DNA of 64,000 nucleotides, taken from the NCBI GenBank assembly GCA_948567375.1, contig OX419762.1, forward strand, positions 55,508,841 through 55,572,840. Reading direction: 5' to 3'. The notes beneath the pieces are model-generated. The model had not been told where the DNA came from and did not search any database. It saw nothing but the letters and a program-made list of their open reading frames with translations. Of the stretch, positions 1 through 64,000 are shown piece after piece; the first letter of the stretch is position 1; every line of letters begins with the position of its first letter. A program made the translations under genes and the position numbers. Source of the stretch: Lunularia cruciata. Lineage: Eukaryota; Streptophyta; Marchantiopsida; Lunulariales; Lunulariaceae.

Positions 1-560
1 CTCCTCTTTGGACTATTTTCCTTTCCATTTTCATTTTCATTTTCTTCTTCTTCTTCTTCTTCTTCTTTTTTATGATTGTACAACTCTATCACTTGAGTTC
101 TCTTTTGGTTCTTTGCCAATCTCAATGGTATCTTCTTTGCTGGAAAAGTGGCACATAAATCTTCTTCCTATCTGTTTTGGTTGGAACCTTGAACTTTCTA
201 ATGATATATCTTCATTGTGCTTGTCCTTTGCCATCCAAGAAGAAGTAGGACTTTGGAATGAAATATACTGGAAACTCACTCTTCCTAACTTCATTGAGTA
301 AATCCATTCCAATATAGAAGTGGATAATAAGTGACATGATGTAGTGTGGCATTAGTACTTCAAACATAGTAAACAGTTTTTCATATGAATGGCAAAGACT
401 TTTGCTTAGCTGATTGCCGATTTAAAAAATATGTGCTTACAGAACACCGTAAAAATTATTGGTAAGATATGTTGTCCTTTGAGGACAAAAAATCTTCATC
501 AATGACCTAGTGATTGCTCTTCATGTAGGGTCCTTATAATTTGAAATAATCTAAATATTT
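1..560 (-). pseudogene. Family III domain protein, remnant (copy 1)
   Basis: Read on the minus strand from about 545, the frame gives a YKDPT motif, then RAITRSLMKIFCPQRTTYL, and near 337-235 the motif HFYIGMDLLNE. These line up in order with the family I blocks YxDPI..SIIxAMMALFKP..TYVM and HFYLGLNLL. Stop codons and small frameshifts interrupt it. Downstream toward position 1 the frame becomes charged, again like family I. Function unknown; no catalytic motif recognised. The homology was read by eye and is inference, but the order and spacing of several blocks agree. Confidence 0.5.
43..66. repeat. (TTC)n microsatellite
   Basis: A run of eight TTC units. The equivalent place in copy 2 (14,413-14,428) has a shorter run, so the repeat has changed length since the duplication. 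On the minus strand it adds glutamate or lysine codons to the charged part of the family III frame. Confidence 0.85.
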
Positions 561-1934
561 GAGATAATCTTCATTCTTTTGAAGAAATTTGCAATTTGGT
601 CTTGCATTGCCTAGTTCATTGACCCAAAATTGGAATCAAATGTTATCCCATCTTTTGGTCCCACATCCTCTCCTAGGACCTGCTTCCAAAGTAACTCAAT
701 TAAAGATCTAGGATTTGCATATAGGTTTCCAATTACTAATCTCTTAACACTTCTCATCTGTAAAGCCATTGACATAGATGATACCTACAATTCCACAAAA
801 AAAGAGGATATTCTAAGCATTTGTCGTCTCTAAGGCAATATATGCAAAAAAAATACTCTTAATTCCACAGAAGAAAGGACATTCTCAAGATGCTTCCATC
901 TCCCAAGGATTTAAAGCCTAGTTCCTCAAACAGAAAAGTTCTAGGCAGATTTCTGAAGTACATCTCTCCACATTTTTTCTATCAACTGAATTCACTCTGA
1001 CAAGATTTTCACATTACAATTGATTTCACTCACTTAACCCAAACAATAGAATTCTATGAGATTGTCCAATTGTGTTTCACTTTATCAAATTTTCTTTGTT
1101 TATACCATTGTTGTATCGTTGCCAACTGCAATCATTCTTCACTTAATGTTTTCATGTTAGAAGTGTTTTTGCTGGTTGCCAATCACACTTGAGAGGCAAT
1201 ATGTTGAGGTGCTTGCCATCAAGTTTCCCAAGAATGTATGACTTTGACACCTTGCAACCAAATCTTTGGATAGACCTTCCTACATCTTTGTTGTTGGACT
1301 TCTTCCACATACAATACTCCAAAGAACTAGATATCCAACTCCTTCAAAATTGAATCTCCATTTTATAGAATAACTTCCAATTAGAAATTTCTTCCTTATT
1401 TTTTGTCAAGGTTCTTCCAACTGTATACAAAGAAAAGAAAATGATAACAAGAACTAAGAAAACTAAGATTTAGAAGAAATTAGTCACCACATACTTGACT
1501 TACATATGTAGGAATTTCCTCACTTTCTACTATTGTAGATACCTACAAAGACTCCAGAAAATCACTATAGGGACCATTTATTGGAGGTAATCTCTAAAAT
1601 GCTCATAAATTATTTCTAACAAGCTCCTTGAGGAGATGAGGTTGTGTATAATCCATGAGAAGAAAATGTCTATCAAGACATAATAGTTCCACAAGTAATA
1701 CTCTAAGACCTCTTATGGTATTCCCTTTTTTAGCCAGAGATATAGTAAGAACAAGGAATAAATAGTCTTGTTAGTGAAACTAGCTATAGAAAAATGTTGT
1801 GTAGCTTTTGACACTCAACTAGACTCTCTTACTTGACTTAAGATCCTACCAAAAATGGTCAAAAAAGGGATTATGTTGCATATGGGAGCCCAAATGTCAA
1901 AAATGTTGATGTGGTCACCTACCTCATGTTAACA

Positions 1935-4250
1935 TCCCAGATATTCTAATTATAGTCCTTGTGTATATTTCCCGAATGGACTTTTACCTCTTGCAAGGTA
2001 AAGAGTGTATAACACACTATGCATGATATATCTTGTGTATTCCCTAAATGGTTCAGATAGGACAATGCAACCATAGGTAGGATAAAAATAATAACATGGG
2101 ATGCTCCATGTCATATCTCCCCAAAACCAGGACCCACTTCCAACCTTATATAACTAAATTTTAAGTCTAAACATCTTAAAGATTATATATCTTTATAACT
2201 TCTTTTGTTTATCTGCATAATTTTCAAACTATTTTTTACTAGAACAAGTCATACGACAACCAAAAGATTAGAAACAAAAGTTCACAACCTTATAATATTA
2301 AGTATTCAATACCTTATAAAATCTAATTATAGCCATATCCTTATACAAAATTCTCACAACCTTCAATATAGATAATATTTGAACCAAAATTGTAAAGCAA
2401 AGAGAATAACTTATTTACAAGCATGGATATACTAAATTGACATGGACATGGTAGTCAGAGAACCCTAAACACATAGGGATCTAAGCGAAGATGATCAAGG
2501 AAGTCTAGATTGGCATAATGTTGGAATCTTGTTTTAGGTAGTGAAGTTCTTGACCATAAACCACTACTTAAGGATAAAGGAACCTTAACAATAGACAGAA
2601 TGAACTTTGACCAATCCGTATCAAATGAGATTTGGGAATCAATACTTGTTACCAATGAATAGTATTCCGGGAACTTGGGGTCTGCTAAAATCCTCGGATC
2701 CCTTAGCATATATAAAATTCTATGACACTAATTCAATCTCTTGAAGGCGACACCGGAATTTGGCTGTTGCACATACCACCCAAAACTATGCTAATTATAA
2801 AGCTAAATTCTACAAACTTATATGGGCTTTATTGTTTCCTAAACGCAGCTAGGTATTTGCAACCCTGTTCCCCACCCTTTGAGCCCTATGGTCTCATCTG
2901 TCATGTAGTCTATCATGCCCTATTGAGTGCTCCACTCGGGAAGCTGCCTATTTCTCATTGTAATCGCAGCTAGTCGATAAGATGCGCGAAAAGTTTCAAA
3001 CAATGTGGAGTTTATTACGTTAGTGAAGAATTACTAGATAAAACTAAATGCAGTCATTGCACTTACATAATGTATAATACAGAATTACCTTATTTACGTT
3101 AATTATATAGTACAGAATAAAAAATAATACATCACAGTTCCAAATGTATCAAATTGAGTGCCTCTTTTCCCATGGATTATATTAAGTATTGACTGCGGTC
3201 CAAGGACTATATAAATTAAAATGCATGAGATGAAAAAAAAATCTATTAATAGCAGCCAATAAACTGAGAAATCGATCCCTGATAAAGGCATGATATTATA
3301 CAATACCATGACTTTAGTGTTTGAGTTATCAATTTGCTTCTAAAAATTAATCAAATTTAATATGAAATTCTTCAAAATTTGAAATATCCACTCTTATACT
3401 AGAGTGACGAATTTGCTCCTTCCACAATCACAACAGCTGATGGTCGTGTGTTTCTAGCAATCTATGTACACAGGAATGATTTAAACAACCGAAAGATTAA
3501 ACCACACTTCTATATATGATATTTAGACCTTAAGAGTGATTGCCTAATTTTAATATTAAATATTAAAATTGGGAAGTCACAGACATTACACTATTTTAAA
3601 ATGAATTTGAGATGAACATTTAACATTTAAAATTTAAAACATTTAAAATTATCCTGAGAGAAAAGTTTAAACGAGATGTCTTGAAAAATATATTTATATT
3701 TTGCTTTTCAAGCTTGATACTAAGTTTTTAACTGATTAATCCAAAAGTATAAGATGAATTGAGATAAAAATTGGAAACGTTATTATCATATACTATATAG
3801 AAAAAGCTTCAACATAGATTAAGACATATGAATCAAAGATAGATTTGAAACCTAAAAATGTGTTCTCTAAAAATTCCAAATTTCTTAAACAGAACTTGTA
3901 CACTCTGAATAACTATTAGAAATATCGATGATCGACGATGATAAAGAAATACCAGGTTTCTTTACTTCACAATCATATTCTATCTTGAAACAAATGGCTT
4001 TTCTATTAACTAATTACAAATCGATACTGGCAGCGTTCACCATCAAGAATCAATTACAAGCAATCCTGGAAATCAACAACAATGTCAAATGAACTAATAA
4101 TGTTGTGGATTTCGTAGAAGATACGAGTTGAGGTATAGAGTTTGGTAAAAACAGAGAAAAAGTTAGGAACGTTCTGATTAATTAGGATTACCAAATTCCT
4201 ACTTTTAAGGTCTTTTTTAAGGTAGATGATGCACATTCCTATCTGTGAGT
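1935..4250. other. Duplicated DNA with no supportable gene
   Basis: AT-rich sequence shared with 16,317-17,972 and 22,053-22,445 of copy 2. It has one open frame at 2,722-2,973 preserved in both copies (16,967-17,218 in copy 2), preceded by a TATATAAA about 15 bases before its ATG. About nine of the fourteen base differences I counted between the copies change the amino acid, which argues against selection on the frame. Nothing else in this stretch could be identified. Confidence 0.6.
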
Positions 4251-4253
4251 CAA

Positions 4254-4260
4254 CCAATCA
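4254..4260 (+). promoter_or_regulatory. CCAAT box of the proline-rich gene, copy 1
   Basis: CCAATCA lies about 95 bases before the TATA box of the gene at 4,451. The same box is kept in copy 2 (22,447-22,453) at a similar spacing. Confidence 0.45.
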
Positions 4261-4304
4261 TAGACATGATGTAGTCACCAAAACACGCCAAATCTCACCA
4301 GCAC

Positions 4305-4316
4305 GCTAGCTAGCTA
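4305..4316. repeat. (GCTA)n palindromic repeat in promoter, 3 units
   Basis: GCTAGCTAGCTA, about 35 bases before the TATA box. Copy 2 has five units (22,497-22,516). The unit is self-complementary (GCTAGC), so the run can slip easily. Confidence 0.8.
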
Positions 4317-4349
4317 ACAGAATAACAGATAGTAGTGCTGCTTCAGAGG

Positions 4350-4357
4350 TATATATA
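4350..4357 (+). promoter_or_regulatory. TATA box of the proline-rich gene, copy 1
   Basis: TATATATA sits 94 bases before the ATG at 4,451. Transcription would start near 4,380, leaving a leader of about 70 bases. The box and spacing are kept in copy 2. Confidence 0.65.
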
Positions 4358-4450
4358 CTGCATAGTCCCAGTTAGCAGCCACTATGACCTCATCATAGTT
4401 TGAGTGAAGATTATAGACACAGGACTTGCAGAAGTGGGAGAATTGCCAAC

Positions 4451-4930
4451 ATGGGGAAGGTGAATCACTCGACCGCTGGCTTCTGTATGGTACTGGTATG
4501 TTGTGTGTGGATCGGCGGAATGGTATTGCCCACAGCAATGGCATCCCGCACTCTCATGGCGGATACTCCATCAGCAGCACCACCAGCCTCTCACAACTTT
4601 AACTTATGGAACTTCTTCCCCAGCTTACCTAGATCGAGTCCACCTCCCGCTTCCCCTCTCCCATCGTTCAGTTCCCATCCTCCTATCCCCACAGTGCCTC
4701 CTCTACCCGATATTTTTCGGCTTCCCAGTGCACCTCCTTCCCATCTACCCTCTTTCCCTTCCGTCCCATTCCCCTCCAGATTTCCACCTCGTCCACATAC
4801 AAAGTCTCCTCCTCCTCCTCCACACAGAGAGTCTCCTTCTCCTCACGAAACCCCAAACTCCCCTCCTCCTCAACACAATGCGTCTCCTCCTCACCATTCT
4901 GCCACGGCTCCCAGTCCTCATAAGGGATGA
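4451..4930 (+). CDS. Small secreted proline-rich protein (copy 1)
   Basis: Intact frame of 159 codons plus stop. Residues 1-31 form a signal peptide: MGKVNHSTAG, then a hydrophobic stretch with VLVCCVWIGGMVL, and a likely cut after TAMA. The mature part is rich in Pro, Ser and His, with SPPP and KSPPPPPH motifs like those of extensin-type cell-wall proteins, and it ends SATAPSPHKG. It has no cysteine after the signal. The ATG was chosen because the signal peptide begins there and it is the first ATG after the predicted transcription start; an upstream in-frame ATG at 4,400 lies too close to the TATA box. Likely role: cell-wall protein or precursor of a secreted peptide. The copy at 22,647 differs by in-frame indels only. 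This is the only gene type in the window with a clean frame, promoter and duplicate. Confidence 0.75.
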   Translation: MGKVNHSTAGFCMVLVCCVWIGGMVLPTAMASRTLMADTPSAAPPASHNFNLWNFFPSLPRSSPPPASPLPSFSSHPPIPTVPPLPDIFRLPSAPPSHLPSFPSVPFPSRFPPRPHTKSPPPPPHRESPSPHETPNSPPPQHNASPPHHSATAPSPHKG

Positions 4931-6420
4931 TCATCCGTAATGTATATTGGCCTGTCAAGCTGAGACTTCAGAGACTCTGCTGACAATTCTGCAAGGGTTC
5001 TACTGCACACCGGGGATGATCATCAGCCGTCTCATACTTGTAGATAGCCTGATGCGGACGCCTTATTGCTTAACTCGTCCGCACATTGGATGACTTTCTT
5101 AGAAGAGCGTCCTGGCTCTCGCGGTTAACTGGAGTAAAGTTTACTAGTCCGAATCTAAATTTGCGTTTCAGTGCTGTGCTGGTGGCTACAAGAGCTTGGA
5201 TTCTGTCTGCAGATTTGCCTTTCTATGAGTTCCGGCTCCCCGACAAAAACTGGCATCATCTGCGTGGATGACCGAAGGTAGTAATGTCCTCCGTGCTCAA
5301 CAGTACACTGAAATTCGAAATGATATAATTGTAAGCTCATGACTCTTCGATGAGCCAAGATAACTAGCTGCAAAAAGCTATTCGTATAATTCTATGATCA
5401 CAGGGCGATTGTGTAACCATATGTTTAAATAAGTTTGCTCGAACGGGTGCCTGAATGCTGCTTCCTCGGTACACCTCGAGGAGCACTTCGGTTCTGTCAC
5501 TAAGAAGGGTGGGATACCGCTTATGTGATCTCTTTCAGAACTGGAATAAAGTTTACTCTGCCGAATTAGCTTTCCTATTTTTTTGAGAATCCGGATATGT
5601 TCACGAATAAATTAATTAAGCGAACACTTGCATGAGAGTCTTCGAGAGAGTTTACATTTCACAATTCTAGTTCTCACGGCGTCTTGAAAGAAAACCTGAG
5701 CAAATGTGGTGCTGTTCAAACTAGTCTGAACATTAGTGATTGTACTACTCCATTGGACACATTACGGGGTTTCAGTTTTGAAAAATACGGGCCGCTATGG
5801 GACATGTTCTGTAAATTCTCGGGCAGGACCCTTAACTAAAAAGTTATATGTATGTAAACATGAATGGGATGTAAAGTTTAGTACCGGGCTATTGAATGTT
5901 ATAACGTACCGTTTCATAATCGGGACTGGTGTTGAAATATAGCTTAAAGGTGGTATAGAGCCAGAGCGTCGAGTAAAGTGTATTAATAAAAACCTGTCTA
6001 GGTATGCCATGTGGCACCACTGAAAATATGGAAACAGGTGTCACATGTCATGGATGGGATCCAAACACTCGCATTAAGATTTTAATTACATCAAGTGAAA
6101 TTCAAACACTAGTGGGTTCAAAGTTTACAGTAAAGAAATGAAAGAGAATTAGGAGGGCGAAAAGGTGAATTCAAAATATGGCAGGAGGGAATGCAATGAA
6201 AGCTCTTTAAATTCAATTTGGGAAGATCAAAGCTCTCCAAACTCAATTTTGTGTGCAGGCGCTAAATTGGCGGAGGTTATACACAGCACTGTCTGAAGAG
6301 AATTCTTGGGGTGTTCATATTGTTATAGTACTTGGGTGAAAACATTCATGGCGTGCCAACTTTGAGCATTCACCCGCTCGTGTAAATTCACCTAGTATTG
6401 AATGAGTAGTTTGCTGATCA
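4931..6420 (+). other. 3' flank of the proline-rich gene, no further gene seen
   Basis: High-complexity sequence closely matched at 23,124-24,550. AATAAA-like motifs occur near 5,545 and 5,984, but no poly(A) site can be fixed. The open frame at 5,086-5,271 is shifted by a one-base deletion in copy 2, so it is not conserved. Confidence 0.55.
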
Positions 6421-6758
6421 TGTAGAGGCAAGTAAGCAGCCAGCTCACTCATACATAGATTCCAGTTCTCTTGTTGGTCTCCACCGTTCTAATCCCATCT
6501 CCAATCCTGCACACACTGGTAGTTGTAGTCCCGCACCTGGATTTGTAAAACTTTTGAAAATGATTTGCTCTGTAGCATCACGGCCATCTATAGCTTGTGC
6601 AAGAAAAAGGGAGACTCTTGTCCACTACATTGAGTAAAGCAAAGTGCCTTGCACTTGCTATTTCTAATTTGAGCAAGAGTAAAAGGGAAGGAGAATATGA
6701 AAGGTTCAGAATGGTAGCCAGCACTATAGCCAGATTTTGGATTATCTGGAAGATCTTG
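6421..6758 (+). pseudogene. Unknown frame, broken in copy 1
   Basis: Counterpart of the frame at 24,558-25,016. The first part reads SKQPAHSYIDSSSL and later LSKAKCLALAISNL, matching copy 2. An internal stop (after MNE) and a frame change near 6,620 break it, and homology to copy 2 stops near 6,758 at the duplication edge. No family recognised. Confidence 0.35.
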
Positions 6759-6839
6759 ATCTGGCCCTCTATGTATATACAGGGGAGTTGTCTAGTTTAG
6801 CTTGGAGATTTAAATAGCAATTTTTTATTTGGAGGATAG

Positions 6840-7324
6840 AAGATCTAATGGTTGACACAATGCAAAGTTCTAATAAAATTGCAATTGTCATCATCTTTAC
6901 TATACACTAGTTATCTCCTTATCTTGGTCTTATCATATCATGATTGCCTATACACTGATATTTACAATCTATGTCCGCTCAAAAGATGGTAATTCTTCTC
7001 ACAAGAAGCTTCCTGCTTCGTTATCTTGGGATTTCTCCTTACTCCAAAGATTATTACTACAAAGAACTATTCTTTGAAGGGTTCATGTACAAAACAAAGA
7101 GCTCCCTTTGCCTCTAATTTCTCTAAGAAGTTTAATCCTCTCATTGTAATCAACTATTTCTAGCATTAAGGAATCACAAGGACTCAATGAATTTCCTACT
7201 ACATGTTCCCTCAATTTTAGATTTAAGTCATCCATCCATAGGTCTTCAAATATTTTCATACTAAGGGGTTGGACCTACAACTTTAACTTTTGCAGCTTGA
7301 TCTTTGTCATATGCTCCTCCGCTG
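6840..7324 (-). pseudogene. Family III gene, rear part (copy 2), left of insertion A
   Basis: The minus strand from 7,324 gives a charged, coiled-coil-like frame with LKIFEDLWMDDLNLKLREHV, followed by ERIKLLREIRGKG and then decay. It continues in sense from 10,538-11,033 once insertion A is removed. Together with 13,832-14,920 this forms one minus-strand gene split by two insertions. No function is visible. Confidence 0.45.
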
Positions 7325-10300
7325 TGTAGTACTCACATATTTTTTGTTTTTGACAAGTTTTAAAGAAGAAAAGTATTGTTGAAGCCGAATTGCAGCTTAA
7401 TGAAGAAGAAAAGAGGAGAATCCTGTGTTTGGCATAGACCCAAAGAAGTTGACCTTGTGTTAGATTTAGAAGGACTCAGGTCGAACTTATGGAAATATAG
7501 ACCCAAAGTAAGGATACTTTGCATTGGGATGTGCAAACCAATCCAAAGAACGTGTAACAAATTTTCCTCAGGTCAAGCCAATGAAGAAAGTGTGGGTAAA
7601 GAAATGGTTGCTTCAAGATCAAGATGACATTGAGAGTGTCAAAAAATAGACGCGAGTGACAAAAAATAGACGCGTAGAATTTGTGTGTGTTAATTGAAGA
7701 TCAACTAAAGATTAACCACACAGTGAAAAACTATAAGATTATGACTTTGTCAATGGAGCTCTGAAATTTCACAATGATATCATATGCTTCTCAATAGTTG
7801 TCCTGAAGATGTTAGAATCTTGGGCGTTAGGGAGGGTTTAATCTTTTAGAGACCAAGAGTTAGAAAGCACATGATGCCACCAAAGTGTAGTAAGCATAGT
7901 TTGGTGAGGAGTCTTGCAATTCACAGATTTGACATAGTGGCAATAATCAAAGTCTTGAGCACACTTTGTATCACTTTTTTGGCATGGAACTAGAATTTGA
8001 GCTTTCCATGTTTCATGGCAAAAATTGCTACCAGTAATTGCAAAGATGGCCCCAAAATAGAGGAGAAGAGAGACAATCAGGCTTGATGGACTAATTTTTA
8101 TTGGAGATTTGTCTTGGGTAGCAAAGCAACAGAAGTAGGAGGAGTCACCTTCTACCAGAAATGGGATTCTTTGGAAGAAGCAATAGGTTGTGTTCTTTCA
8201 CCAAATGTTTGCAAGAGAAGTGATGAATTGTGCAAAGTGTTTTCATTAAAGAGTAGGTCAGATGCTTAATAATTGGAAAATGGACCTACCATCCCATTAA
8301 TTTGTACCCTTCATGGTCCATTTCTATTTAGGACTAAACCTACTCAACTTGGAAGAGAAAGGAAGGATGGTGTTACACTTCCACCCTGATTTACAATGAG
8401 TTGCAGATACGCACAAACAATACTTTAAAAGGTGAGTCTATGAAGGCAATAGAACACTTCCTCAAGACAAGGAAGGAGAAGATATTGTCAGTGGATATCT
8501 TCAGGCCAAGGAAGTGAGGTAGACTTGAAGAATGAGTGTCACCAGTTCAGCCACAAAAGACAAGAAGGCTAAACCCAAAGCAAGAGACGGCGGTGGCAAA
8601 GAACCTATCATCAGAGGAAAAATCAGAAGGGGAAGCCAAGTCAAATTGTGAAGACTTGGAGGAAGAAGAAGAGCTCACATTGCAAAATAAGGAGTCTAGC
8701 AATGAGAGTGAAGAAGAGCCCAAAGTCTAGCAGTTAGTGGGCGAAGCGGCTAGAGAAGAGGATGAGGAGTTCCATGCGGAAATTGATTGTATGGAAGGAG
8801 GAGATGCCCCATGTTTGGAATTAATTGCAGTGGAGCTAGAAGAAGAGCAAGAAGAAGAATAGGTCTTGGTGTTTTCAAGAGGCATGAGATTGAAGAGAAT
8901 TTTGCAAGTCATAATTGCATGACCAAGTAAAGCCAAGGAGGAAGAAGAAAGCTTAGAGGAAATGATGTTGAAGGTGAGATCAAGACTTTTTGGGGTAAGG
9001 CACTAGCCAAAGAAAGGCCAACCAAAGTTGAGGAAAGAAAAGACAAAGAAGAGTTCAATGGTGTAGCCTATCTATCAAAGATTGTTTGTCCTTTGTTATT
9101 GCAGTTGCAAAAGAAGAAGGATCTGAAGAGAGAGCATCCTGAAGTGAAAGATGAGCTAGAAGTATTGAAGTTATTGAATGAAGAAGTCTTAGAGTTAAGG
9201 ACAAAGCTAAGCTGAGGAGAAGAAGAAGCCAAAGAACTTTGGGTTGATACTATTCTTTGGAGGAAGACCTTTGATAATTTGTATGAGAGTTTGTGAAGCA
9301 CGGAAAGGAACTTGAGCGACAAGCTGAAGAATTGAAGGATCAAAAGGCAGCATTTGAGAAGTTGAAGGGTGAATTCACTGATTGGAGGCAATACATTCAA
9401 AGGCAATGGTAGTTGTGATGGAGCAAGAATTGGAGAGCCTAAGAAAGGTTGCAGATAAGAAGGATTGGGCCTAAGAGCATGAGTTGATAGATCAAAATTG
9501 AGAGGAGGAGAGGTTGCAAGGACTGATGAGAAGTATGGAGACCCAACTTTTCAATATACATGGAGGAAAAGAAGCAATGAAAGCTGAATTTGAGGACAAG
9601 TTGAAGATGTATTTAAATGAGTTGGAAGCAAAGAGGAGTTGGGAGAGGACAATTCCAAAAGAATGAATTGTGAGTCATTGTGAGGATGAAGATGTTGTCA
9701 TGTACTAAAGCTAAAGTGAAGATGGAGGAAGCAAGATTGCACAAGTTGAATTTTTTACTCTAAGAGATGAGGAAGAAAAAAGCAAAAGAAGTGGATATGA
9801 ATAATTTGTTGATTTGTTTAAGAGAGGAAGTAGATAGGAAGTTATTAGATATAGGAGATAATGTTTGTCTTGGGATAGATTTAATTAAATCTGAACTAGA
9901 GGAGCTTTGGAGTAATGTGAAAGTAAGAACCTAATATAATGTAAATGAGATAGAAGTACAAGTGTCTTTAGGTGAGTTACTTGAGATCACTAAAGAAGTT
10001 AGACTAGAGAAGAAGAAGGTAGACAATATATTTTGACTTCAATTGTAGTTCAAACTGAAGGTATGAAAAAAATAGAAGAAGTTGTAGTTGTGTGTGTGAA
10101 CTACAAGTCTGAGTGATGTTGGATTCTACAACTTTGATTTCATTTTGTGTGCTTGATCTTGAGTGGATAGCAATCTAAGCAATGCCTTGAATGAGGAATT
10201 TGTGCCTTTAGTGGAGGGATGGAACATAATTCCAAGGCAAAGTCATTTCATGGTGAAGTAGCCTTCTTTGGGAAAATTGAATCATCATAATCAATGTCAA

Positions 10301-10537
10301 TCTGGAAAGAATTTGAAGAACTATGATTATGGGTGTTGTAATTTGTGGCAAGATTCCAATCTAGTGCTTACTATTCTCTTTTGGCTGTGGTTTCTACCCA
10401 AGAGACTAAAGATGCAACCAAGAAGAACTGTTTGGTTATTGTTTACTTTGTATTTGATTATTTCTAACCAGGATCTTTGTGGGAACAAATGATTTCTTAC
10501 TAATTACCGTGAAAGTGATACTTGTTGAGTTGTCACA
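7325..10537 (+). mobile_element. Family I LTR-like unit A (3.2 kb)
   Basis: Starts TGTAGTACTC and ends GTTGTCACA, the family ends with one change at the start. The flanking 5-mers are CGCTG and CATTG, which match at three positions and differ only by transitions, as expected of an old target duplication. It lies in the minus-strand family III gene, whose two parts read on across it. The 3' promoter region around 10,050-10,130 is deleted. No reverse transcriptase or integrase frame is present. Confidence 0.75.
7811..10060 (+). pseudogene. Family I domain protein, remnant in unit A
   Basis: Translation shows the family blocks in order: VRILGVREG, then ITFLAWN near 7,975, the GGVTFYQKWDS block near 8,140, a deleted stretch, the block with CTLHGPF near 8,300 (family HFYLGLNLL), RRLNPKQ near 8,565, an acidic stretch (8,640-8,730) and a coiled coil to about 9,900. 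The family start codon is mutated. Many stops and shifts. Only the acidic frame 8,536-8,730 is open over 60 codons. Function unknown. Confidence 0.65.
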
Positions 10538-11033
10538 CATTGCTTCTTTGGTGAGTGACACCAACTAATCCCAAAGATCCTTCAAAGTCTTGAGTATTGT
10601 TGTAATTGTCTTCTCCTTCTCTTGGTTCTATAAGGGTTCTATACCTCAATGGTGATTTCCTCTTCCAATTTCTTCTTGTTCGTGGCATGCTCCTCCTTCT
10701 CCTTCCAAATGTCTTCCCACAAGAACTTCAATTTGGGTCCAATCTCATTTTTGTATTCTTCCATCATTGCTTCTAGGGTAGTAACATACCTTGATCAATT
10801 TCTACGTCCTACAAGAGTCAAAGAACCTTTGTACTTTGGTCATACAATCATCTTTCAATCACTTTTGATGCACATTACTTGCAATGCAAAGAACAACATC
10901 TCTTCTTGCAACATTTGGACCTCCTCCTCTTGAACTTTCTTTCCACATTTAAGCACAAAGTCTCCCTCTTCAACTCCTTTGATTCTTGTGGCAAGGTATC
11001 TCCTCTCATAAACTCCTCCTTGTACAGATTTTG
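10538..11033 (-). pseudogene. Family III gene, coiled-coil part between insertions A and B
   Basis: The minus strand reads EEVQMLQEEMLFFALQ, then EAMMEEYKNEIGPKLKFLW and KEEHATNKKKLEEEI, a clear heptad-rich coiled coil with a few stops. It is the DNA into which A and B inserted. It was first considered the internal region of an LTR pair; see the rejected list. Confidence 0.5.
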
Positions 11034-13831
11034 TGTGGTATCTACATTTTTCATTTTTGATGATTTTTAAAGAAGAAGTGCATTGTTAAAGCCAAAGGGA
11101 GGCTAAATGAGGAAGAAACAAGAGGAATCATGTATTTGGCATAAACCTTAAGTCAACTTCAGGTCAAAGTCAAAAGGACTTAGGATGGACTTAAGGAAGT
11201 ATGGACTCACAGTGAGGAGACTTTGCATTGGGATGCGCAACCCAATCCAAAGAACTTGTGACAACTTTTCCTTAGGTCTAGCCAATCAAGAAAGTATGTG
11301 TAAAGAAAGCGACTACTTTGGGATCAAGATGACATTGATAGTGACAAAAAACAAACACACAGAATTGGTGTGTCAAATGAAGATTGAGTGAAGAATGACC
11401 AATCAGAAAAACACTATAAGATTGAGAGTTTGTCGAGGAAGTTCTAGAATGTCACAATGATATCCCATGCTTCTCAATAGTTGTCCCAAGGAGTTAGGAT
11501 CTTGGGTTTTGGGGAAGGTTTGATCTTTCAAAGACTGAGAGTGAGGAAGCACATGATGCCACCAAAGGGAAGAAAGCAAAATGTAGTGAGAGGTCTTGCC
11601 ATTTTTTTATTAGATGTAGTGGTAAGGATCAAAGTCTTGAGCAGACTTCACATTACCTTTCTGGCATGGAATTGGAATTTGAGCTTTCTAGGGTTCATGG
11701 CAAAAATTGCTGCCAACAATTGCAAAGATGGTCCCAAGATAGAGGGAACAAGAGGAAATCCAGATCAACGGACTGAGTCAGATTGGAGATTAGTCTTGGG
11801 GAGAGAAGCAAGGGAAATAGGAGGAGTCACCTTTTATCTTAAGTGTGATTCTGTAGAAGAAACCACCGAGGTGAGGAATTCTTTCAGTGCACCTTGCACC
11901 AAGAATGGGTCCAAGGTGGATAGCTATAGAGACATGATACAAAAGCAAAGGCCATGTTTAAGCCGGAGAAAACCACATATGTAATGATGCAACAAGTGGT
12001 GTTCTTTCACAAGATGTTTGTGGGAGAGGCAGGGAATTGGGAAAAGTGTTTACACCAATGAGTAGGTCGGATGATTAATAGTTGGAAAATGGACCTATTG
12101 CTCCATTACTTTGTACCCTTTGCAACCCATTTCTACTTTAGATTAACTCTACTCAGCTTGAAGGAGAGAAGAAGAGTGGTGTCTCACTTTCACCTCCCTT
12201 TATGAAGAGTCAAGGATGGAGATGAGCAATACTACATCAAGCAAGTCTATGAGGGCAATGATAACTACATCAAGAGTGGGAAGGAGAAGATAGTCTTAGT
12301 AGACATCCCAAGGCCAAGAAAGAGAAGTAGACCCAAAGGAAGAATATCACCACTACAGCCACAGAAGACGAGAAGGCTAAATCCAAAGCTAGAGATGGTG
12401 GTAGTGAAGAACTAGTCTTCAAAGGAAGAATTGGAAGGAGAAGCCAAGTCAAAGTGTGAGGATTCAAGAGAAGAAGAAGAGTTCACGTCACAAAGTGGGT
12501 AGTCTAGCAGCAAGAGTGAAGGAGAACCCAAAGTCCAGCAATCGGTGGACAAAGTGGCTAGAGAAGAAGAACTAGAATTCCACAAAGTGATTGATCACAT
12601 GGAAGGAAGAGATGAGCCTTGTTTGGAGTTACCTGCAGTAGAGTTAGAAGACAAACAAGCAAGAGAGATTTCTTTTGGATTCTCAATGGCAGCAAGATCA
12701 AAGATAAGTGTGCAAGTCGTAGCTGTAGGGCCAAGCAAAGCCAAAGAGGACAAAGAAAGCTCAAACTGAGTAACTTTGAAGGTACAAAGATTGCATCTTC
12801 AGTATAAAGCACCAACAGAAGAAGTGTTGACAGAAGATGAAGATAGAGAAGATGATGAAGGAGGCTATTGGAGTTGAATATCTATCAAAGATTGTCTATC
12901 CTTTGTTGGTGCAACTAAAAACAAGAAAGAGGAGTTGAAGAAAGAGCATCTTAAATTGAAGGATGAATTGCAAGTAGTGAGGTACTTGAGTGAAGAGACC
13001 TCAAAGTTGAGGAGTAGTTAACCCAAGGAGAGAGGAAAGCCAAAGAATATCAGGTTGAGTGAGTTCTTTGGAAGAAGAGTTTTGATAACTTAATGAGGAA
13101 TTTTTGAAGCGTGGTGAAGAGTTGAAGGAGCAAAAGATGGTGATCGAGAAGATGAAGGGTGAATTCACTGATGTGAGGTTAGAAATCAAACACTCAAAGG
13201 CAATTACGGTTGTGATGGAGCAAGAGCTGGAGAGTCTAAGAAAGTGTGCAGCGGAGAAGGACCAAGCGTGGCAACAAGAGCTGATTGTTAGACATCAAGA
13301 GGAAGAAATATCGCGGGGTCTGATCAAAAGTGTGGAATCTCAACTAGTGCAGCATGGGGAAGAGAAGGAAGTACTGAAGGGCAGAATTTGAGGATGAGTT
13401 GAAGATGTACCAAAATGAGTTAGAAGTATAGTGTTGGTAGTATTTTGCAATTGTGAGTGCAACATTGGATTGATGCAAATCAATTTCAATTGAGGAAGTT
13501 GTGCCTTTAGTGGCGGGGTAGAACACAATTTGGAGTTGAAGTCATTCCATGGTGAAGAAGCCTTCTTCAAGGAAACTGAATCATCACAATCAAAGTTGGA
13601 TTTGAAAGAGATTGAAGAATTGTGATTATGGGTTACATGTTATTGTGATGAGATTGTAATCTAGTGCTTGTTACTCTCTTCTGGGTGTGGTTTCTACCCA
13701 AGAGACTAAAGATGCAATCAAGAAGAACTGTTTGGTTACTATTTACTTTGTATTTGACCATTTTTTACTCATATCTTTGTGGGAACTAATTGCTACTTGC
13801 TGATTTCTGCAAAAGTGATACTTGCTGCACA
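11034..13831 (+). mobile_element. Family I LTR-like unit B (2.8 kb, internally deleted)
   Basis: Starts TGTGGTATC and ends at a shortened GCACA after CTTGCT. The flanking 5-mers are TTTTG and TTTTT. Relative to complete units it lacks the C-terminal coding part and the 3' promoter: at about 13,430 the sequence jumps from coiled coil directly into the 3' region (GTTGGTAGTATTTTGCA). Confidence 0.75.
11449..13391 (+). pseudogene. Family I domain protein, remnant in unit B
   Basis: ATG at 11,449, 34 bases after a TATAAGA motif. The open part 11,481-11,984 (167 codons) covers the N-terminal domain: RVRKHMMPPKGRK, VLSRLHITFLAWNWNLSF, ESDWRLVLGREAREIGGVTF, NGSKVDSYRDMIQKQ. Later open pieces are the acidic part (12,545-12,769) and the coiled coil (13,104-13,391). 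The C-terminal third is deleted. No function recognised. Confidence 0.65.
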
Positions 13832-14920
13832 TTTTTATACCTTTTCATCTCCTCCTTCCAATGGTTGTTCCTTGCCTCATGGGAAACTCTTTGCATGCAA
13901 ATTTTTTACCAATAAGGTGTTATCCACAACCTCAAGCCAAGCTTCCTTGTGCTTTGGAAGAACTAGCTATAATTATCTCAATAATGAGTCAATAGAATTT
14001 ACTACACATGTTGCTCCATTTAATACATATGTGGATCACATGATATTGATCTGCTAATTGCATCAAGGGAGCAAAAGATTTTTATACAAAAGTGAATCTT
14101 GGGGCACTTTCTTTTTGTTGGTGAGCTTTACTTCAATCAAAGGATTTTTTGAACATTTGTTATCATTGAAGAAGTGAAGAGTGGCTCTTCCGGTTCCCCA
14201 TGGGCTTCCTCTTTGCTCTTTGCTTGCTCTTTCCTTCAGTCTTCCTCCTTCTTGAGTACTTGTATTGGGAGTGCAATGGGTAGGTCCGTTGGCTAGTCTA
14301 GAACATCTGTTGGTAATAAAGGTTTCTCTTCTCTCTCCTTGTCTTCCAGCTCCATTTCTAATTCTTCATCAAAATCCTCCTCTTTGGACTATTTTCCTTT
14401 CCTTTTCCCTTTTCTTCTTCTTCTTCTTTGTGATTGTACAACTCTATCACTTGAGGTATCTTTTGGTTCTTTGCGGATCTCAATGGTATCTTCTTTGCTG
14501 GAAAATTGGCACATAAATCTTCTTCCCATCTGTTTTGGTTGGAACCTTGAACTTCCTAATGCTATATCTTCATTGTGCTTGTCATTCGGCAGCCAACAAG
14601 AAGTAGGACTTTGGAATGAAATGTGTTGGAAACTCACTTTTCCTATCTTCATTGAGTAAATCCATTCCAATATAGAAGTGGATAATAAGTGACATGATGT
14701 AGTGTAGCGTTAGTACTTCCAACATAGTAAATAGTTTTGCGTATGAATGGCAAATTTTTTCTCTTAGCTGATAGCCAATTTAAAAAATATGTGCTTAAAG
14801 AACACCAAAACAATTATTGGTAAGATATGTTGTCTTTTGAGGACAAAAATTCTTCATCAATGCACCAATGATTTCTTTTCATGCAGGGTCCTTATAATTT
14901 GAAATAATCTAACCATTGGA
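13832..14920 (-). pseudogene. Family III gene, middle and domain part, copy 2
   Basis: On the minus strand the domain block lies at about 14,920-14,590 and includes RTTYLT and, near 14,690, MSLIIHFYIGMDLLNEDR. The block from 14,590 to about 14,340 is charged, and 14,250-13,832 is degraded. The piece is equivalent to positions 1-545 of copy 1, plus the sequence that would lie left of the window. The domain blocks match family I in order and spacing. Confidence 0.5.
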
Positions 14921-16316
14921 GATATTCTTCCCTCTTATGAAGAAATTTTCAATTTGGTCTTGCATTGCCTAGTTGATTGACCCAAAATAGGAATCAAATG
15001 TTATCCCATCTTTTGCTCCCACATTCTACCCTAGGACCTTCCTCCAAAATAACTCATTCAAAGATCTAGAATTTGCATGTACCTTTCCAATTACTAATCT
15101 CTTAACGCTTCTCAACTCTAAAGCCATTCACATAGATGAATAGTTACAATTCCACAAAAAAAAGAGGATATTCTAAGCATTTGTCATCTCTAAGGCCATA
15201 AATGCAAACAAATACTCTTGATTCCACAAAAGAAAGTACATCTCAAGATACTTCCATCTCCTAAGGATTTAAAGCCTAGTTCCTCAAATAGAGGAGTTCT
15301 AGGCACATTTCTGAACTTCATCTCTCCCTATTTTGTCTATCAACTGAATTCACTTTGACAAGATTTTCACATGATAATTGATTGCACTTACTTAACCCAA
15401 ACAACAGAATTCTATGAGATTGTCCAATTGTGTTTCTCTTTATCAAATTCTGTTTGTTTATACCATCATCATATTTTTGCCAACTGCAATCATTCTTCAC
15501 TTAATGTCTTCATATGAGAAGTGTTTTTGGTGGTTGCAAATCACACTTGAGACGCAATATGTTGAGTGCTAGCCATGAAGTTTCCCAAGAATGTATGACT
15601 TTGACACCTTGCAACCAAATCTTTGGATAAACCTTCCTACTTCTTTGTCTTTGGACTTTTTCCACACAATACTCCAAAGAACTAACTATCCAACTCTTAA
15701 AAGGAACAATTTGGAATGCCTTCAAAATAAAGTCTCCATTTTATTGAATAACTTCCAATAAGAGATTTCTTCCTTATTTTTTGTCAAGATTCTTCCAATT
15801 GTATACAAGCAAAAGAAAATGTTAAAGAAAAATAAGAAAACTAAAATTTTGAAAAAGTTAGTCACCACATACATGACTTATATATGTAGGAATTTCCGCA
15901 CTTTCTCCTATTGTAGAAACCTAAAAAAAACTCCAGAACATCACTATAGGGATCATTTATTGGAGGTAATCTCTAAAATTCTCATAAATTATTTCTAACA
16001 AGCTCCTTGAGGAGATGAGGTTGTGCATAATCCATGGGAAAAAAGCAGTCTGTCAAGACATAATGGTTCCTTAAGCTAATACTCTAAGACCTCTTATGGG
16101 TATTCCCTTTTTTAGCCAAAGATATAGTAAGGACAAGGAATAAGTAGTCTTGTTAGTGAAACTAGCTATAGAAAAATGGTGTATAGCTTTTGACACTCTA
16201 CTAGACTCTCTTACTTGACTTAGGATCCTACCAAAAATGGTCAACAAAGGGATCAAGATTGTGTATGGAAACCCAAATGTCAAAAATGTTGATGTGGTCA
16301 CCTACTCATGTTAACA
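14921..16316 (-). mobile_element. Family III LTR-like repeat, front part, copy 2
   Basis: Equivalent to 546-1,934 of copy 1. The proposed 5' end on the minus strand is TGTTAACATG at 16,316. Only short frames are seen, for example 15,510-15,725 and 15,318-15,500 on the minus strand, which are not obviously coding. The rear of this element continues leftward to about 6,840. Confidence 0.4.
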
Positions 16317-18203
16317 TCCCAGATATTCTAATTACAGTCCTTGTGTATATTTCCCATATGGACTTTTACCTCTTGCAAGGTAAAGAGTGTATAACACACC
16401 ATGCATGGTATATCTTGTGCATCCCCTAAATGGTTCAGATAGGACAGTGCAACCATAGGTAGGATAAAAATAATATAATAACATGGGATGCTCCATGTTA
16501 TATCTCCCCAAAACCAGGACCCACTCGTAAGACCAGGACCAGGACCCACTTCCAACCTCATATAAATAAATTTTAAGTCTAAACATCTTAAAGATTATAA
16601 ATCTTTATAACTTCTTTTGTTTATCTGCATAATTTTCAAACTAGTTTTTATTAGAAAAAGTCATATGAAACCAAAAGATTAGAAACAAAAGCTCACAACC
16701 TTATAATATTTAGTATTAAAAGCCCTATGCAATCTAATTATAGCTATATCCTTCTACAAGATTCTCACAACCTTCAATGTAGATAATATTTGAACCAAAA
16801 TTGTAAAGCAAAGAGAATAACTTATTTACAAGCATGGATATACTAAATTGACATGGACATGGTAGTCAAAGAACCATAAACACTTAAAGACCTAATTACC
16901 AATGAATAGTATTCCGGGACCTTGGGGTCTGCTAAACCCTCGGATCCCTTACCATATATAAATTCTATGACACCAATTCAATCTCTAGAAGGCGACACCG
17001 GGATTTGGCTTTTGCACATACCACCCAAGACTATACTAATTATAAAGCTAAAGTCTACAAACATATATGGGCCTTATTGTTTCCTAAATGCAGCTAGGTA
17101 TTTGCAACCCTGTTCCCCACCCTTTGAGCCCTATGGTCTCATCTGTCCTGTAGTCTATTATGCCCTATTGAATGCTCCGCTCGGGAAGCTGCCTATTTCT
17201 CATTGTACTCGCAGCTAGTCGATAAGATGCGCAAAAAGTTTCAAGCAATGTGGAGGTCATTACGTAAGTGAAGAATTACTGGATAAAACCAAATGCAGTC
17301 ATTTCTCACTTACATAATGTAAAATACAGAATTACTTTATTTACGTTAATTGTATAGTATGGAATATAAAATAATATATCACAGCTCCAAATGTATCCAA
17401 TTGAGTGCCTCTGTTTCCCATGGATTATATAAAGTATTGACTGCGGTCCAAGGACTATATAATTTAAAATGCATGAGATGAAATTTTTATTTCTATTAAC
17501 AGCAGCCAATAAACTGAGAAGTTGATCCATGATAAATTCATGATATTATAAAATACCATGACTTTAGTGTTTGAGTCATCAATTTGTTTCTAAAAAGTAA
17601 TCTAATTAATATAAAATTCTTAAAATTTGAAATATCCACTCATATACTAGAGTGACTAACTTGCTCCTTCCACAATCACAACAGCTGATGGTCGTGTGTT
17701 CCAAGGAATCTATGCACAAGAATGATTTAAACAACCAAAAGTATAAACCACACTTCTATATATGATATTTAGACCTTAAGAGTGATTTCCTAATTTTAAT
17801 ATTATATATTAAAATTGGGAAGTCACAGACATTACACTATTTGAAATGAATTTGAGATGAACATTTAAAATTATCCTGAGAGAAAATTTTAAACGAGATA
17901 TCTTGAATATACTATATAGAACAAGCTTCAACATAGATTAAGACATATGAATCAAAGATAGATTTGAAACCTATTTTGACAAAGACATTCAAATAGGACT
18001 ATTTTGAATAGGACATCTGATTAAAAATTTCTTGAGCTTTCTACCAAGTATTTTGTATTTCATCCAACAAGTATACATCATAGATTGTATTATCTTCAAG
18101 AAAAACATTAAAACTGCCCATACACGTTTGAGTATTATCTTCAAATTGGCACTAAAAACCCAAATTATTTGGCACTGAAAATAATTTTCAACTTGTATTA
18201 AAA
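16317..18203. other. Duplicated DNA with no supportable gene, copy 2
   Basis: Matches 1,935-3,853. The frame 16,967-17,218 corresponds to 2,722-2,973. The part 17,972-18,203 has no match in copy 1 and directly precedes the insertion of unit N. No gene is seen. Confidence 0.55.
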
Positions 18204-18874
18204 TATGACAACTCAACAAATATCACTCTTGTGGTAATCAGGTAAGTAAATTTTGTTCATGCAGAGATACGGGTCAAAAATATCCAAGTACAAAGCAAAG
18301 TAACCAAATTAGTTCTTCTTGAGTTCTTCTTTTATATCTCAAGGAGAAACCACACCTAGAAGAGAATAACAAGCACTGACTTGCAATCTTGTCACACAAC
18401 AATTTGACACCCATAATCATAAATCTTTCAATTTTGTCCAAACAAACTTGATTGTGATGATTCAATCTCTCCCAAAAATGGCTACTTCATTGTAAAACAA
18501 TTTTGCTGTGGAATTATGTTCCACCTATCTACTAAAGGCACAACTCTCTTGATCAAAATTGCTTCACATCAACACCATGCTGCACTCACAAATGCAGAAT
18601 ACTACCAACACTACAATTCCTCTCAGATCTATCAAGGTATTGCTTCAATTGCCATCCACTCAAGATCAAACACAACAGAATGGAATTAGAGATGTAGAAT
18701 CCAACATCTAACACTCAGAATTACACTTTGAATTTGAATCCCAACACTCAAAAAAAACACACATAGAGTTGATACTCAAAATTAAGCTCAAGCGACGAGT
18801 AGTAAGATTAGCAGTTTGCTTTATCTATTCTCAAGAATATGAATATCAAACAACAACACACTACAAATGCCCCT

Positions 18875-18882
18875 TTTAAATA
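18875..18882 (-). promoter_or_regulatory. 3' TATA-like box (TATTTAAA) of unit N
   Basis: Minus-strand TATTTAAA, about 670 bases from the unit's 3' end, downstream of the gene. A minus-strand AGATAAAGC motif follows after about 50 bases. The pair recurs at the same place in units C, D, E, G, H and L. Confidence 0.5.
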
Positions 18883-19014
18883 GGAAAAGCACTTCAATTG
18901 TGATCTAACTCCCTAAATTGTTTCCTAACAACTTTACTAACTTGTAGATCCAAAATGACAATGCACCTCTTCATATCTGCCTCCTCCTATCTCAAAATTG
19001 TTTCTACTCCAATC

Positions 19015-21590
19015 TGATGTCTACTTATACTTTGGCTCCCAAACCCGAGGAAAGCCCCTCCACCTCGTGTACTTTGGGTTCTACAACCACTAATTCTTCT
19101 ACCAATTCTAACATTTCTTCACTCTGATCTGCAATTAAAGGTATGGATAACCTATCTACATCCTTATTTCACAACCCACTCTTCGCTAAAGTCTCAAATG
19201 ACAAATCCAAATTCATTTGAACTTCTACCTCTCTTACTTTGGGTCTGAAAAATAGAGTACTCTAAAGATTATCTAATTCCAATTTAAAGAAACCTAACCC
19301 GATAGAAATATTATTCTCTACATCTAACATCTTTCTATCCATCCAAGTTCTGAGATTGATTAACAAGGCATTCAAGTCCTTATCCTTTGAATTCCTAGGC
19401 CTTGTCTCGTGCATGAGCAATCTCAACTCATGTAGCCTCAATTCATCCATTCTTACTTTGGCTTCAGTGGTTAATCTTGCCTTCATCTCTACAATCTCTT
19501 CTTTGATAGATTCCGTTGACTACTTCTTTTGTCTTTCCTCCTCCATCACAACTCTACTCACTTTAAATTCATCTTCATACTCTGCTGTATGATCCTCCAA
19601 CTCCTTCAAATACTGGTGAATCTTTGCCTCTAATGTCTTCACAAGATCTCTCAACCTCTCTTCTTCTTGATGGCGCTTGGTTAATTCATGTTGCTAGGTT
19701 GCTATCTTTTCTCCTACTCTCTATTGGAATGCGTTGAGCTCCTCCTCCTCCTTAGCTTCAACAAATTCCCTTCCATTTTTTTGCTCTAACTTTACTTTGG
19801 CTTGTATTTTCTCTACTCAAAGTCTCTCTTGCGTGACTTCCTTCACTTTCATTACCAACTCTCTTCCTTACTTTTCAAACTTCTCTTGCAGATTTTCATT
19901 TATTGTCTTTTGCAATGCTGCATCTACCCACATTACTTCTCTTTTGTCCTCTCCTCTGCCCATACTCTCTCTAAACTTCAAATTTTCAGATTTTAATCTC
20001 TCCAACACCTACAATACATTCATTATCTCAGAATGCTTAATCTACATCTCCTTCTTCTTCTTCTCCATCTGCAACAATAGCAGACATAAAACATCTCAAA
20101 GTTACGCAACTCCTTCACACCCTTCTCCCTCATCTACCTTTCCTTCAGGGATTTTGTCAATCTTGCTCTTCCCTTCTAAATATGATGCTTTACTACAAAG
20201 TTGGGATCTTCGTACTTTCAATGATATGTCATCCTCCAAACGTTCCTTGTCATCCAAATTGATGATGTGATTTGCCGCCTTTCAACTTTCTCCTTCTTGC
20301 ATGACTCACCTTGGCTTGGCCACCAATCATTCTTCTTCTTCTATTACCAACTCGGCCACTTTCCTCTCTCTATCCTCATCCTGCTCAATTTCTTCTTGCA
20401 AAGAAATCACCTTCTCTTGATCCTTTTGCACCTTGGCTTCTCCTTCACTATCCTCATTGGATTCTTCACTTTGCAGGGTTGACTCCACTTCTCCTTCCTT
20501 CGACCCCTCCAAGCAGATTCTGCTTCTCCTTCCAATTTGACCTCCTCTTCCGGTGCAGTATTCTGGATTTGCTTTCCTTCCCTCTGGACAATCCTTCTTA
20601 ACTTACAAGGCTGTACTGGAGAGTTCTCCACCTCAGGTCTGCTTCTTTTCTTCTTTCTTGGCATGGGTATAGACATCTTCCTATTCTGTCCCGTTCTTGC
20701 ATAGTGGTCGTCATTGATTCTAAACTGCCAAATATATTGTTGCTCCTTGTCAATGGCTTCTTGATGCAGATCGGGATGAAAGTGAGACACAATCTTCTTC
20801 TTTTCATTGCTACTCAATAGGTTCAACTTGAGGTAAAAGTGCACTGCAAAAGAAATGAAGTAATGCGGTGGTGTCAAACTCCTCCAATTCAGCACCATCT
20901 GCCAAATCCTTTGATAAAAACACTTTGCCCAATGAATAGGCTCTCCTGCAAACATTTTATGGAAGAACACCGCCTGTTGCTTTGTAACATAGGTGGTGCG
21001 CTTGGATTTAAACAACACCATCATTGTGCTTATAATACTTTTCTGCACTAGGTCCCGATAGGTTTCCACCTTATATCCATTCTTCATACGCTTTGAGGTG
21101 AACCAATTTTTGACTTGGGTTTCTTTTGCAAATTCTCCTTTCCCCAAGAACGTAACCCCATGCTCTTCCCCACTCTCTCCGCCAAACACAATCTCCAATC
21201 CGACTCTATTCATCAAGCTGGATTGCCTCTTTTCCCTACCGTTACCAGCCCATCTACACACTTATTGGCTGCTATCTCTACCATGAAATTGGGAAAGCTC
21301 AAGTTCCAATTCCATGCAAGGAAAGTAATGCAAAGTTTATTGAGAGCTTTAATGCGGGCCACAACGTCTAACCTCCTAATCACTAGGTTCCTCACTGCCA
21401 GTGTAGGGCACTTCCTAATTCCTTTCATTCTTCTCTCCTTCGTGCTACGCTTTTGAAAGATAATTCTCCAGTCCCTTGGGCGTGCAATTCTAACTCACTC
21501 TAGATTCACAAAAACTTCACTTACTACTATTCCTCTTCCCTGGTCTCCCTTAGGACTACTTTGCAATGGCAAATGAAATTCACTTGTCAT
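19015..21590 (-). pseudogene. Family I domain protein in unit N, longest open piece
   Basis: ATG at 21,590, 28 bases after minus-strand TATAAAG. The frame 21,261-20,407 is open for 284 codons and holds the core of the domain: NGYKVETYRDLVQKSIIS, YVTKQQAVFFHKMFAGEPI, CFYQRIWQMVLNW, PPHYFISFAVHFYLKLNLL and VSHFHPDLHQEAIDKEQQY. A basic patch (MPRKKKRSRPE) and then an acidic stretch follow. The coiled-coil part lies at 20,250-19,260 and the C-terminal LHELRLLM..RTWMDRKML block at 19,486-19,262. Basic plus acidic plus coiled coil suggests a nuclear, oligomeric protein, but no family is recognised. Confidence 0.7.
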
Positions 21591-22446
21591 TTGTCTCCTT
21601 CTTGATTCGAATCCTGACTTTATAGTCCAATGTTTCTCAGTCATTCTTCAAATGCTTGTCTACCGAGAAATCACACCTTTTCCATGCACTTCTCCTGTCA
21701 CTATCGATTTCTCCAGCTCATGCCTTAGCCATTTTGTGTGCGGTACAATCTTGAATGTCCCACCCCGAAGGAAAGTTGTTACACTGTCTTTGCATCGGGT
21801 TGATCACCCTGAGGCAAAGTATCCTTACTTCAGGTTGAAACCTGACAGATCTGATCCGATCTGAGTCCTGACAATTACTGAACCCGAGGTAACTTTCTTC
21901 GGGTTGATACAAAAACGTGAATCTTCTTCTTTCGTCCATCCTTTGCGCTCAGTTCCCCTTCAACAATACGAAAAATGTGGGTACCATATAAAAACTCTCT
22001 TAAAAATCGATATTAAATATGGGATGTCCTGAACTAAACGAATTGCATTGCTTGTGTTCTCTAAAAATTCCAAATTTCTTAAACGGAACTTGTACACTCT
22101 GAATAACTATTAGAAATGTCAATAATCGACGATGATAAAGAAATATCAGGTTTCTTTACTTCACAATCATATTCTATCTTGAAACAAATGGTTTTTCTAT
22201 TAACTAATTACCAATCGATACTGGCAGCGTTCAACATCAAGAATCAATTACAAGCAATCCTGGAAATCAACGACAATGTCAAATGAACTAATAATGTTGT
22301 GGATTCATAGAAGATACGAGTTGAGCTATAGAGTTTGGTAGAAACAGAGAAAAAGTTAGGAATGTTATTGAGTAATTAAGATTACCAAATTCCTACTTTC
22401 AAGATCTTTTTAAGGTAGATGATGCACATTCTTACCTGTGAATCGA

Positions 22447-22453
22447 CCAATCA
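22447..22453 (+). promoter_or_regulatory. CCAAT box of the proline-rich gene, copy 2
   Basis: CCAATCA, about 100 bases before the TATA box at 22,546, as in copy 1. Confidence 0.45.
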
Positions 22454-22496
22454 AAGACATGATGTAGTTACCAAACACGCCAAATCTCACAAGCAC

Positions 22497-22516
22497 GCTA
22501 GCTAGCTAGCTAGCTA
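22497..22516. repeat. (GCTA)n palindromic repeat in promoter, 5 units
   Basis: Five GCTA units, two more than in copy 1 (4,305-4,316). The run ends about 30 bases before the TATA box. Confidence 0.8.
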
Positions 22517-22545
22517 GTAACAGAATGGAAGTGCGGCTTCAGAGG

Positions 22546-22553
22546 TATATATA
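22546..22553 (+). promoter_or_regulatory. TATA box of the proline-rich gene, copy 2
   Basis: TATATATA, 94 bases before the last T of the box-to-ATG interval ends at 22,647; the sequence and spacing are conserved with copy 1. Confidence 0.65.
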
Positions 22554-22646
22554 CTGCATAGTCCCAGTTAGCAGCCAGTATGGCCTTATCATAGTTTGAG
22601 TGAAGGTTGTAGACACAGGACTTGCAGAAGTGGGAGAATTGCCAAC

Positions 22647-23123
22647 ATGGGGAAGATGAATCACTCGACCGCTGGCTTCTGTATGGTACTGGTATGTTGT
22701 GTGTGGATCGGCGGAATGGTATTGCCCACAGCAATGGCATCCCGCACTCTCATGGCGGATACTCCATCAGCAGCAGCACCACCAGCCTCGCACAACTTTA
22801 ACTTATGGAACTTCTTCCCCAGCTTACCTAGATCGAGTCCACCTCCCGCTTCCCCTTTCCCATCGTCCAGTTCCCATCCTCCTATCCCCACAGTGCCTCC
22901 TCTACCCGATATCTTTCAGCTTCCCAGTGCACCTCCTTCCCATCTACCCTCTTTCCCTTCCGTCCCATTCCCCTCCAGATTTCCACCTCGTCCACATACA
23001 AAGTCTCCTCCTCCTCCACACCGAGAGTCTCCTCCTCCTCACGAAAGCCCAAACTCCCCTCCTCCACACAATGCGTCTCCTCCTCACCATTCTGCCACGG
23101 CTCCCAGTCCTCATAAGGGATGA
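22647..23123 (+). CDS. Small secreted proline-rich protein (copy 2)
   Basis: Intact frame of 158 codons plus stop, paralogue of 4,451-4,930. The signal peptide is the same except V4M. The mature part differs by a few substitutions (for example LPSFSS to FPSSSS, FRLP to FQLP) and by whole-codon indels: one added Ala after SAA, one Pro lost in the PPPPPH run, one Gln lost before HNASPP. The C-terminal 16 residues ASPPHHSATAPSPHKG are identical. Substitutions in the neighbouring non-coding DNA come with many one- and two-base indels, so frame preservation here suggests that both copies were functional for at least part of their history. Confidence 0.75.
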   Translation: MGKMNHSTAGFCMVLVCCVWIGGMVLPTAMASRTLMADTPSAAAPPASHNFNLWNFFPSLPRSSPPPASPFPSSSSHPPIPTVPPLPDIFQLPSAPPSHLPSFPSVPFPSRFPPRPHTKSPPPPHRESPPPHESPNSPPPHNASPPHHSATAPSPHKG

Positions 23124-24557
23124 TCATCCGTAATGTATATTGGCCTGTCAAGCTGAGACTTCAGAGACTCTGCTGACAAGTCTGCAAGGGTTATACTGCA
23201 CACCGGGGATGATCATCAGCCGTCTCATACTTGTAGATAGCCTGATGCGGACGCCTTATTGCTTAACTCGTCCGCACATTGGATGACTTTCTTAGAAGAG
23301 CGTCCCGGCTCTCGCGGTTGACTGGTGTAAAGTTTATCAGTCCCAATCTAAATTTGCGTTTCAGTGCTGTGCTGGTGGCTACAAGAGCTTGGATCTGTCT
23401 GCAGATTTGCCTTTCTATGAGTTCCGGCTCCCCGACAAAAACTGGCATCATCCGCGTGGATGACCGAAGGTAGCAATGTCCTCCGTGCTCAACAGTACAC
23501 TGAAATTCGAAATGATATAAGCGTTAAGCTCATGACTCTTCGATGAGCCAAGATAACTAGCTGCAAAAAGCTGTTCGTAGAATTCTATGATCATAAGGCG
23601 CATGTGTAACCATATGTTAAAATAAGTTTGCTCGAACGGGTGCCTGAATGCTGCTTCCTCGGTACACCTCGAGGAGCACTTTGGTTCTGTCACTAAGAAG
23701 GGTGGGATACCGCTTATGTGATGTCTTTCAGAACTGGAATAAAGTTTACTCTGCCGAATTATCTTTCCTATTCTTTTGAGAATCCGGATATGTTCACGAA
23801 TAAATTAATTAAGCGAACACTTGCATGAGAGTCTTCAAGAGAGTTTACATTTCACAATTCTAGTTCTCACGGCGTCTTGAAAGAAAACCTGAGCAAATGC
23901 CAGTCCTGAGCAAATGTCGTTCTGTTCAAACTAGTCTGAACATTAGTGATTGTACTACTCCATTGGACACATTACGGGGTTTCAGTTCTGAAAGATACGG
24001 GCCGCTATGTGACATGTTCTGTAAATTCTCCGGGCAGGACCCTTAACTAAAATGTCACATGTATGTAAAAATGAATGGGATGTTATGTTTAGTACCGGGC
24101 TATCGAATGTCATAACGTACCGTTTTATAATTGGGACCTGGTGTTGAAATATGGCTTAAGGGAGGTTAAGGGCGAAAGCGTCGAGTAAAGTGTATTAATA
24201 AAAACCTGTCTAGGTATGCCATGTGGCACCACTGAAAATATGGAAACAGGTGTCACATGTCATGGATGGGGTTCAAACACTCGCTTTAAGATTTTAATTA
24301 CATCAAATGGAATTCAAACACTAGCGGGTCATAGTTTAGAGTGCAGAAATGAAAGAGAATTAAGATGGCGCAAAGGTGAATTCAAAATATGGCAGGAAAG
24401 AATGTAATCAAAGCTCTTTGAATTCAATTTGGGAAGATCAAAGCTCTCCACACTCAAATTTGATCAATTTTTGTGCAGGCATGAAATTGGGCGAAGTTGT
24501 ACACAGCAATGTCAGAAGAGAATTCTTGGGGTGTTCATATTGTTATAGTACTTAGTA
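23124..24557 (+). other. 3' flank of copy 2, no gene seen
   Basis: Matches 4,931-6,420 with scattered differences and small indels. The open frame at 23,279-23,473 diverges from its counterpart at 5,086 after a one-base deletion, so I do not call it a gene. Confidence 0.55.
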
Positions 24558-25016
24558 GTGAATGAGGAGCTTGGTGATCATGTAGATGCAAGTAAGCAGC
24601 CAGCTCACTCATACATAGATTCCAGTTCTCTTGTTGATCTCCAGCATTCTAATCCCATCTCCAAACCTGCACACATTGGTAGTTGCATTCCCACACCTGG
24701 ATTTGTAAAACTTTTGAAAATGGTTTGCTCTGCAGCATCAGGGCCATCTATAGCTTGTGCAAGAAAAAGGGAGACTCTTGTCACTCCATTGAGTAAAGCA
24801 AAGTGCCTTGCACTTGCTATTTCCAACTTGAGCAAAAGTAGAAGGGAAGGAGAAGATGAAAGGTTCATAATGGAAGCCCATCACTTTAGCCAAATTTTGG
24901 ATTATCTGGACAATCTTGAGCACTTTAAGCAAATCCATGGGTGCACTAGCAAGAAACCCATCCAGAAGAATATAGCATTCAATTACATGGAAATTTTTTT
25001 TGGTGAGATTTGGTAG
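24558..25016 (+). CDS. Unidentified open frame at the duplication edge
   Basis: Open for 152 codons. The first two thirds are shared with copy 1 (broken there); the last third, with QILDYLDNLEHFKQIHGC, lies beyond the duplication edge. The FKQIHG stretch resembles the start of some plant pentatricopeptide proteins, but no repeat array follows, so I do not assign that family. No signal peptide or membrane segment is seen. It may be a captured gene fragment. Confidence 0.3.
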   Translation: MNEELGDHVDASKQPAHSYIDSSSLVDLQHSNPISKPAHIGSCIPTPGFVKLLKMVCSAASGPSIACARKRETLVTPLSKAKCLALAISNLSKSRREGEDERFIMEAHHFSQILDYLDNLEHFKQIHGCTSKKPIQKNIAFNYMEIFFGEIW

Positions 25017-25072
25017 TGGATTTCCATAGTCCATGACAAGATTGAATTTGATGAAGAAAATGGGCCAGGTTT

Positions 25073-25570
25073 TTGAAGTCATACAAAATTGCTCATAATT
25101 GGAAGGAAAAATCCAATGGCAAAGGAGTCACTGATAAGGAGATCAAACACGGATGTACGATTGAGGATAAACTGAATAATATGTGTCCTTATTATTTGAG
25201 GATGGATATGCTGCTTGGAGGTAGAGCTAATATATCTCCTCTTGCCCTTGTAAATTTTGGAATGGGTGGGTGAAGAGGATTAAATATGCCAAGTTTTACC
25301 GGCTGAGGAGAGTATGTTTGGAGACGATACTGTTCTATTTGGGATCACAAGCTTTTGACCTCCATTACTTAATATGAACACCAACAAGCATTCCAAGTTC
25401 CCAAGAGGAGAGTACATTTGAGTTCACATAGTGCAAATATGAATATGCATCAAATGAGCCATTTAAGCTTATGAAGAGGAGGATATCCCAACTACACAAT
25501 GAGACACAAGAGCAAGCGCACATGAGGGGATTGATGGAAGTCCAAAAGAGATTGATGGAAGTAAGGAAGG
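25073..25570 (+). pseudogene. Fragment resembling plant Myb/SANT-like (trihelix-type) proteins
   Basis: The frame 25,073-25,273 reads NWKEKSNGKGVTDKEIKHG, then TIEDKLNNMCPYYLRMDML and GGRANISP. From memory, a CPYY/F-x-RMD-x-LFGGR-x-N-x-x-P pattern occurs after the DNA-binding domain in many uncharacterised plant Myb/SANT-like proteins. After stops and a frame change, 25,471-25,570 reads as a short coiled coil (HNETQEQAHMRGLMEVQKRL), which also fits such proteins. The gene is then cut by family I unit C. The N-terminal DNA-binding part is not visible. Assignment is tentative. Confidence 0.35.
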
Positions 25571-25997
25571 TGTGGTACTCACATTTTTTGTTTTTAAAGT
25601 TTCTGTGCAATTTTGAAGAAGAAGTGTATAGAAAAAGTTGTATTGAACCCAAACGGCATTGAAGGAGACAAATTGTGACTTTGGGTTGAAACCCGAAGTA
25701 ACATGAATTTGAGTCCGAAGCAAAGTACCCGGGTCAGAACCAGCTAAGGGAGACCCAAAGGAAGGGGACTTCATCTTAGGGTGATCAACCTAATGTGAAG
25801 ACGGTGTAACAACTTGCCTGCAGAGGGACAAATCAAGATAGTATAGACAATGAAACAGCAGACAAGGCACAAATCACTAAACCTATATAACGCCAAGAGT
25901 ACATCATGCAAAATGGTGCATTTCAATGATGAGCAACGGAGGAATGCCTGATCAATGAGGAACTATAAAATTGGGACTTTGTTGAGGGGATTTTGAA

Positions 25998-28640
25998 ATG
26001 TCCCACAAGTATCCTAAGCCATTGATTAGTTGACCCAAAGGAGTGCTTGTAGAGAAGCCGGCTGAGTGTTTGATGTTTAACAAGTGTGAAGGAGTTAGGA
26101 TCTCGAGACCAAGGGATGGTAGAATTATTTTTCAATTACCATGCACTAAAGATCACACAATGCCAAAGAAGGGTGAGAAGAAGAGTCCTTTGCTTGCAGT
26201 CAGAAATCCAATGATTCAAAGTTTAGATATGATAGCTTGGGTTGAAATCCTAAGTAGACTTTGGATCACTTTTCTGGCATGGAACTGGAATTTGAGCTTT
26301 CCAAGATTCACGGCTGAAGTAGCCTTGAGTGATTGTGAGGAGGGACCTGAGGATGAAGGAAAGAGAGGCAATCTGGCTCAATGGACAAAGTCAGATTGGA
26401 GATTGGTGTTGGAGAGAGAGGCCGGTGAGGAAACTCGGGGCACATTTCTTGGGAAAAGGAGAGTCTACAGAGGAGACAAATGAGATCCAAAACTCTATTA
26501 TAGCGCCACACACAAAGAATGGATACAAGGTGGATACTTATCAAGACCCAATTAGGCAAAGCATCATTAGGGCAATGATGGCACTTTTCAAGCCCAATTG
26601 CATGACTTATGTAATGAAGCATCAGGCAGTCTTCTTCCACTAGATGTTTGCAAGCGCGCCAATAAATTGGGTGAAGTGCTTTCACCAAAGAAGGTGGTAG
26701 ATGGTGTGGTGTTGGAGTGACTGAGATGCACCTCACTATTTGGTGCCGCTCGCTGCCCATTTCTATTTTGGATTGAATTTGATGAAGGAGTCTAAGCAAA
26801 GAAAGATGGTATCACATTTCCATCTAGACTTACAAAAGACTACAGATGGCAAGGAATAGCAGTACATTCAACAATCCAAAGTAGTGATGAGCACTATGTG
26901 CAGACGTGACAATATCTCTGAGTAGCAATGGCCATCTCAAAGATGAGAAGCGAAGTCGTCCGGAGGAGAGTTTGTCACCAATCAAGCTGAAGAAGGTGAG
27001 GAAGGTGAACCCAAGAGAAGAAGTCATAGTCCTTGATGAGTAGTGGGGAGCAGAAGAGTTGGAAGATGAAGCTGAGTACAAAGAAGAAGACTTGTGAGAA
27101 GATGAAGAACCGGAGTTGATGCTGTGAAGTGAAGAGTCAAGCAGTGGAAGTGAAGGTGAGGTAGAAGTTCAGCAATGAGGAGGAGATGATGCTGATAAAA
27201 ACAAAGAGGAGTTCCATACAGCAATTGATCTAATGGAAGGAGGAGGAAACCTATGTCACAAATTACCCACAGCAAAGATAGAAGAAAATCTGGAGGCTGA
27301 GCAAAAGTTGGAAGTTCAGCGGAGAAGAAGAGGGAGAAGAAGTGTTGCTACTGCGGTGGCAGAAGTAAGTAATGTAAATCCGGTAAAAGAGGGGGAAAGT
27401 TCAGATGAAGTACCTTTGAGGGTTTGGATTCAGACTTTGGAGTTAAGCTCTAGTAGAAGAGGTAAGAAGCAAAGAGTCAAAGCAAGTTGAGAGCTCCAGA
27501 GTCTTTGATGGGGTAGAATACTTGTTGTGGGTAGCTTGTCCCTTGCTAGTACAATTGCAGAAGAGGAGAGAAGATTTGAAAAGAGATTACTCAGGAGTGA
27601 AAGATGAACGGGCAGAAGTGCTATACATGAGTGATGAATATTTGGAGTTGAGAAGGAAGTTGAGTCGGGGAAAGCGTGAGTTATTAGAGCTTTGGACTGA
27701 TGTATAGTTGAGGAGGAAGGAATGAGAGTCTAACAAAAGACTTTGCAAAGAGAGGCAAAGCCATGGCAAAGCAAGAAGAAGATCAGAAGGAGTAGTTGGT
27801 GAAGTCTGAAGCATTGCGGACAGAAGTATGCAATACACAAGTAGAAGTGATACATTTGAAGGCAATGGCTGTTGTCATGGTCAAGAGTTGGACAGTCTGA
27901 AGGCAAGTGTAGAAAAGAAAGATTGGGCTTGGCAACATGAGTTGGCCACGCAAGATAGAGAAGAAGAGTGATTGCAAGGGTTAGTCAAGGGAATGGAAGA
28001 ATAGCTTAGGCAGAGTATGAAGGAGAAAGAAGCATTGAAGGCCAAGTTGGAAGATGAGGTGAAGATGTATCATGAAGAGCTAGTAGTGGAGAGAGAGAAG
28101 CTGTAGATGCCAAGACGAGAGGCAAGCAAAGACATCATTGTAAGAATGAAGGCAATGTTAGGGATGATGTCTAAAGTTTAGTTGGAGGAAGCAAGACAAC
28201 ATGAATGAAAGTTGTTAGTGAAGGAAATGAGGAAGAAGAAAGCAAAGGACATTAAATTTAACCAATTGTTGATTTGCTTGAGAGATCAAGTAGATAGGAA
28301 GATATTAGAAGCAGGAGACAATGTGTGTCTCAGATTGTACTTAGGACATTTAGAATTAGAGAGACTTTGTAGTTCAATGAAGTTAGAGACAAAGTCCAAA
28401 GTGGGAGAAGTAGGAGTGTATGTGTCTTTTTGGATCAGTTATCTAAGATAGTAGAGAAGAGTGGGTCGGGAGATAACAAGTTAGATAAGTGCACACACTA
28501 GTGCAATTTTAGTTCTGAGTGAAGAAGTCATAGAAATAGCAAAGGAATTAGTAGAATTAGATAGACCCAAAGAAGGATAAAAATTTGGAGGAACATCGGG
28601 TTTAGGAGCCAAAGTTGAGGTAGACATCGGTTTGGATTAG
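25998..28640 (+). pseudogene. Family I domain protein, remnant in unit C
   Basis: ATG at 25,998, about 30 bases after TATAAAA. N-terminal domain 26,043-26,643 (VEILSRLWITFLAWNWNLSF, KSDWRLVLEREAGEE, TYVMKHQAVFFH), with a one-base shift near 26,450. The HFYFGLNLM block is near 26,755. Acidic part near 27,050-27,230, then coiled coil 27,233-28,200, and the C-terminal block LLICLRDQVDRKILEAGDN at 28,262-28,325, ending with EVDIGLD and TAG at 28,638. Eight or more stops. Confidence 0.65.
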
Positions 28641-28761
28641 GATAATTTTTGAGATAGGAAAGAGGTAGATATGAAGAGGTGCATTGTCATTTCAAACCTA
28701 TAGATTGGTAAAGTTGTTATGAATTAGTTTAGGAAGCTAGATAACTATCAAGAGCTCTAAA

Positions 28762-28769
28762 TATTTAAA
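28762..28769 (+). promoter_or_regulatory. 3' TATA-like box of unit C
   Basis: TATTTAAA, about 120 bases after the end of the gene and 670 bases before the unit end; AGATAAAGC lies about 50 bases further on. Confidence 0.5.
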
Positions 28770-29441
28770 GGAGGCCTTTGTAGTAAAATGTTGTTCAGTA
28801 TTCATTTTTCTAAGAATAGATAAAGCAAAGTGCTGATCTCATTGCTCGTCGCTTGAGCTTAATTCCGAGTATCAACTCGGTGTTTATGTGTTTATGAGTG
28901 TTGAGAGAAATTCAAAGTGCAAGTCAATGTGCTTGTTGGATGTTGGATTCCACAATGCTGGTCTTCATTCTATGTGTTTGATCGTGAGTGAAGTGTAGTT
29001 GGAGCAATGCCTTGACAGATCTGAGAGGAATTGTAGTGTTGGTAATATTTTGCATTTGTGAGTGTAGTACTGAGTTGATATAAAACAATTTTGAACAAGG
29101 AAGTTGTGCCTTCAATGGAGGGATGAAACAAAACTCTAGGAAAAATTGTTTTATAGCAAAATAGCCATTTTTGGGATAGACTAAATCATCACAATCAAGA
29201 TTGTTTGGAAAGATTTGATGGATTTGTGATTAAGAAGTACTACTTTGTGACAAGACTGAAATTTAGTGCTTGTTACTCTCTTTTGGGTGTGGTTTCTACC
29301 CAAGAGATTAAAGAAGAAATCAAGGCAAACCATGCTTGTTACTATTTGACTTTTTATTTGAACATTTTTGACTTGTATCTCTACGAGATTGAACTTTACT
29401 TACCTAATTACCACAAAAGTGATATTTGCAGGGTTTTCATA

Positions 29442-29708
29442 GAGGATTTAGGAGCAACAGAGGATATGCATGCAAACACAAAGAATATGTCTTTAGAAGT
29501 CCTACTTTTCAAGACATAATCTGAAGGCAAGAGATGAGATGTCAGCTAGCCAGATTGATGCTCTCAAAGCCACTAAGGTAAAGTAGAGGTTGAGGAAATA
29601 TCAAAATTTGAGAAATTTAAATTTAAGGAGAGGATTGCAAAAACCAAGCATCAATAAAAAAAATGACTTTAGAATAAGCTAGGGCCAGTAAGACAACTAT
29701 GGAGTATG
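29442..29708 (+). other. Host DNA between unit C and family II
   Basis: Short AT-rich stretch, continuous with 25,570 once unit C is removed. It has lysine-rich broken frames that could be the tail of the Myb/SANT-like fragment, but no motif supports it. Confidence 0.35.
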
Positions 29709-30211
29709 TGTCACAACCCACTTTGTCATGAGCCCTAGTTTTTTTGTTGTTGTTTGTTGTTTTTCTTCATGTAAATAGTCCAAAGCAAACGGTTGGAAGT
29801 GTTGTTTGTAGGAAGTGCTAATTCCTAGGAGAACATATTCTAATGATACAAAGATGTGGAGTGCCTAAAAAAAGGACTATCCATGGCTACGCAACAAGAA
29901 TGGTACCAAACTCATTTTGTTTTGGTTTCATATGGCTTAAGAAGAGGATTCCCCAATGAAACAAACCACTCCAATACAAGGAAGCCTCAAAACCTTGAGG
30001 TATTGTGGAACAATGGAGGCCGTGACTACTTTTTGACAAATATGTAACTCCACCAATTTCCACCACCATTTCAAGATCACTCAAAAAGATGCCCGTGACA
30101 CCAAAGAAGCAAGACAACTACTTTGCACCTTATCTCACATGTGTGATGGATGATTGCAAGCCTTCCCCAACTACGATGATGGAAGAAGGACAGACCTCAT
30201 CCCATTGGGAC

Positions 30212-30218
30212 TATAAAA
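30212..30218 (+). promoter_or_regulatory. TATA box before the family II gene
   Basis: TATAAAA followed by GGGGCC, about 100 bases before the likely start of the family II frame at 30,319. Confidence 0.5.
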
Positions 30219-30318
30219 GGGGCCAACTACACCCCATGAGCCGCTTTTTATTTCACTTTTTGATTTCACTTCTCACTTTTTTCTTGTTGCATTTCTCTTT
30301 CCTTAACTGCCATCTCTT

Positions 30319-31180
30319 ATGACATTGTGCAAACACTTCTTGGCAAATTTTGTCAATACTATTGGAGACAAGATGCAAAATTATAAGAAAAAAGTAGGAA
30401 TCAAACTATGAAAAGTGGAGTTTTCAATCATGATAGAACAAACTACCAAGATAGGAGTCAAAGTGAAGAAGGGCGAGGCGGTAGAAATCTTAAGCAAACC
30501 ACTGGAGATTTCTAAATGGGGACTATATTGTCGCACCAACTGCATCAAGGAGCAGAAAATGGACTTCTTGTAGTGGGACGGGTGTCTCACAGATGGAGCC
30601 ATGGTGCTAGAAAATTTACAACAATACCAAAAACTTGAGTGGGATATCCTTACAAGGATGTCACACAATGTGGACAAAGGATCACTAGCAAGGGGTGTTG
30701 GGCACAATCTGCTCCTTGTTTGGGGAAATTCACCTTGATACCCCATACATTTGACCCAACAAATGATTGAAGCAAAGAATCAATGACTCATTTGTTGGGG
30801 GAAAATCTACAAATGGGTACAAAATCAAAGATACGAAGGACCTCACTTGCTGCACAATCACAAACACAATAATGCAATTGATTTATTTGAAGTAGGCAAA
30901 TTCCATCAACTAGAATCAAGCAATTTTTTCCAGCTTGTACATGAGCAAAACCAATTATTTAGGCCCGGATGTTTTGTGAGCATGTCATCAAACTCTTGGA
31001 GGACAGATGGAAGGTTCTACCACCATTATGGCACCCTTCATTGTCCACTTCTACATTGCAATGAACCCCTTGTCAGACAAGGAGAAGTTCTTATCCCACT
31101 TACATCATCTAGCCTACTTTAATAAAGACCCTGACTTGTCAAAGGAGATCACCAAGTACCATGAGGTGGACAAAGAATAT
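30319..31180 (+). pseudogene. Family II domain protein, N-terminal part
   Basis: From the ATG at 30,319 the frame reads CKHFLANFVNTIGDKMQNYK, continues with several stops (MVLENLQQYQKLEWDILTRM, FEVGKFHQLESSNFFQLVHE), and shifts near 31,000 to PFIVHFYIAMNPLSDKEKFL, SHLHHLAYFNKD and EVDKEY. The last blocks match the family I motif HFYLGLNLL..EEK..VSHFHPDL..EADKEQQY. Unit D inserted right after it. The rest of the gene continues at 34,974-35,450, 37,200-37,390 and 46,445-47,270. Confidence 0.5.
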
Positions 31181-31599
31181 TGTGATACCCACATTTTTCA
31201 ATTCGATGTGTTTTTAAAAAGAAGTTCATTGTGGAAACCAAATTGCAGCTGAAGGAAGAAGAATAGAATGGACTTATGTGTCTACAAAGTAAAACCAAAG
31301 AAGTTAAGTTTGGGTCAAAAGAGGAAGTACTTGGAAGGAACTTACAAAGGAACCAACCGAAAGAAGGGTTTCTTTGGAGCGGGAAGTTCAGCCCAATATA
31401 CAAAAGTTGTTAGAACTTTTCTTTGGGGCAGGCCAGCCAAGAAAGTACAATTAAAGAAATGGCTGAGGCCGGAGAAGAATGCTTTAAGAGTGACAAGAAA
31501 CAAACATGTAGAAGAAGTGAGAATTGATTTTAAAATCATTGAAGAATGACTGCATCTCAATGCACTATAAAATTAAGATTGCACTAAGGGGAATTAGAA

Positions 31600-34190
31600 A
31601 AGTCAAGAAGATATCTTGTTCCTTTGAGTAGTTGTCCAACAGGAATGCAAGTCACAAAGGCAATTGAAAGGGAAATTTTCTGAAATTTAAGAGGGGTTAG
31701 AGTGTCACATCTAGGAGAGGAGATAATCTTCTAACTCCAAAGAAGTTGTGAGCAGATAATGGCAAGGAAGAACAAAAAGAACTCACTTGTAGTGAGGAGT
31801 CTTGCAATTTGGTGATTAAATGTAGTAGCACAAATTGAAGTCCTAAGTAGACTTTGTATTATGTTCTTGTCTTGGAATTAGAATGTGAGTTTTCCAAGTT
31901 TCATGGCATAGATAACTGATAGTAATTGTGAAGAAGGCCCCAAAGTAATGAGGAAGAGAGAGAATTTGGCTTGATGGACTGAGTCAAATTGGAAGTTAGC
32001 CTTGGAGAAGGAAGTGGGAGATGCAACCGGAGTAACCTTCTATCGGAAGTGTGAAGCTTCATAAGAGACCCTAGAGATCAATAATTTGTTCTTTGCTCCA
32101 CGGACCAACAATGGCTACAAGATAGAGTTCTATCAAGACCTAATAAAGCAAAGCATTTCGGAGCTCTTATGGCAATGTTCAAGCCAAAGCAAATGACGTA
32201 TGTTAATATGCAGCAAGTGGGTTTCTTCCACCAAATGTTTGCACAAGAGAAGGTGAATTGGGTGAAGTGCTTCCATTAGAGCACAAGGCACATGGTTGCT
32301 AATTGGAGGACAAATTCATTGCCTCACTACTTTGTACTATTTGCAGCACATTTCTACCTTGGGCTAAACTTGATGAAAATGGAGGAGAAGCATTAGATGG
32401 TCTCACATTTCCATCCTGATCTATGTTGTGAAGCAGATGACAAGGAGCAACAATACATCTTGCAACTTTGGTCCAATGATGAACATTTTGCTAGGATGGG
32501 ATAGAGGAAGATCATGGAAGGAAGAAGTCTGAAGACAAAGAAGTGGGCTCAACCCAAAGGAGTAGTGTTACCTCTCCTGCCACAAAAGACACAAAGACTA
32601 AACCCGAGGGGTAAGGAAGCAGTGATGGACCAGTCTTTGGGAGCAAAGTCTGAAGGGGACACAGAGTCAAAGAGAGAGGGCTCAGAAGAAGAAGAAATCA
32701 CATTGCAGAGCAAGGAATCTAGCAATGAGGATGAAGTCCAACAGTCAATTGATGCAAGGATGGGAGAAGATGATGAGGAGTTTCATGCGGCAGTCTATCA
32801 TATGGAAGGTGGAGATGCTCCTTATTTGGAGTTGCCTACAGAGGAGATGGATGAAGGGCTAAAGAAGGTGGTCCAGAAGGGAGTGAGGTCAAAGAGATTA
32901 GTGTAGGCTCTACCTACATGTCCAAGCCAAGTGAAGGAAGAAGAACAAAGCTCAAAGAAGATGACTTTGAAGGTGCAAAGATCATGACTTTGGGGTAAGG
33001 ACCTTGTTGAAAAAGCACCAATGGAGGCCAAGTACAAAGACCAAGAAGGGGAAGAGGACTTTTATGAAGTACTTTCAACAATCTTGTGTCCGTTGTTGCT
33101 GTAGTTAAAGTAGAAGAAGGAGATGCAAAAAGAGGATTTGGAGGTGAAGAACAAGCTGGAGGTGATGAAGTATTTTTTCAAAGAAATGCACAAATTGAAG
33201 GAAAGGTTAACCCAAAGGGAAGAAGAAGCCAAAGAACTTTAGGTGAATGTAGTCTTAAAGAAAAAGACATTAGAGAACTTGCAAGAGAGTTTTGAGAGGC
33301 AAGGAAGAGATCTGGATTGTCAAGCCAAAGATTTGAAGAACCCAAAGGCAATAGTCAAGAAGACAAAAAGTGAAGTGGGTGAAGCTTGCATTGAAGTAAT
33401 ACACATGAAGATGATTGCAGTAGTGATAGAGCAGGAGTTAGAAAGTGTGACAAAGAGTGTGGCAAAGAAGGATCAAGCATTGCAGCGGGAATTGATTATT
33501 TGACACCAAGAAGAAGAAAGACTGCAAGGTCTAGTAAGAAGTACTAAAAGTCTGATTGCCCAATATGCAAAAGAGAAGAAGATGCTTGGAGCTAAGTACA
33601 AAGATGAGTTGAAGATGTATCACAAGGAGTTAAAGGTGGAACACTCTTGGGGGTAGGAGAGATCATTGAGAGAATGAAGGTGATGCTGAACACAGAAGCT
33701 GAAGGGAAGTTAGAAAAAGCAATATTGCATGAATTAAAATTGCTTGTGTAGGAAACTTGGAAGAAGAAGGCAAAGGATTTGGCTTCCTCTTTGTTCTCTT
33801 CTTTTAGTTTGTTGATTTTTATGAGAGATCAAGTAGATAGGAAAATGATAGAAGTAGGAGACAATGTTTGTCTTAGATTACATTTTGTAAGCTCAGAATT
33901 AGAAAAACTTTGGAGTAATGTGAAGGTAGATGTTAAGTCCAAAGTCATAGAAGTAGGAATAAAAGTGTCTTTGGGTGAGTTGCCTAAGATATTAGAAGAG
34001 GGTGGGTTTGCATATGAGAATGCAGATAGGTTAGCTATCATTCCAATTTCAGTTCCAATTGAAGAGATTGTAGAATAGTGGAGGAAGAAGTGGTATTAGA
34101 TAAACCCAAAGAGGGAGAAATACTTGAAGTAACATTGGGTTTAGAAGCCAAAGTTGATTTGACATCGGATTGGAGAAGTAACAGTTTAAG
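31600..34190 (+). pseudogene. Family I domain protein, remnant in unit D
   Basis: N-terminal domain 31,800-32,400 is heavily broken; ANNG-YKIEFYQDLIKQS and HFYLGLNLM are readable. Open pieces follow: 32,514-32,906 (basic then acidic: KTQRLNPRG, SEEEEITLQSKESSNEDE), 33,086-33,503 (coiled coil, VIEQELESVTKSVAKKDQAL) and 33,779-34,078 (C-terminal MRDQVDRKMIEVGDNVCLRL block). Same order as the other units. Confidence 0.65.
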
Positions 34191-34282
34191 ATATGAAGAG
34201 GTGATTTGTCATTTTGGATCTGTAGGTTGGTAAAGTTGTTGTAGAATGGTATATTACTTAATAATTGTTGAAGTGCTCTGCC

Positions 34283-34290
34283 TATTTAAA
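34283..34290 (+). promoter_or_regulatory. 3' TATA-like box of unit D
   Basis: TATTTAAA after the gene, 680 bases before the unit end. Confidence 0.5.
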
Positions 34291-34973
34291 GGAAACATTC
34301 ACATTATTTTCTTGATCAATATTTATATTTTCAAAGTTGAGTAAGGCAAAGTGATGTAACTTAGTGCTTGTCGTGTCAACATAATTCAAAGTATCAATCT
34401 TGTGTTTGTGTTTGTGTTTGTGAGTGTTTGGAGAATTTTGGAGTGCAAGTCAATGAGCTTGTTGGATGTTGGATTCCTTAGCTTTGATTTCATTCTATGT
34501 GTTTGATCCTAAGTGGATAGCAATCAAAGCAATGCCTTGACAAATTTGAGAGGAATTATAGTGTTGTTAGTATTTTGCATTGGGGAGTGCAATATGGGGT
34601 TGATACAAAGTAGCTTTGAATGAGGAAGTTGTGCCTTCAATGGAGGGGTGGAACACAATTCTGAGGCAAAGTCATGTTGTAGTGAAGAAGTCTTCTTTGG
34701 GAAGAACTGAATCATCACAATTAAGATATTTAGGAAAGATTTGATGAAGTTGTGATTATGGGTGTTATTTATTAATTTGTGACAAGATTGTGATCAATGC
34801 TTGTTACTCTCTTTTAGGTATGGTTTCTACCTGAGAGACTAAAGAAGAACTCAAGAAGAACTAAAGTGATGCTTTGACTTCATATTTGACCATTTTTTAC
34901 TTGTATCTCTCTAGGAACAAACTTTACTTACTAATTATTGCAAAAGTGATATTTGCCAGGTTGTCACAAATAT

Positions 34974-35452
34974 GCCTAAACCAAGAAGTTCATGCAAGTA
35001 CTGGAGAGATACAACTCCATTATGATATGAGAAAAGACTCTAGTACCTTGTGAAAAAATATAGTGAAAATGGCCTCAAGAGTTGGAATCTTTGTCAAAAG
35101 ATAATAAGAGTAAAACAACATTATACAAATTGACTCAAGAGGGATGTCCACCACAAGGGACCGAGGTGGCACACAAAAAAAATGCCAAAGTTGCTCAAAT
35201 TGTAAAGTCTAGGAGCAAGGAGTCATTTCAAATGAATCTTGTTTCTTGTAGTGGACAAGAACAAAGTAGGACCAATCATCACCCCCACCTAACAAAAAGG
35301 AAACACATACAATAAGCAAGGGAATGAATATAGCTATAGAATCCATCCCTCTAACCATAGCTCCACTCTCCACTTTGGGGGAAGCTTTACATTATAAGAT
35401 GAAATATAGAACAAAACAAACTTGTCTAGTGGCAGATATTGTCAAAGGCACC
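34974..35452 (+). pseudogene. Family II gene, middle part between D and E
   Basis: Lysine-rich degraded frame, including 35,082-35,315 (61 or more open codons by chance or decay). It follows directly on the frame broken by unit D at EVDKEY and is placed in family II by continuity, not by a recognisable motif. Confidence 0.35.
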
Positions 35453-37194
35453 TATGATAACCTAAAAAATATCACTTTTGTGTCAATCAAGTAAGCAAAG
35501 TTTGTTCCTGCTGAGATACAATTCAGAAATATCCAAATACAAAGCAAATAGTTACAATGTAGTTCTTCTTGATTGAATCCTTAATCTCTCAAGTAGCAAC
35601 TACATCCAAAAGAGAATAACAAGCCTTGACTTGCAGTCTCATCACACCAATTTGTCATCCATAATCATAAATCATTCAATTTTGTCCAAACAAACTCAAT
35701 TGTGATGATTCAATCTCTCCCAAAAATGGCTACTTCACTATAAAACAACTTTACCTCAAAATTGTGTTCTACCCCTCCATTGAAGGCACAATTTCCTCGA
35801 TCAAAAATTGCTTCACATCAACTCACCATTGCACTCACAAATGCAAAATACTACCAACATTACAAATCCTCTCATATCTATCAAGGCATTGCTTCGATTG
35901 CACTTCACTCAAGATCAATCACATAGAATGAAGATCAAGGCTACGGAATCCAACATCCAATAAGCACATTGACTTGCACTTCAAATTTCTCTCAACACTC
36001 ACAAACACAAACATAGGATTGATACTAAGAATTATGCTCAAGCAATGAGCACTGCTTCACAACACTTCACTTTATCTATACTCAGGATTATGAGCACTAA
36101 AAAACATTTTACTACGAAGGCATCCTTTAAATAGGTAGATCACTTTAGCATTTTACTAACTTCTAAACAGGTTCCTAACAATCTCTAGATCTGAAATGAC
36201 AACCCACTTCTTCATATCTATCAATTCCTATCTAAAATTGGCTATGAATCCAATCCAATGTCTAGTTCTACTTCATCTTCTAAACCCAAAGAAACTTCTT
36301 GCACTTCTCTGTCTTTGGGTCTATCTAATACTACTAATTCCTTTGCTATTTCTATTACTTCTTCACTCTAAACTACAATTGCACCCATATCTGATCTGTC
36401 TATATCTTTATCTCTTGACCCACTCCTCTCTAATGTCTCAGACAACTGATCCAAAGACACATATTGTTTGACCTTGCACCTTGAGTTAGTTCACTATTGC
36501 TACTTTTCCTTCAATTTCTATTCCATCTTCAATCTAAACTGGAATTGAAGTTAGGGGTATCCTAAGTATCTTCTTTCCCTACTCTAATTTCCTCTCATGC
36601 CTCTCTCAAGACCCTCAAAGTCACCTTCACTACACTCCAAGATCTGACTACCTCAAATCTGATCACCTTCATCTTGAGGCAAAGAAGCTTCTAACCTAAA
36701 GTCATATAAACCAAAAGTCTCTACATCCAAAGAAAATAGACCCAAAGAACCTCAACTTGAAGGGACTCAACTACTCTATACACGTACTACAAGTGAAACT
36801 TCAAATGATTATAACTTTTGCTATAGACCTCCAAACTCAACGATTTTGGTGGCAAGAGAAAGCACTGAAAGAGACACTTCCAACGAAATATAGCATGCAC
36901 AATTTGGACATATCTTCAATGAGATACAGCCCCTGCAAGAATATTGACTTGCAACTTCTATTCCTCCTTTGGATCTGCCTTCCTTCAGTCCAATCTGAGT
37001 CTTTCTTCCTCTAACAAAAAGTAAGCTTCTTTGGGTCCAACCCAATCCGCATCCTTCTTCCTTGGACATGAAGTAAGCTTCTTTAGGTTTTACTTGAAGA
37101 CTTGATTCTTCTTCTTTTGTCTCCATTTGGGTTCAATTCTGCCTTGATTGTACATTTTTTCTTCAAAACACATCAAAAAAATGTGGGTACCACA
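35453..37194 (-). mobile_element. Family I short unit E (1.7 kb, gene mostly missing)
   Basis: Plus strand begins TATGATAACCT and ends GGTACCACA; flanks are GCACC and ACACC. The middle of the gene is replaced by a block (about 36,700-37,000) that is also found in unit G (39,590-39,720), for example the stretch TGGCAAGAGAAAGCACTGAA in E and its complement in G. TTTAAATA at 36,126-36,133 is the minus-strand TATTTAAA box. Confidence 0.82.
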
Positions 37195-37392
37195 ACACCA
37201 ATGACAATGAGGCAAGGACATCTTGCCAAAGCCCAACAAGACTCTAGTGACAAATGCTATTAAGCCTAATACATGAAGGACAAGTGAACAAGGGTGATGT
37301 CATTGTTGAAACCATAGCTATAACCAACAACAATAATAATAATAGCCCTAGCTCAAGAAGCACAAGAGATGACTATCTTGGGCCATGATGAG
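37195..37392 (+). other. Family II DNA between E and F
   Basis: Degraded host sequence containing a short AATAAT run near 37,335. No motif is readable. Confidence 0.35.
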
Positions 37393-37807
37393 CATGGTAC
37401 ACACATTTTTTGTTTTTTGATGAGTTTTAAAGAAGAAGTGCATTGTTAAAGCCAAAGGAATGCTAAATGTGAAAGAAACAAGAAGAATCGTGTGTTTGGC
37501 ATAGACCCAAAGTTGACCTTAGGTCAGAGTTAGAAGGACTCGGGTTGGATGGATGGAAATATGGAGCCAAAGATAGGGGACTTTGTGTTGGGATGCGCAA
37601 CACAATCCAAAGAACCTATAACAACTTTTCCTTAGGTTTAGCAAATGAAGAAAGTATGTGTAAAGACAGTGACTACGTTGGGGTCAAGATGACATTGAGA
37701 GTGATAGAAACATACATGCATAATTATCATGTCAATTGAAGATTGTGTGAAGAATGAACAATCAACAAAAGACTATAAAATTGAGACTTTGTTGAGGGCA
37801 TTTTGCA

Positions 37808-39377
37808 ATGTCACGACAATATCTTGTACCTCTTAATAATTGTATGGGGGAGTTAGAATCTTAGGTTTTGGGGAGGGTTTGATTTTTTAGAGACCAAGAG
37901 TGAGGAAGCACATGATGACCCCAAAAGTAAATAAGCAGAATGGAGTGAGGAGTCTTGCAATTTATCAATTAGATGTAGTGGTAAGATCAAAGTCTTGAAC
38001 AGACTTTGCATTACCTTTCTAGCATGGAATTGGAATTTGAGTTTTCCAAGGTTCATGGCAAAAATTGCTACCAACAATTGCAAGGATGGTCCCAAGGCAG
38101 AAGGGAAGAGAGGAAATGTGTCTTGATGGACTGGTCAGATTGGAGATAAGTCTTTGGGAGAGAAGCATGGGAAGTAGGGGGAGTCACCTTCTATTGGAAG
38201 TGTGAGTCTTCAAAAGGAACTACCGAGGTGAAGAATTCTTTCAATAGGCCTCCAACCAAGAATGAGTACAAGGTGGATAGTTATAAGGACCCAATACAAA
38301 GAGGGATTTTCAGTAATGATGGCTATGTTTAACTTAGAGCAAACCATCTATGTAATGATGTAGCAAGGACTGTTCTTTCACCGGATGTTTGCAAGAGAGG
38401 CGATAGATTGGCAAGGTGTTTGCACCAACCTGTAGGCAAAATGATTACTAGTTGGAAAATGGGTTTGCCACCCCATTACCTCATACCCTTTGTAGCCCAC
38501 TTCTACTTTGAATTAAAATTACTTAGCTTGGAGGTGAGGAGAAGGATGATGTCCCACTTTCATCCCGACTTATGAAGAGAAGCAGATGCAGATGAGCAAT
38601 ATTACATAAAGCGGGTTCAAGAAGGAAATGACCTCTACCTCAAGAGCACAAAGGAGAGGATAGTGTTAGTAGACATACCCATGCCAAGAAAGAGAAGTAG
38701 ACCCAAGGGAGAATAACATTGATACAACCACAAAAGATAAGAAGGCTAAATCCTAAGCCAATGCCGGTAGTAGTGAAGGAAAAATCTTTGGAGGACGAAT
38801 TGAAAGGAGAAACCAAGTCAAAGTGTGAAGAAAAGCCTTGTTTGGAGTTGCCTCTAGCTGAGTTAGAAGATGAAAAATTAGGAGAGGTTGGCTTGGTATT
38901 TCCGAGGTCAGCAAGATCAAAGAGAAGTGTGCAAGGTGTAGTTGCAAGTTTGAGCAAAGTTGAAGAAGAAGGAGAAAGCTCACATGGAGTAATGTTGAAG
39001 GTACAAAGATTGCACCTTTGGGGTAAAGCACTAGCCAAAGAAGTGCTGACCCAAGACAAAGATGTGGAAAATGATGAAGGAATATATGCTTGAGTTGAAT
39101 ATCTATTGAAGATCATTTGTCCTTTGTTGGTGCAGCTATAGTGAAAGAAAGCGGAGTTGAAGAAGGATCATTGAGGAGTAAACTAACCCAAGGAGAGAAG
39201 GAGGCCAAAGAACTTCAAGTTGAGGCAGTTCTTTGGAATAAGAGCTTTTATACTATGCAGAAGAACTTCTTGAAGCATGGTAAAGAGCTAAAGGAGCAAT
39301 AGGCATTGTTCAAGAAGATGAAGAGTGAAGTCATTGATGAAAGGGTAGAAATCATGCACTCAAAGTCAATTGTAGCA
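37808..39377 (+). pseudogene. Family I domain protein in unit F, first part
   Basis: ATG at 37,808, 34 bases after TATAAAA. The N-terminal domain (37,950-38,540) is broken; the HFYFELKLLSLE block is near 38,500. Open pieces are 38,719-39,093 (basic IRRLNPKP then acidic) and 39,117-39,302 (coiled coil). Unit G interrupts it at a codon in the block that reads VEIMHSKSIVA. It continues at 41,282. Confidence 0.65.
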
Positions 39378-39756
39378 TGTGGTACCTACATTTTTCATTT
39401 TGGACGAGTTTTGAAGAAGAAGTGCCTTGCTGAAACCAAATTGAAACCAAATGGAGAAGAAATGAGAGGAAATTTGTATTTTGATCAAGCCCAAAGAAGT
39501 AGACTTTGTGTCAAATGAAGACGGACTCAGCCGGATTGAAAGAGGGCAGACCCGAAGGAGGAATGGAAGGTACAAGTCGAGATTCTTGCGGGGGCTATAT
39601 CTCAATGTTCACACGTCCAAATCAAGCGTGCTATATCTCGTTAGAAGCGTCTTGTTCAGGGCTTTCCGTTGCCACCAAAATCGCAAAGTTTTAAGGTATG
39701 TAAAAGAAGTTACAAGTATTTGAAGTTTTGGGAGTAACTCCACAAAGTAGTTTAGT

Positions 39757-39845
39757 GTCTTCGGGTTAGCGTCTTCGGACTTCGGTCTTCGGACTTCAGA
39801 ATTTGGACTCCAGAATTCAGACTTTGGTCTTCGGACTTTAGGTGA
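39757..39845. repeat. Imperfect CTTCGGACTT repeats in unit G
   Basis: About eight imperfect copies of a 10-14 base unit (GTCTTCGGACTT and variants such as CCAGAATTCAGACTT). Not seen in this form in unit E, so it probably arose within this copy or subfamily. Confidence 0.6.
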
Positions 39846-40166
39846 ACACAACTTTGGGTTAGAAGCTTCTTCGACTCAAGACGAAGATGATTGTATCTGA
39901 GATAGTCGGACCTCAGAGTGCAATGAAGATGAATTCGAAAATCTTGCCAGAGGCATTAGAGAGAGTTAGGATAGAGAAAGAATAGATAGTTAGGATACCC
40001 GTGACTTCAATTTCAGTTCAGATTGAAAATGGAACAGAAATTGAAGGAGAAGTAGAAGTAGTGAATAAACCCAAAGTGTAAGATCAGATTGTAAGTGTCT
40101 TCGGGTCAATAACATGAGTGATTAGGGGAAAGTGGGTTACAAATTGAAGTCGTAGATAGTGTACCC

Positions 40167-40475
40167 ATGCTTTCAATTACGATTTGCGATGAGGATATAG
40201 TAGAATTAGCAAAGGAATTGATTGTAATTAGACCCGATGTTGCAGAAGTAGGAATACAAGTATCATTGGACTTTAGGATTGACACATTCGAGAAGAGAGG
40301 GTCAGGAGATAAGGATCTAAATGGATTACCCATAAGCTCAATTGTAGATTGTAGTGAAGAAGTCATAGAATTAGTAAAGAAATTAGTAGAATCAGTCATA
40401 TCCGAAGATGGAGAAATAGCAAGAAGATCATCGGGTTTGGAAGCCGATGATGAGGTAGACATCGGATCGGGTTAG
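40167..40475 (+). pseudogene. C-terminal remnant of the family I protein in unit G
   Basis: Open for 102 codons and ending at TAG in the usual place: VQVSLDFRIDTFEKRGSGDK-like block, then EVIELVKKLVES and EADDEVDIGSG. It matches the C-termini in units C, F, J, L and N. The rest of the protein is absent from this short unit. Confidence 0.6.
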
Positions 40476-40595
40476 AAGTCAACTTTGAGATAGGAAAGGG
40501 CAAATATGAAGAGATAGATTGTCACTTGGGATCTGTAGGTAGGAAAGGATGTTAGGAAGCGGTGCTTAGGTAGGCGAGTCTACCGTTTGCTTCAG

Positions 40596-40603
40596 TATTT
40601 AAG
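40596..40603 (+). promoter_or_regulatory. 3' TATA-like box of unit G
   Basis: TATTTAAG about 120 bases after the gene; GATAAAGC follows after about 45 bases. Confidence 0.5.
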
Positions 40604-41281
40604 GGGAGCATTTGCAGTACGATGTTATTCTGTATTCATATTTCTGAAGATAGATAAAGCAAAGTGCTATTCTCAGTACTCGTCGCTTAAGCTTAATTCC
40701 GATTGTCAATTTTGTGTTTTTGTTTGTGAGTGTATGGAGAATTCCGAAGAGCAAGTCAGTGTGTCTATGGATGTTGGAATCTGCAGCCTTAATCTTCATT
40801 CTGTGTGTTTGATCCTGAGTGAAGTGCATCGAAGCAATGCCTTGACAGATTTGAGAGGAATTGTAGTGTTGTTAGTATTCTACATTGATGAGTGCATCAC
40901 AAAGTTGAGGTGAAGCAATTTCAATCAAGGAAGTTGTGCCTTTAGTGGAGGAGTGGAACACAATTTTGAGGTGAAATTGGTCTTTGCAGTGAAGTGCCGT
41001 CTTCGAGAGAATCTGAATCATCACAATCAAGAGTTGTTTGGACAGAATTTGCTATGTTGTGATTTTGTGTGTGTGTATTAGTGACAAGTTGTCAAGATTT
41101 TGAGCTTGTTACTCTCTTCTGGGTGTAGTTTCTACCTAAGAGATTAAAGAAGCCATCAAGAAGAATTGCAATTGTGACTTTTGACTTCTTATTTGACCAA
41201 TTCTGGATAGTATCTCTGCAAGAACAAACTTTACTTACCCGATTATCGCAAAAGTGATATTTGCCAGGTTGTCACATAGCA

Positions 41282-41737
41282 ATAATGGAGCAAGAGCTAG
41301 AGAGTTTGAGAAAGAGTGTAGTAGAGAAGGATCAAGCTTGGCAAGGAGAGTTGACTGTTAGACATCAAGAAGGCGACCAATTGTTGGGTTCGATCAAAAG
41401 TGTAGAAGCTCTATTGGTCCAATATGTGGAAGAGAAGGAAGCTCTGGAGGCAGAATTTGAGGTTGGGTTGATGATGTACCAGAACAAGTTGGAGGTAGAG
41501 AGAAGTAAGGAGAAGATAGTTCCAAGCATGGAGCCGGATTCAGTAGGAGCAGTCATTGTGGAGTTGACGGCAATGTTGAGTACTGATGCCAAGGTAAAGT
41601 TGGAAGAGGCAAGACTGCATGAATTGATGTTGCTTGTGCAAGAAACTCGGAAGAGGAAGGCAAAGAATATCAACTTGAAAAATCTTCTAATTTGCTTGAG
41701 CAATTGTGTATATAGAAAGATGTTGGAGGTCGAAGAT
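41282..41737 (+). pseudogene. Family I domain protein in unit F, second part
   Basis: Open coiled coil running from the restored junction with unit G: MEQELESLRKSVVEKDQAW, LIGSIKSVEALLVQYVEEKE-like, then KLEEARLHELMLLVQETRKR and the block ending YRKMLEVEDY-like where unit H inserted. The final part of the gene is at 45,359-45,666. Confidence 0.65.
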
Positions 41738-44700
41738 TATGACAACCCAACAAGTATCACTTTTGCAATAATCAGCAAGTAAAGTTTATTCCCACAGAGA
41801 TGCAAGTCAAAATGGTCAAATACAAAGTAAATAGTAACGATGTAGCTTTTCTTGGTTGCATCTTTAATCTCCAAGATAGAAATAACACCCAAAAGAGAGT
41901 AACAAGCACTAATTTGCAGTCTTGTCACAAAGTAACACTTCTTAATCACAACTCTATCAAATTTTGTCCAAAAAAATATTGATTGTGATGATTTAGATTC
42001 TCCCAAAGACCAGCTACTTCATTGCAAAACAACTTCAACTCAAAATTGCATTCCACCCCTCCACTACAGGCACAAATCCCTTGATCAAAATTACTTCATA
42101 TCAAACTAACACTGTAATCACAAATGCAAAATACTACCAACACTATAATTCCTCTAAGATTTGTCAAGGCATTGCTTTGATTGCACTTCACTCAGGATCA
42201 AACACATCAAATGATCAAGGTTGCGGAATCCAACATCCAACAAGCTCACTAACTTGCACTTCAAAATTCTCCAAACACTCACAAACACAAGCATCAATTT
42301 GATACTTGGAATTAAGCTCAAGTGACGAGAATTGATAATCAACACTTTGCTTTATCTATCTTCAAAAATTATAAATAGTGAACAACATAAGGTTGCAAAT
42401 GCCTCCTTTAAATAAATAGGCAGAGCACTTTGATAGTTAACTAACTAAAATACCATTCTACAACAACTTTACAAACCTATAGATCCAAAACAATAACTGC
42501 CTCTTCATATCCACTAGTTTCTATCTCAAATCTCAAATCTGTTATGAATCTGATTTGATGTCTACATCTACTTTGTGTTCCAACTCCAAAGTAACTATCT
42601 TCTGTTTAAGTACTTCAGCCTCTTACTCCAAACATACTTGTATTGTATCTTCTATTGAGTGCTGCCTAATCTCTAACTCACTACAAAGATTATCTAAATC
42701 CACTCTCACTAAATCTAACCTGATGGAAATGTTATCTTCTATCTCCAATATTTTTTATCTATACAAGTTTTGAGACTGATCAATAATTTATTCATGTTAG
42801 TACCCTTTGCCTGCCTCTTTCTCATCCTTGTACCAAAAGTTTTAACTCATGTAATCTTGTTTCATCTAAATGTACTTTGGTTTCAATGCTGAGCATGGCC
42901 TTGACTCCCACAACTGTTGTCTTGATAGATTCTAACTACTTTCTCTCTTGACACTCTTTCTACAATTCTACTTTGTACTCCATTGTATGATCTTCTAACT
43001 CCTTTGCATATTGTTTGATCTTTGCCTATGTTACTCTTATCTTCAAGTGTGCTTCCTCCTTAGAGTATTTGGTTAATTCACTTTGCCACGTTGCTGTCTT
43101 CTCTTCTACCTTCTATCTAAACACTCAAGCTCCCCTTCCTTAGCTTTGACTAACTCTCTTCCTTCTCTTTGCACTACTTTTACTTCAACTTGTAACTTTC
43201 CTACCTAATGTCTCTCTTGCGTTACTTCCAGTGCCAACACTCTTCCATGCTTCTCAAATTTTTCTTGCAAATTCTAGTTCATTTTCTTCTGCAATATTGC
43301 ATTGATGTGCAGTATCTCCAATTCTTCTTCTCCTTTGGATAGACACTTCTTTAACTCTACGCTCTCTTCTTCCACTATCTTCCACACTTGCAGTACATTC
43401 TTCACATTGGGTTCTATGCATTGTATCTCTTTCTTCATTTTCTCCAGCTGCACTAACAGTGGACACACTACTGCTTGGATATACCCTACTCCTTCACAAC
43501 TCTTTTTTTTTCTTCTTCTTGTACTTCTTCAACTTTACCTTTGACTTCTTCCGCTTGCACTCGCCTCCAAAGTTGGGGTCTTTGGATCTGCAACAAGCCT
43601 TCTTCTTCTGAGCTCTCATCATCCTCCAAGTCAATAACGTGTACTGCCATCTTCTTTTAGTTCTCATGTCTTCCCAACTCTTGAATCGGCTCCTCCACTA
43701 GTGGGTCTTCTTCTTGTCCAAACAATTCCAAACCCGGCAACTCTCCTTCTCTAATCTGGTCAATATCTTCTTGCAGTTCCCATCCCTCTTCTTCCAACTT
43801 CTGTACTTTGGGTTCTCCATCATTTTTTGAATCCTCACTTTGTAGAGTTAACTCCGCTTCTTTGTCCTCTACTTCAACCAACTTTGACTCAACTCCACCT
43901 TTTGACTCTTTGTCTATCATAGGCATTTGCATCCTTATTTGTTGTGCTACCTTTGATCTTCTTGTCTTGGTAGTCTACACCAACAAACTCCATTCCTTGA
44001 ATCTACTCCTTTTCCTTTGCTTTGGAATGTACATCTTGATTGGTTGATCTTGCAAAGTCTTTTGGTAATGCTCATCATTGTTGCATATCTGCCAAATATA
44101 CATCTTCTCCTCCTCATCTGTGTCCTTTTGTAATTCAGGGTGGAAATGCAATACCACCCTATTTCTCTCCTCACCTTGCAGCACATTCAACCCAAGGTAG
44201 GAGTGTGCAGCAAACGGCACAAATTAGTGGGGTGGCATCTGGTCCCTTCAATTCAATACCATCAACCTCATTTGCTTGTAGAAGCTCTTTGCCCAATTGA
44301 CTGGCTCCCCTGCAAACATTTGATGGAAGAATGTGCCTAATGCTTTGTTAAGTGGGTAGTATGTTTTGGCTTGAAAATAGCCATCAGACTCCCAGCAACA
44401 CTTTGTTTTATTGGATCGTGATAATTCTCCACCTTGTACCCATTCTTTGTTTAGCGCACACTAAAGGATCCCTCTACTTCTTAAGTCTCCTCACCCAAGT
44501 GTTACTTCCCAAAGAAAGGGGCACCCATCTCTTCTTTGGCTTCTCTATCCAACATTAGTCTCCAATCCAACTCTATCCATCAAGCCAGATTGCCTCTTTT
44601 CCCAATGGCTTTGGGGCCATCCTCACAAATACTTACCGCTATCTCGGTCATGAATTCTGGTAACTAATGTTCTAGTTCCATACCAAGAATGTGATCCAAA

Positions 44701-45353
44701 GTCTCATCAAGACTTCAATCCATGCCATCATATATAATCTCTTCACTATGGGATTTTGCACTCCCAGTGAAGAGCACTTCCTGAATCCTCTCATCTTTGT
44801 CCCTTGTGACTTTGAACACTCTTGAGTTGCTTCCCCATCCCCTTGCTGTGAAACCCTCCCTCCAACATGCAACCCAAGGATTTCTCTCACCACTAATTGT
44901 TTCCCGTGGAATTCCTCTATACGATTTCTCAAGGGCAAAGGATATTGCTTCAGAGCTTCTTCCATTTCCCTTGAAAAATCTCACTTTTATAGCAATGCAA
45001 TTCTCTATCATTCTTCAGCTGGGCTTTGACTGATAAATCACACCTTCTACATGAGCTCCTCCTATCATTGTCAATTTGCATATGTTTTTGCCATTTCATA
45101 ACTTTTCTTGATTTGCGGTACAAAGAAAGTTGTTATACTTTCTTTGGATTGGGTTGATCACCCCAAGGCAAAGTCTTCTTACCTTGGCTTTGGTCCTGAC
45201 CATTCTGACCCATAGATGGACAGGTTTTGACCCAAACTAATATTTCTTTGGCTTTGCTGAAAACTTCATTTCTCCTTCTTCTTTGCCTGCAAGGGATTCA
45301 ATTCCCTGTCAACTGTACAAAACTAAACAAAACCAAAAAATGTGGGTACCACA
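41738..45353 (-). mobile_element. Family I LTR-like unit H (3.6 kb), inside unit F
   Basis: Plus strand begins TATGACAACCC and ends GGTACCACA. Flanks are AAGAT (41,733-41,737) and AAGAC (45,354-45,358). Inserted antiparallel into the C-terminal part of the gene of unit F. Minus-strand boxes: TATAAAA at 44,985-44,991 and TATTTAAA at 42,407-42,414. Confidence 0.88.
42550..44965 (-). pseudogene. Family I domain protein, remnant in unit H
   Basis: ATG at 44,965, 26 bases after the start of TATAAAA. The first 98 codons are open (44,965-44,672) with SQQGDGEATQECSKSQGTK and LYMMAWIEVLMRLWITFLVW. The block HSYLGLNVL..EERNRVVLHF is at 44,220-44,130, then a basic patch (KQRKRSRFKEW), an acidic stretch (43,932-43,657, IDKESKGGVESKLVEVEDKE) and a coiled coil (43,468-43,254). 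The C-terminal part is broken. Sequence is closest to unit J. Confidence 0.65.
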
Positions 45354-45358
45354 AAGAC

Positions 45359-45666
45359 AATGTTTGTCTCAGATTAGATCTTTTAAGATCAGACTTGGAT
45401 ACACTTTGTAGTGGGATGAAGGTGAATACAAAGTCCAAAGTAGTAGAGGTAGGAGTGCAAGTGAATTACCTTTGACATTAGGAGAGAGTGGATTAGAGAA
45501 TGAGAGTGTAGATAGATTACTCATGGTTCCAATTTCAGTTCAGATGGAAGAAATAGTAGAAATAGTAAAGGAATTATTAGTATAAGATAGACTCAAAGAA
45601 GGAGAAGTACTTGGAGTAACATCGGGTTTGGAAGCCAAAGTTGAGGTAGACATTGGATTGGACTAG
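45359..45666 (+). pseudogene. Family I domain protein in unit F, last part
   Basis: Reads NVCLRLDLLRSDLDTLCSGM, then SKVVEVGVQV, later SGLEAKVEVDIGLD and TAG at 45,664. It joins directly to 41,737 when unit H is removed. Confidence 0.6.
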
Positions 45667-46439
45667 TAACAATTTTGAGATTTGAAAAGGCAAATATGAA
45701 GAGGTTGTTTTCACTTTGGATTTGTAGGTTGGTGAATTTTTTAGGAAATGGTATTTTAGTTAGTAATTATCAAAGTGCTCTACCTATTCAAAGGATGCAT
45801 TCATAGTGTTGTAGGTTATTAAGTTCTATTCAATAATGCTATTCTAAAGTTGAGTAAAGCAAAGTGGTATAGTTCAGTGCTCGTTATTTCAGCTTAATTC
45901 TAAGTATGAATCTTGTGTGTGTCTTTGGGAGTGTTAGTAGAATTTCAAAGTACCCATCAATAAGCTTGTTTGATGTTGGATTCCGCAATGCTGATTTCAT
46001 TTTGTTTGTTAGATAGCAATCAAAGCAATGCCTTGACAAATTTGTGAAGAATTGTAGTGTTGGTAGTATTCTACATTGGTGAGCAAAGCATTGGATTGAT
46101 GCAAAGCAACTTTGATCAAGGAAGTTGTGCCTTCAATGGACAAGTGGAATACAATTCCAAGCTGAAGTCATTCCACGATGAAGTAACCTTCTTTGGGAAG
46201 AATTGAATCATCACACTAAAAGTTTGGTTATTTAAAGTGTTGTGATTATGGGTGTGTAGTTCATGACAATAATTGCTATTGAGCACCTTTTAGTCTCTTT
46301 TGGATGTGTCTTCCACCTCAGAGATTAAAGACAAAAGCAAGAAGAACTTATTGTGACATTCTACTTTTTATTTGACCATTTTTGACTCATAACTTTACTT
46401 GCTGATTATTGAAAAAGTTATACTTGTTGGGTTGTCACA

Positions 46440-47400
46440 ACAAGAATCCTACACCTAAAAAAAAGAAGACCCTATAAAGATAGCTAGGGGAGGATTTTTA
46501 TTCTCTACCTTGGCTTATGGTGATCTACACCATTCACACAATGATGTTGGTGATGGAAGTGTTGCAAGAGATTTTGCCAATATACCATAAGTTGGACCCA
46601 CACATAACGGAATTAGTGGCCCTCTCATCTACCACTTGCATCACTTGGTCAAAACTTGGACCAAAAAAAGTGGAAGAAAAGTGAGAGGCACCTAGAGGAG
46701 TTTCAAAGGGAGAAACTGAAATGGCAAGAGGAGTATGAAAAACTAATCCATGGCCTAAAGAAGGAGGTTGATGACTATAGCCCGCAAGTCTTCCACCAAA
46801 GAACTCAGCATGAGGAGAAGATGCAAAATTGGGAAGACAAAATTGCATCACTTAAAGTGAGTTAGAGATGGCCAAAGTGGAAGCAAAGGCAGTGCAGACT
46901 TGATAGAACAATTTGAAGCAATTGATTGACCTTTGCATCTCCAACTTGTCTACCAACCTGAAATGACAGCATGAAAAGGTGTTGGAGCAAGACAAGCAGA
47001 TTTATCAAGAGATGACCAAGAAGTTGAGTGCCAAGCAAACCAAAATAGAGAATGACATATTTGGGCTCCTCACCACTATTCATCATATGACCACTCAATT
47101 ACTTAGTCAGTTTAAATCCATGGCCAACAAAACCTCCCACCAAAAAAAGGTGAAGGATTTTTTCACTCAAATTGATGCACTAGAGAGAAAGTCATACTCA
47201 AACAAGCAACTCAAATTGTTGTCTATGAAGCTCCAAAGCCACAGTGATGCCAAGTCTGAATAAACCTGGTCTAAGTTCAAAAAAATCATGGAGGGTTATT
47301 AAAAGGAGCTCTTAGACCTTGTTTTCATATGCCAAGGATCTGAGAGTTTGATCCAAGTCCTACCTGTGCCTCTTGTTGGGGAACAGTGATTGGAGCCTCT
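46440..47400 (+). pseudogene. Family II gene, coiled-coil tail
   Basis: Open pieces 46,656-46,865 (KWKKSERHLEEFQREKLKWQ, EKLIHGLKKEVDDY) and 46,979-47,263 (EQDKQIYQEMTKKLSAKQTK). Strong heptad pattern, Lys/Glu/Gln-rich. This is the same layout as family I, where a domain is followed by a long coiled coil, but the sequence is different. Stops between the pieces show it is dead. Confidence 0.5.
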
Positions 47401-47454
47401 TCTTACAAAGATAGTTATTGTCATTTTTGTTGCCTAACAAGAAGACTTTATTTC

Positions 47455-47473
47455 ATACATACATACATACATC
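47455..47473. repeat. (CATA)n microsatellite
   Basis: Five CATA units in the family II repeat, after the coding part and before its 3' promoter. Confidence 0.8.
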
Positions 47474-47725
47474 ACCTTTGTTCTCATACCCTTAGGAAGA
47501 CCATAAATGTATATAAGTTGTACATAGGGTATCTAGGTTGGATCAATATGTAGTAATAGGTTGTTATGCTATAGAAAACCCTTGACTAGGTGATTATAGC
47601 TATGGTTACCTACCATTAGCTTTAGGGTTAGGATAAGATATGATCAAGATTGAGCCGTTTAGATGTACTTAGGAAATTTTCATCTATTGTAGCCAGTGGA
47701 TCTTTCCTTGGCCAAGTAGGAAATG

Positions 47726-47787
47726 TATAAAAGGCTTAGGCTTGATGTCCATCATGCTCATTTGTTGCATTCTTCTTTTGTAATAAA
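47726..47787 (+). promoter_or_regulatory. Family II 3' promoter and poly(A) signal
   Basis: TATAAAA at 47,726-47,732 and AATAAA at 47,782-47,787. A TATA box followed within about 60 bases by a poly(A) signal is what the U3-R border of an LTR should look like. Confidence 0.55.
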
Positions 47788-48089
47788 CCACAAAGTTCAT
47801 GCCATCAAGACACATAAGTTGGTGTATGCATATTAATCTACCCTTTGAATGAATGATTGTATACTTAACTTGTTTATGACTGAAAAATCTTGAAGGACAA
47901 ACCTAGGCATTGAAGTGAAACCATGCATTCATGTGGGACTAGAGAGTGGCTCTCTAGGAATTTGACTAGAGTCAAGAATGATTCAAGAAAACACTTGCAC
48001 TACCTTGGTGTCTCATCAAGTAACATTCCAAGATAGGATTGAGTAGCTTGAATCATTTCTAACTCTAGCGTATATATAAACATTTCAAT

Positions 48090-48190
48090 TGTGACAACAT
48101 GGCAAGTATCACTTTTGCAGTAATCAGTAAGTACAATTTTTTCCCATAGAGATATGAGTTAGAAATGGTCAAATATAAAGTAAATTATAA
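48090..48190 (-). mobile_element. Family I unit I, 3' end (split by the chromovirus)
   Basis: Plus strand begins TGTGACAAC and then follows the family 3' end (GCAAGTATCACTTTTGCAGTAA, GTCAAATATAAAGTAAATT). The unit continues at 54,757-54,790 after the chromovirus and is then broken by unit J. Its 5' end is outside the window. Left flank is TCAAT. Confidence 0.75.
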
Positions 48191-48909
48191 TGTAATACCA
48201 AGAGCTAGCCATATGATCTAGATTGTAAATTTTGGTTTGGTAACATCTGGGATGATGTTGTACATGATGATCAAAATAGATCAGATAGAAGTATCACCTA
48301 AAGAGTACTTCTACTAATAGGGCAGAAACCAAAATAGACTTGAAAACCTTAGAACCAATAGCTAGATATATGATTTAAAGGTGAGAATTGGTTTGGTAAC
48401 ATCTGGAAGGATGTTACACATGATGGGTTAAACATATTAGAAAGAGGTATCAGCAAAAGGGGACTTCTACTAATAGAGTAAGAACCAAAATATGCCTGAA
48501 ATCTTTAAAGGCAATTTTGGAGGCCTAAAAGGATGAATTAAGCCTCAAAAATGTGCAGACCCCTCCTAAAATGTAAATGTTGGCCTGACCTCCCCCTTGC
48601 TTTCCAATGGTATCTCACCCATGTGATTTTGAGATTCCTACAAGAAGATTCCCTAAAAGATTCTCTCCGGTCAAAGCTTGTTTGACCAACTAGATAGGAC
48701 CAGGACTAACATGTCACCCATCCAAGTAAGTAATCCAAGGGTGGAGCTTACTGACATGTCACCTATCTATGTGCCTAATCCTATGGTGGAGCTTCTTTGG
48801 AGGAGATCCTCTTTGTCTATATAATGAAGAGAAGGTGCTCCTTCGGAGCATCGGATGATTGAGTGTGAAATTTGTGTTTTCTCTCTTCTCTTGTCCTCGG
48901 AGTATTACA
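48191..48909 (+). repeat. 5' LTR of the chromovirus
   Basis: Begins TGTAATACCAAGAGCTAG and ends CCTCGGAGTATTACA, 719 bases. A TATATAA box is at 48,818-48,824. The U3 part holds a diverged tandem duplication of about 150 bases (48,200-48,350 and 48,350-48,505). Confidence 0.92.
48818..48824 (+). promoter_or_regulatory. LTR TATA box of the chromovirus
   Basis: TATATAA about 90 bases before the LTR end; repeated at 54,665-54,671 in the 3' LTR. Confidence 0.65.
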
Positions 48910-48910
48910 A

Positions 48911-48927
48911 TGGTATTAGAGCTAGTG
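48911..48927 (+). other. Primer binding site
   Basis: TGGTATTAGAGCTAGTG one base after the LTR. It matches the usual TGGTATCAGAGC site for initiator methionine tRNA with one C-to-T change. Confidence 0.8.
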
Positions 48928-49507
48928 TTTTAGTCCAAGAGAGTGGATCACCCCTCTTGGAAGAACACGAACGACTGAAATTGAGTAATTTGAGTAGAGA
49001 ATAGAGAGTAATTGCTAGACTTAAGGACTGTAGAGAGCGGATGGGACGGATGCACCGGGAGGACAATTTCTCGCACCTAGCTTTTCATTCTTGAATCCAT
49101 TACAAATCAAGGTTATGTACATCCAGTGTGAGAAAATGAGAGTATTGGTAGTTTATCACTTTGGAGCAAAATTCATGGACATGGTGATGAACTCACCAAA
49201 CTTGGTGATTCTACTTGTGGTGGTACACGACAGAGAGTGGGATTTGACAATCTACATTCTATTATGATGTTATGGATGTGAATGTCCCAAATCCTCTCCC
49301 TTTCAACACTCAAGTAGAAATTTGTTATGTTGTGAGACCAAAAGTGATGTTTAGAGATTTTGTGCTTAGGAATTTAGGTGAGGAATATTATCAACGAGTG
49401 ATAGCTTCTGAGGTCCCAATGGTAGTTCCAATAGTTTGTGCACCTCCAACGTGATCATATTGACTTTGTATTGAAGTAGACATTAGCAATTAAGTGTTGC
49501 AGGAACC

Positions 49508-50500
49508 ATGGATCCGCAATTGCAAGAGCTGGTGCAAGGAATGCAAAGGTTTTTGAATGAATTTAGAGAGATTAAGATGACCATGGAGACATTACAAAGT
49601 CAAGTGCAGATCCTCACAAATGATCAAGCAATGCAAGAAGAAGATTTGTCTCAAAACCTTGTACCTACAACTAAAGTACTTGGAGAGACTCGTGCCTACA
49701 AACTCTGTCAACAATGAAGCTACATTGCTACTTCGGATGAAAAAGACCTACAACATTGAGCCTTACAAGGGGCAACGTACAATGGGAGTTGTGGAAAATT
49801 GGATCTCAAGAATGAATCAATATTTTTGATTATTCTCAATAGAGATTACAGAGCATGATGCAGGCGTGTATGCATGTGGGTACTTGACCAATAAAGCCCT
49901 CACATGGTACAATGCTTGGGAACGATCCATGTTGGCAGAAAGAAGGGAGGTCACGTGGACAACAATGCAAGAAGGATTGTTGAAGAATTTCCAATCGGTG
50001 GATTCCATGCAGATGGCCCAAATCAAACTATGGGGATTGAGACAAAAGAACAACATACAAGAGTATATGGAGGCATTTTTGGATCTACAAGTTGCAATAA
50101 CCAACATAAGTCCAACAAAGGCTCTTGACAATTTCAAATGAGGGTTGAAGGAGCAGATTTGCCAAGAAGTCATGGTTCAAAATCCTTGCATAGTATTTGA
50201 AACCATTGCTTGTACATAGAGAATAGAAAGAGCATTGGGTGGAGGTGAGGGAGTAGTTCCACCTCAATATTATTGGGCAAAAATTCCACACATGGGTGGA
50301 CCAATACCAATGGAATTGGTCAACCTTCAATTTCAAGATCAAGGAGCATGACCGCTTCAAGGAGAGCATGGACGGGTAGAAGAACAAAGAGATGGAGTCC
50401 CACGAGGAGAAGGAACTCACGTAGAATAACGCTGTTGTTACAATTGTGGCCGTATTGGGCACATATCTACCAATTTTTGCACTTGTTTCCCTAGGGGCCC
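49508..50500 (+). pseudogene. Chromovirus gag, broken
   Basis: Starts MDPQLQELVQGMQRFLNEF at 49,508. After a frame change it reads WISRMNQYF, TWYNAWERSMLAERREVTW and IQEYMEAFLDLQ, the usual gag capsid pattern. A zinc knuckle, CYNCGRIGHISTNFC, is at 50,436-50,480, with five instead of four residues before the last Cys. Several TGA and TAG stops. Gag would form the particle. Confidence 0.8.
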
Positions 50501-50584
50501 TTGGCCTTCATACATGCAATCTTTGAACAACATGGAAAGGTGCATTGAAGAGGAGGAGGTGGAAATCACTTTGGAAAATAAAGA

Positions 50585-50791
50585 TTGCTAGTAAATGTTC
50601 CTCATGGCCCTATTGGCTCAATAAGGAAGAAAAGAAGCAAGGGAAGGAAGAAGATGAACGTGCAAAGGTCCCAAAAAGCAACCTCACAATTAATTGTTGT
50701 GAATGGAGTCCTAGAAGGCAATCGAGTGAGAATATTAATAGATCTTGGAGCAATAGAGAATTTCTTGTCTTGCTCTATTGCAGTAAGATGA
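50585..50791 (+). pseudogene. Chromovirus protease remnant
   Basis: The active-site region reads RVRILIDLGAIENFLS near 50,730-50,775. Aspartic proteases of this group have D-S/T-G-A, so Ser to Leu has removed a conserved residue next to the catalytic Asp. The frame ends soon after. Confidence 0.75.
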
Positions 50792-51271
50792 GGAATGGAT
50801 CTAGAGAGAGATGAGAGTGACAAAGTAGGGCTACCTAATGGGAAAATAGAGACGATTGAATCATTATCTAAACGAGTAACACTCTCTATAGGAGAATATC
50901 AAGAAATAATTGAGTGGCAAGTGATACAATTAGCTTGTTATGATGTAACTTAGGAATGCCATGGATGGAGCATTACATCCCTATGGTAGATTGGAGGAAG
51001 AAAGTAGTGAGAACCCACCAATGGTCAATCATTGGGGTTAAAGAAAAATCACACAGGCAAGAACTGCCTCTGTATATCATAGGACGGCAACTGTCTATAA
51101 GACCGATAGATGTTTCATGGGTCTAATAAGAGAAGTTGAAAGTGCACAACTTGATGGAAAAATTCCTGAGAAACTGAAGGATGTGGTGGATGAGTTTCAA
51201 GATGCCTTTCCCGATGATCTACCCTCAACATTACTACCAAAAGGTGAGTAGATCATAAAATTGAGACACTC

Positions 51272-52080
51272 TTGAGGATGACACCTCCTTGTAAAGCCCC
51301 ATATCGCCTATCACCTTATGAGTTGGAGGAGTGTAAGACTCAAATTGAGGAGATGCTACAAAAAGGGTTCATCCAACCTAACATATCACTATATGGGGCT
51401 ACTATCTTGTTTGTGAAGAAGAAGGATAGTACAATGCGCATGTGCATTGACTATCGGAGTCTCAATCAGCAAACAATGAAGAACAAATACCCCTTACCTT
51501 GCATGGATGACCTGTTTGATCAACTCCATAGAGCCAGATACTTCACCAAATTGGACTTATAGAGTGGTTACAATCAAATCCAAATTGTAGATAAGGATGT
51601 GTACAAAATTGCCTTTGAACCAAGTATGGTCATTTTGAGTATCTTGTGATGCTTTTTGGCCTCACCAATGCACCTGCCACTTTCATGAGTCTAATGAATG
51701 ACATATTTCATCCATACTTGGATAAGTGTGTTATTGTCTTCTTGGACGACATCTTAGTAAACAATAGCACAATGAAGGAACACAAACAACGTATATGAGA
51801 AGTTCTCCAGATTCTAAGACAAAATTGATTGTATGCCAAAATCTCAAAGTGCAAGTTTGGCAAGTCTAAAGTAGACTACTTGGGGCATAGAGTAAGTGTT
51901 GAGGGCATTCAAGTATTGATGGATAAAATTAAGTTCATTAAAAAATGGAGTGCCCTAGAAGATAAGACTCAACTCAAGAGCTTCTTGGGGTTGACGAGAT
52001 TCTATCATAGATTTGTCAAGGATTTCTCCGAGGTTGCACAACCTTTAAAGGCACTACTTGGCAAGGGGAAGAAGTAGACA
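51272..52080 (+). pseudogene. Chromovirus reverse transcriptase, broken
   Basis: Open 51,272-51,562 ([46 protein letters not shown] then TAG). A one-base loss near 51,620 shifts the frame before [13 protein letters not shown] and [12 protein letters not shown]. The catalytic box reads [10 protein letters not shown] (FLDD at 51,739-51,750), intact. Then SKCKFGKSKVDYLGHRVS and FLGLTRFYHRFVKDFS. Stops within. Confidence 0.88.
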
Positions 52081-52560
52081 TGGAGAACCGCACAAGAGTT
52101 GGCCTTTCAAGAATTAAAAGCCACCTTGATACATGCACCAATCTTGAAGTGGTATGACCCAAAACGTCTAATCAAGTTGGCTACAAATGCATCAAGCGTA
52201 GCAATAGGAGCAGTCTTACAACAAGAGTGACATGATAGATAGCATCCAATTGTATATTTCTCTCAAAAGTTGTTACCGATAAAGCACATAAACCACACCA
52301 TAAAATGAGAAGAGCTGGCCATTGTTCTTGCAACCAAACATTGGAAGCACTATCTGGGCAAGAAGGCATTTGTAGTAGAGATAGACCATAAACCTCTAGT
52401 CTACCTTGAGACACAAAAAGATCTATCTCATCGCCAGATTTGGTGGGCAGAGTGACAACAATGCTTCAACATGACAATCACCTACATGGAAGGTAAGAAG
52501 CAACTTGCAGATACATTCACCCGGATGCCAATGGCAAAAACTTGGTGGTAGAGGTTAAGA
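52081..52560 (+). pseudogene. Chromovirus RNase H remnant
   Basis: Reads LAFQELKATLIHAPIL, then LATNASSVAIGAVLQQE, where the usual catalytic Asp of TDAS is Asn (a G-to-A change). Later HPIVYFSQKLLP, KHWKHYLGKKAFVVEIDHKP and YMEGKKQLADTFTRMP. At least five stops. Confidence 0.8.
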
Positions 52561-53830
52561 TTAGCCCTGAATTTTGGCCAGGGATTCTGGTTGCTACAAA
52601 AAACTGATCTATAGATTGTAGAAGTGCAATCATCCAAAGGAGTCACCAACATCCAAGTACTCACCTTTTGTGATGGTAGATTATGGATCCCAAATATCCT
52701 AGAATTACGCACCACCATTCTAGCAGAATGTCATGATTTGGCCATTGCAAGGCATGTTGGAGTGGATAAGACCTTGGATGTAGCCCAATGCCATTACTAT
52801 TGGCCCAAGATGAACAACGGCGTGATGGACTATGTGTGCAGCTGCCTACTTTGTCAACAAAACAAAGCTTCTAATCAAGCTCCTGCAAGGCTCCTTCAAC
52901 CTCTCCCTACTCCTACCCAATGCTGGGAGTAAGTGAGTATGGATCTCATCTATGAATTACCCAAGACCACCACAGGGTTTGACTCCATCGTGGTCTTTGT
53001 GGACCAACTCAACAAAATGATTCATATACACCCTACCACCAAGGATGTGACCGCCCCACAACTAGCTCAATTATACTTAGATGCAATCTTCTCTCACCAT
53101 GGTTTGTCTCGAGTACTCATCCCTGATAGAAGCACTTAATTCACGAGTTTGTTTTGGTAAACACTCTTTGGTTTCTTCAAAACCAAGTTAGCCATGTCCA
53201 CAACTTACCACCCACAAATAGATGGACAAATAGAGTAGGCTAATTGCACTATTGAAGACATGTTATGTGGCTTCACCTTAGAAGAGCAAGTGAGGTGGGA
53301 TACCCTACTCCCGTTGGTGGAATTTGTTTACAAAAATTTAGTGAATGCATCCACCCAGGTCACTATGTTCTTTCTCATGTATGGTAAGCATCCCTTCACA
53401 CCTTTTAGCTTGATGAAGATCCGTCCGATGGCTACCAAGGTTGATGTAGTCAACGCATTTATTTTGAGAATCCAACAAGGTGTGGAGAGTGCAAAGTGCA
53501 GATTACAAATTGCACAAAATTGATAGAAGTAGTATGTTAATGTACACCATAGGCACATGGAATTCAATGTTGGGGATCAAGTGTGGCTATCGACAACCAA
53601 CCTCACATTAGTTGGACCTTGTAAGCTCAGACCTCGTTTTATTGGGTCTTTCTTGATTCTTTGTTGAGTCGACACTGTGGCCTATCACCTCAAACTACCA
53701 CCACACATGAAGATCTATCTAGTCTTCCATGTTTCCCTAATACACAGATATGCTCCCTCATCAGACCAGTGTCATTCCACACAAGACATTCAACCAAGTA
53801 CCACACAAGATGTCCGACACTCATTGATGG
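52561..53830 (+). pseudogene. Chromovirus integrase, broken
   Basis: Zinc domain near 52,735-52,865: HDLAIARHVGVDKTL ... CSCLLCQQNK (H-H-C-C present). Core: SMDLIYELPKTTTGFDSIV with the first Asp, VLIPDRST with the second Asp, then TAG, and QIDGQIE near 53,220 with the Glu followed by TAG. C-terminal part NVGDQVWLSTTNL near 53,560. Joins DNA ends to the host in live elements. Confidence 0.85.
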
Positions 53831-53990
53831 CATGGAGGAATATGAAGTGGAGCGTATTCTCCAAAAATGCATGCGTGGTACTTGTCATCCGTGGGTGGAC
53901 TATCTAGTACAATGGAAAGGTTACTCCCTCTATGAAGCAACCTAGGAGCTTGCTACCAATTTGACACATTTGACCAATGTTGGTGTAAGC
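53831..53990 (+). pseudogene. Chromodomain of the integrase
   Basis: EEYEVERILQKCMRG, then WVDYLVQWKGYSLYEAT and a TAG in place of the usual Trp codon, followed by ELATNLTHL. This is the classical chromodomain pattern (VERIL, YLVKWKGY, WEP). In chromoviruses it guides insertion toward certain chromatin marks. Confidence 0.85.
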
Positions 53991-54027
53991 ATTTGAGCAA
54001 CAACCGCACAACAAGGACATTGCATCT

Positions 54028-54043
54028 TAAAAGGAGGGAGGTC
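54028..54043 (+). other. Polypurine tract
   Basis: TTAAAAGGAGGGAGGTC immediately before the 3' LTR; the purine run primes plus-strand synthesis in live elements. Confidence 0.7.
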
Positions 54044-54756
54044 TGTAATATCAAGAGCTAGCCATATGATCTAGATGTGAAATTTGGTTTGGTAACATCT
54101 AGAATGATGTTTTACATGATGGTCAAAATAGATCAGATAGAAGTATCACCAAAAGAGTACTTCTACTAATGGGATAGAAACCAAAATAGACTTGAAAACC
54201 TTAGAACCAATAGCTAGACATATGATTTAAAGGTGAAAATTGTTATCGGGAAGGATGTTACACATGATGGACTAACATATCAAAAAAAGATATCACCAAA
54301 TAGAGTAGGAACCAAAATATGCCTGAAATCTGTGAAAGCAATTTTGGAGGCCTAAAAGGATGAATTAGGCCTTGAAAATATGCAGTCCCCCCCCCCAATG
54401 GAGGAAATTTTGGCCTTCCCTCCCTCTTTCTTTGTCTTGTCAAGAGCTTTCCAATGGTACCTCACCCACGTGATTCTGAGATTCCTACAAGAAGATTCTC
54501 TAAAAGTTTCCCTCCGGTCAAAGCTTGTTTGACCAACCAGATAGGACCAAGATTGACATGTCCCCCATCCAAGTAAGTAATCCAAGGGTGGAGCTTGCTG
54601 ACATGTCACCTATCTATGTGCCTAATCCTATGGTGGAGCTTCCTTGGAGGAGATCCTCTTTGTCTATATAATAAAGAGAAGGTGCTCCTTTGGAGCATCG
54701 AATGATTGAGTGTGAAATTTGTGTTTTCTCTCTTCTCTTGTCCTCGGAGTATTACA
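54044..54756 (+). repeat. 3' LTR of the chromovirus
   Basis: Begins TGTAATATCAAGAGCTAG and ends GGAGTATTACA, 713 bases. Differs from the 5' LTR by many transitions, a shortened second half of the internal duplication and a run of C at 54,387-54,397. Confidence 0.92.
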
Positions 54757-54790
54757 AGTAACAATTAAATTCTTCTTGATTTTGTCTTTA
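54757..54790 (-). mobile_element. Family I unit I, continuation
   Basis: AGTAACAATTAAATTCTTCT and onward matches the family 3' end (CAGTAACATGTAGTTCTTCT in unit L) and joins 48,190. Unit J starts at 54,791. Confidence 0.65.
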
Positions 54791-55197
54791 TGTGGTACTC
54801 ACATTGTGTTTTTTTTGGTTTTGAGGAGTGTTGGACAAAGAAAGGTATAGTTGACAAGAAAGTAAATCCATTTTGGGAAAAGAAGAGGAAGAAATTGACT
54901 TTTCAGCAAAACCAAAGAAATGTTCCTTTAGGTCAAAAATTGTCTGAAATCTGGATACAAAAGGTCAGGTCCAAAGCCAAAGTAAGGAAGACTTTGCCTT
55001 GGAGTGATCAACCCAATGCAAAGAAAGCATAACAACTTTTCTTTGGACCGCAAATCAAGAACCAATGAAATGGCAAGACTAGCACGCCTTGACAATGACA
55101 AGAGGAACTCATGCAAAAAGTATGATTTATTAGTCAAAGTACAACTGACAAACAACAAAGGATTGCACCATTATAAAAGCAAGGTTTTCCCCAAGCA

Positions 55198-55930
55198 ATG
55201 AAAGAAACCATGTAGAAATATCCTTTACCCTTAAGAAGTCGAGTAGAAAATCCCATGGGAAGCAATTAGTTGGGAGAGAAATCCTTGTGTTGCCTATAAG
55301 AGTGAGAGTTCACAACAAAGGGACGAGGAATTGACTCGAGAGTGTTTAGAGCCACAAAGGAAAGAGATGAGAGGATTCAAAAAGTGCTCTTCACTGGGTA
55401 TGCAGAATCCCACAATGAAGAGGTTATATATGGTGGCATGGATTGAAGTCTTGTCAAGACTTTGTATCATGTTCTTGGCATGGAACTGGAACATTAACTT
55501 TCTAGAATTCATGAGCAAGATAGCTACAAGGAAATTGTGTAGAAGGCCCAAAAGCCATTGGGAAGAGGGGCAATCTGGCTTGATGGATAGAGTTGGATTG
55601 GAGGCTAGTATTGGGAAGAGAAGCTGGAGAGGAGATGGGTGCCTCTTTCTCCAAGAAAGAACACCTGGGGGAAGAGACTCTGGAGGTGAAGGACTCATTC
55701 CGGTGTGCCTAGAACAAAGAATGGGTACAAGGTGGAGAATTATCACAATTCGATCCAGTGGAGTATCATGGTGAGTCTAATGGTGATCTTCAAATTGGAG
55801 TGCACAATGTACATTACAAAGCATCAAGCGGTCTTCTTTCACCAGATGTTTGCGGGTGAGTTAGTCAATTGGGCAAAGAGTTTCTACACATGCACAAGGT
55901 TGATGGTGTTGAACTAGAGGGACCAAACGA
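55198..55930 (+). pseudogene. Family I domain protein in unit J, first part
   Basis: ATG near 55,190-55,200, about 20-26 bases after TATAAAA. Open from 55,331 to 55,774 with RGFKKCSSLGMQNPTMKRLY, VEILSRL-like and IMFLAWNWNINFLEFMSKIA, then shifted to NGYKVENYHNSIQWSIMVSL and MYITKHQAVFFHQMFAGELV. Element K inserted before the PPHY block. Confidence 0.65.
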
Positions 55931-58152
55931 TGTCGTGTTGTGGTTTGCATAGGCCGTAACAAAGTGACTTATCATAGTTTAGCTCCACGTTAGGGAGGTA
56001 GGTTGCATGCTAGATCCAATGGATGAGATGTTGCCATGTGAGCCATCTATGTACATGTATGTGATTGGCCATATGGGTAACAATCTTATCAAGTTTGATG
56101 GCTCTAATGAATAAAGATGAGTGCGAGTGGAGAGACGGGTGTGTTTTAGTTTGGAGAGTCTCGAGGGGAGAAGGATGTTGGGAGAGAGTTGTAGCAGAGA
56201 GAGAGTGTTAGAGCATCAGAGGAAGCATTTGAGCATGAGATGTCCCATGCTCCCAATCTGCCACTCCTAAATCCTTTTCTCATCAAGATTCAGATTTTAC
56301 ACCATGAAGACTTACGGGATTGGTTGGTAGCATGTTTCAGGGTGGTGTTTGTGGAGTCGGTGATGGGAAACCCAAATCCTATCGTCCTTCCGGTGCTTAC
56401 TTATGAGAATGTTTGGGACTAGACAATCTATGTCCTTCTATAGTTGAGGAATGCCTAAAATTTTGCTCATAAGCTTCAAGGTGGAGTTGTGGGGTCCATT
56501 TGTCAAAAAGTAAAAAGACAAAAGGACAAATGTGCAAGAGCTTGGGTCCCAAGACAAAAGTCAGGAGTTTTTTTACCATTGGGGGAGTTCGGTGAGGCCT
56601 TTTGGGGAATGAAGGACATGATTAAAAAGAGGAGATGACAAGCTACAATCTGAAGACATAAATCACGCAATTTGAGCGGAGTATAAGAGGGATATGATCA
56701 ATTGAGTGAAGGGGGGGTTTGAATTCATACCCAAGAGCACAAAGTAGTCAATTGAGAGAGCTTCTTGAGATTTTTTCACTATCTGCTAGTGGGATTGGGG
56801 AGAAGACAAAGTGCTTATAGTCCCAAGTGCAATAAATTCCAGTTTTGGGTCAATCTCAAATTAGATCTAATTGATTGAAGTTGAAGCTTATGGGATGTAA
56901 GGTGTTGGAGAAGGGCTAATGATCAGGTATGGAGTTTTGGTCACTTCCCAAGTTGAGGTTTGAATTTCCTTATGAAAATTTCTAGAGTTGTTGGTGGATA
57001 GGTCAAGCACCTTTATGCAAAAATTTCATGTGAATTCTTCAAATAAATAAATCAGGGTCTTGGATCAAGTATACCTGGGTCTGTAGAGCTCACAAGCTAG
57101 CCCAGCTCAAGAATTGATCCATATCTAAAGACTTGGGTTGGATTAGGCTACCAAAATTTGCAAGCGTTTAGACAAGAACACAAACAGCTATTGTGGAAAT
57201 TTTGGTTGGTTCAAGGTCTGTGAAGAGTGAGATCTGATGCAAAACATCCTGTTGAAAATACTATCATAAGCTCGGTAGAGCAATTTTATCTTTCATCTTG
57301 ATTAGATATCAAGTCTCCTATCTTGTGACTATGATTGAAAGTTTCAGGTTGCCAGATTGTTTTTGTGGATCAAGTGTATTCCTAATCAGAAATATAGGAA
57401 AAATTTGCCAAGAACCAAGAGCAAACCTTAAAAAGAAGATTTCAAAATTAGGGTGAATTTTGAAATTAGCCAACTTTGAGAGCTTGTTCAGGAGAGTTCT
57501 AGTAATATGATTGAAGTGTTTTTTATATCAATGGAAAGCTTATCTCACAGGCTTCTCATTGAATCCTAGATCAATTGAATCCAATCTATGTAGAAATAGT
57601 TACTTGCATATGAGCTGCACAGAGTTTTCCCCATCAAAAAGACATAGAAAATCCCCACATGAAATAGAAATTTGTTAAGATTTGAAGTACAGATGGGAGG
57701 AGGCTTGGAGTACAGGTTGAGATGAGCTTGATGACAGAGCAAGAAGGCTTTGAAGCTCTTTTCCAAACAAAAAGTAAAGAGAGTTGTTGCCTTATTCTTG
57801 TGATTGGATCCTCTCTGTGCTTGTATGCCTGTTTGTACGGCCAGTTGGCTTGGATTGGTGTGCGGGCGTTATGCTCAGATTATTTCCTTCTATAAGTATT
57901 TTGTATTTCTCCTTGGTTATGCTAGAAGTGATGACCAGCAGACCAGGAGTGTGTGTTGTGATGGCAGGTCAGGTTGCCCGGTACTACCCTTCCCGATAGC
58001 AAGAATATTAGTTATGAGAAAGGAGGGTTCCGGCGATAAGGGGCACATGCGTGTTCTATCAAGTCATTACGGGTTTACCTCTAGCCTTGATCTGTAGTCT
58101 CCACAGCTAGGCACCTTGTGTGTTCCCAAAGAGAGAAAAGAAAAGTACGACA
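55931..58152. mobile_element. Unrelated LTR-like element K (2.2 kb)
   Basis: The host gene of unit J reads GGACCAAACG up to 55,929 and resumes with AACGCCAGCCCATTACC at 58,152, so AACG is duplicated. The insert begins TGTCGTGTTGTGG and ends AAAGTACGACA, so it has TG and CA ends and a short inverted repeat TGTCGT/ACGACA. Only short frames are seen, for example 56,240-56,422, with no known domain. The best guess is a solo LTR of another family; the exact edges are uncertain by one base. Confidence 0.6.
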
Positions 58153-59500
58153 ACGCCAGCCCATTACCTCATACCATTTGCGGCTTACTTTTACCTCAAG
58201 TTGAATCTGCTGCGAGGAGAGGAAAGAAACAGGGTGCTATCGCATTTCCACCCAAATTTACAAAAGGATGAGGATGAGGATGAGGAGGAGAAGTTGAACA
58301 TCCATCTACAATGCTGCAATGACAAGAAGTACCAAAAGATTGGGCTTGATCAATTGGCTGAGATATCTCTTCTAAAGAGAAGGAAAGGGACAAGACCCAA
58401 GGAATGGAGTTCACTTGTGCAGACTGCAAAGGCAAGGAGAACGGAGGTAGTCCAAAGAATGATGTTGCAGACTCCCATGACAGACAAAGAGTCAAAAGGG
58501 GAGATTGAGTCAAAGTTAGTGGAAGTAGAGGATGAAGAAGTAGAGTTAACTCTATACAGCAAGGAGTTTGGAAGCAATGGCAAACCCAAAGTATAGCAGT
58601 TGGAAGAAGAAGAACAAGAACGACAACAAGATATTGATCAAATCAGGGAAGGAGAGTTGCCAAGTTTGGAGTTGTTTGGGCAAGAAGAAGATATGCTAGC
58701 TGAAGATCCAACTCAAGATTTGGAAGAAGTAGGGAACTTGAGGAAGGAGGAAGTGGATGTCATTCACTTGGAAGATGATGAAACTTCAAGCAAAGATGGA
58801 GTGTTACCAATCCCAAGATCCCAACTCCGGGTGCAAGCTCAACTGAATGAGGTTGGAGGTAAAGAAGAAGAAAGAGAAGAGGGCTATGAAGGAGTGGAGT
58901 ATCTTTAGGAGGTAGTTTGTCCGCTATTAGTGCAATTGGAGAGAAGGAAGAAAGAAGTACAACGCACAGAGTGAGAAATGTCTTGCAGGTATTTAGAGCA
59001 ATGGAAGAAGAGAATGAAAAATTGAAGAAACATCTGACCAGAGGAGAAGAAGAACTAGAGACATTACAAGTTGACAATGTGTTGCAGAAGAAGGTCAATG
59101 AAAATCTGTAGGAGAAATTTGAGAAGCAAGGATAGGAGTTAGCGATGAAGGTGAAGGAAGTAACGTACAAGAGACTTTAGGTAGAGAAATTGATGGCCAA
59201 AGTAAAGATTGCACAAGAGGAAGTCAATGTAGAGAGAGGTATAGTCATAGCAAAGAAATTTGAATTGGAAGCATTTAGTCAAAAGGAACAAGAGAAGGGT
59301 GCAGCGTGGCAACATGAATTAAGCAAGTGCCATCAAGACGAATGGAGCTTGCAAGATTTGGTGAAGACATTGGAGGCAAAGATTGGAGAGTATGCAAAGG
59401 AGTTGGAAGATTGCACTGCAAAGTACAAAGTAGGATTGCAAGTAGAGAGTGCTACAATTCAAGAAGAGCGTGAAAGACAAAGACTTGTAGACTCGGTGGA
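58152..59500 (+). pseudogene. Family I domain protein in unit J, second part
   Basis: HYLIPFAAYFYLKLNLLRGE, RNRVLSHFHPNLQKDEDEDE, a basic patch (LKRRKGTRPKEW), the acidic stretch DKESKGEIESKLVEVEDEEV (to 58,596, stop at a CAG-like position) and the coiled coil to 59,500 (LKKHLTRGEEELETLQVDNV, WQHELSKCHQDEWSLQDLV). Four stops. Unit L interrupts it after RQRLVDS. Confidence 0.7.
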
Positions 59501-60169
59501 TGTGACAACCCGGCAAATATCACTTTTGCGGTAATCGGGTAAGTAAAGTTTGTTCCCATAGAGATACGAGTCAGAATTGGTCAAATACAAAGTCAACAGT
59601 AACATGTAGTTCTTCTTGGTTGCGTCTTTAATCTCTCAGGTAGAAACCATACCCAGAAGAGAATAACAAGCACTGATTTGCAGACTTGTCACAAATTTAC
59701 ACTTCTTAATCACAACACCAACAAATCTTTCCAAACAATCTTGATTGTGATGATTTAGGCTCTCCCGAAAATGGCACTTCACTGCAAAATGACTTCATTT
59801 CAAAATTGTGTTCCACCCCTCCACTAAAGGCACAACTTCCTTGATCAAAATTGCTTCATATCAACCTCGCACTGCACTCACAAATGCATAATACTACCAA
59901 CACTACAATTCCTCTTAGATCTGTCAAGGCATTGTTTTGATTGCACTTCACTCAGGATCAAACACACAGAATGAAGATCAAGGCTGTGGAATCCAACATC
60001 CAACAAGCACTTTAACTTGCACTTCAAATTTCTCCACACACTCACAAACAATCGTACAACATTGATACTTGGAATCAAGCTCAAGTGACGAGCACTGCTT
60101 CATAGCACTTCGCTTTATCTATTCTCAGAAATTATGAGCACTAAACAACATAAGACTGCAAATGCCACT

Positions 60170-60177
60170 CTTAAATA
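60170..60177 (-). promoter_or_regulatory. 3' TATA-like box of unit L
   Basis: Minus-strand TATTTAAG, 670 bases from the 3' end of the unit; minus-strand AGATAAAGCG follows about 50 bases later. Confidence 0.5.
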
Positions 60178-60311
60178 GTGAAGCAATCAATAGTTCTACA
60201 ACAACTCTTCTAACCTGGAGATCCAAAATGACAATGCGCCTCTTCATATTTGCCTCTTCAAATCTCAAATCTGTTTCTAATCTAATCCGATGTCTACTTT
60301 GTCATTGGCTT

Positions 60312-62855
60312 TCAAACCCAACCCGAAGTAATCTTACTTCCTATCACTTTTTCCTTAGGTTTCATATCTTCTACTTCATCTACCAGATCCAGCAATTCTC
60401 TTTCCTGATCTAAAATTGCACTAGTGGGTAATCTATCTAACTCCTTATCTCCCAACCCACTCTTCTCTAATGTCTCCAAGTGTAACTCCAAAGACATTTG
60501 TACTCCTATGTTATCTACTTTGGGTTTTGCTCTAACATCTTTCCAAAGCTTTTCTATCTCTATTTTCACCAAGTCTAATCTAATCGCAATATTATCTTCT
60601 ACCTCTAAGATCTTCTTGTCTACCCGAGTTCTGAGACTAATCAACAAGGCATTCATATTTGTATCCTTTGCTTGTCTTTGCCTTGTCTCTTGCACCAACA
60701 ACTTCAACTCGTGTAGCCTCGTCTCCTCAATCCAAATGTTGGCTTTTGTACTTAACATTGCATTCATTTGGAGGATTATCTCCTTCAATGGCTCCAATCT
60801 GGTCTTCCTCTCACGTTCACAATCTGCAAGCCAATCCTCTTGATACATCGCTAACTCCGCCTCAAACTCGGCTTTCACCAACTCCTTCTCCTTCTCCTTC
60901 TAGACAACCTTCTACTCCTGATTACGAAGTAACTCTCGTAATTGGTCTTCTTCTCTGTATCGTGCCGCCAACTCTCGTTGCCAAAGTTGCTTCTTCTCCT
61001 TGACACTCTCCATCACCCTATCAAGCTCCTGATCCTTGGCAGCTACTCTTGCCATAACATGGATTACCTCTACTCTTGAATCAGCAAACTGCTGCTTCAA
61101 GATCTCATACCCAGCTACTTGTCTCTCCCTTGCTATGTCACTCTTCTTCACAAGATCCTCTCGATAACTGACTTCTCTCTGTAGGTCTTCAATTACTTGA
61201 CTTCTCTCTACTGCCTCCGCTTGCAGCACTTCCCTTTCCTCCTCACCTCGGGTTATACTCTTCTTCAACTCCGAGGTTTCTTCTTCTAATCAGGTCAATA
61301 CCTGCAATATAGTCTTCACCTCCGGACATGTCGACTGCATTTCCTTCTTCTTGTGCTCCAACTTCACCAACAATGGGCACACGATCTCCCGCAGGTACTC
61401 CACTCCATCGCTTGGGATTACTTCTTCTTGCGTGGCCACTTCTCTTCGTACTTCATGTTCATCCGATACTTGCCTTCTTCGCTGCAGTCTTCATATCGGA
61501 ATCGACGCCTCACTTCTCGAGCTTTCACTTACCTCTTCTTTTGCCTTACTCAGCCCCGCTTCACAGTTTGCCTTACGTCTTGAGCAAACTTCTTGCTGTA
61601 CTATGATCTTCTTCTCTTTAGGCACCGTTACTTTGTCTTCCAGCTGCGTATTGTCTTCGGCTTCCATCTTTGCTTGCACTTCTTCTTCTTTGTATTCTTC
61701 AGCCGCTGGCACCGATGTCATTTCTCCCCCTTCATCACTATCACTAATCGTATCCCCACTCTACAGCGTTAGCTCAGGCTCCTCCTCATGTTCCGAGTCT
61801 TTAGTTTTGAGCTTGGCATCTCCTTCTGAGTCTTCGTCCTCCGAGTTGATTACCACCATACCTCGCCTCGGGTTGCCTCTCCGTGTATTCCAAGGTTTCT
61901 TCATGTCTTCGGCATCACCTTGTCGACTCCTCTTCTTTGTAGTCGGGGTACTCACTGCGACCTCCACGTTCTTCCTTGTCTTCATGTAGTAGTCGTCGGT
62001 GCTCCTGATCTGCAAGATATATTGCTGCTCCTCGACGTCAACTTCCTTTCACAAATCAAGATGGAAGTGTGACACCTTCCGATTTTGCTCCGCTGAGTTC
62101 AGCAAGTTGAGCCCGAGGTAGAAATGTGCTGCAAATGGCACGATGTAGTGTAGAGGTGACTTATCCCAAAAATTCCACACCATCTGCCTCGTTCTCCTAT
62201 GAATACACCTCGTCCAATTGATTGGTTCTCCTGCGAAAAGCCTGTGAAAGAACACCGCTTGGTGTTTTATCACATAAGCGGTTCTCTCCGGCTTCAAGAT
62301 AGCTATCAGTGCACTCACGATCCCTCTCTTCACAGGGTCTTTGTAGCTCTCAACCTTGTCCCCATTCTTCGTCCTCTTTGACAAGAAGGCATCTCTCACT
62401 CCCTAGGTCTCTTGAGCTATCTCTCCCTTTCCCAAGAACGTGGCTCCCTGCTCCGAGCCTACTTCCTTCTTGAGTACAAGTCTCCAATCCGACTCTATCC
62501 AGCAAGCCGGATTTCCTCTCTTCTCTTCTTCCTCGGGTCCATCAAGACACTTGCTCTCGATGATTTTTGTCATGAATCCTGGAAAGCTTACATTCCAGTT
62601 CCATGCCAGAAACGTGATCGGAAGTTGGCTCAAGACTTCAATCCGAGCTATTACATCTAACCTCCAAATCCCATGATTTCTCACTGCAAATTCAGAGTTC
62701 TTCTTTCCTCCTCCCATCTCTTCTGCTTTCTCACTATCTCTCAATTTCACTCTTTCAACTTCTCCCTTACGCGCTACCACGATTCCAACTCTATTTCCCT
62801 TCCCACAATCACTTTCAAGACAACTTCTCAAAGGCGAAGGAAAATTACTCGACAT
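60312..62855 (-). pseudogene. Family I domain protein in unit L, nearly complete
   Basis: ATG at 62,855 (MSSNFPSPLRSCLES). About 845 codons with about eight internal stops and no frameshift that I could see. Domain residues: RLDVIARIEVLSQLPITFLA, SDWRLVLKKEVGSEQGATFL, DKVESYKDPVKRGIVSALIA, YVIKHQAVFFHRLFAGEPIN, HYIVPFAAHFYLGLNLLN. Then TTKKRSRQGD (possible nuclear signal), an acidic region near 61,860-61,490, coiled coil 61,270-60,700, and a conserved C-terminal block LHELKLLVQETRQRQAKD ... LISLRTRVDKKILEVEDN. Nearly all stops fit CAG or CGA codons changed by C to T. Could be a structural or DNA-binding accessory protein; no enzyme motif is seen. Confidence 0.75.
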
Positions 62856-62875
62856 TTTGTCGTTGTGAGTTTGAT

Positions 62876-62882
62876 TTTTATA
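62876..62882 (-). promoter_or_regulatory. TATA box before the gene of unit L
   Basis: Minus-strand TATAAAA, 27 bases before the ATG at 62,855. Equivalent boxes lie 26-34 bases before the ATG in units B, C, F, H and N. Confidence 0.5.
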
Positions 62883-63270
62883 GAGTTGCGCTTCTTCGTC
62901 TTTCTTCACTTCAAGTTTCTACCAAGAAATCACACCTCCTGCATGCACCTTTCACTGTCAATCAACCTTTGCGCGTATGGGCCACCAGTTTTTTGAACGG
63001 TCCTTTCTTGAATTTCTCGCCCCGACAAAAGATTGTTAGACTATCTTTGCCTTGAGTTGAGCTCCTTCTGATACAAAGACAATTTACTTTGGGTTGTATG
63101 CTGATAGGGCATTTCTGAGTACTTCAGCTTATGACCCAAAGTCACTTTACTTTGGGTTTCATCCCAAAGACTCTTTTCTTTGCCTTCTTTGGCCATACAG
63201 GCGCAATCCAACTTCTCTATACACTTCTTCTTCTTTATTTTGAAAAAAAAAATGTGGGCACCATAGTGGA

Positions 63271-63649
63271 GGAGGTGGTTGTTGGAGTAAAGGCAATGCT
63301 CAACATTGAGTCCAAAGTAAGTCTAGAGGAGATGCGATTGCATGAGTTGAAACTTTTGGTGTAAGAGACAAGGAAAAGGGAGGCAAAGGATACTAACATG
63401 AACAAATTGCTGATTTGCCTAAGAGACCGTGTAGATAGGAACAAGGTAGGAGAAAATATAAGTCTTAGGTTAGATCTTGTGAGAGAAGAGTTACATAGTC
63501 TTTGTAGTGAGTTAGTAAGTAGGCAGAACGTAATCAAAGATGTGATCTGAGTAGGTTTGGAACATGAAGCGAAAGTGCAAGACCCAAGGATGGGTACTTT
63601 GGGTACTTTAGAAGGCAAAGTAGAAGTAGACATTAGATTGGATTCATAA
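63271..63649 (+). pseudogene. Family I domain protein in unit J, last part
   Basis: Joins 59,500 when unit L is removed. Reads VEEVVVGVKAMLNIESKVSL, MRLHELKLLV then TAA, NKLLICLRDRVDRN, and ends KVEVDIRLDS with TAA at 63,647. Same C-terminal block as the other units. Confidence 0.65.
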
Positions 63650-64000
63650 CTGATTTGAGATAGGAATCAACAGATATGAAGAAGTGGGTTGTCATTTTGG
63701 ATCTAGAGATTGTAAGGAAATAGTTTAGGTAGTTAGATAACTATTAAGTGCTTTGCCTACTTAAAGGAGGCATTTGTAGTAAAATGTTGTTTGGTTTTCA
63801 TATATTTAAGAATAGATAAAGCAAAGTGCTGATTTTAGTGCTCGTCACTTGAGCTTAATTCCAAGTATCAATCTTGTGTTTGTGTTTGTGAGTGTTGGAA
63901 GAAATTCAACATGCAAGTCATTGTGCTTGTTGGATGTTGGATTCTGTGGCCTTGATCTTCATTCTATTTGTTTGATCCTAAGGGAAGTGCAATCGGAGCA

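Follow-up and report, generated by a model that had tools for sequence, protein, structure and literature searches.

A sense gene within the giant LTRs of a Ty3/gypsy retrotransposon family in the liverwort Lunularia cruciata

In mouse mammary tumour virus (MMTV), the sag gene lies in sense orientation in the U3 of a retroviral LTR, 3' of the polypurine tract (PPT), and is hence present in both LTRs. In plant Ty3/gypsy elements, the TRP28 (PF04195), GENE23 and SMC-like accessory ORFs of Retand, RIRE2, Grande and PvRetro13 are described as antisense and placed between pol and the 3' LTR (PMC11963269, PMC7264820). The same sources describe the accessory gene of Grande as driven by a promoter of its own and encoding a protein found in the nucleus, and TRP28 as a predicted DNA-binding protein (PMC11963269, PMC7264820), and TRP28 is reported as confined to flowering plants (PMC11963269). 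The Athila/Ogre-Tat superclade (OTA) and other plant non-chromoviruses are characterised by LTRs of up to ~5 kb, extra ORFs, tRNA-Asp among the primers and target site duplications (TSD) mostly of 5 bp; the domains named for their extra ORFs are PF10536, PF04195 and PF03078, the last being carried by only 16% of Athila elements (PMC6317226). Rice Retrosat2 is presented with LTRs >3.2 kb and a single additional ORF whose function is unknown (PMC3485330). The open-access literature searched, in which differently worded accounts could be missed, contained no report of a plant element with a gene inside the LTR, in agreement with an earlier note on this DNA that knew of no plant precedent. Drosophila roo, taken up as a case of an ORF inside the LTR, was a false match.

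The window, i.e., the whole stretch of DNA that was analysed, comprises 64,000 nt of the genome of the liverwort Lunularia cruciata (OX419762.1, 55,508,841-55,572,840, forward strand). Ten 5' heads that follow the TGTGGTACC pattern, several with 1-2 mismatches, were placed at positions 7325, 11034, 25571, 31181, 39378 and 54791 of the plus strand and 21988, 37194, 45353 and 63265 of the minus strand; the count covers the placed family heads among a larger number of one-mismatch matches of the head pattern. Eleven 3' ends were found, including a truncated one (13826). The shared ends and 5-bp target duplications described in the earlier note were thus recovered, the duplications agreeing at three to five of five bases in the eight units that have both ends. 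The unit letters used here may not coincide with those of that note, which gave no coordinates.

All five bases agree in unit L (59501..63265, minus strand, 3,765 bp, GTGGA on both sides), which is the best-preserved solo LTR of the window, in unit D (18204..21988, minus strand, TAAAA/TAAAA), in unit C (31181..34968, plus strand, AATAT/AATAT) and in unit y (39378..41276, plus strand, 1,899 bp, TAGCA/TAGCA). Four of the five agree in units z (41738..45353, minus strand, AAGAT/AAGAC) and x (35453..37194, minus strand, 1,742 bp), and three in the plus-strand units B (25571..29441) and A (7325..10537, CGCTG/CATTG), of which A is old. The remaining copies are the old unit N (11034..13826, plus strand), truncated at its 3' end; an LTR 3'-end fragment (48090..48194, minus strand); unit s (54791..59500, plus strand), which holds other inserts and is split by L; and the old unit I, split by y and z, with a 5' piece (37395..39377, plus strand) whose head was not found and a 3' piece carrying the LTR end (45359..46439, plus strand). 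Judging by collinear matches, unit I probably continues at 41282-41737 and 45359-46439, and unit s at 63271-64000. About half of the window (31,897/64,000 bases) matches another family unit.

With the 861-aa product of an open copy located outside the window as the tblastn query, the gene was detected in nine window units, namely as remains in A, N, D, B, C, I, z and s and as the decayed gene of L, and all copies in the window are broken, as had been noted before. In unit L, which is 85.9% identical to the LTR of the full element E7 over 3,282 columns, the gene (60278..62855, minus strand, 3' limit approximate) contains seven in-frame stops relative to the 861-aa copy, with which its product shares 81% protein identity over 841 positions. 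In unit D, the globular domain has its longest uninterrupted reading frame at 20407-21261. The earlier statement that complete units all carry the gene fails for x and y, from which most of the gene is missing.

Three full elements in the same genome consist of two such units around a PBS, gag-pol and a PPT: R4 (C11) with the perfect TSD ATTGT/ATTGT, R5 (C6) with GAATA/TAATA (4/5) and E7 (C7) with the perfect TSD ATCTC/ATCTC. In each of them, the LTR end CACA is followed by TGATTTTTGGCGCCGCTGCC, the PBS, which we take to be complementary to tRNA-Asp, and a purine tract (PPT) ending in GGTA is followed by TGTGG. This arrangement had been named beforehand as the test of whether the unit ends are LTR ends, and they proved to be so. 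In the internal part of R5, the Pfam domains RVT_1 (9.5e-21), RT_RNaseH_2 (4.4e-20) and Integrase_H2C2 (1.6e-13) scored above their cut-offs and rve (4.4e-4) below its own, and the pol order is RT, RNase H, integrase. With a direct LTR pair, TG...CA ends, 5-bp TSD, PBS, PPT and this pol order, the units are the LTRs of a high-copy Ty3/gypsy retrotransposon. The gag-pol between the LTRs ruled out a non-autonomous TRIM or LARD element. The absence of replication genes asserted in the earlier note applies to the units themselves, and the internal region of R5 had no blastn match anywhere in the window, but full elements elsewhere do carry gag-pol. The pol frame, which contains stops in these decayed copies, reaches the PPT, so that the sole gene beyond pol sits within the LTR. 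Solo LTRs with 5-bp duplications are also present in the genome; among the 18 LTR 3' ends in six genomic stretches, four are followed by the PBS, three belong to the 3' LTRs of those elements and the other 11 stand alone or are truncated.

The LTR is ~3.8 kb long and holds a sense ORF that is open in two copies, with 861 codons in the 3' LTR of the full element E7 and 857 codons in a solo LTR with the TSD CCACC/CCACC. A complete ORF downstream of the PPT and within the LTR, as in a retroviral U3 gene, is therefore present. When the LTR with the 861-codon ORF was simulated 500 times as a first-order Markov sequence, the longest ORF reached 266 codons. The dN/dS of the gene was 0.14-0.43 over 78 of 91 pairs (the 13 pairs of copy L008, taken from the wrong strand, were left out, and the partial copies L006 and R2c were also dropped) and 0.14-0.20 where pS was at least 0.35. 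Neutral simulation (18% divergence, 30 runs), based on the spectrum of the noncoding part of the LTR, whose sites may be constrained too, gave a mean of 0.60 and a range of 0.48-0.71. The gene dN/dS between the two LTRs of R4 was 0.42, low but inside the range simulated at 7% (0.37-0.80), and that of pol among R4, R5 and E7 was 0.20-0.39. Likewise, a third-position excess was found in 9/9 old window units tested, in a test built on tblastn alignments, with their bias towards conserved proteins, and with a slightly uneven noncoding control (p 0.015). The LTR gene is real and held by purifying selection.

The protein consists of an N-terminal domain predicted to be helical, a basic patch, an acidic stretch and a helical, partly coiled C-terminal half. 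The basic and acidic parts agree with the layout drawn up previously, and the long coiled coil does so in part, with a heptad signal in three stretches. No membrane segment was found, the top 19-residue Kyte-Doolittle mean being 1.19, and structure predictions from the window sequences alone had low pLDDT (55.7 and 56.9).

Of the 7,991 candidates that were scored from a collection of 5.8 billion proteins, none matched the full LTR protein at E up to 0.001, and the domain alignment had none at E up to 0.1 among 2,395 candidates; candidates are the proteins sharing most short words with the query, and only such relatives are visible to this search. In the control, with E again limited to 0.001, the RT of the element matched 1,829 of its 1,862 candidates, with the best named relatives in Marchantia polymorpha (77%), Riccia fluitans (74%) and Calypogeia fissa (59%), so liverworts are represented in the collection, whose underlying gene annotations may omit repeats. 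Pfam gave no match above cut-off. In a scan of 14 domain sequences and two full-length proteins, with HMMER filtering and matches considered to E 10, PF04195 (TRP28) and PF10536 (the plant mobile domain of the Ogre-type extra ORF) were absent, and PF03078 (Athila ORF-1) was absent from the matches of the LTR gene. PF03078 was also absent at E up to 0.01 from five internal ORF pieces of R5 other than the N-terminal gag piece. The best sub-threshold match of the full protein, YwqJ-deaminase (E 0.017), was taken as chance, and the presumed resemblance to the angiosperm 'putative plant transposon protein' domain (PF20167) found no Pfam match. No PDB match was obtained at E up to 1. The pol domains RVT_1, RNase H and Integrase_H2C2 belong to the internal part of R5 and none occurs in the LTR gene, which excludes ordinary gag-pol and upholds the earlier view of a different gene.

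Conserved TATA boxes lie on both sides of the gene. TATA1, a TATAA box directly 5' of it, is aligned in seven of nine window heads, being absent in x and y, and among the 12 young copies that have a head it occurs in 11. In unit L it reads TATAAAAA (62875..62882, minus strand), its first T lying 27 nt upstream of the ATG; the distance is 34 nt in B, D and N, and C, z and s have no ATG at this place. TATA2 (TATTTAA; 60171..60177, minus strand, in L), the proposed promoter of the genomic RNA, lies 3' of the gene in all eight aligned tails (seven window units and L030) and reads TATTTAA in 9/12 young copies. The gene-less units x and y have both LTR ends, lack approximately the first 780-795 codons of the gene, retain TATA2 and were inserted with the duplications given above. 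There is no TATAA at LTR 250-480 of y, and x has TATAATC near the place of TATA1, in an unrelated stretch, so only y is a clean gene-less case. As these LTRs kept TATA2 and inserted, this box seems to be enough and the gene appears not to be needed in cis; they could also mean that the gene is dispensable. Because TATA2 follows the gene and two gene-less LTRs inserted with it, the ORF most likely lies in the U3, where the earlier note had put it.

The genomic RNA might instead start at TATA1, with the gene in R/U5 as the first ORF before gag-pol and again at the 3' end, which we regard as unlikely. Of the two boxes, TATA1 is closer to the canonical form, and it is widely aligned in old and young copies; its distance of only 27 or 34 nt from the ATG would leave the gene almost no leader, which counts against a promoter of its own. 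However, an ORF of 860 codons before gag should impede gag translation, TATA2 is conserved in every aligned tail, and unit y transposed without TATAA at the TATA1 place.

On balance, we consider it fairly probable that these are the giant LTRs of a high-copy Ty3/gypsy element with a selected sense accessory gene in the U3, which has its own promoter and encodes a trans-acting protein. In an LTR of ~3.8 kb (1.7-1.9 kb in the short type), the U3 would take up some 3.1 kb and hold the sense gene of ~860 codons, with TATA1 as the gene's own promoter. The genomic RNA would begin past TATA2, 3' of the gene, and run through PBS, gag-pol and PPT; it would contain a single copy of the gene, located 3'-terminally between PPT and R, which reverse transcription would then duplicate into both LTRs. 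The gene's message would extend from TATA1 to a poly(A) site in R, which would make the LTR a self-contained expression cassette that, as a solo LTR, could persist after the element is gone. The encoded protein would most likely be a nuclear, trans-acting factor affecting how the family is transcribed, silenced or integrated, as suggested by its charge pattern and by analogy. More tentatively, the LTR may be a self-sufficient mobile gene cassette that holds promoter, 860-codon gene and terminator within U3-R, is doubled at every insertion and remains open in solo LTRs, a large family of which would supply a trans-acting anti-silencing or integration factor to the element and to parasitic gene-less LTRs.

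An improbable account of how the gene came to lie there is that a former env-like or structural ORF 3' of pol was enclosed in the LTR by a new upstream PPT and kept an envelope or particle role. Its position in the RNA equals that of retroviral env, and sense ORFs located 3' of pol and ahead of the 3' LTR are described in plants (PMC7264820), but the protein has no membrane segment; as a function this reading is weak, and as positional history it may hold. That the gene is a passenger piece of a host gene, caught by one LTR, amplified and functionless for the element, would fit the absence of a homologue in the searches and the short LTRs that manage without it; its occurrence in nine window units of differing age, the purifying selection and its own conserved TATA box make this very unlikely. 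Finally, the many solitary or truncated 3' ends might suggest that each unit is a whole DNA transposon with one gene, inverted TGTG/CACA ends and a 5-bp duplication; this is refuted by R4, R5 and E7, each with two units, PBS, gag-pol and PPT within one pair of target duplications.

Solo LTRs are usually regarded as dead regulatory debris. In this family, at least one of them retains an open, formerly selected protein gene together with a promoter box for it. Should such copies be expressed, control of the element could reside in its remnants, of which the genome gave 7,021 first-look candidates, 40 of them scored; the view of plant accessory ORFs as internal-region genes taken in reviews would have to be broadened, and a liverwort would allow tests of how gene position affects element and host. 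The genome of Lunularia cruciata is described as expanded through Ty3/gypsy bursts (PMC9985172), in which this family may have been involved. A gene placed in the LTR is copied at both ends and is able to stay open after the loss of the remaining element.

Compared with the systems described, the family shares a long LTR and an extra ORF with Retrosat2, whose ORF0 is depicted upstream of gag-pol and outside the LTR. Very long LTRs, an extra ORF, presumed tRNA-Asp priming and the 5-bp TSD are common to OTA elements, as far as these are described, and to this family, but its LTR gene gave no match to PF10536, PF04195 or PF03078. With Retand and Grande it shares an extra gene beyond pol in a plant Ty3/gypsy element; the genes described there are antisense and internal, whereas this one is sense, lies within the LTR and has no PF04195 match. 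By analogy, its protein may be like TRP28/GENE23 in role, not in sequence, strand or position. MMTV sag and the LTR gene are likened by position only, the latter belonging to a plant Ty3/gypsy element without env and encoding ~860 aa with no membrane segment: in both cases, a sense gene lies within the LTR, 3' of the PPT, and is present in both LTRs.

The genome that contains the window amounts to 565.8 Mb in 74 contigs; the available text of PMC9985172 gives 580 Mb and bursts of Ty3/gypsy elements for Lunularia cruciata. Full elements were sought in six stretches, five of 38 kb that surround young copies and one of 16.8 kb, and three were found (R4, R5 and E7). In each, two of the units that the earlier note had called LTR-like surround an internal region, and the units are LTRs. 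R4 runs from LTR through TGATTTTTGGCGCC..., internal region and AGGGAGGGGGTA to LTR, with the duplication ATTGT. R5 has a 6.8 kb internal region, a deletion in the 3' LTR and the flanks GAATA/TAATA. E7 has a deletion in the 5' LTR, then 6,151 bp of internal region, GAGGGAGGAGGTA and a 3,880-bp 3' LTR whose ORF of 861 codons is open, and ATCTC flanks the element on both sides. In R5, the Pfam domains RVT_1, RT_RNaseH_2 and Integrase_H2C2 scored above the cut-off, and rve and Ty3_capsid below it. The six stretches hold 18 LTR 3' ends, four of which are followed by a PBS; three of the other 14 are 3' LTRs of full elements. Solo LTRs were flanked by perfect duplications (GAATG, ATAAC, CTATT, TACTT, CCACC) and one further by a 4/5 duplication (TCCAA/TCCAG). 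Among the matches listed from the protein collection, the nearest named relatives of the element RT are all from liverworts (Marchantia polymorpha 77%, Riccia fluitans 74%, Calypogeia fissa 59%), and the host is probably a liverwort.

The R4 internal region can be aligned with that of R5 and contains a foreign element, a nested minus-strand element of Ty3/gypsy type (L018-L020) with gag-like, RT/RNase H-like and integrase-like ORFs recognised by eye. A repeat of ~690 bp, 84-98% identical, recurs many times in the fetched stretches; it is inserted in the R5 internal region at 878-1567 (L022-L023) and is absent there from R4 and E7. The E7 LTR (L029) has a ~109 bp tandem duplication in its 3' part, at about 3171-3377.

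The gene lies inside the LTR, as first supposed: the ORF occupies positions 404-2989 of the E7 LTR and 408-2981 of the 3,773 of the solo LTR L030. The integrase frame reaches the PPT (with stops in these decayed copies), so there is no space for the gene between pol and LTR. The longest ORF in 500 Markov sequences modelled on the same LTR had 266 codons, against 861 in E7. When 104 of the 23,124 genome candidates matching the C-terminal half were scored, only E7 and L030 were stop-free (2/104; open frame 875 or 878 codons).

Within the window, 10 heads and 11 3' ends of the family were placed (one 3' end truncated), which bears out the count of at least ten units with common ends. The units are nested in each other, and matches between them cover 49.8% of the window. 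Collinear matches suggest that y and z lie within unit I and L within unit s. The proposed 5-bp target duplications are perfect in four of the eight units tested at both ends, agree at four of five bases in two and at just three of five in the other two. The R5 internal region has no blastn match anywhere in the window, which therefore contains solo LTRs and fragments; the supposed lack of replication genes holds here, but the full elements elsewhere have pol domains between their LTRs. With the first 5,000 bases as query, an old segmental duplication was found (1-4999 versus 14377-17973 plus 22053-23192, 88-99% identical in pieces), each copy with a proline-rich secreted-protein ORF (4400-4930 and 22596-23123). 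Unit D (18204-21988, minus strand) separates the two pieces of the second copy and is therefore younger than the duplication.

Two promoter-like boxes border the gene. The 5' box, TATAA (TATA1), is aligned in seven of nine old window heads; of the 12 young copies that have a head, 11 retain it. The ATG follows at 27 nt in unit L (59501-63265, minus strand), and for B, D and N the spacing is 34 nt; no ATG was present at the expected position in the aligned heads of C, z and s. The box 3' of the gene, TATTTAA (TATA2), occurs in all eight aligned tails, which belong to L030 and seven window units, and 9 of 12 young copies have it; in unit L it lies 676 bp before the LTR end, with a AATAGATAAAG motif downstream. 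Nine old units carry the gene, but not every complete unit does, contrary to the earlier note: a short LTR type, represented by x (1,742 bp) and y (1,899 bp), keeps only the last 65-80 codons. The two share ~140 bp of 5' end, a middle of ~650-740 bp without a stop-free stretch above 124 codons, and the LTR from those codons onward. In y, no TATAA was found at LTR 250-480; x has TATAATC, but in an unrelated stretch. Since both were inserted with duplications (5/5 bases for y, 4/5 for x), TATA2 seems to suffice for the genomic RNA, with no need of the gene in cis, which, together with the place of TATA2 after the gene, favours the proposed U3 placement. The gene-less LTRs point to a product that acts in trans or to a dispensable gene. 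The genomic RNA would start after TATA2 and carry a single gene copy at its 3' end, past the PPT, and reverse transcription would copy the gene into both LTRs. The gene's own message would start at TATA1 and end in R, so that a solo LTR would still be a complete cassette; in the solo LTR L030 the ORF is open.

The LTR gene was formerly under selection, judging by its substitutions. When 14 copies were compared in pairs (91, minus 13 involving one wrongly oriented copy), dN/dS was 0.14-0.43 overall and 0.14-0.20 at pS of at least 0.35. Neutral simulation with the context spectrum of the LTR noncoding parts gave a mean of 0.60, with 0.48-0.71 at 18% divergence (30 runs) and 0.37-0.80 at 7%. In R4, whose two LTRs have diverged since insertion, the LTR pair gave 0.42, low but within the neutral range for its distance; pol gave 0.20-0.39 among R4, R5 and E7. 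Third codon positions hold most differences in all nine old window units (1909, 1566, 2844; 5,479 codons), although these alignments were picked at the protein level, which biases in the same direction; the noncoding control was slightly uneven (333, 275, 342; p 0.015). Among R4 and R5 (L017-L024) and E7 (L029, L031, L032), pS was higher in the LTR gene (0.23-0.41) than in pol (0.14-0.16), and in nine copies the gene middle differed by 0.08-0.25 versus 0.04-0.16 in flanking LTR parts. Gene alleles may have been swapped between elements, or the gene middle may evolve fast.

The LTR protein has an N-terminal domain of ~330 residues, basic stretches and an acidic block (361-420, net -16), as the earlier layout had it; the half beyond is low in glycine and proline, and the long coiled coil reduces to a heptad signal in three stretches (484-567, 589-672 and 715-777). 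There is no membrane segment (top 19-residue mean 1.19), no Pfam match above the cut-off and no PDB match, and none of the scored candidates from the protein collection was a hit. Two structure models of window sequences were too low in quality for use, their predicted core being helices only. A second old element has a piece of the domain (28-30% identity, E 1e-9 and 1e-11), so the domain seems to predate this LTR family. Its broken copies (254-688 and 14612-15046, both minus strand) lie within one old duplicated segment, are 88% identical there and have an acidic run after them.

A gene in U3 has a known precedent in sag of MMTV. In the available parts of PMC7264820 and PMC11963269, GENE23 of Grande is a nuclear protein and the TRP28 proteins of Retand have predicted DNA binding; on this analogy, a nuclear accessory role is favoured for the LTR protein. 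The review (PMC7264820) places accessory ORFs of Retand, Grande and other plant elements in the internal region, whereas the present gene is inside the LTR. Retrosat2 is similar in its long LTRs, but its ORF0 lies upstream of gag-pol in the accessible text of PMC3485330. A phrase search of the open-access literature found no plant case of an ORF inside an LTR. Thus, the element is of a known kind, and what is new is the gene arrangement, with a protein that matched nothing in the searches above.
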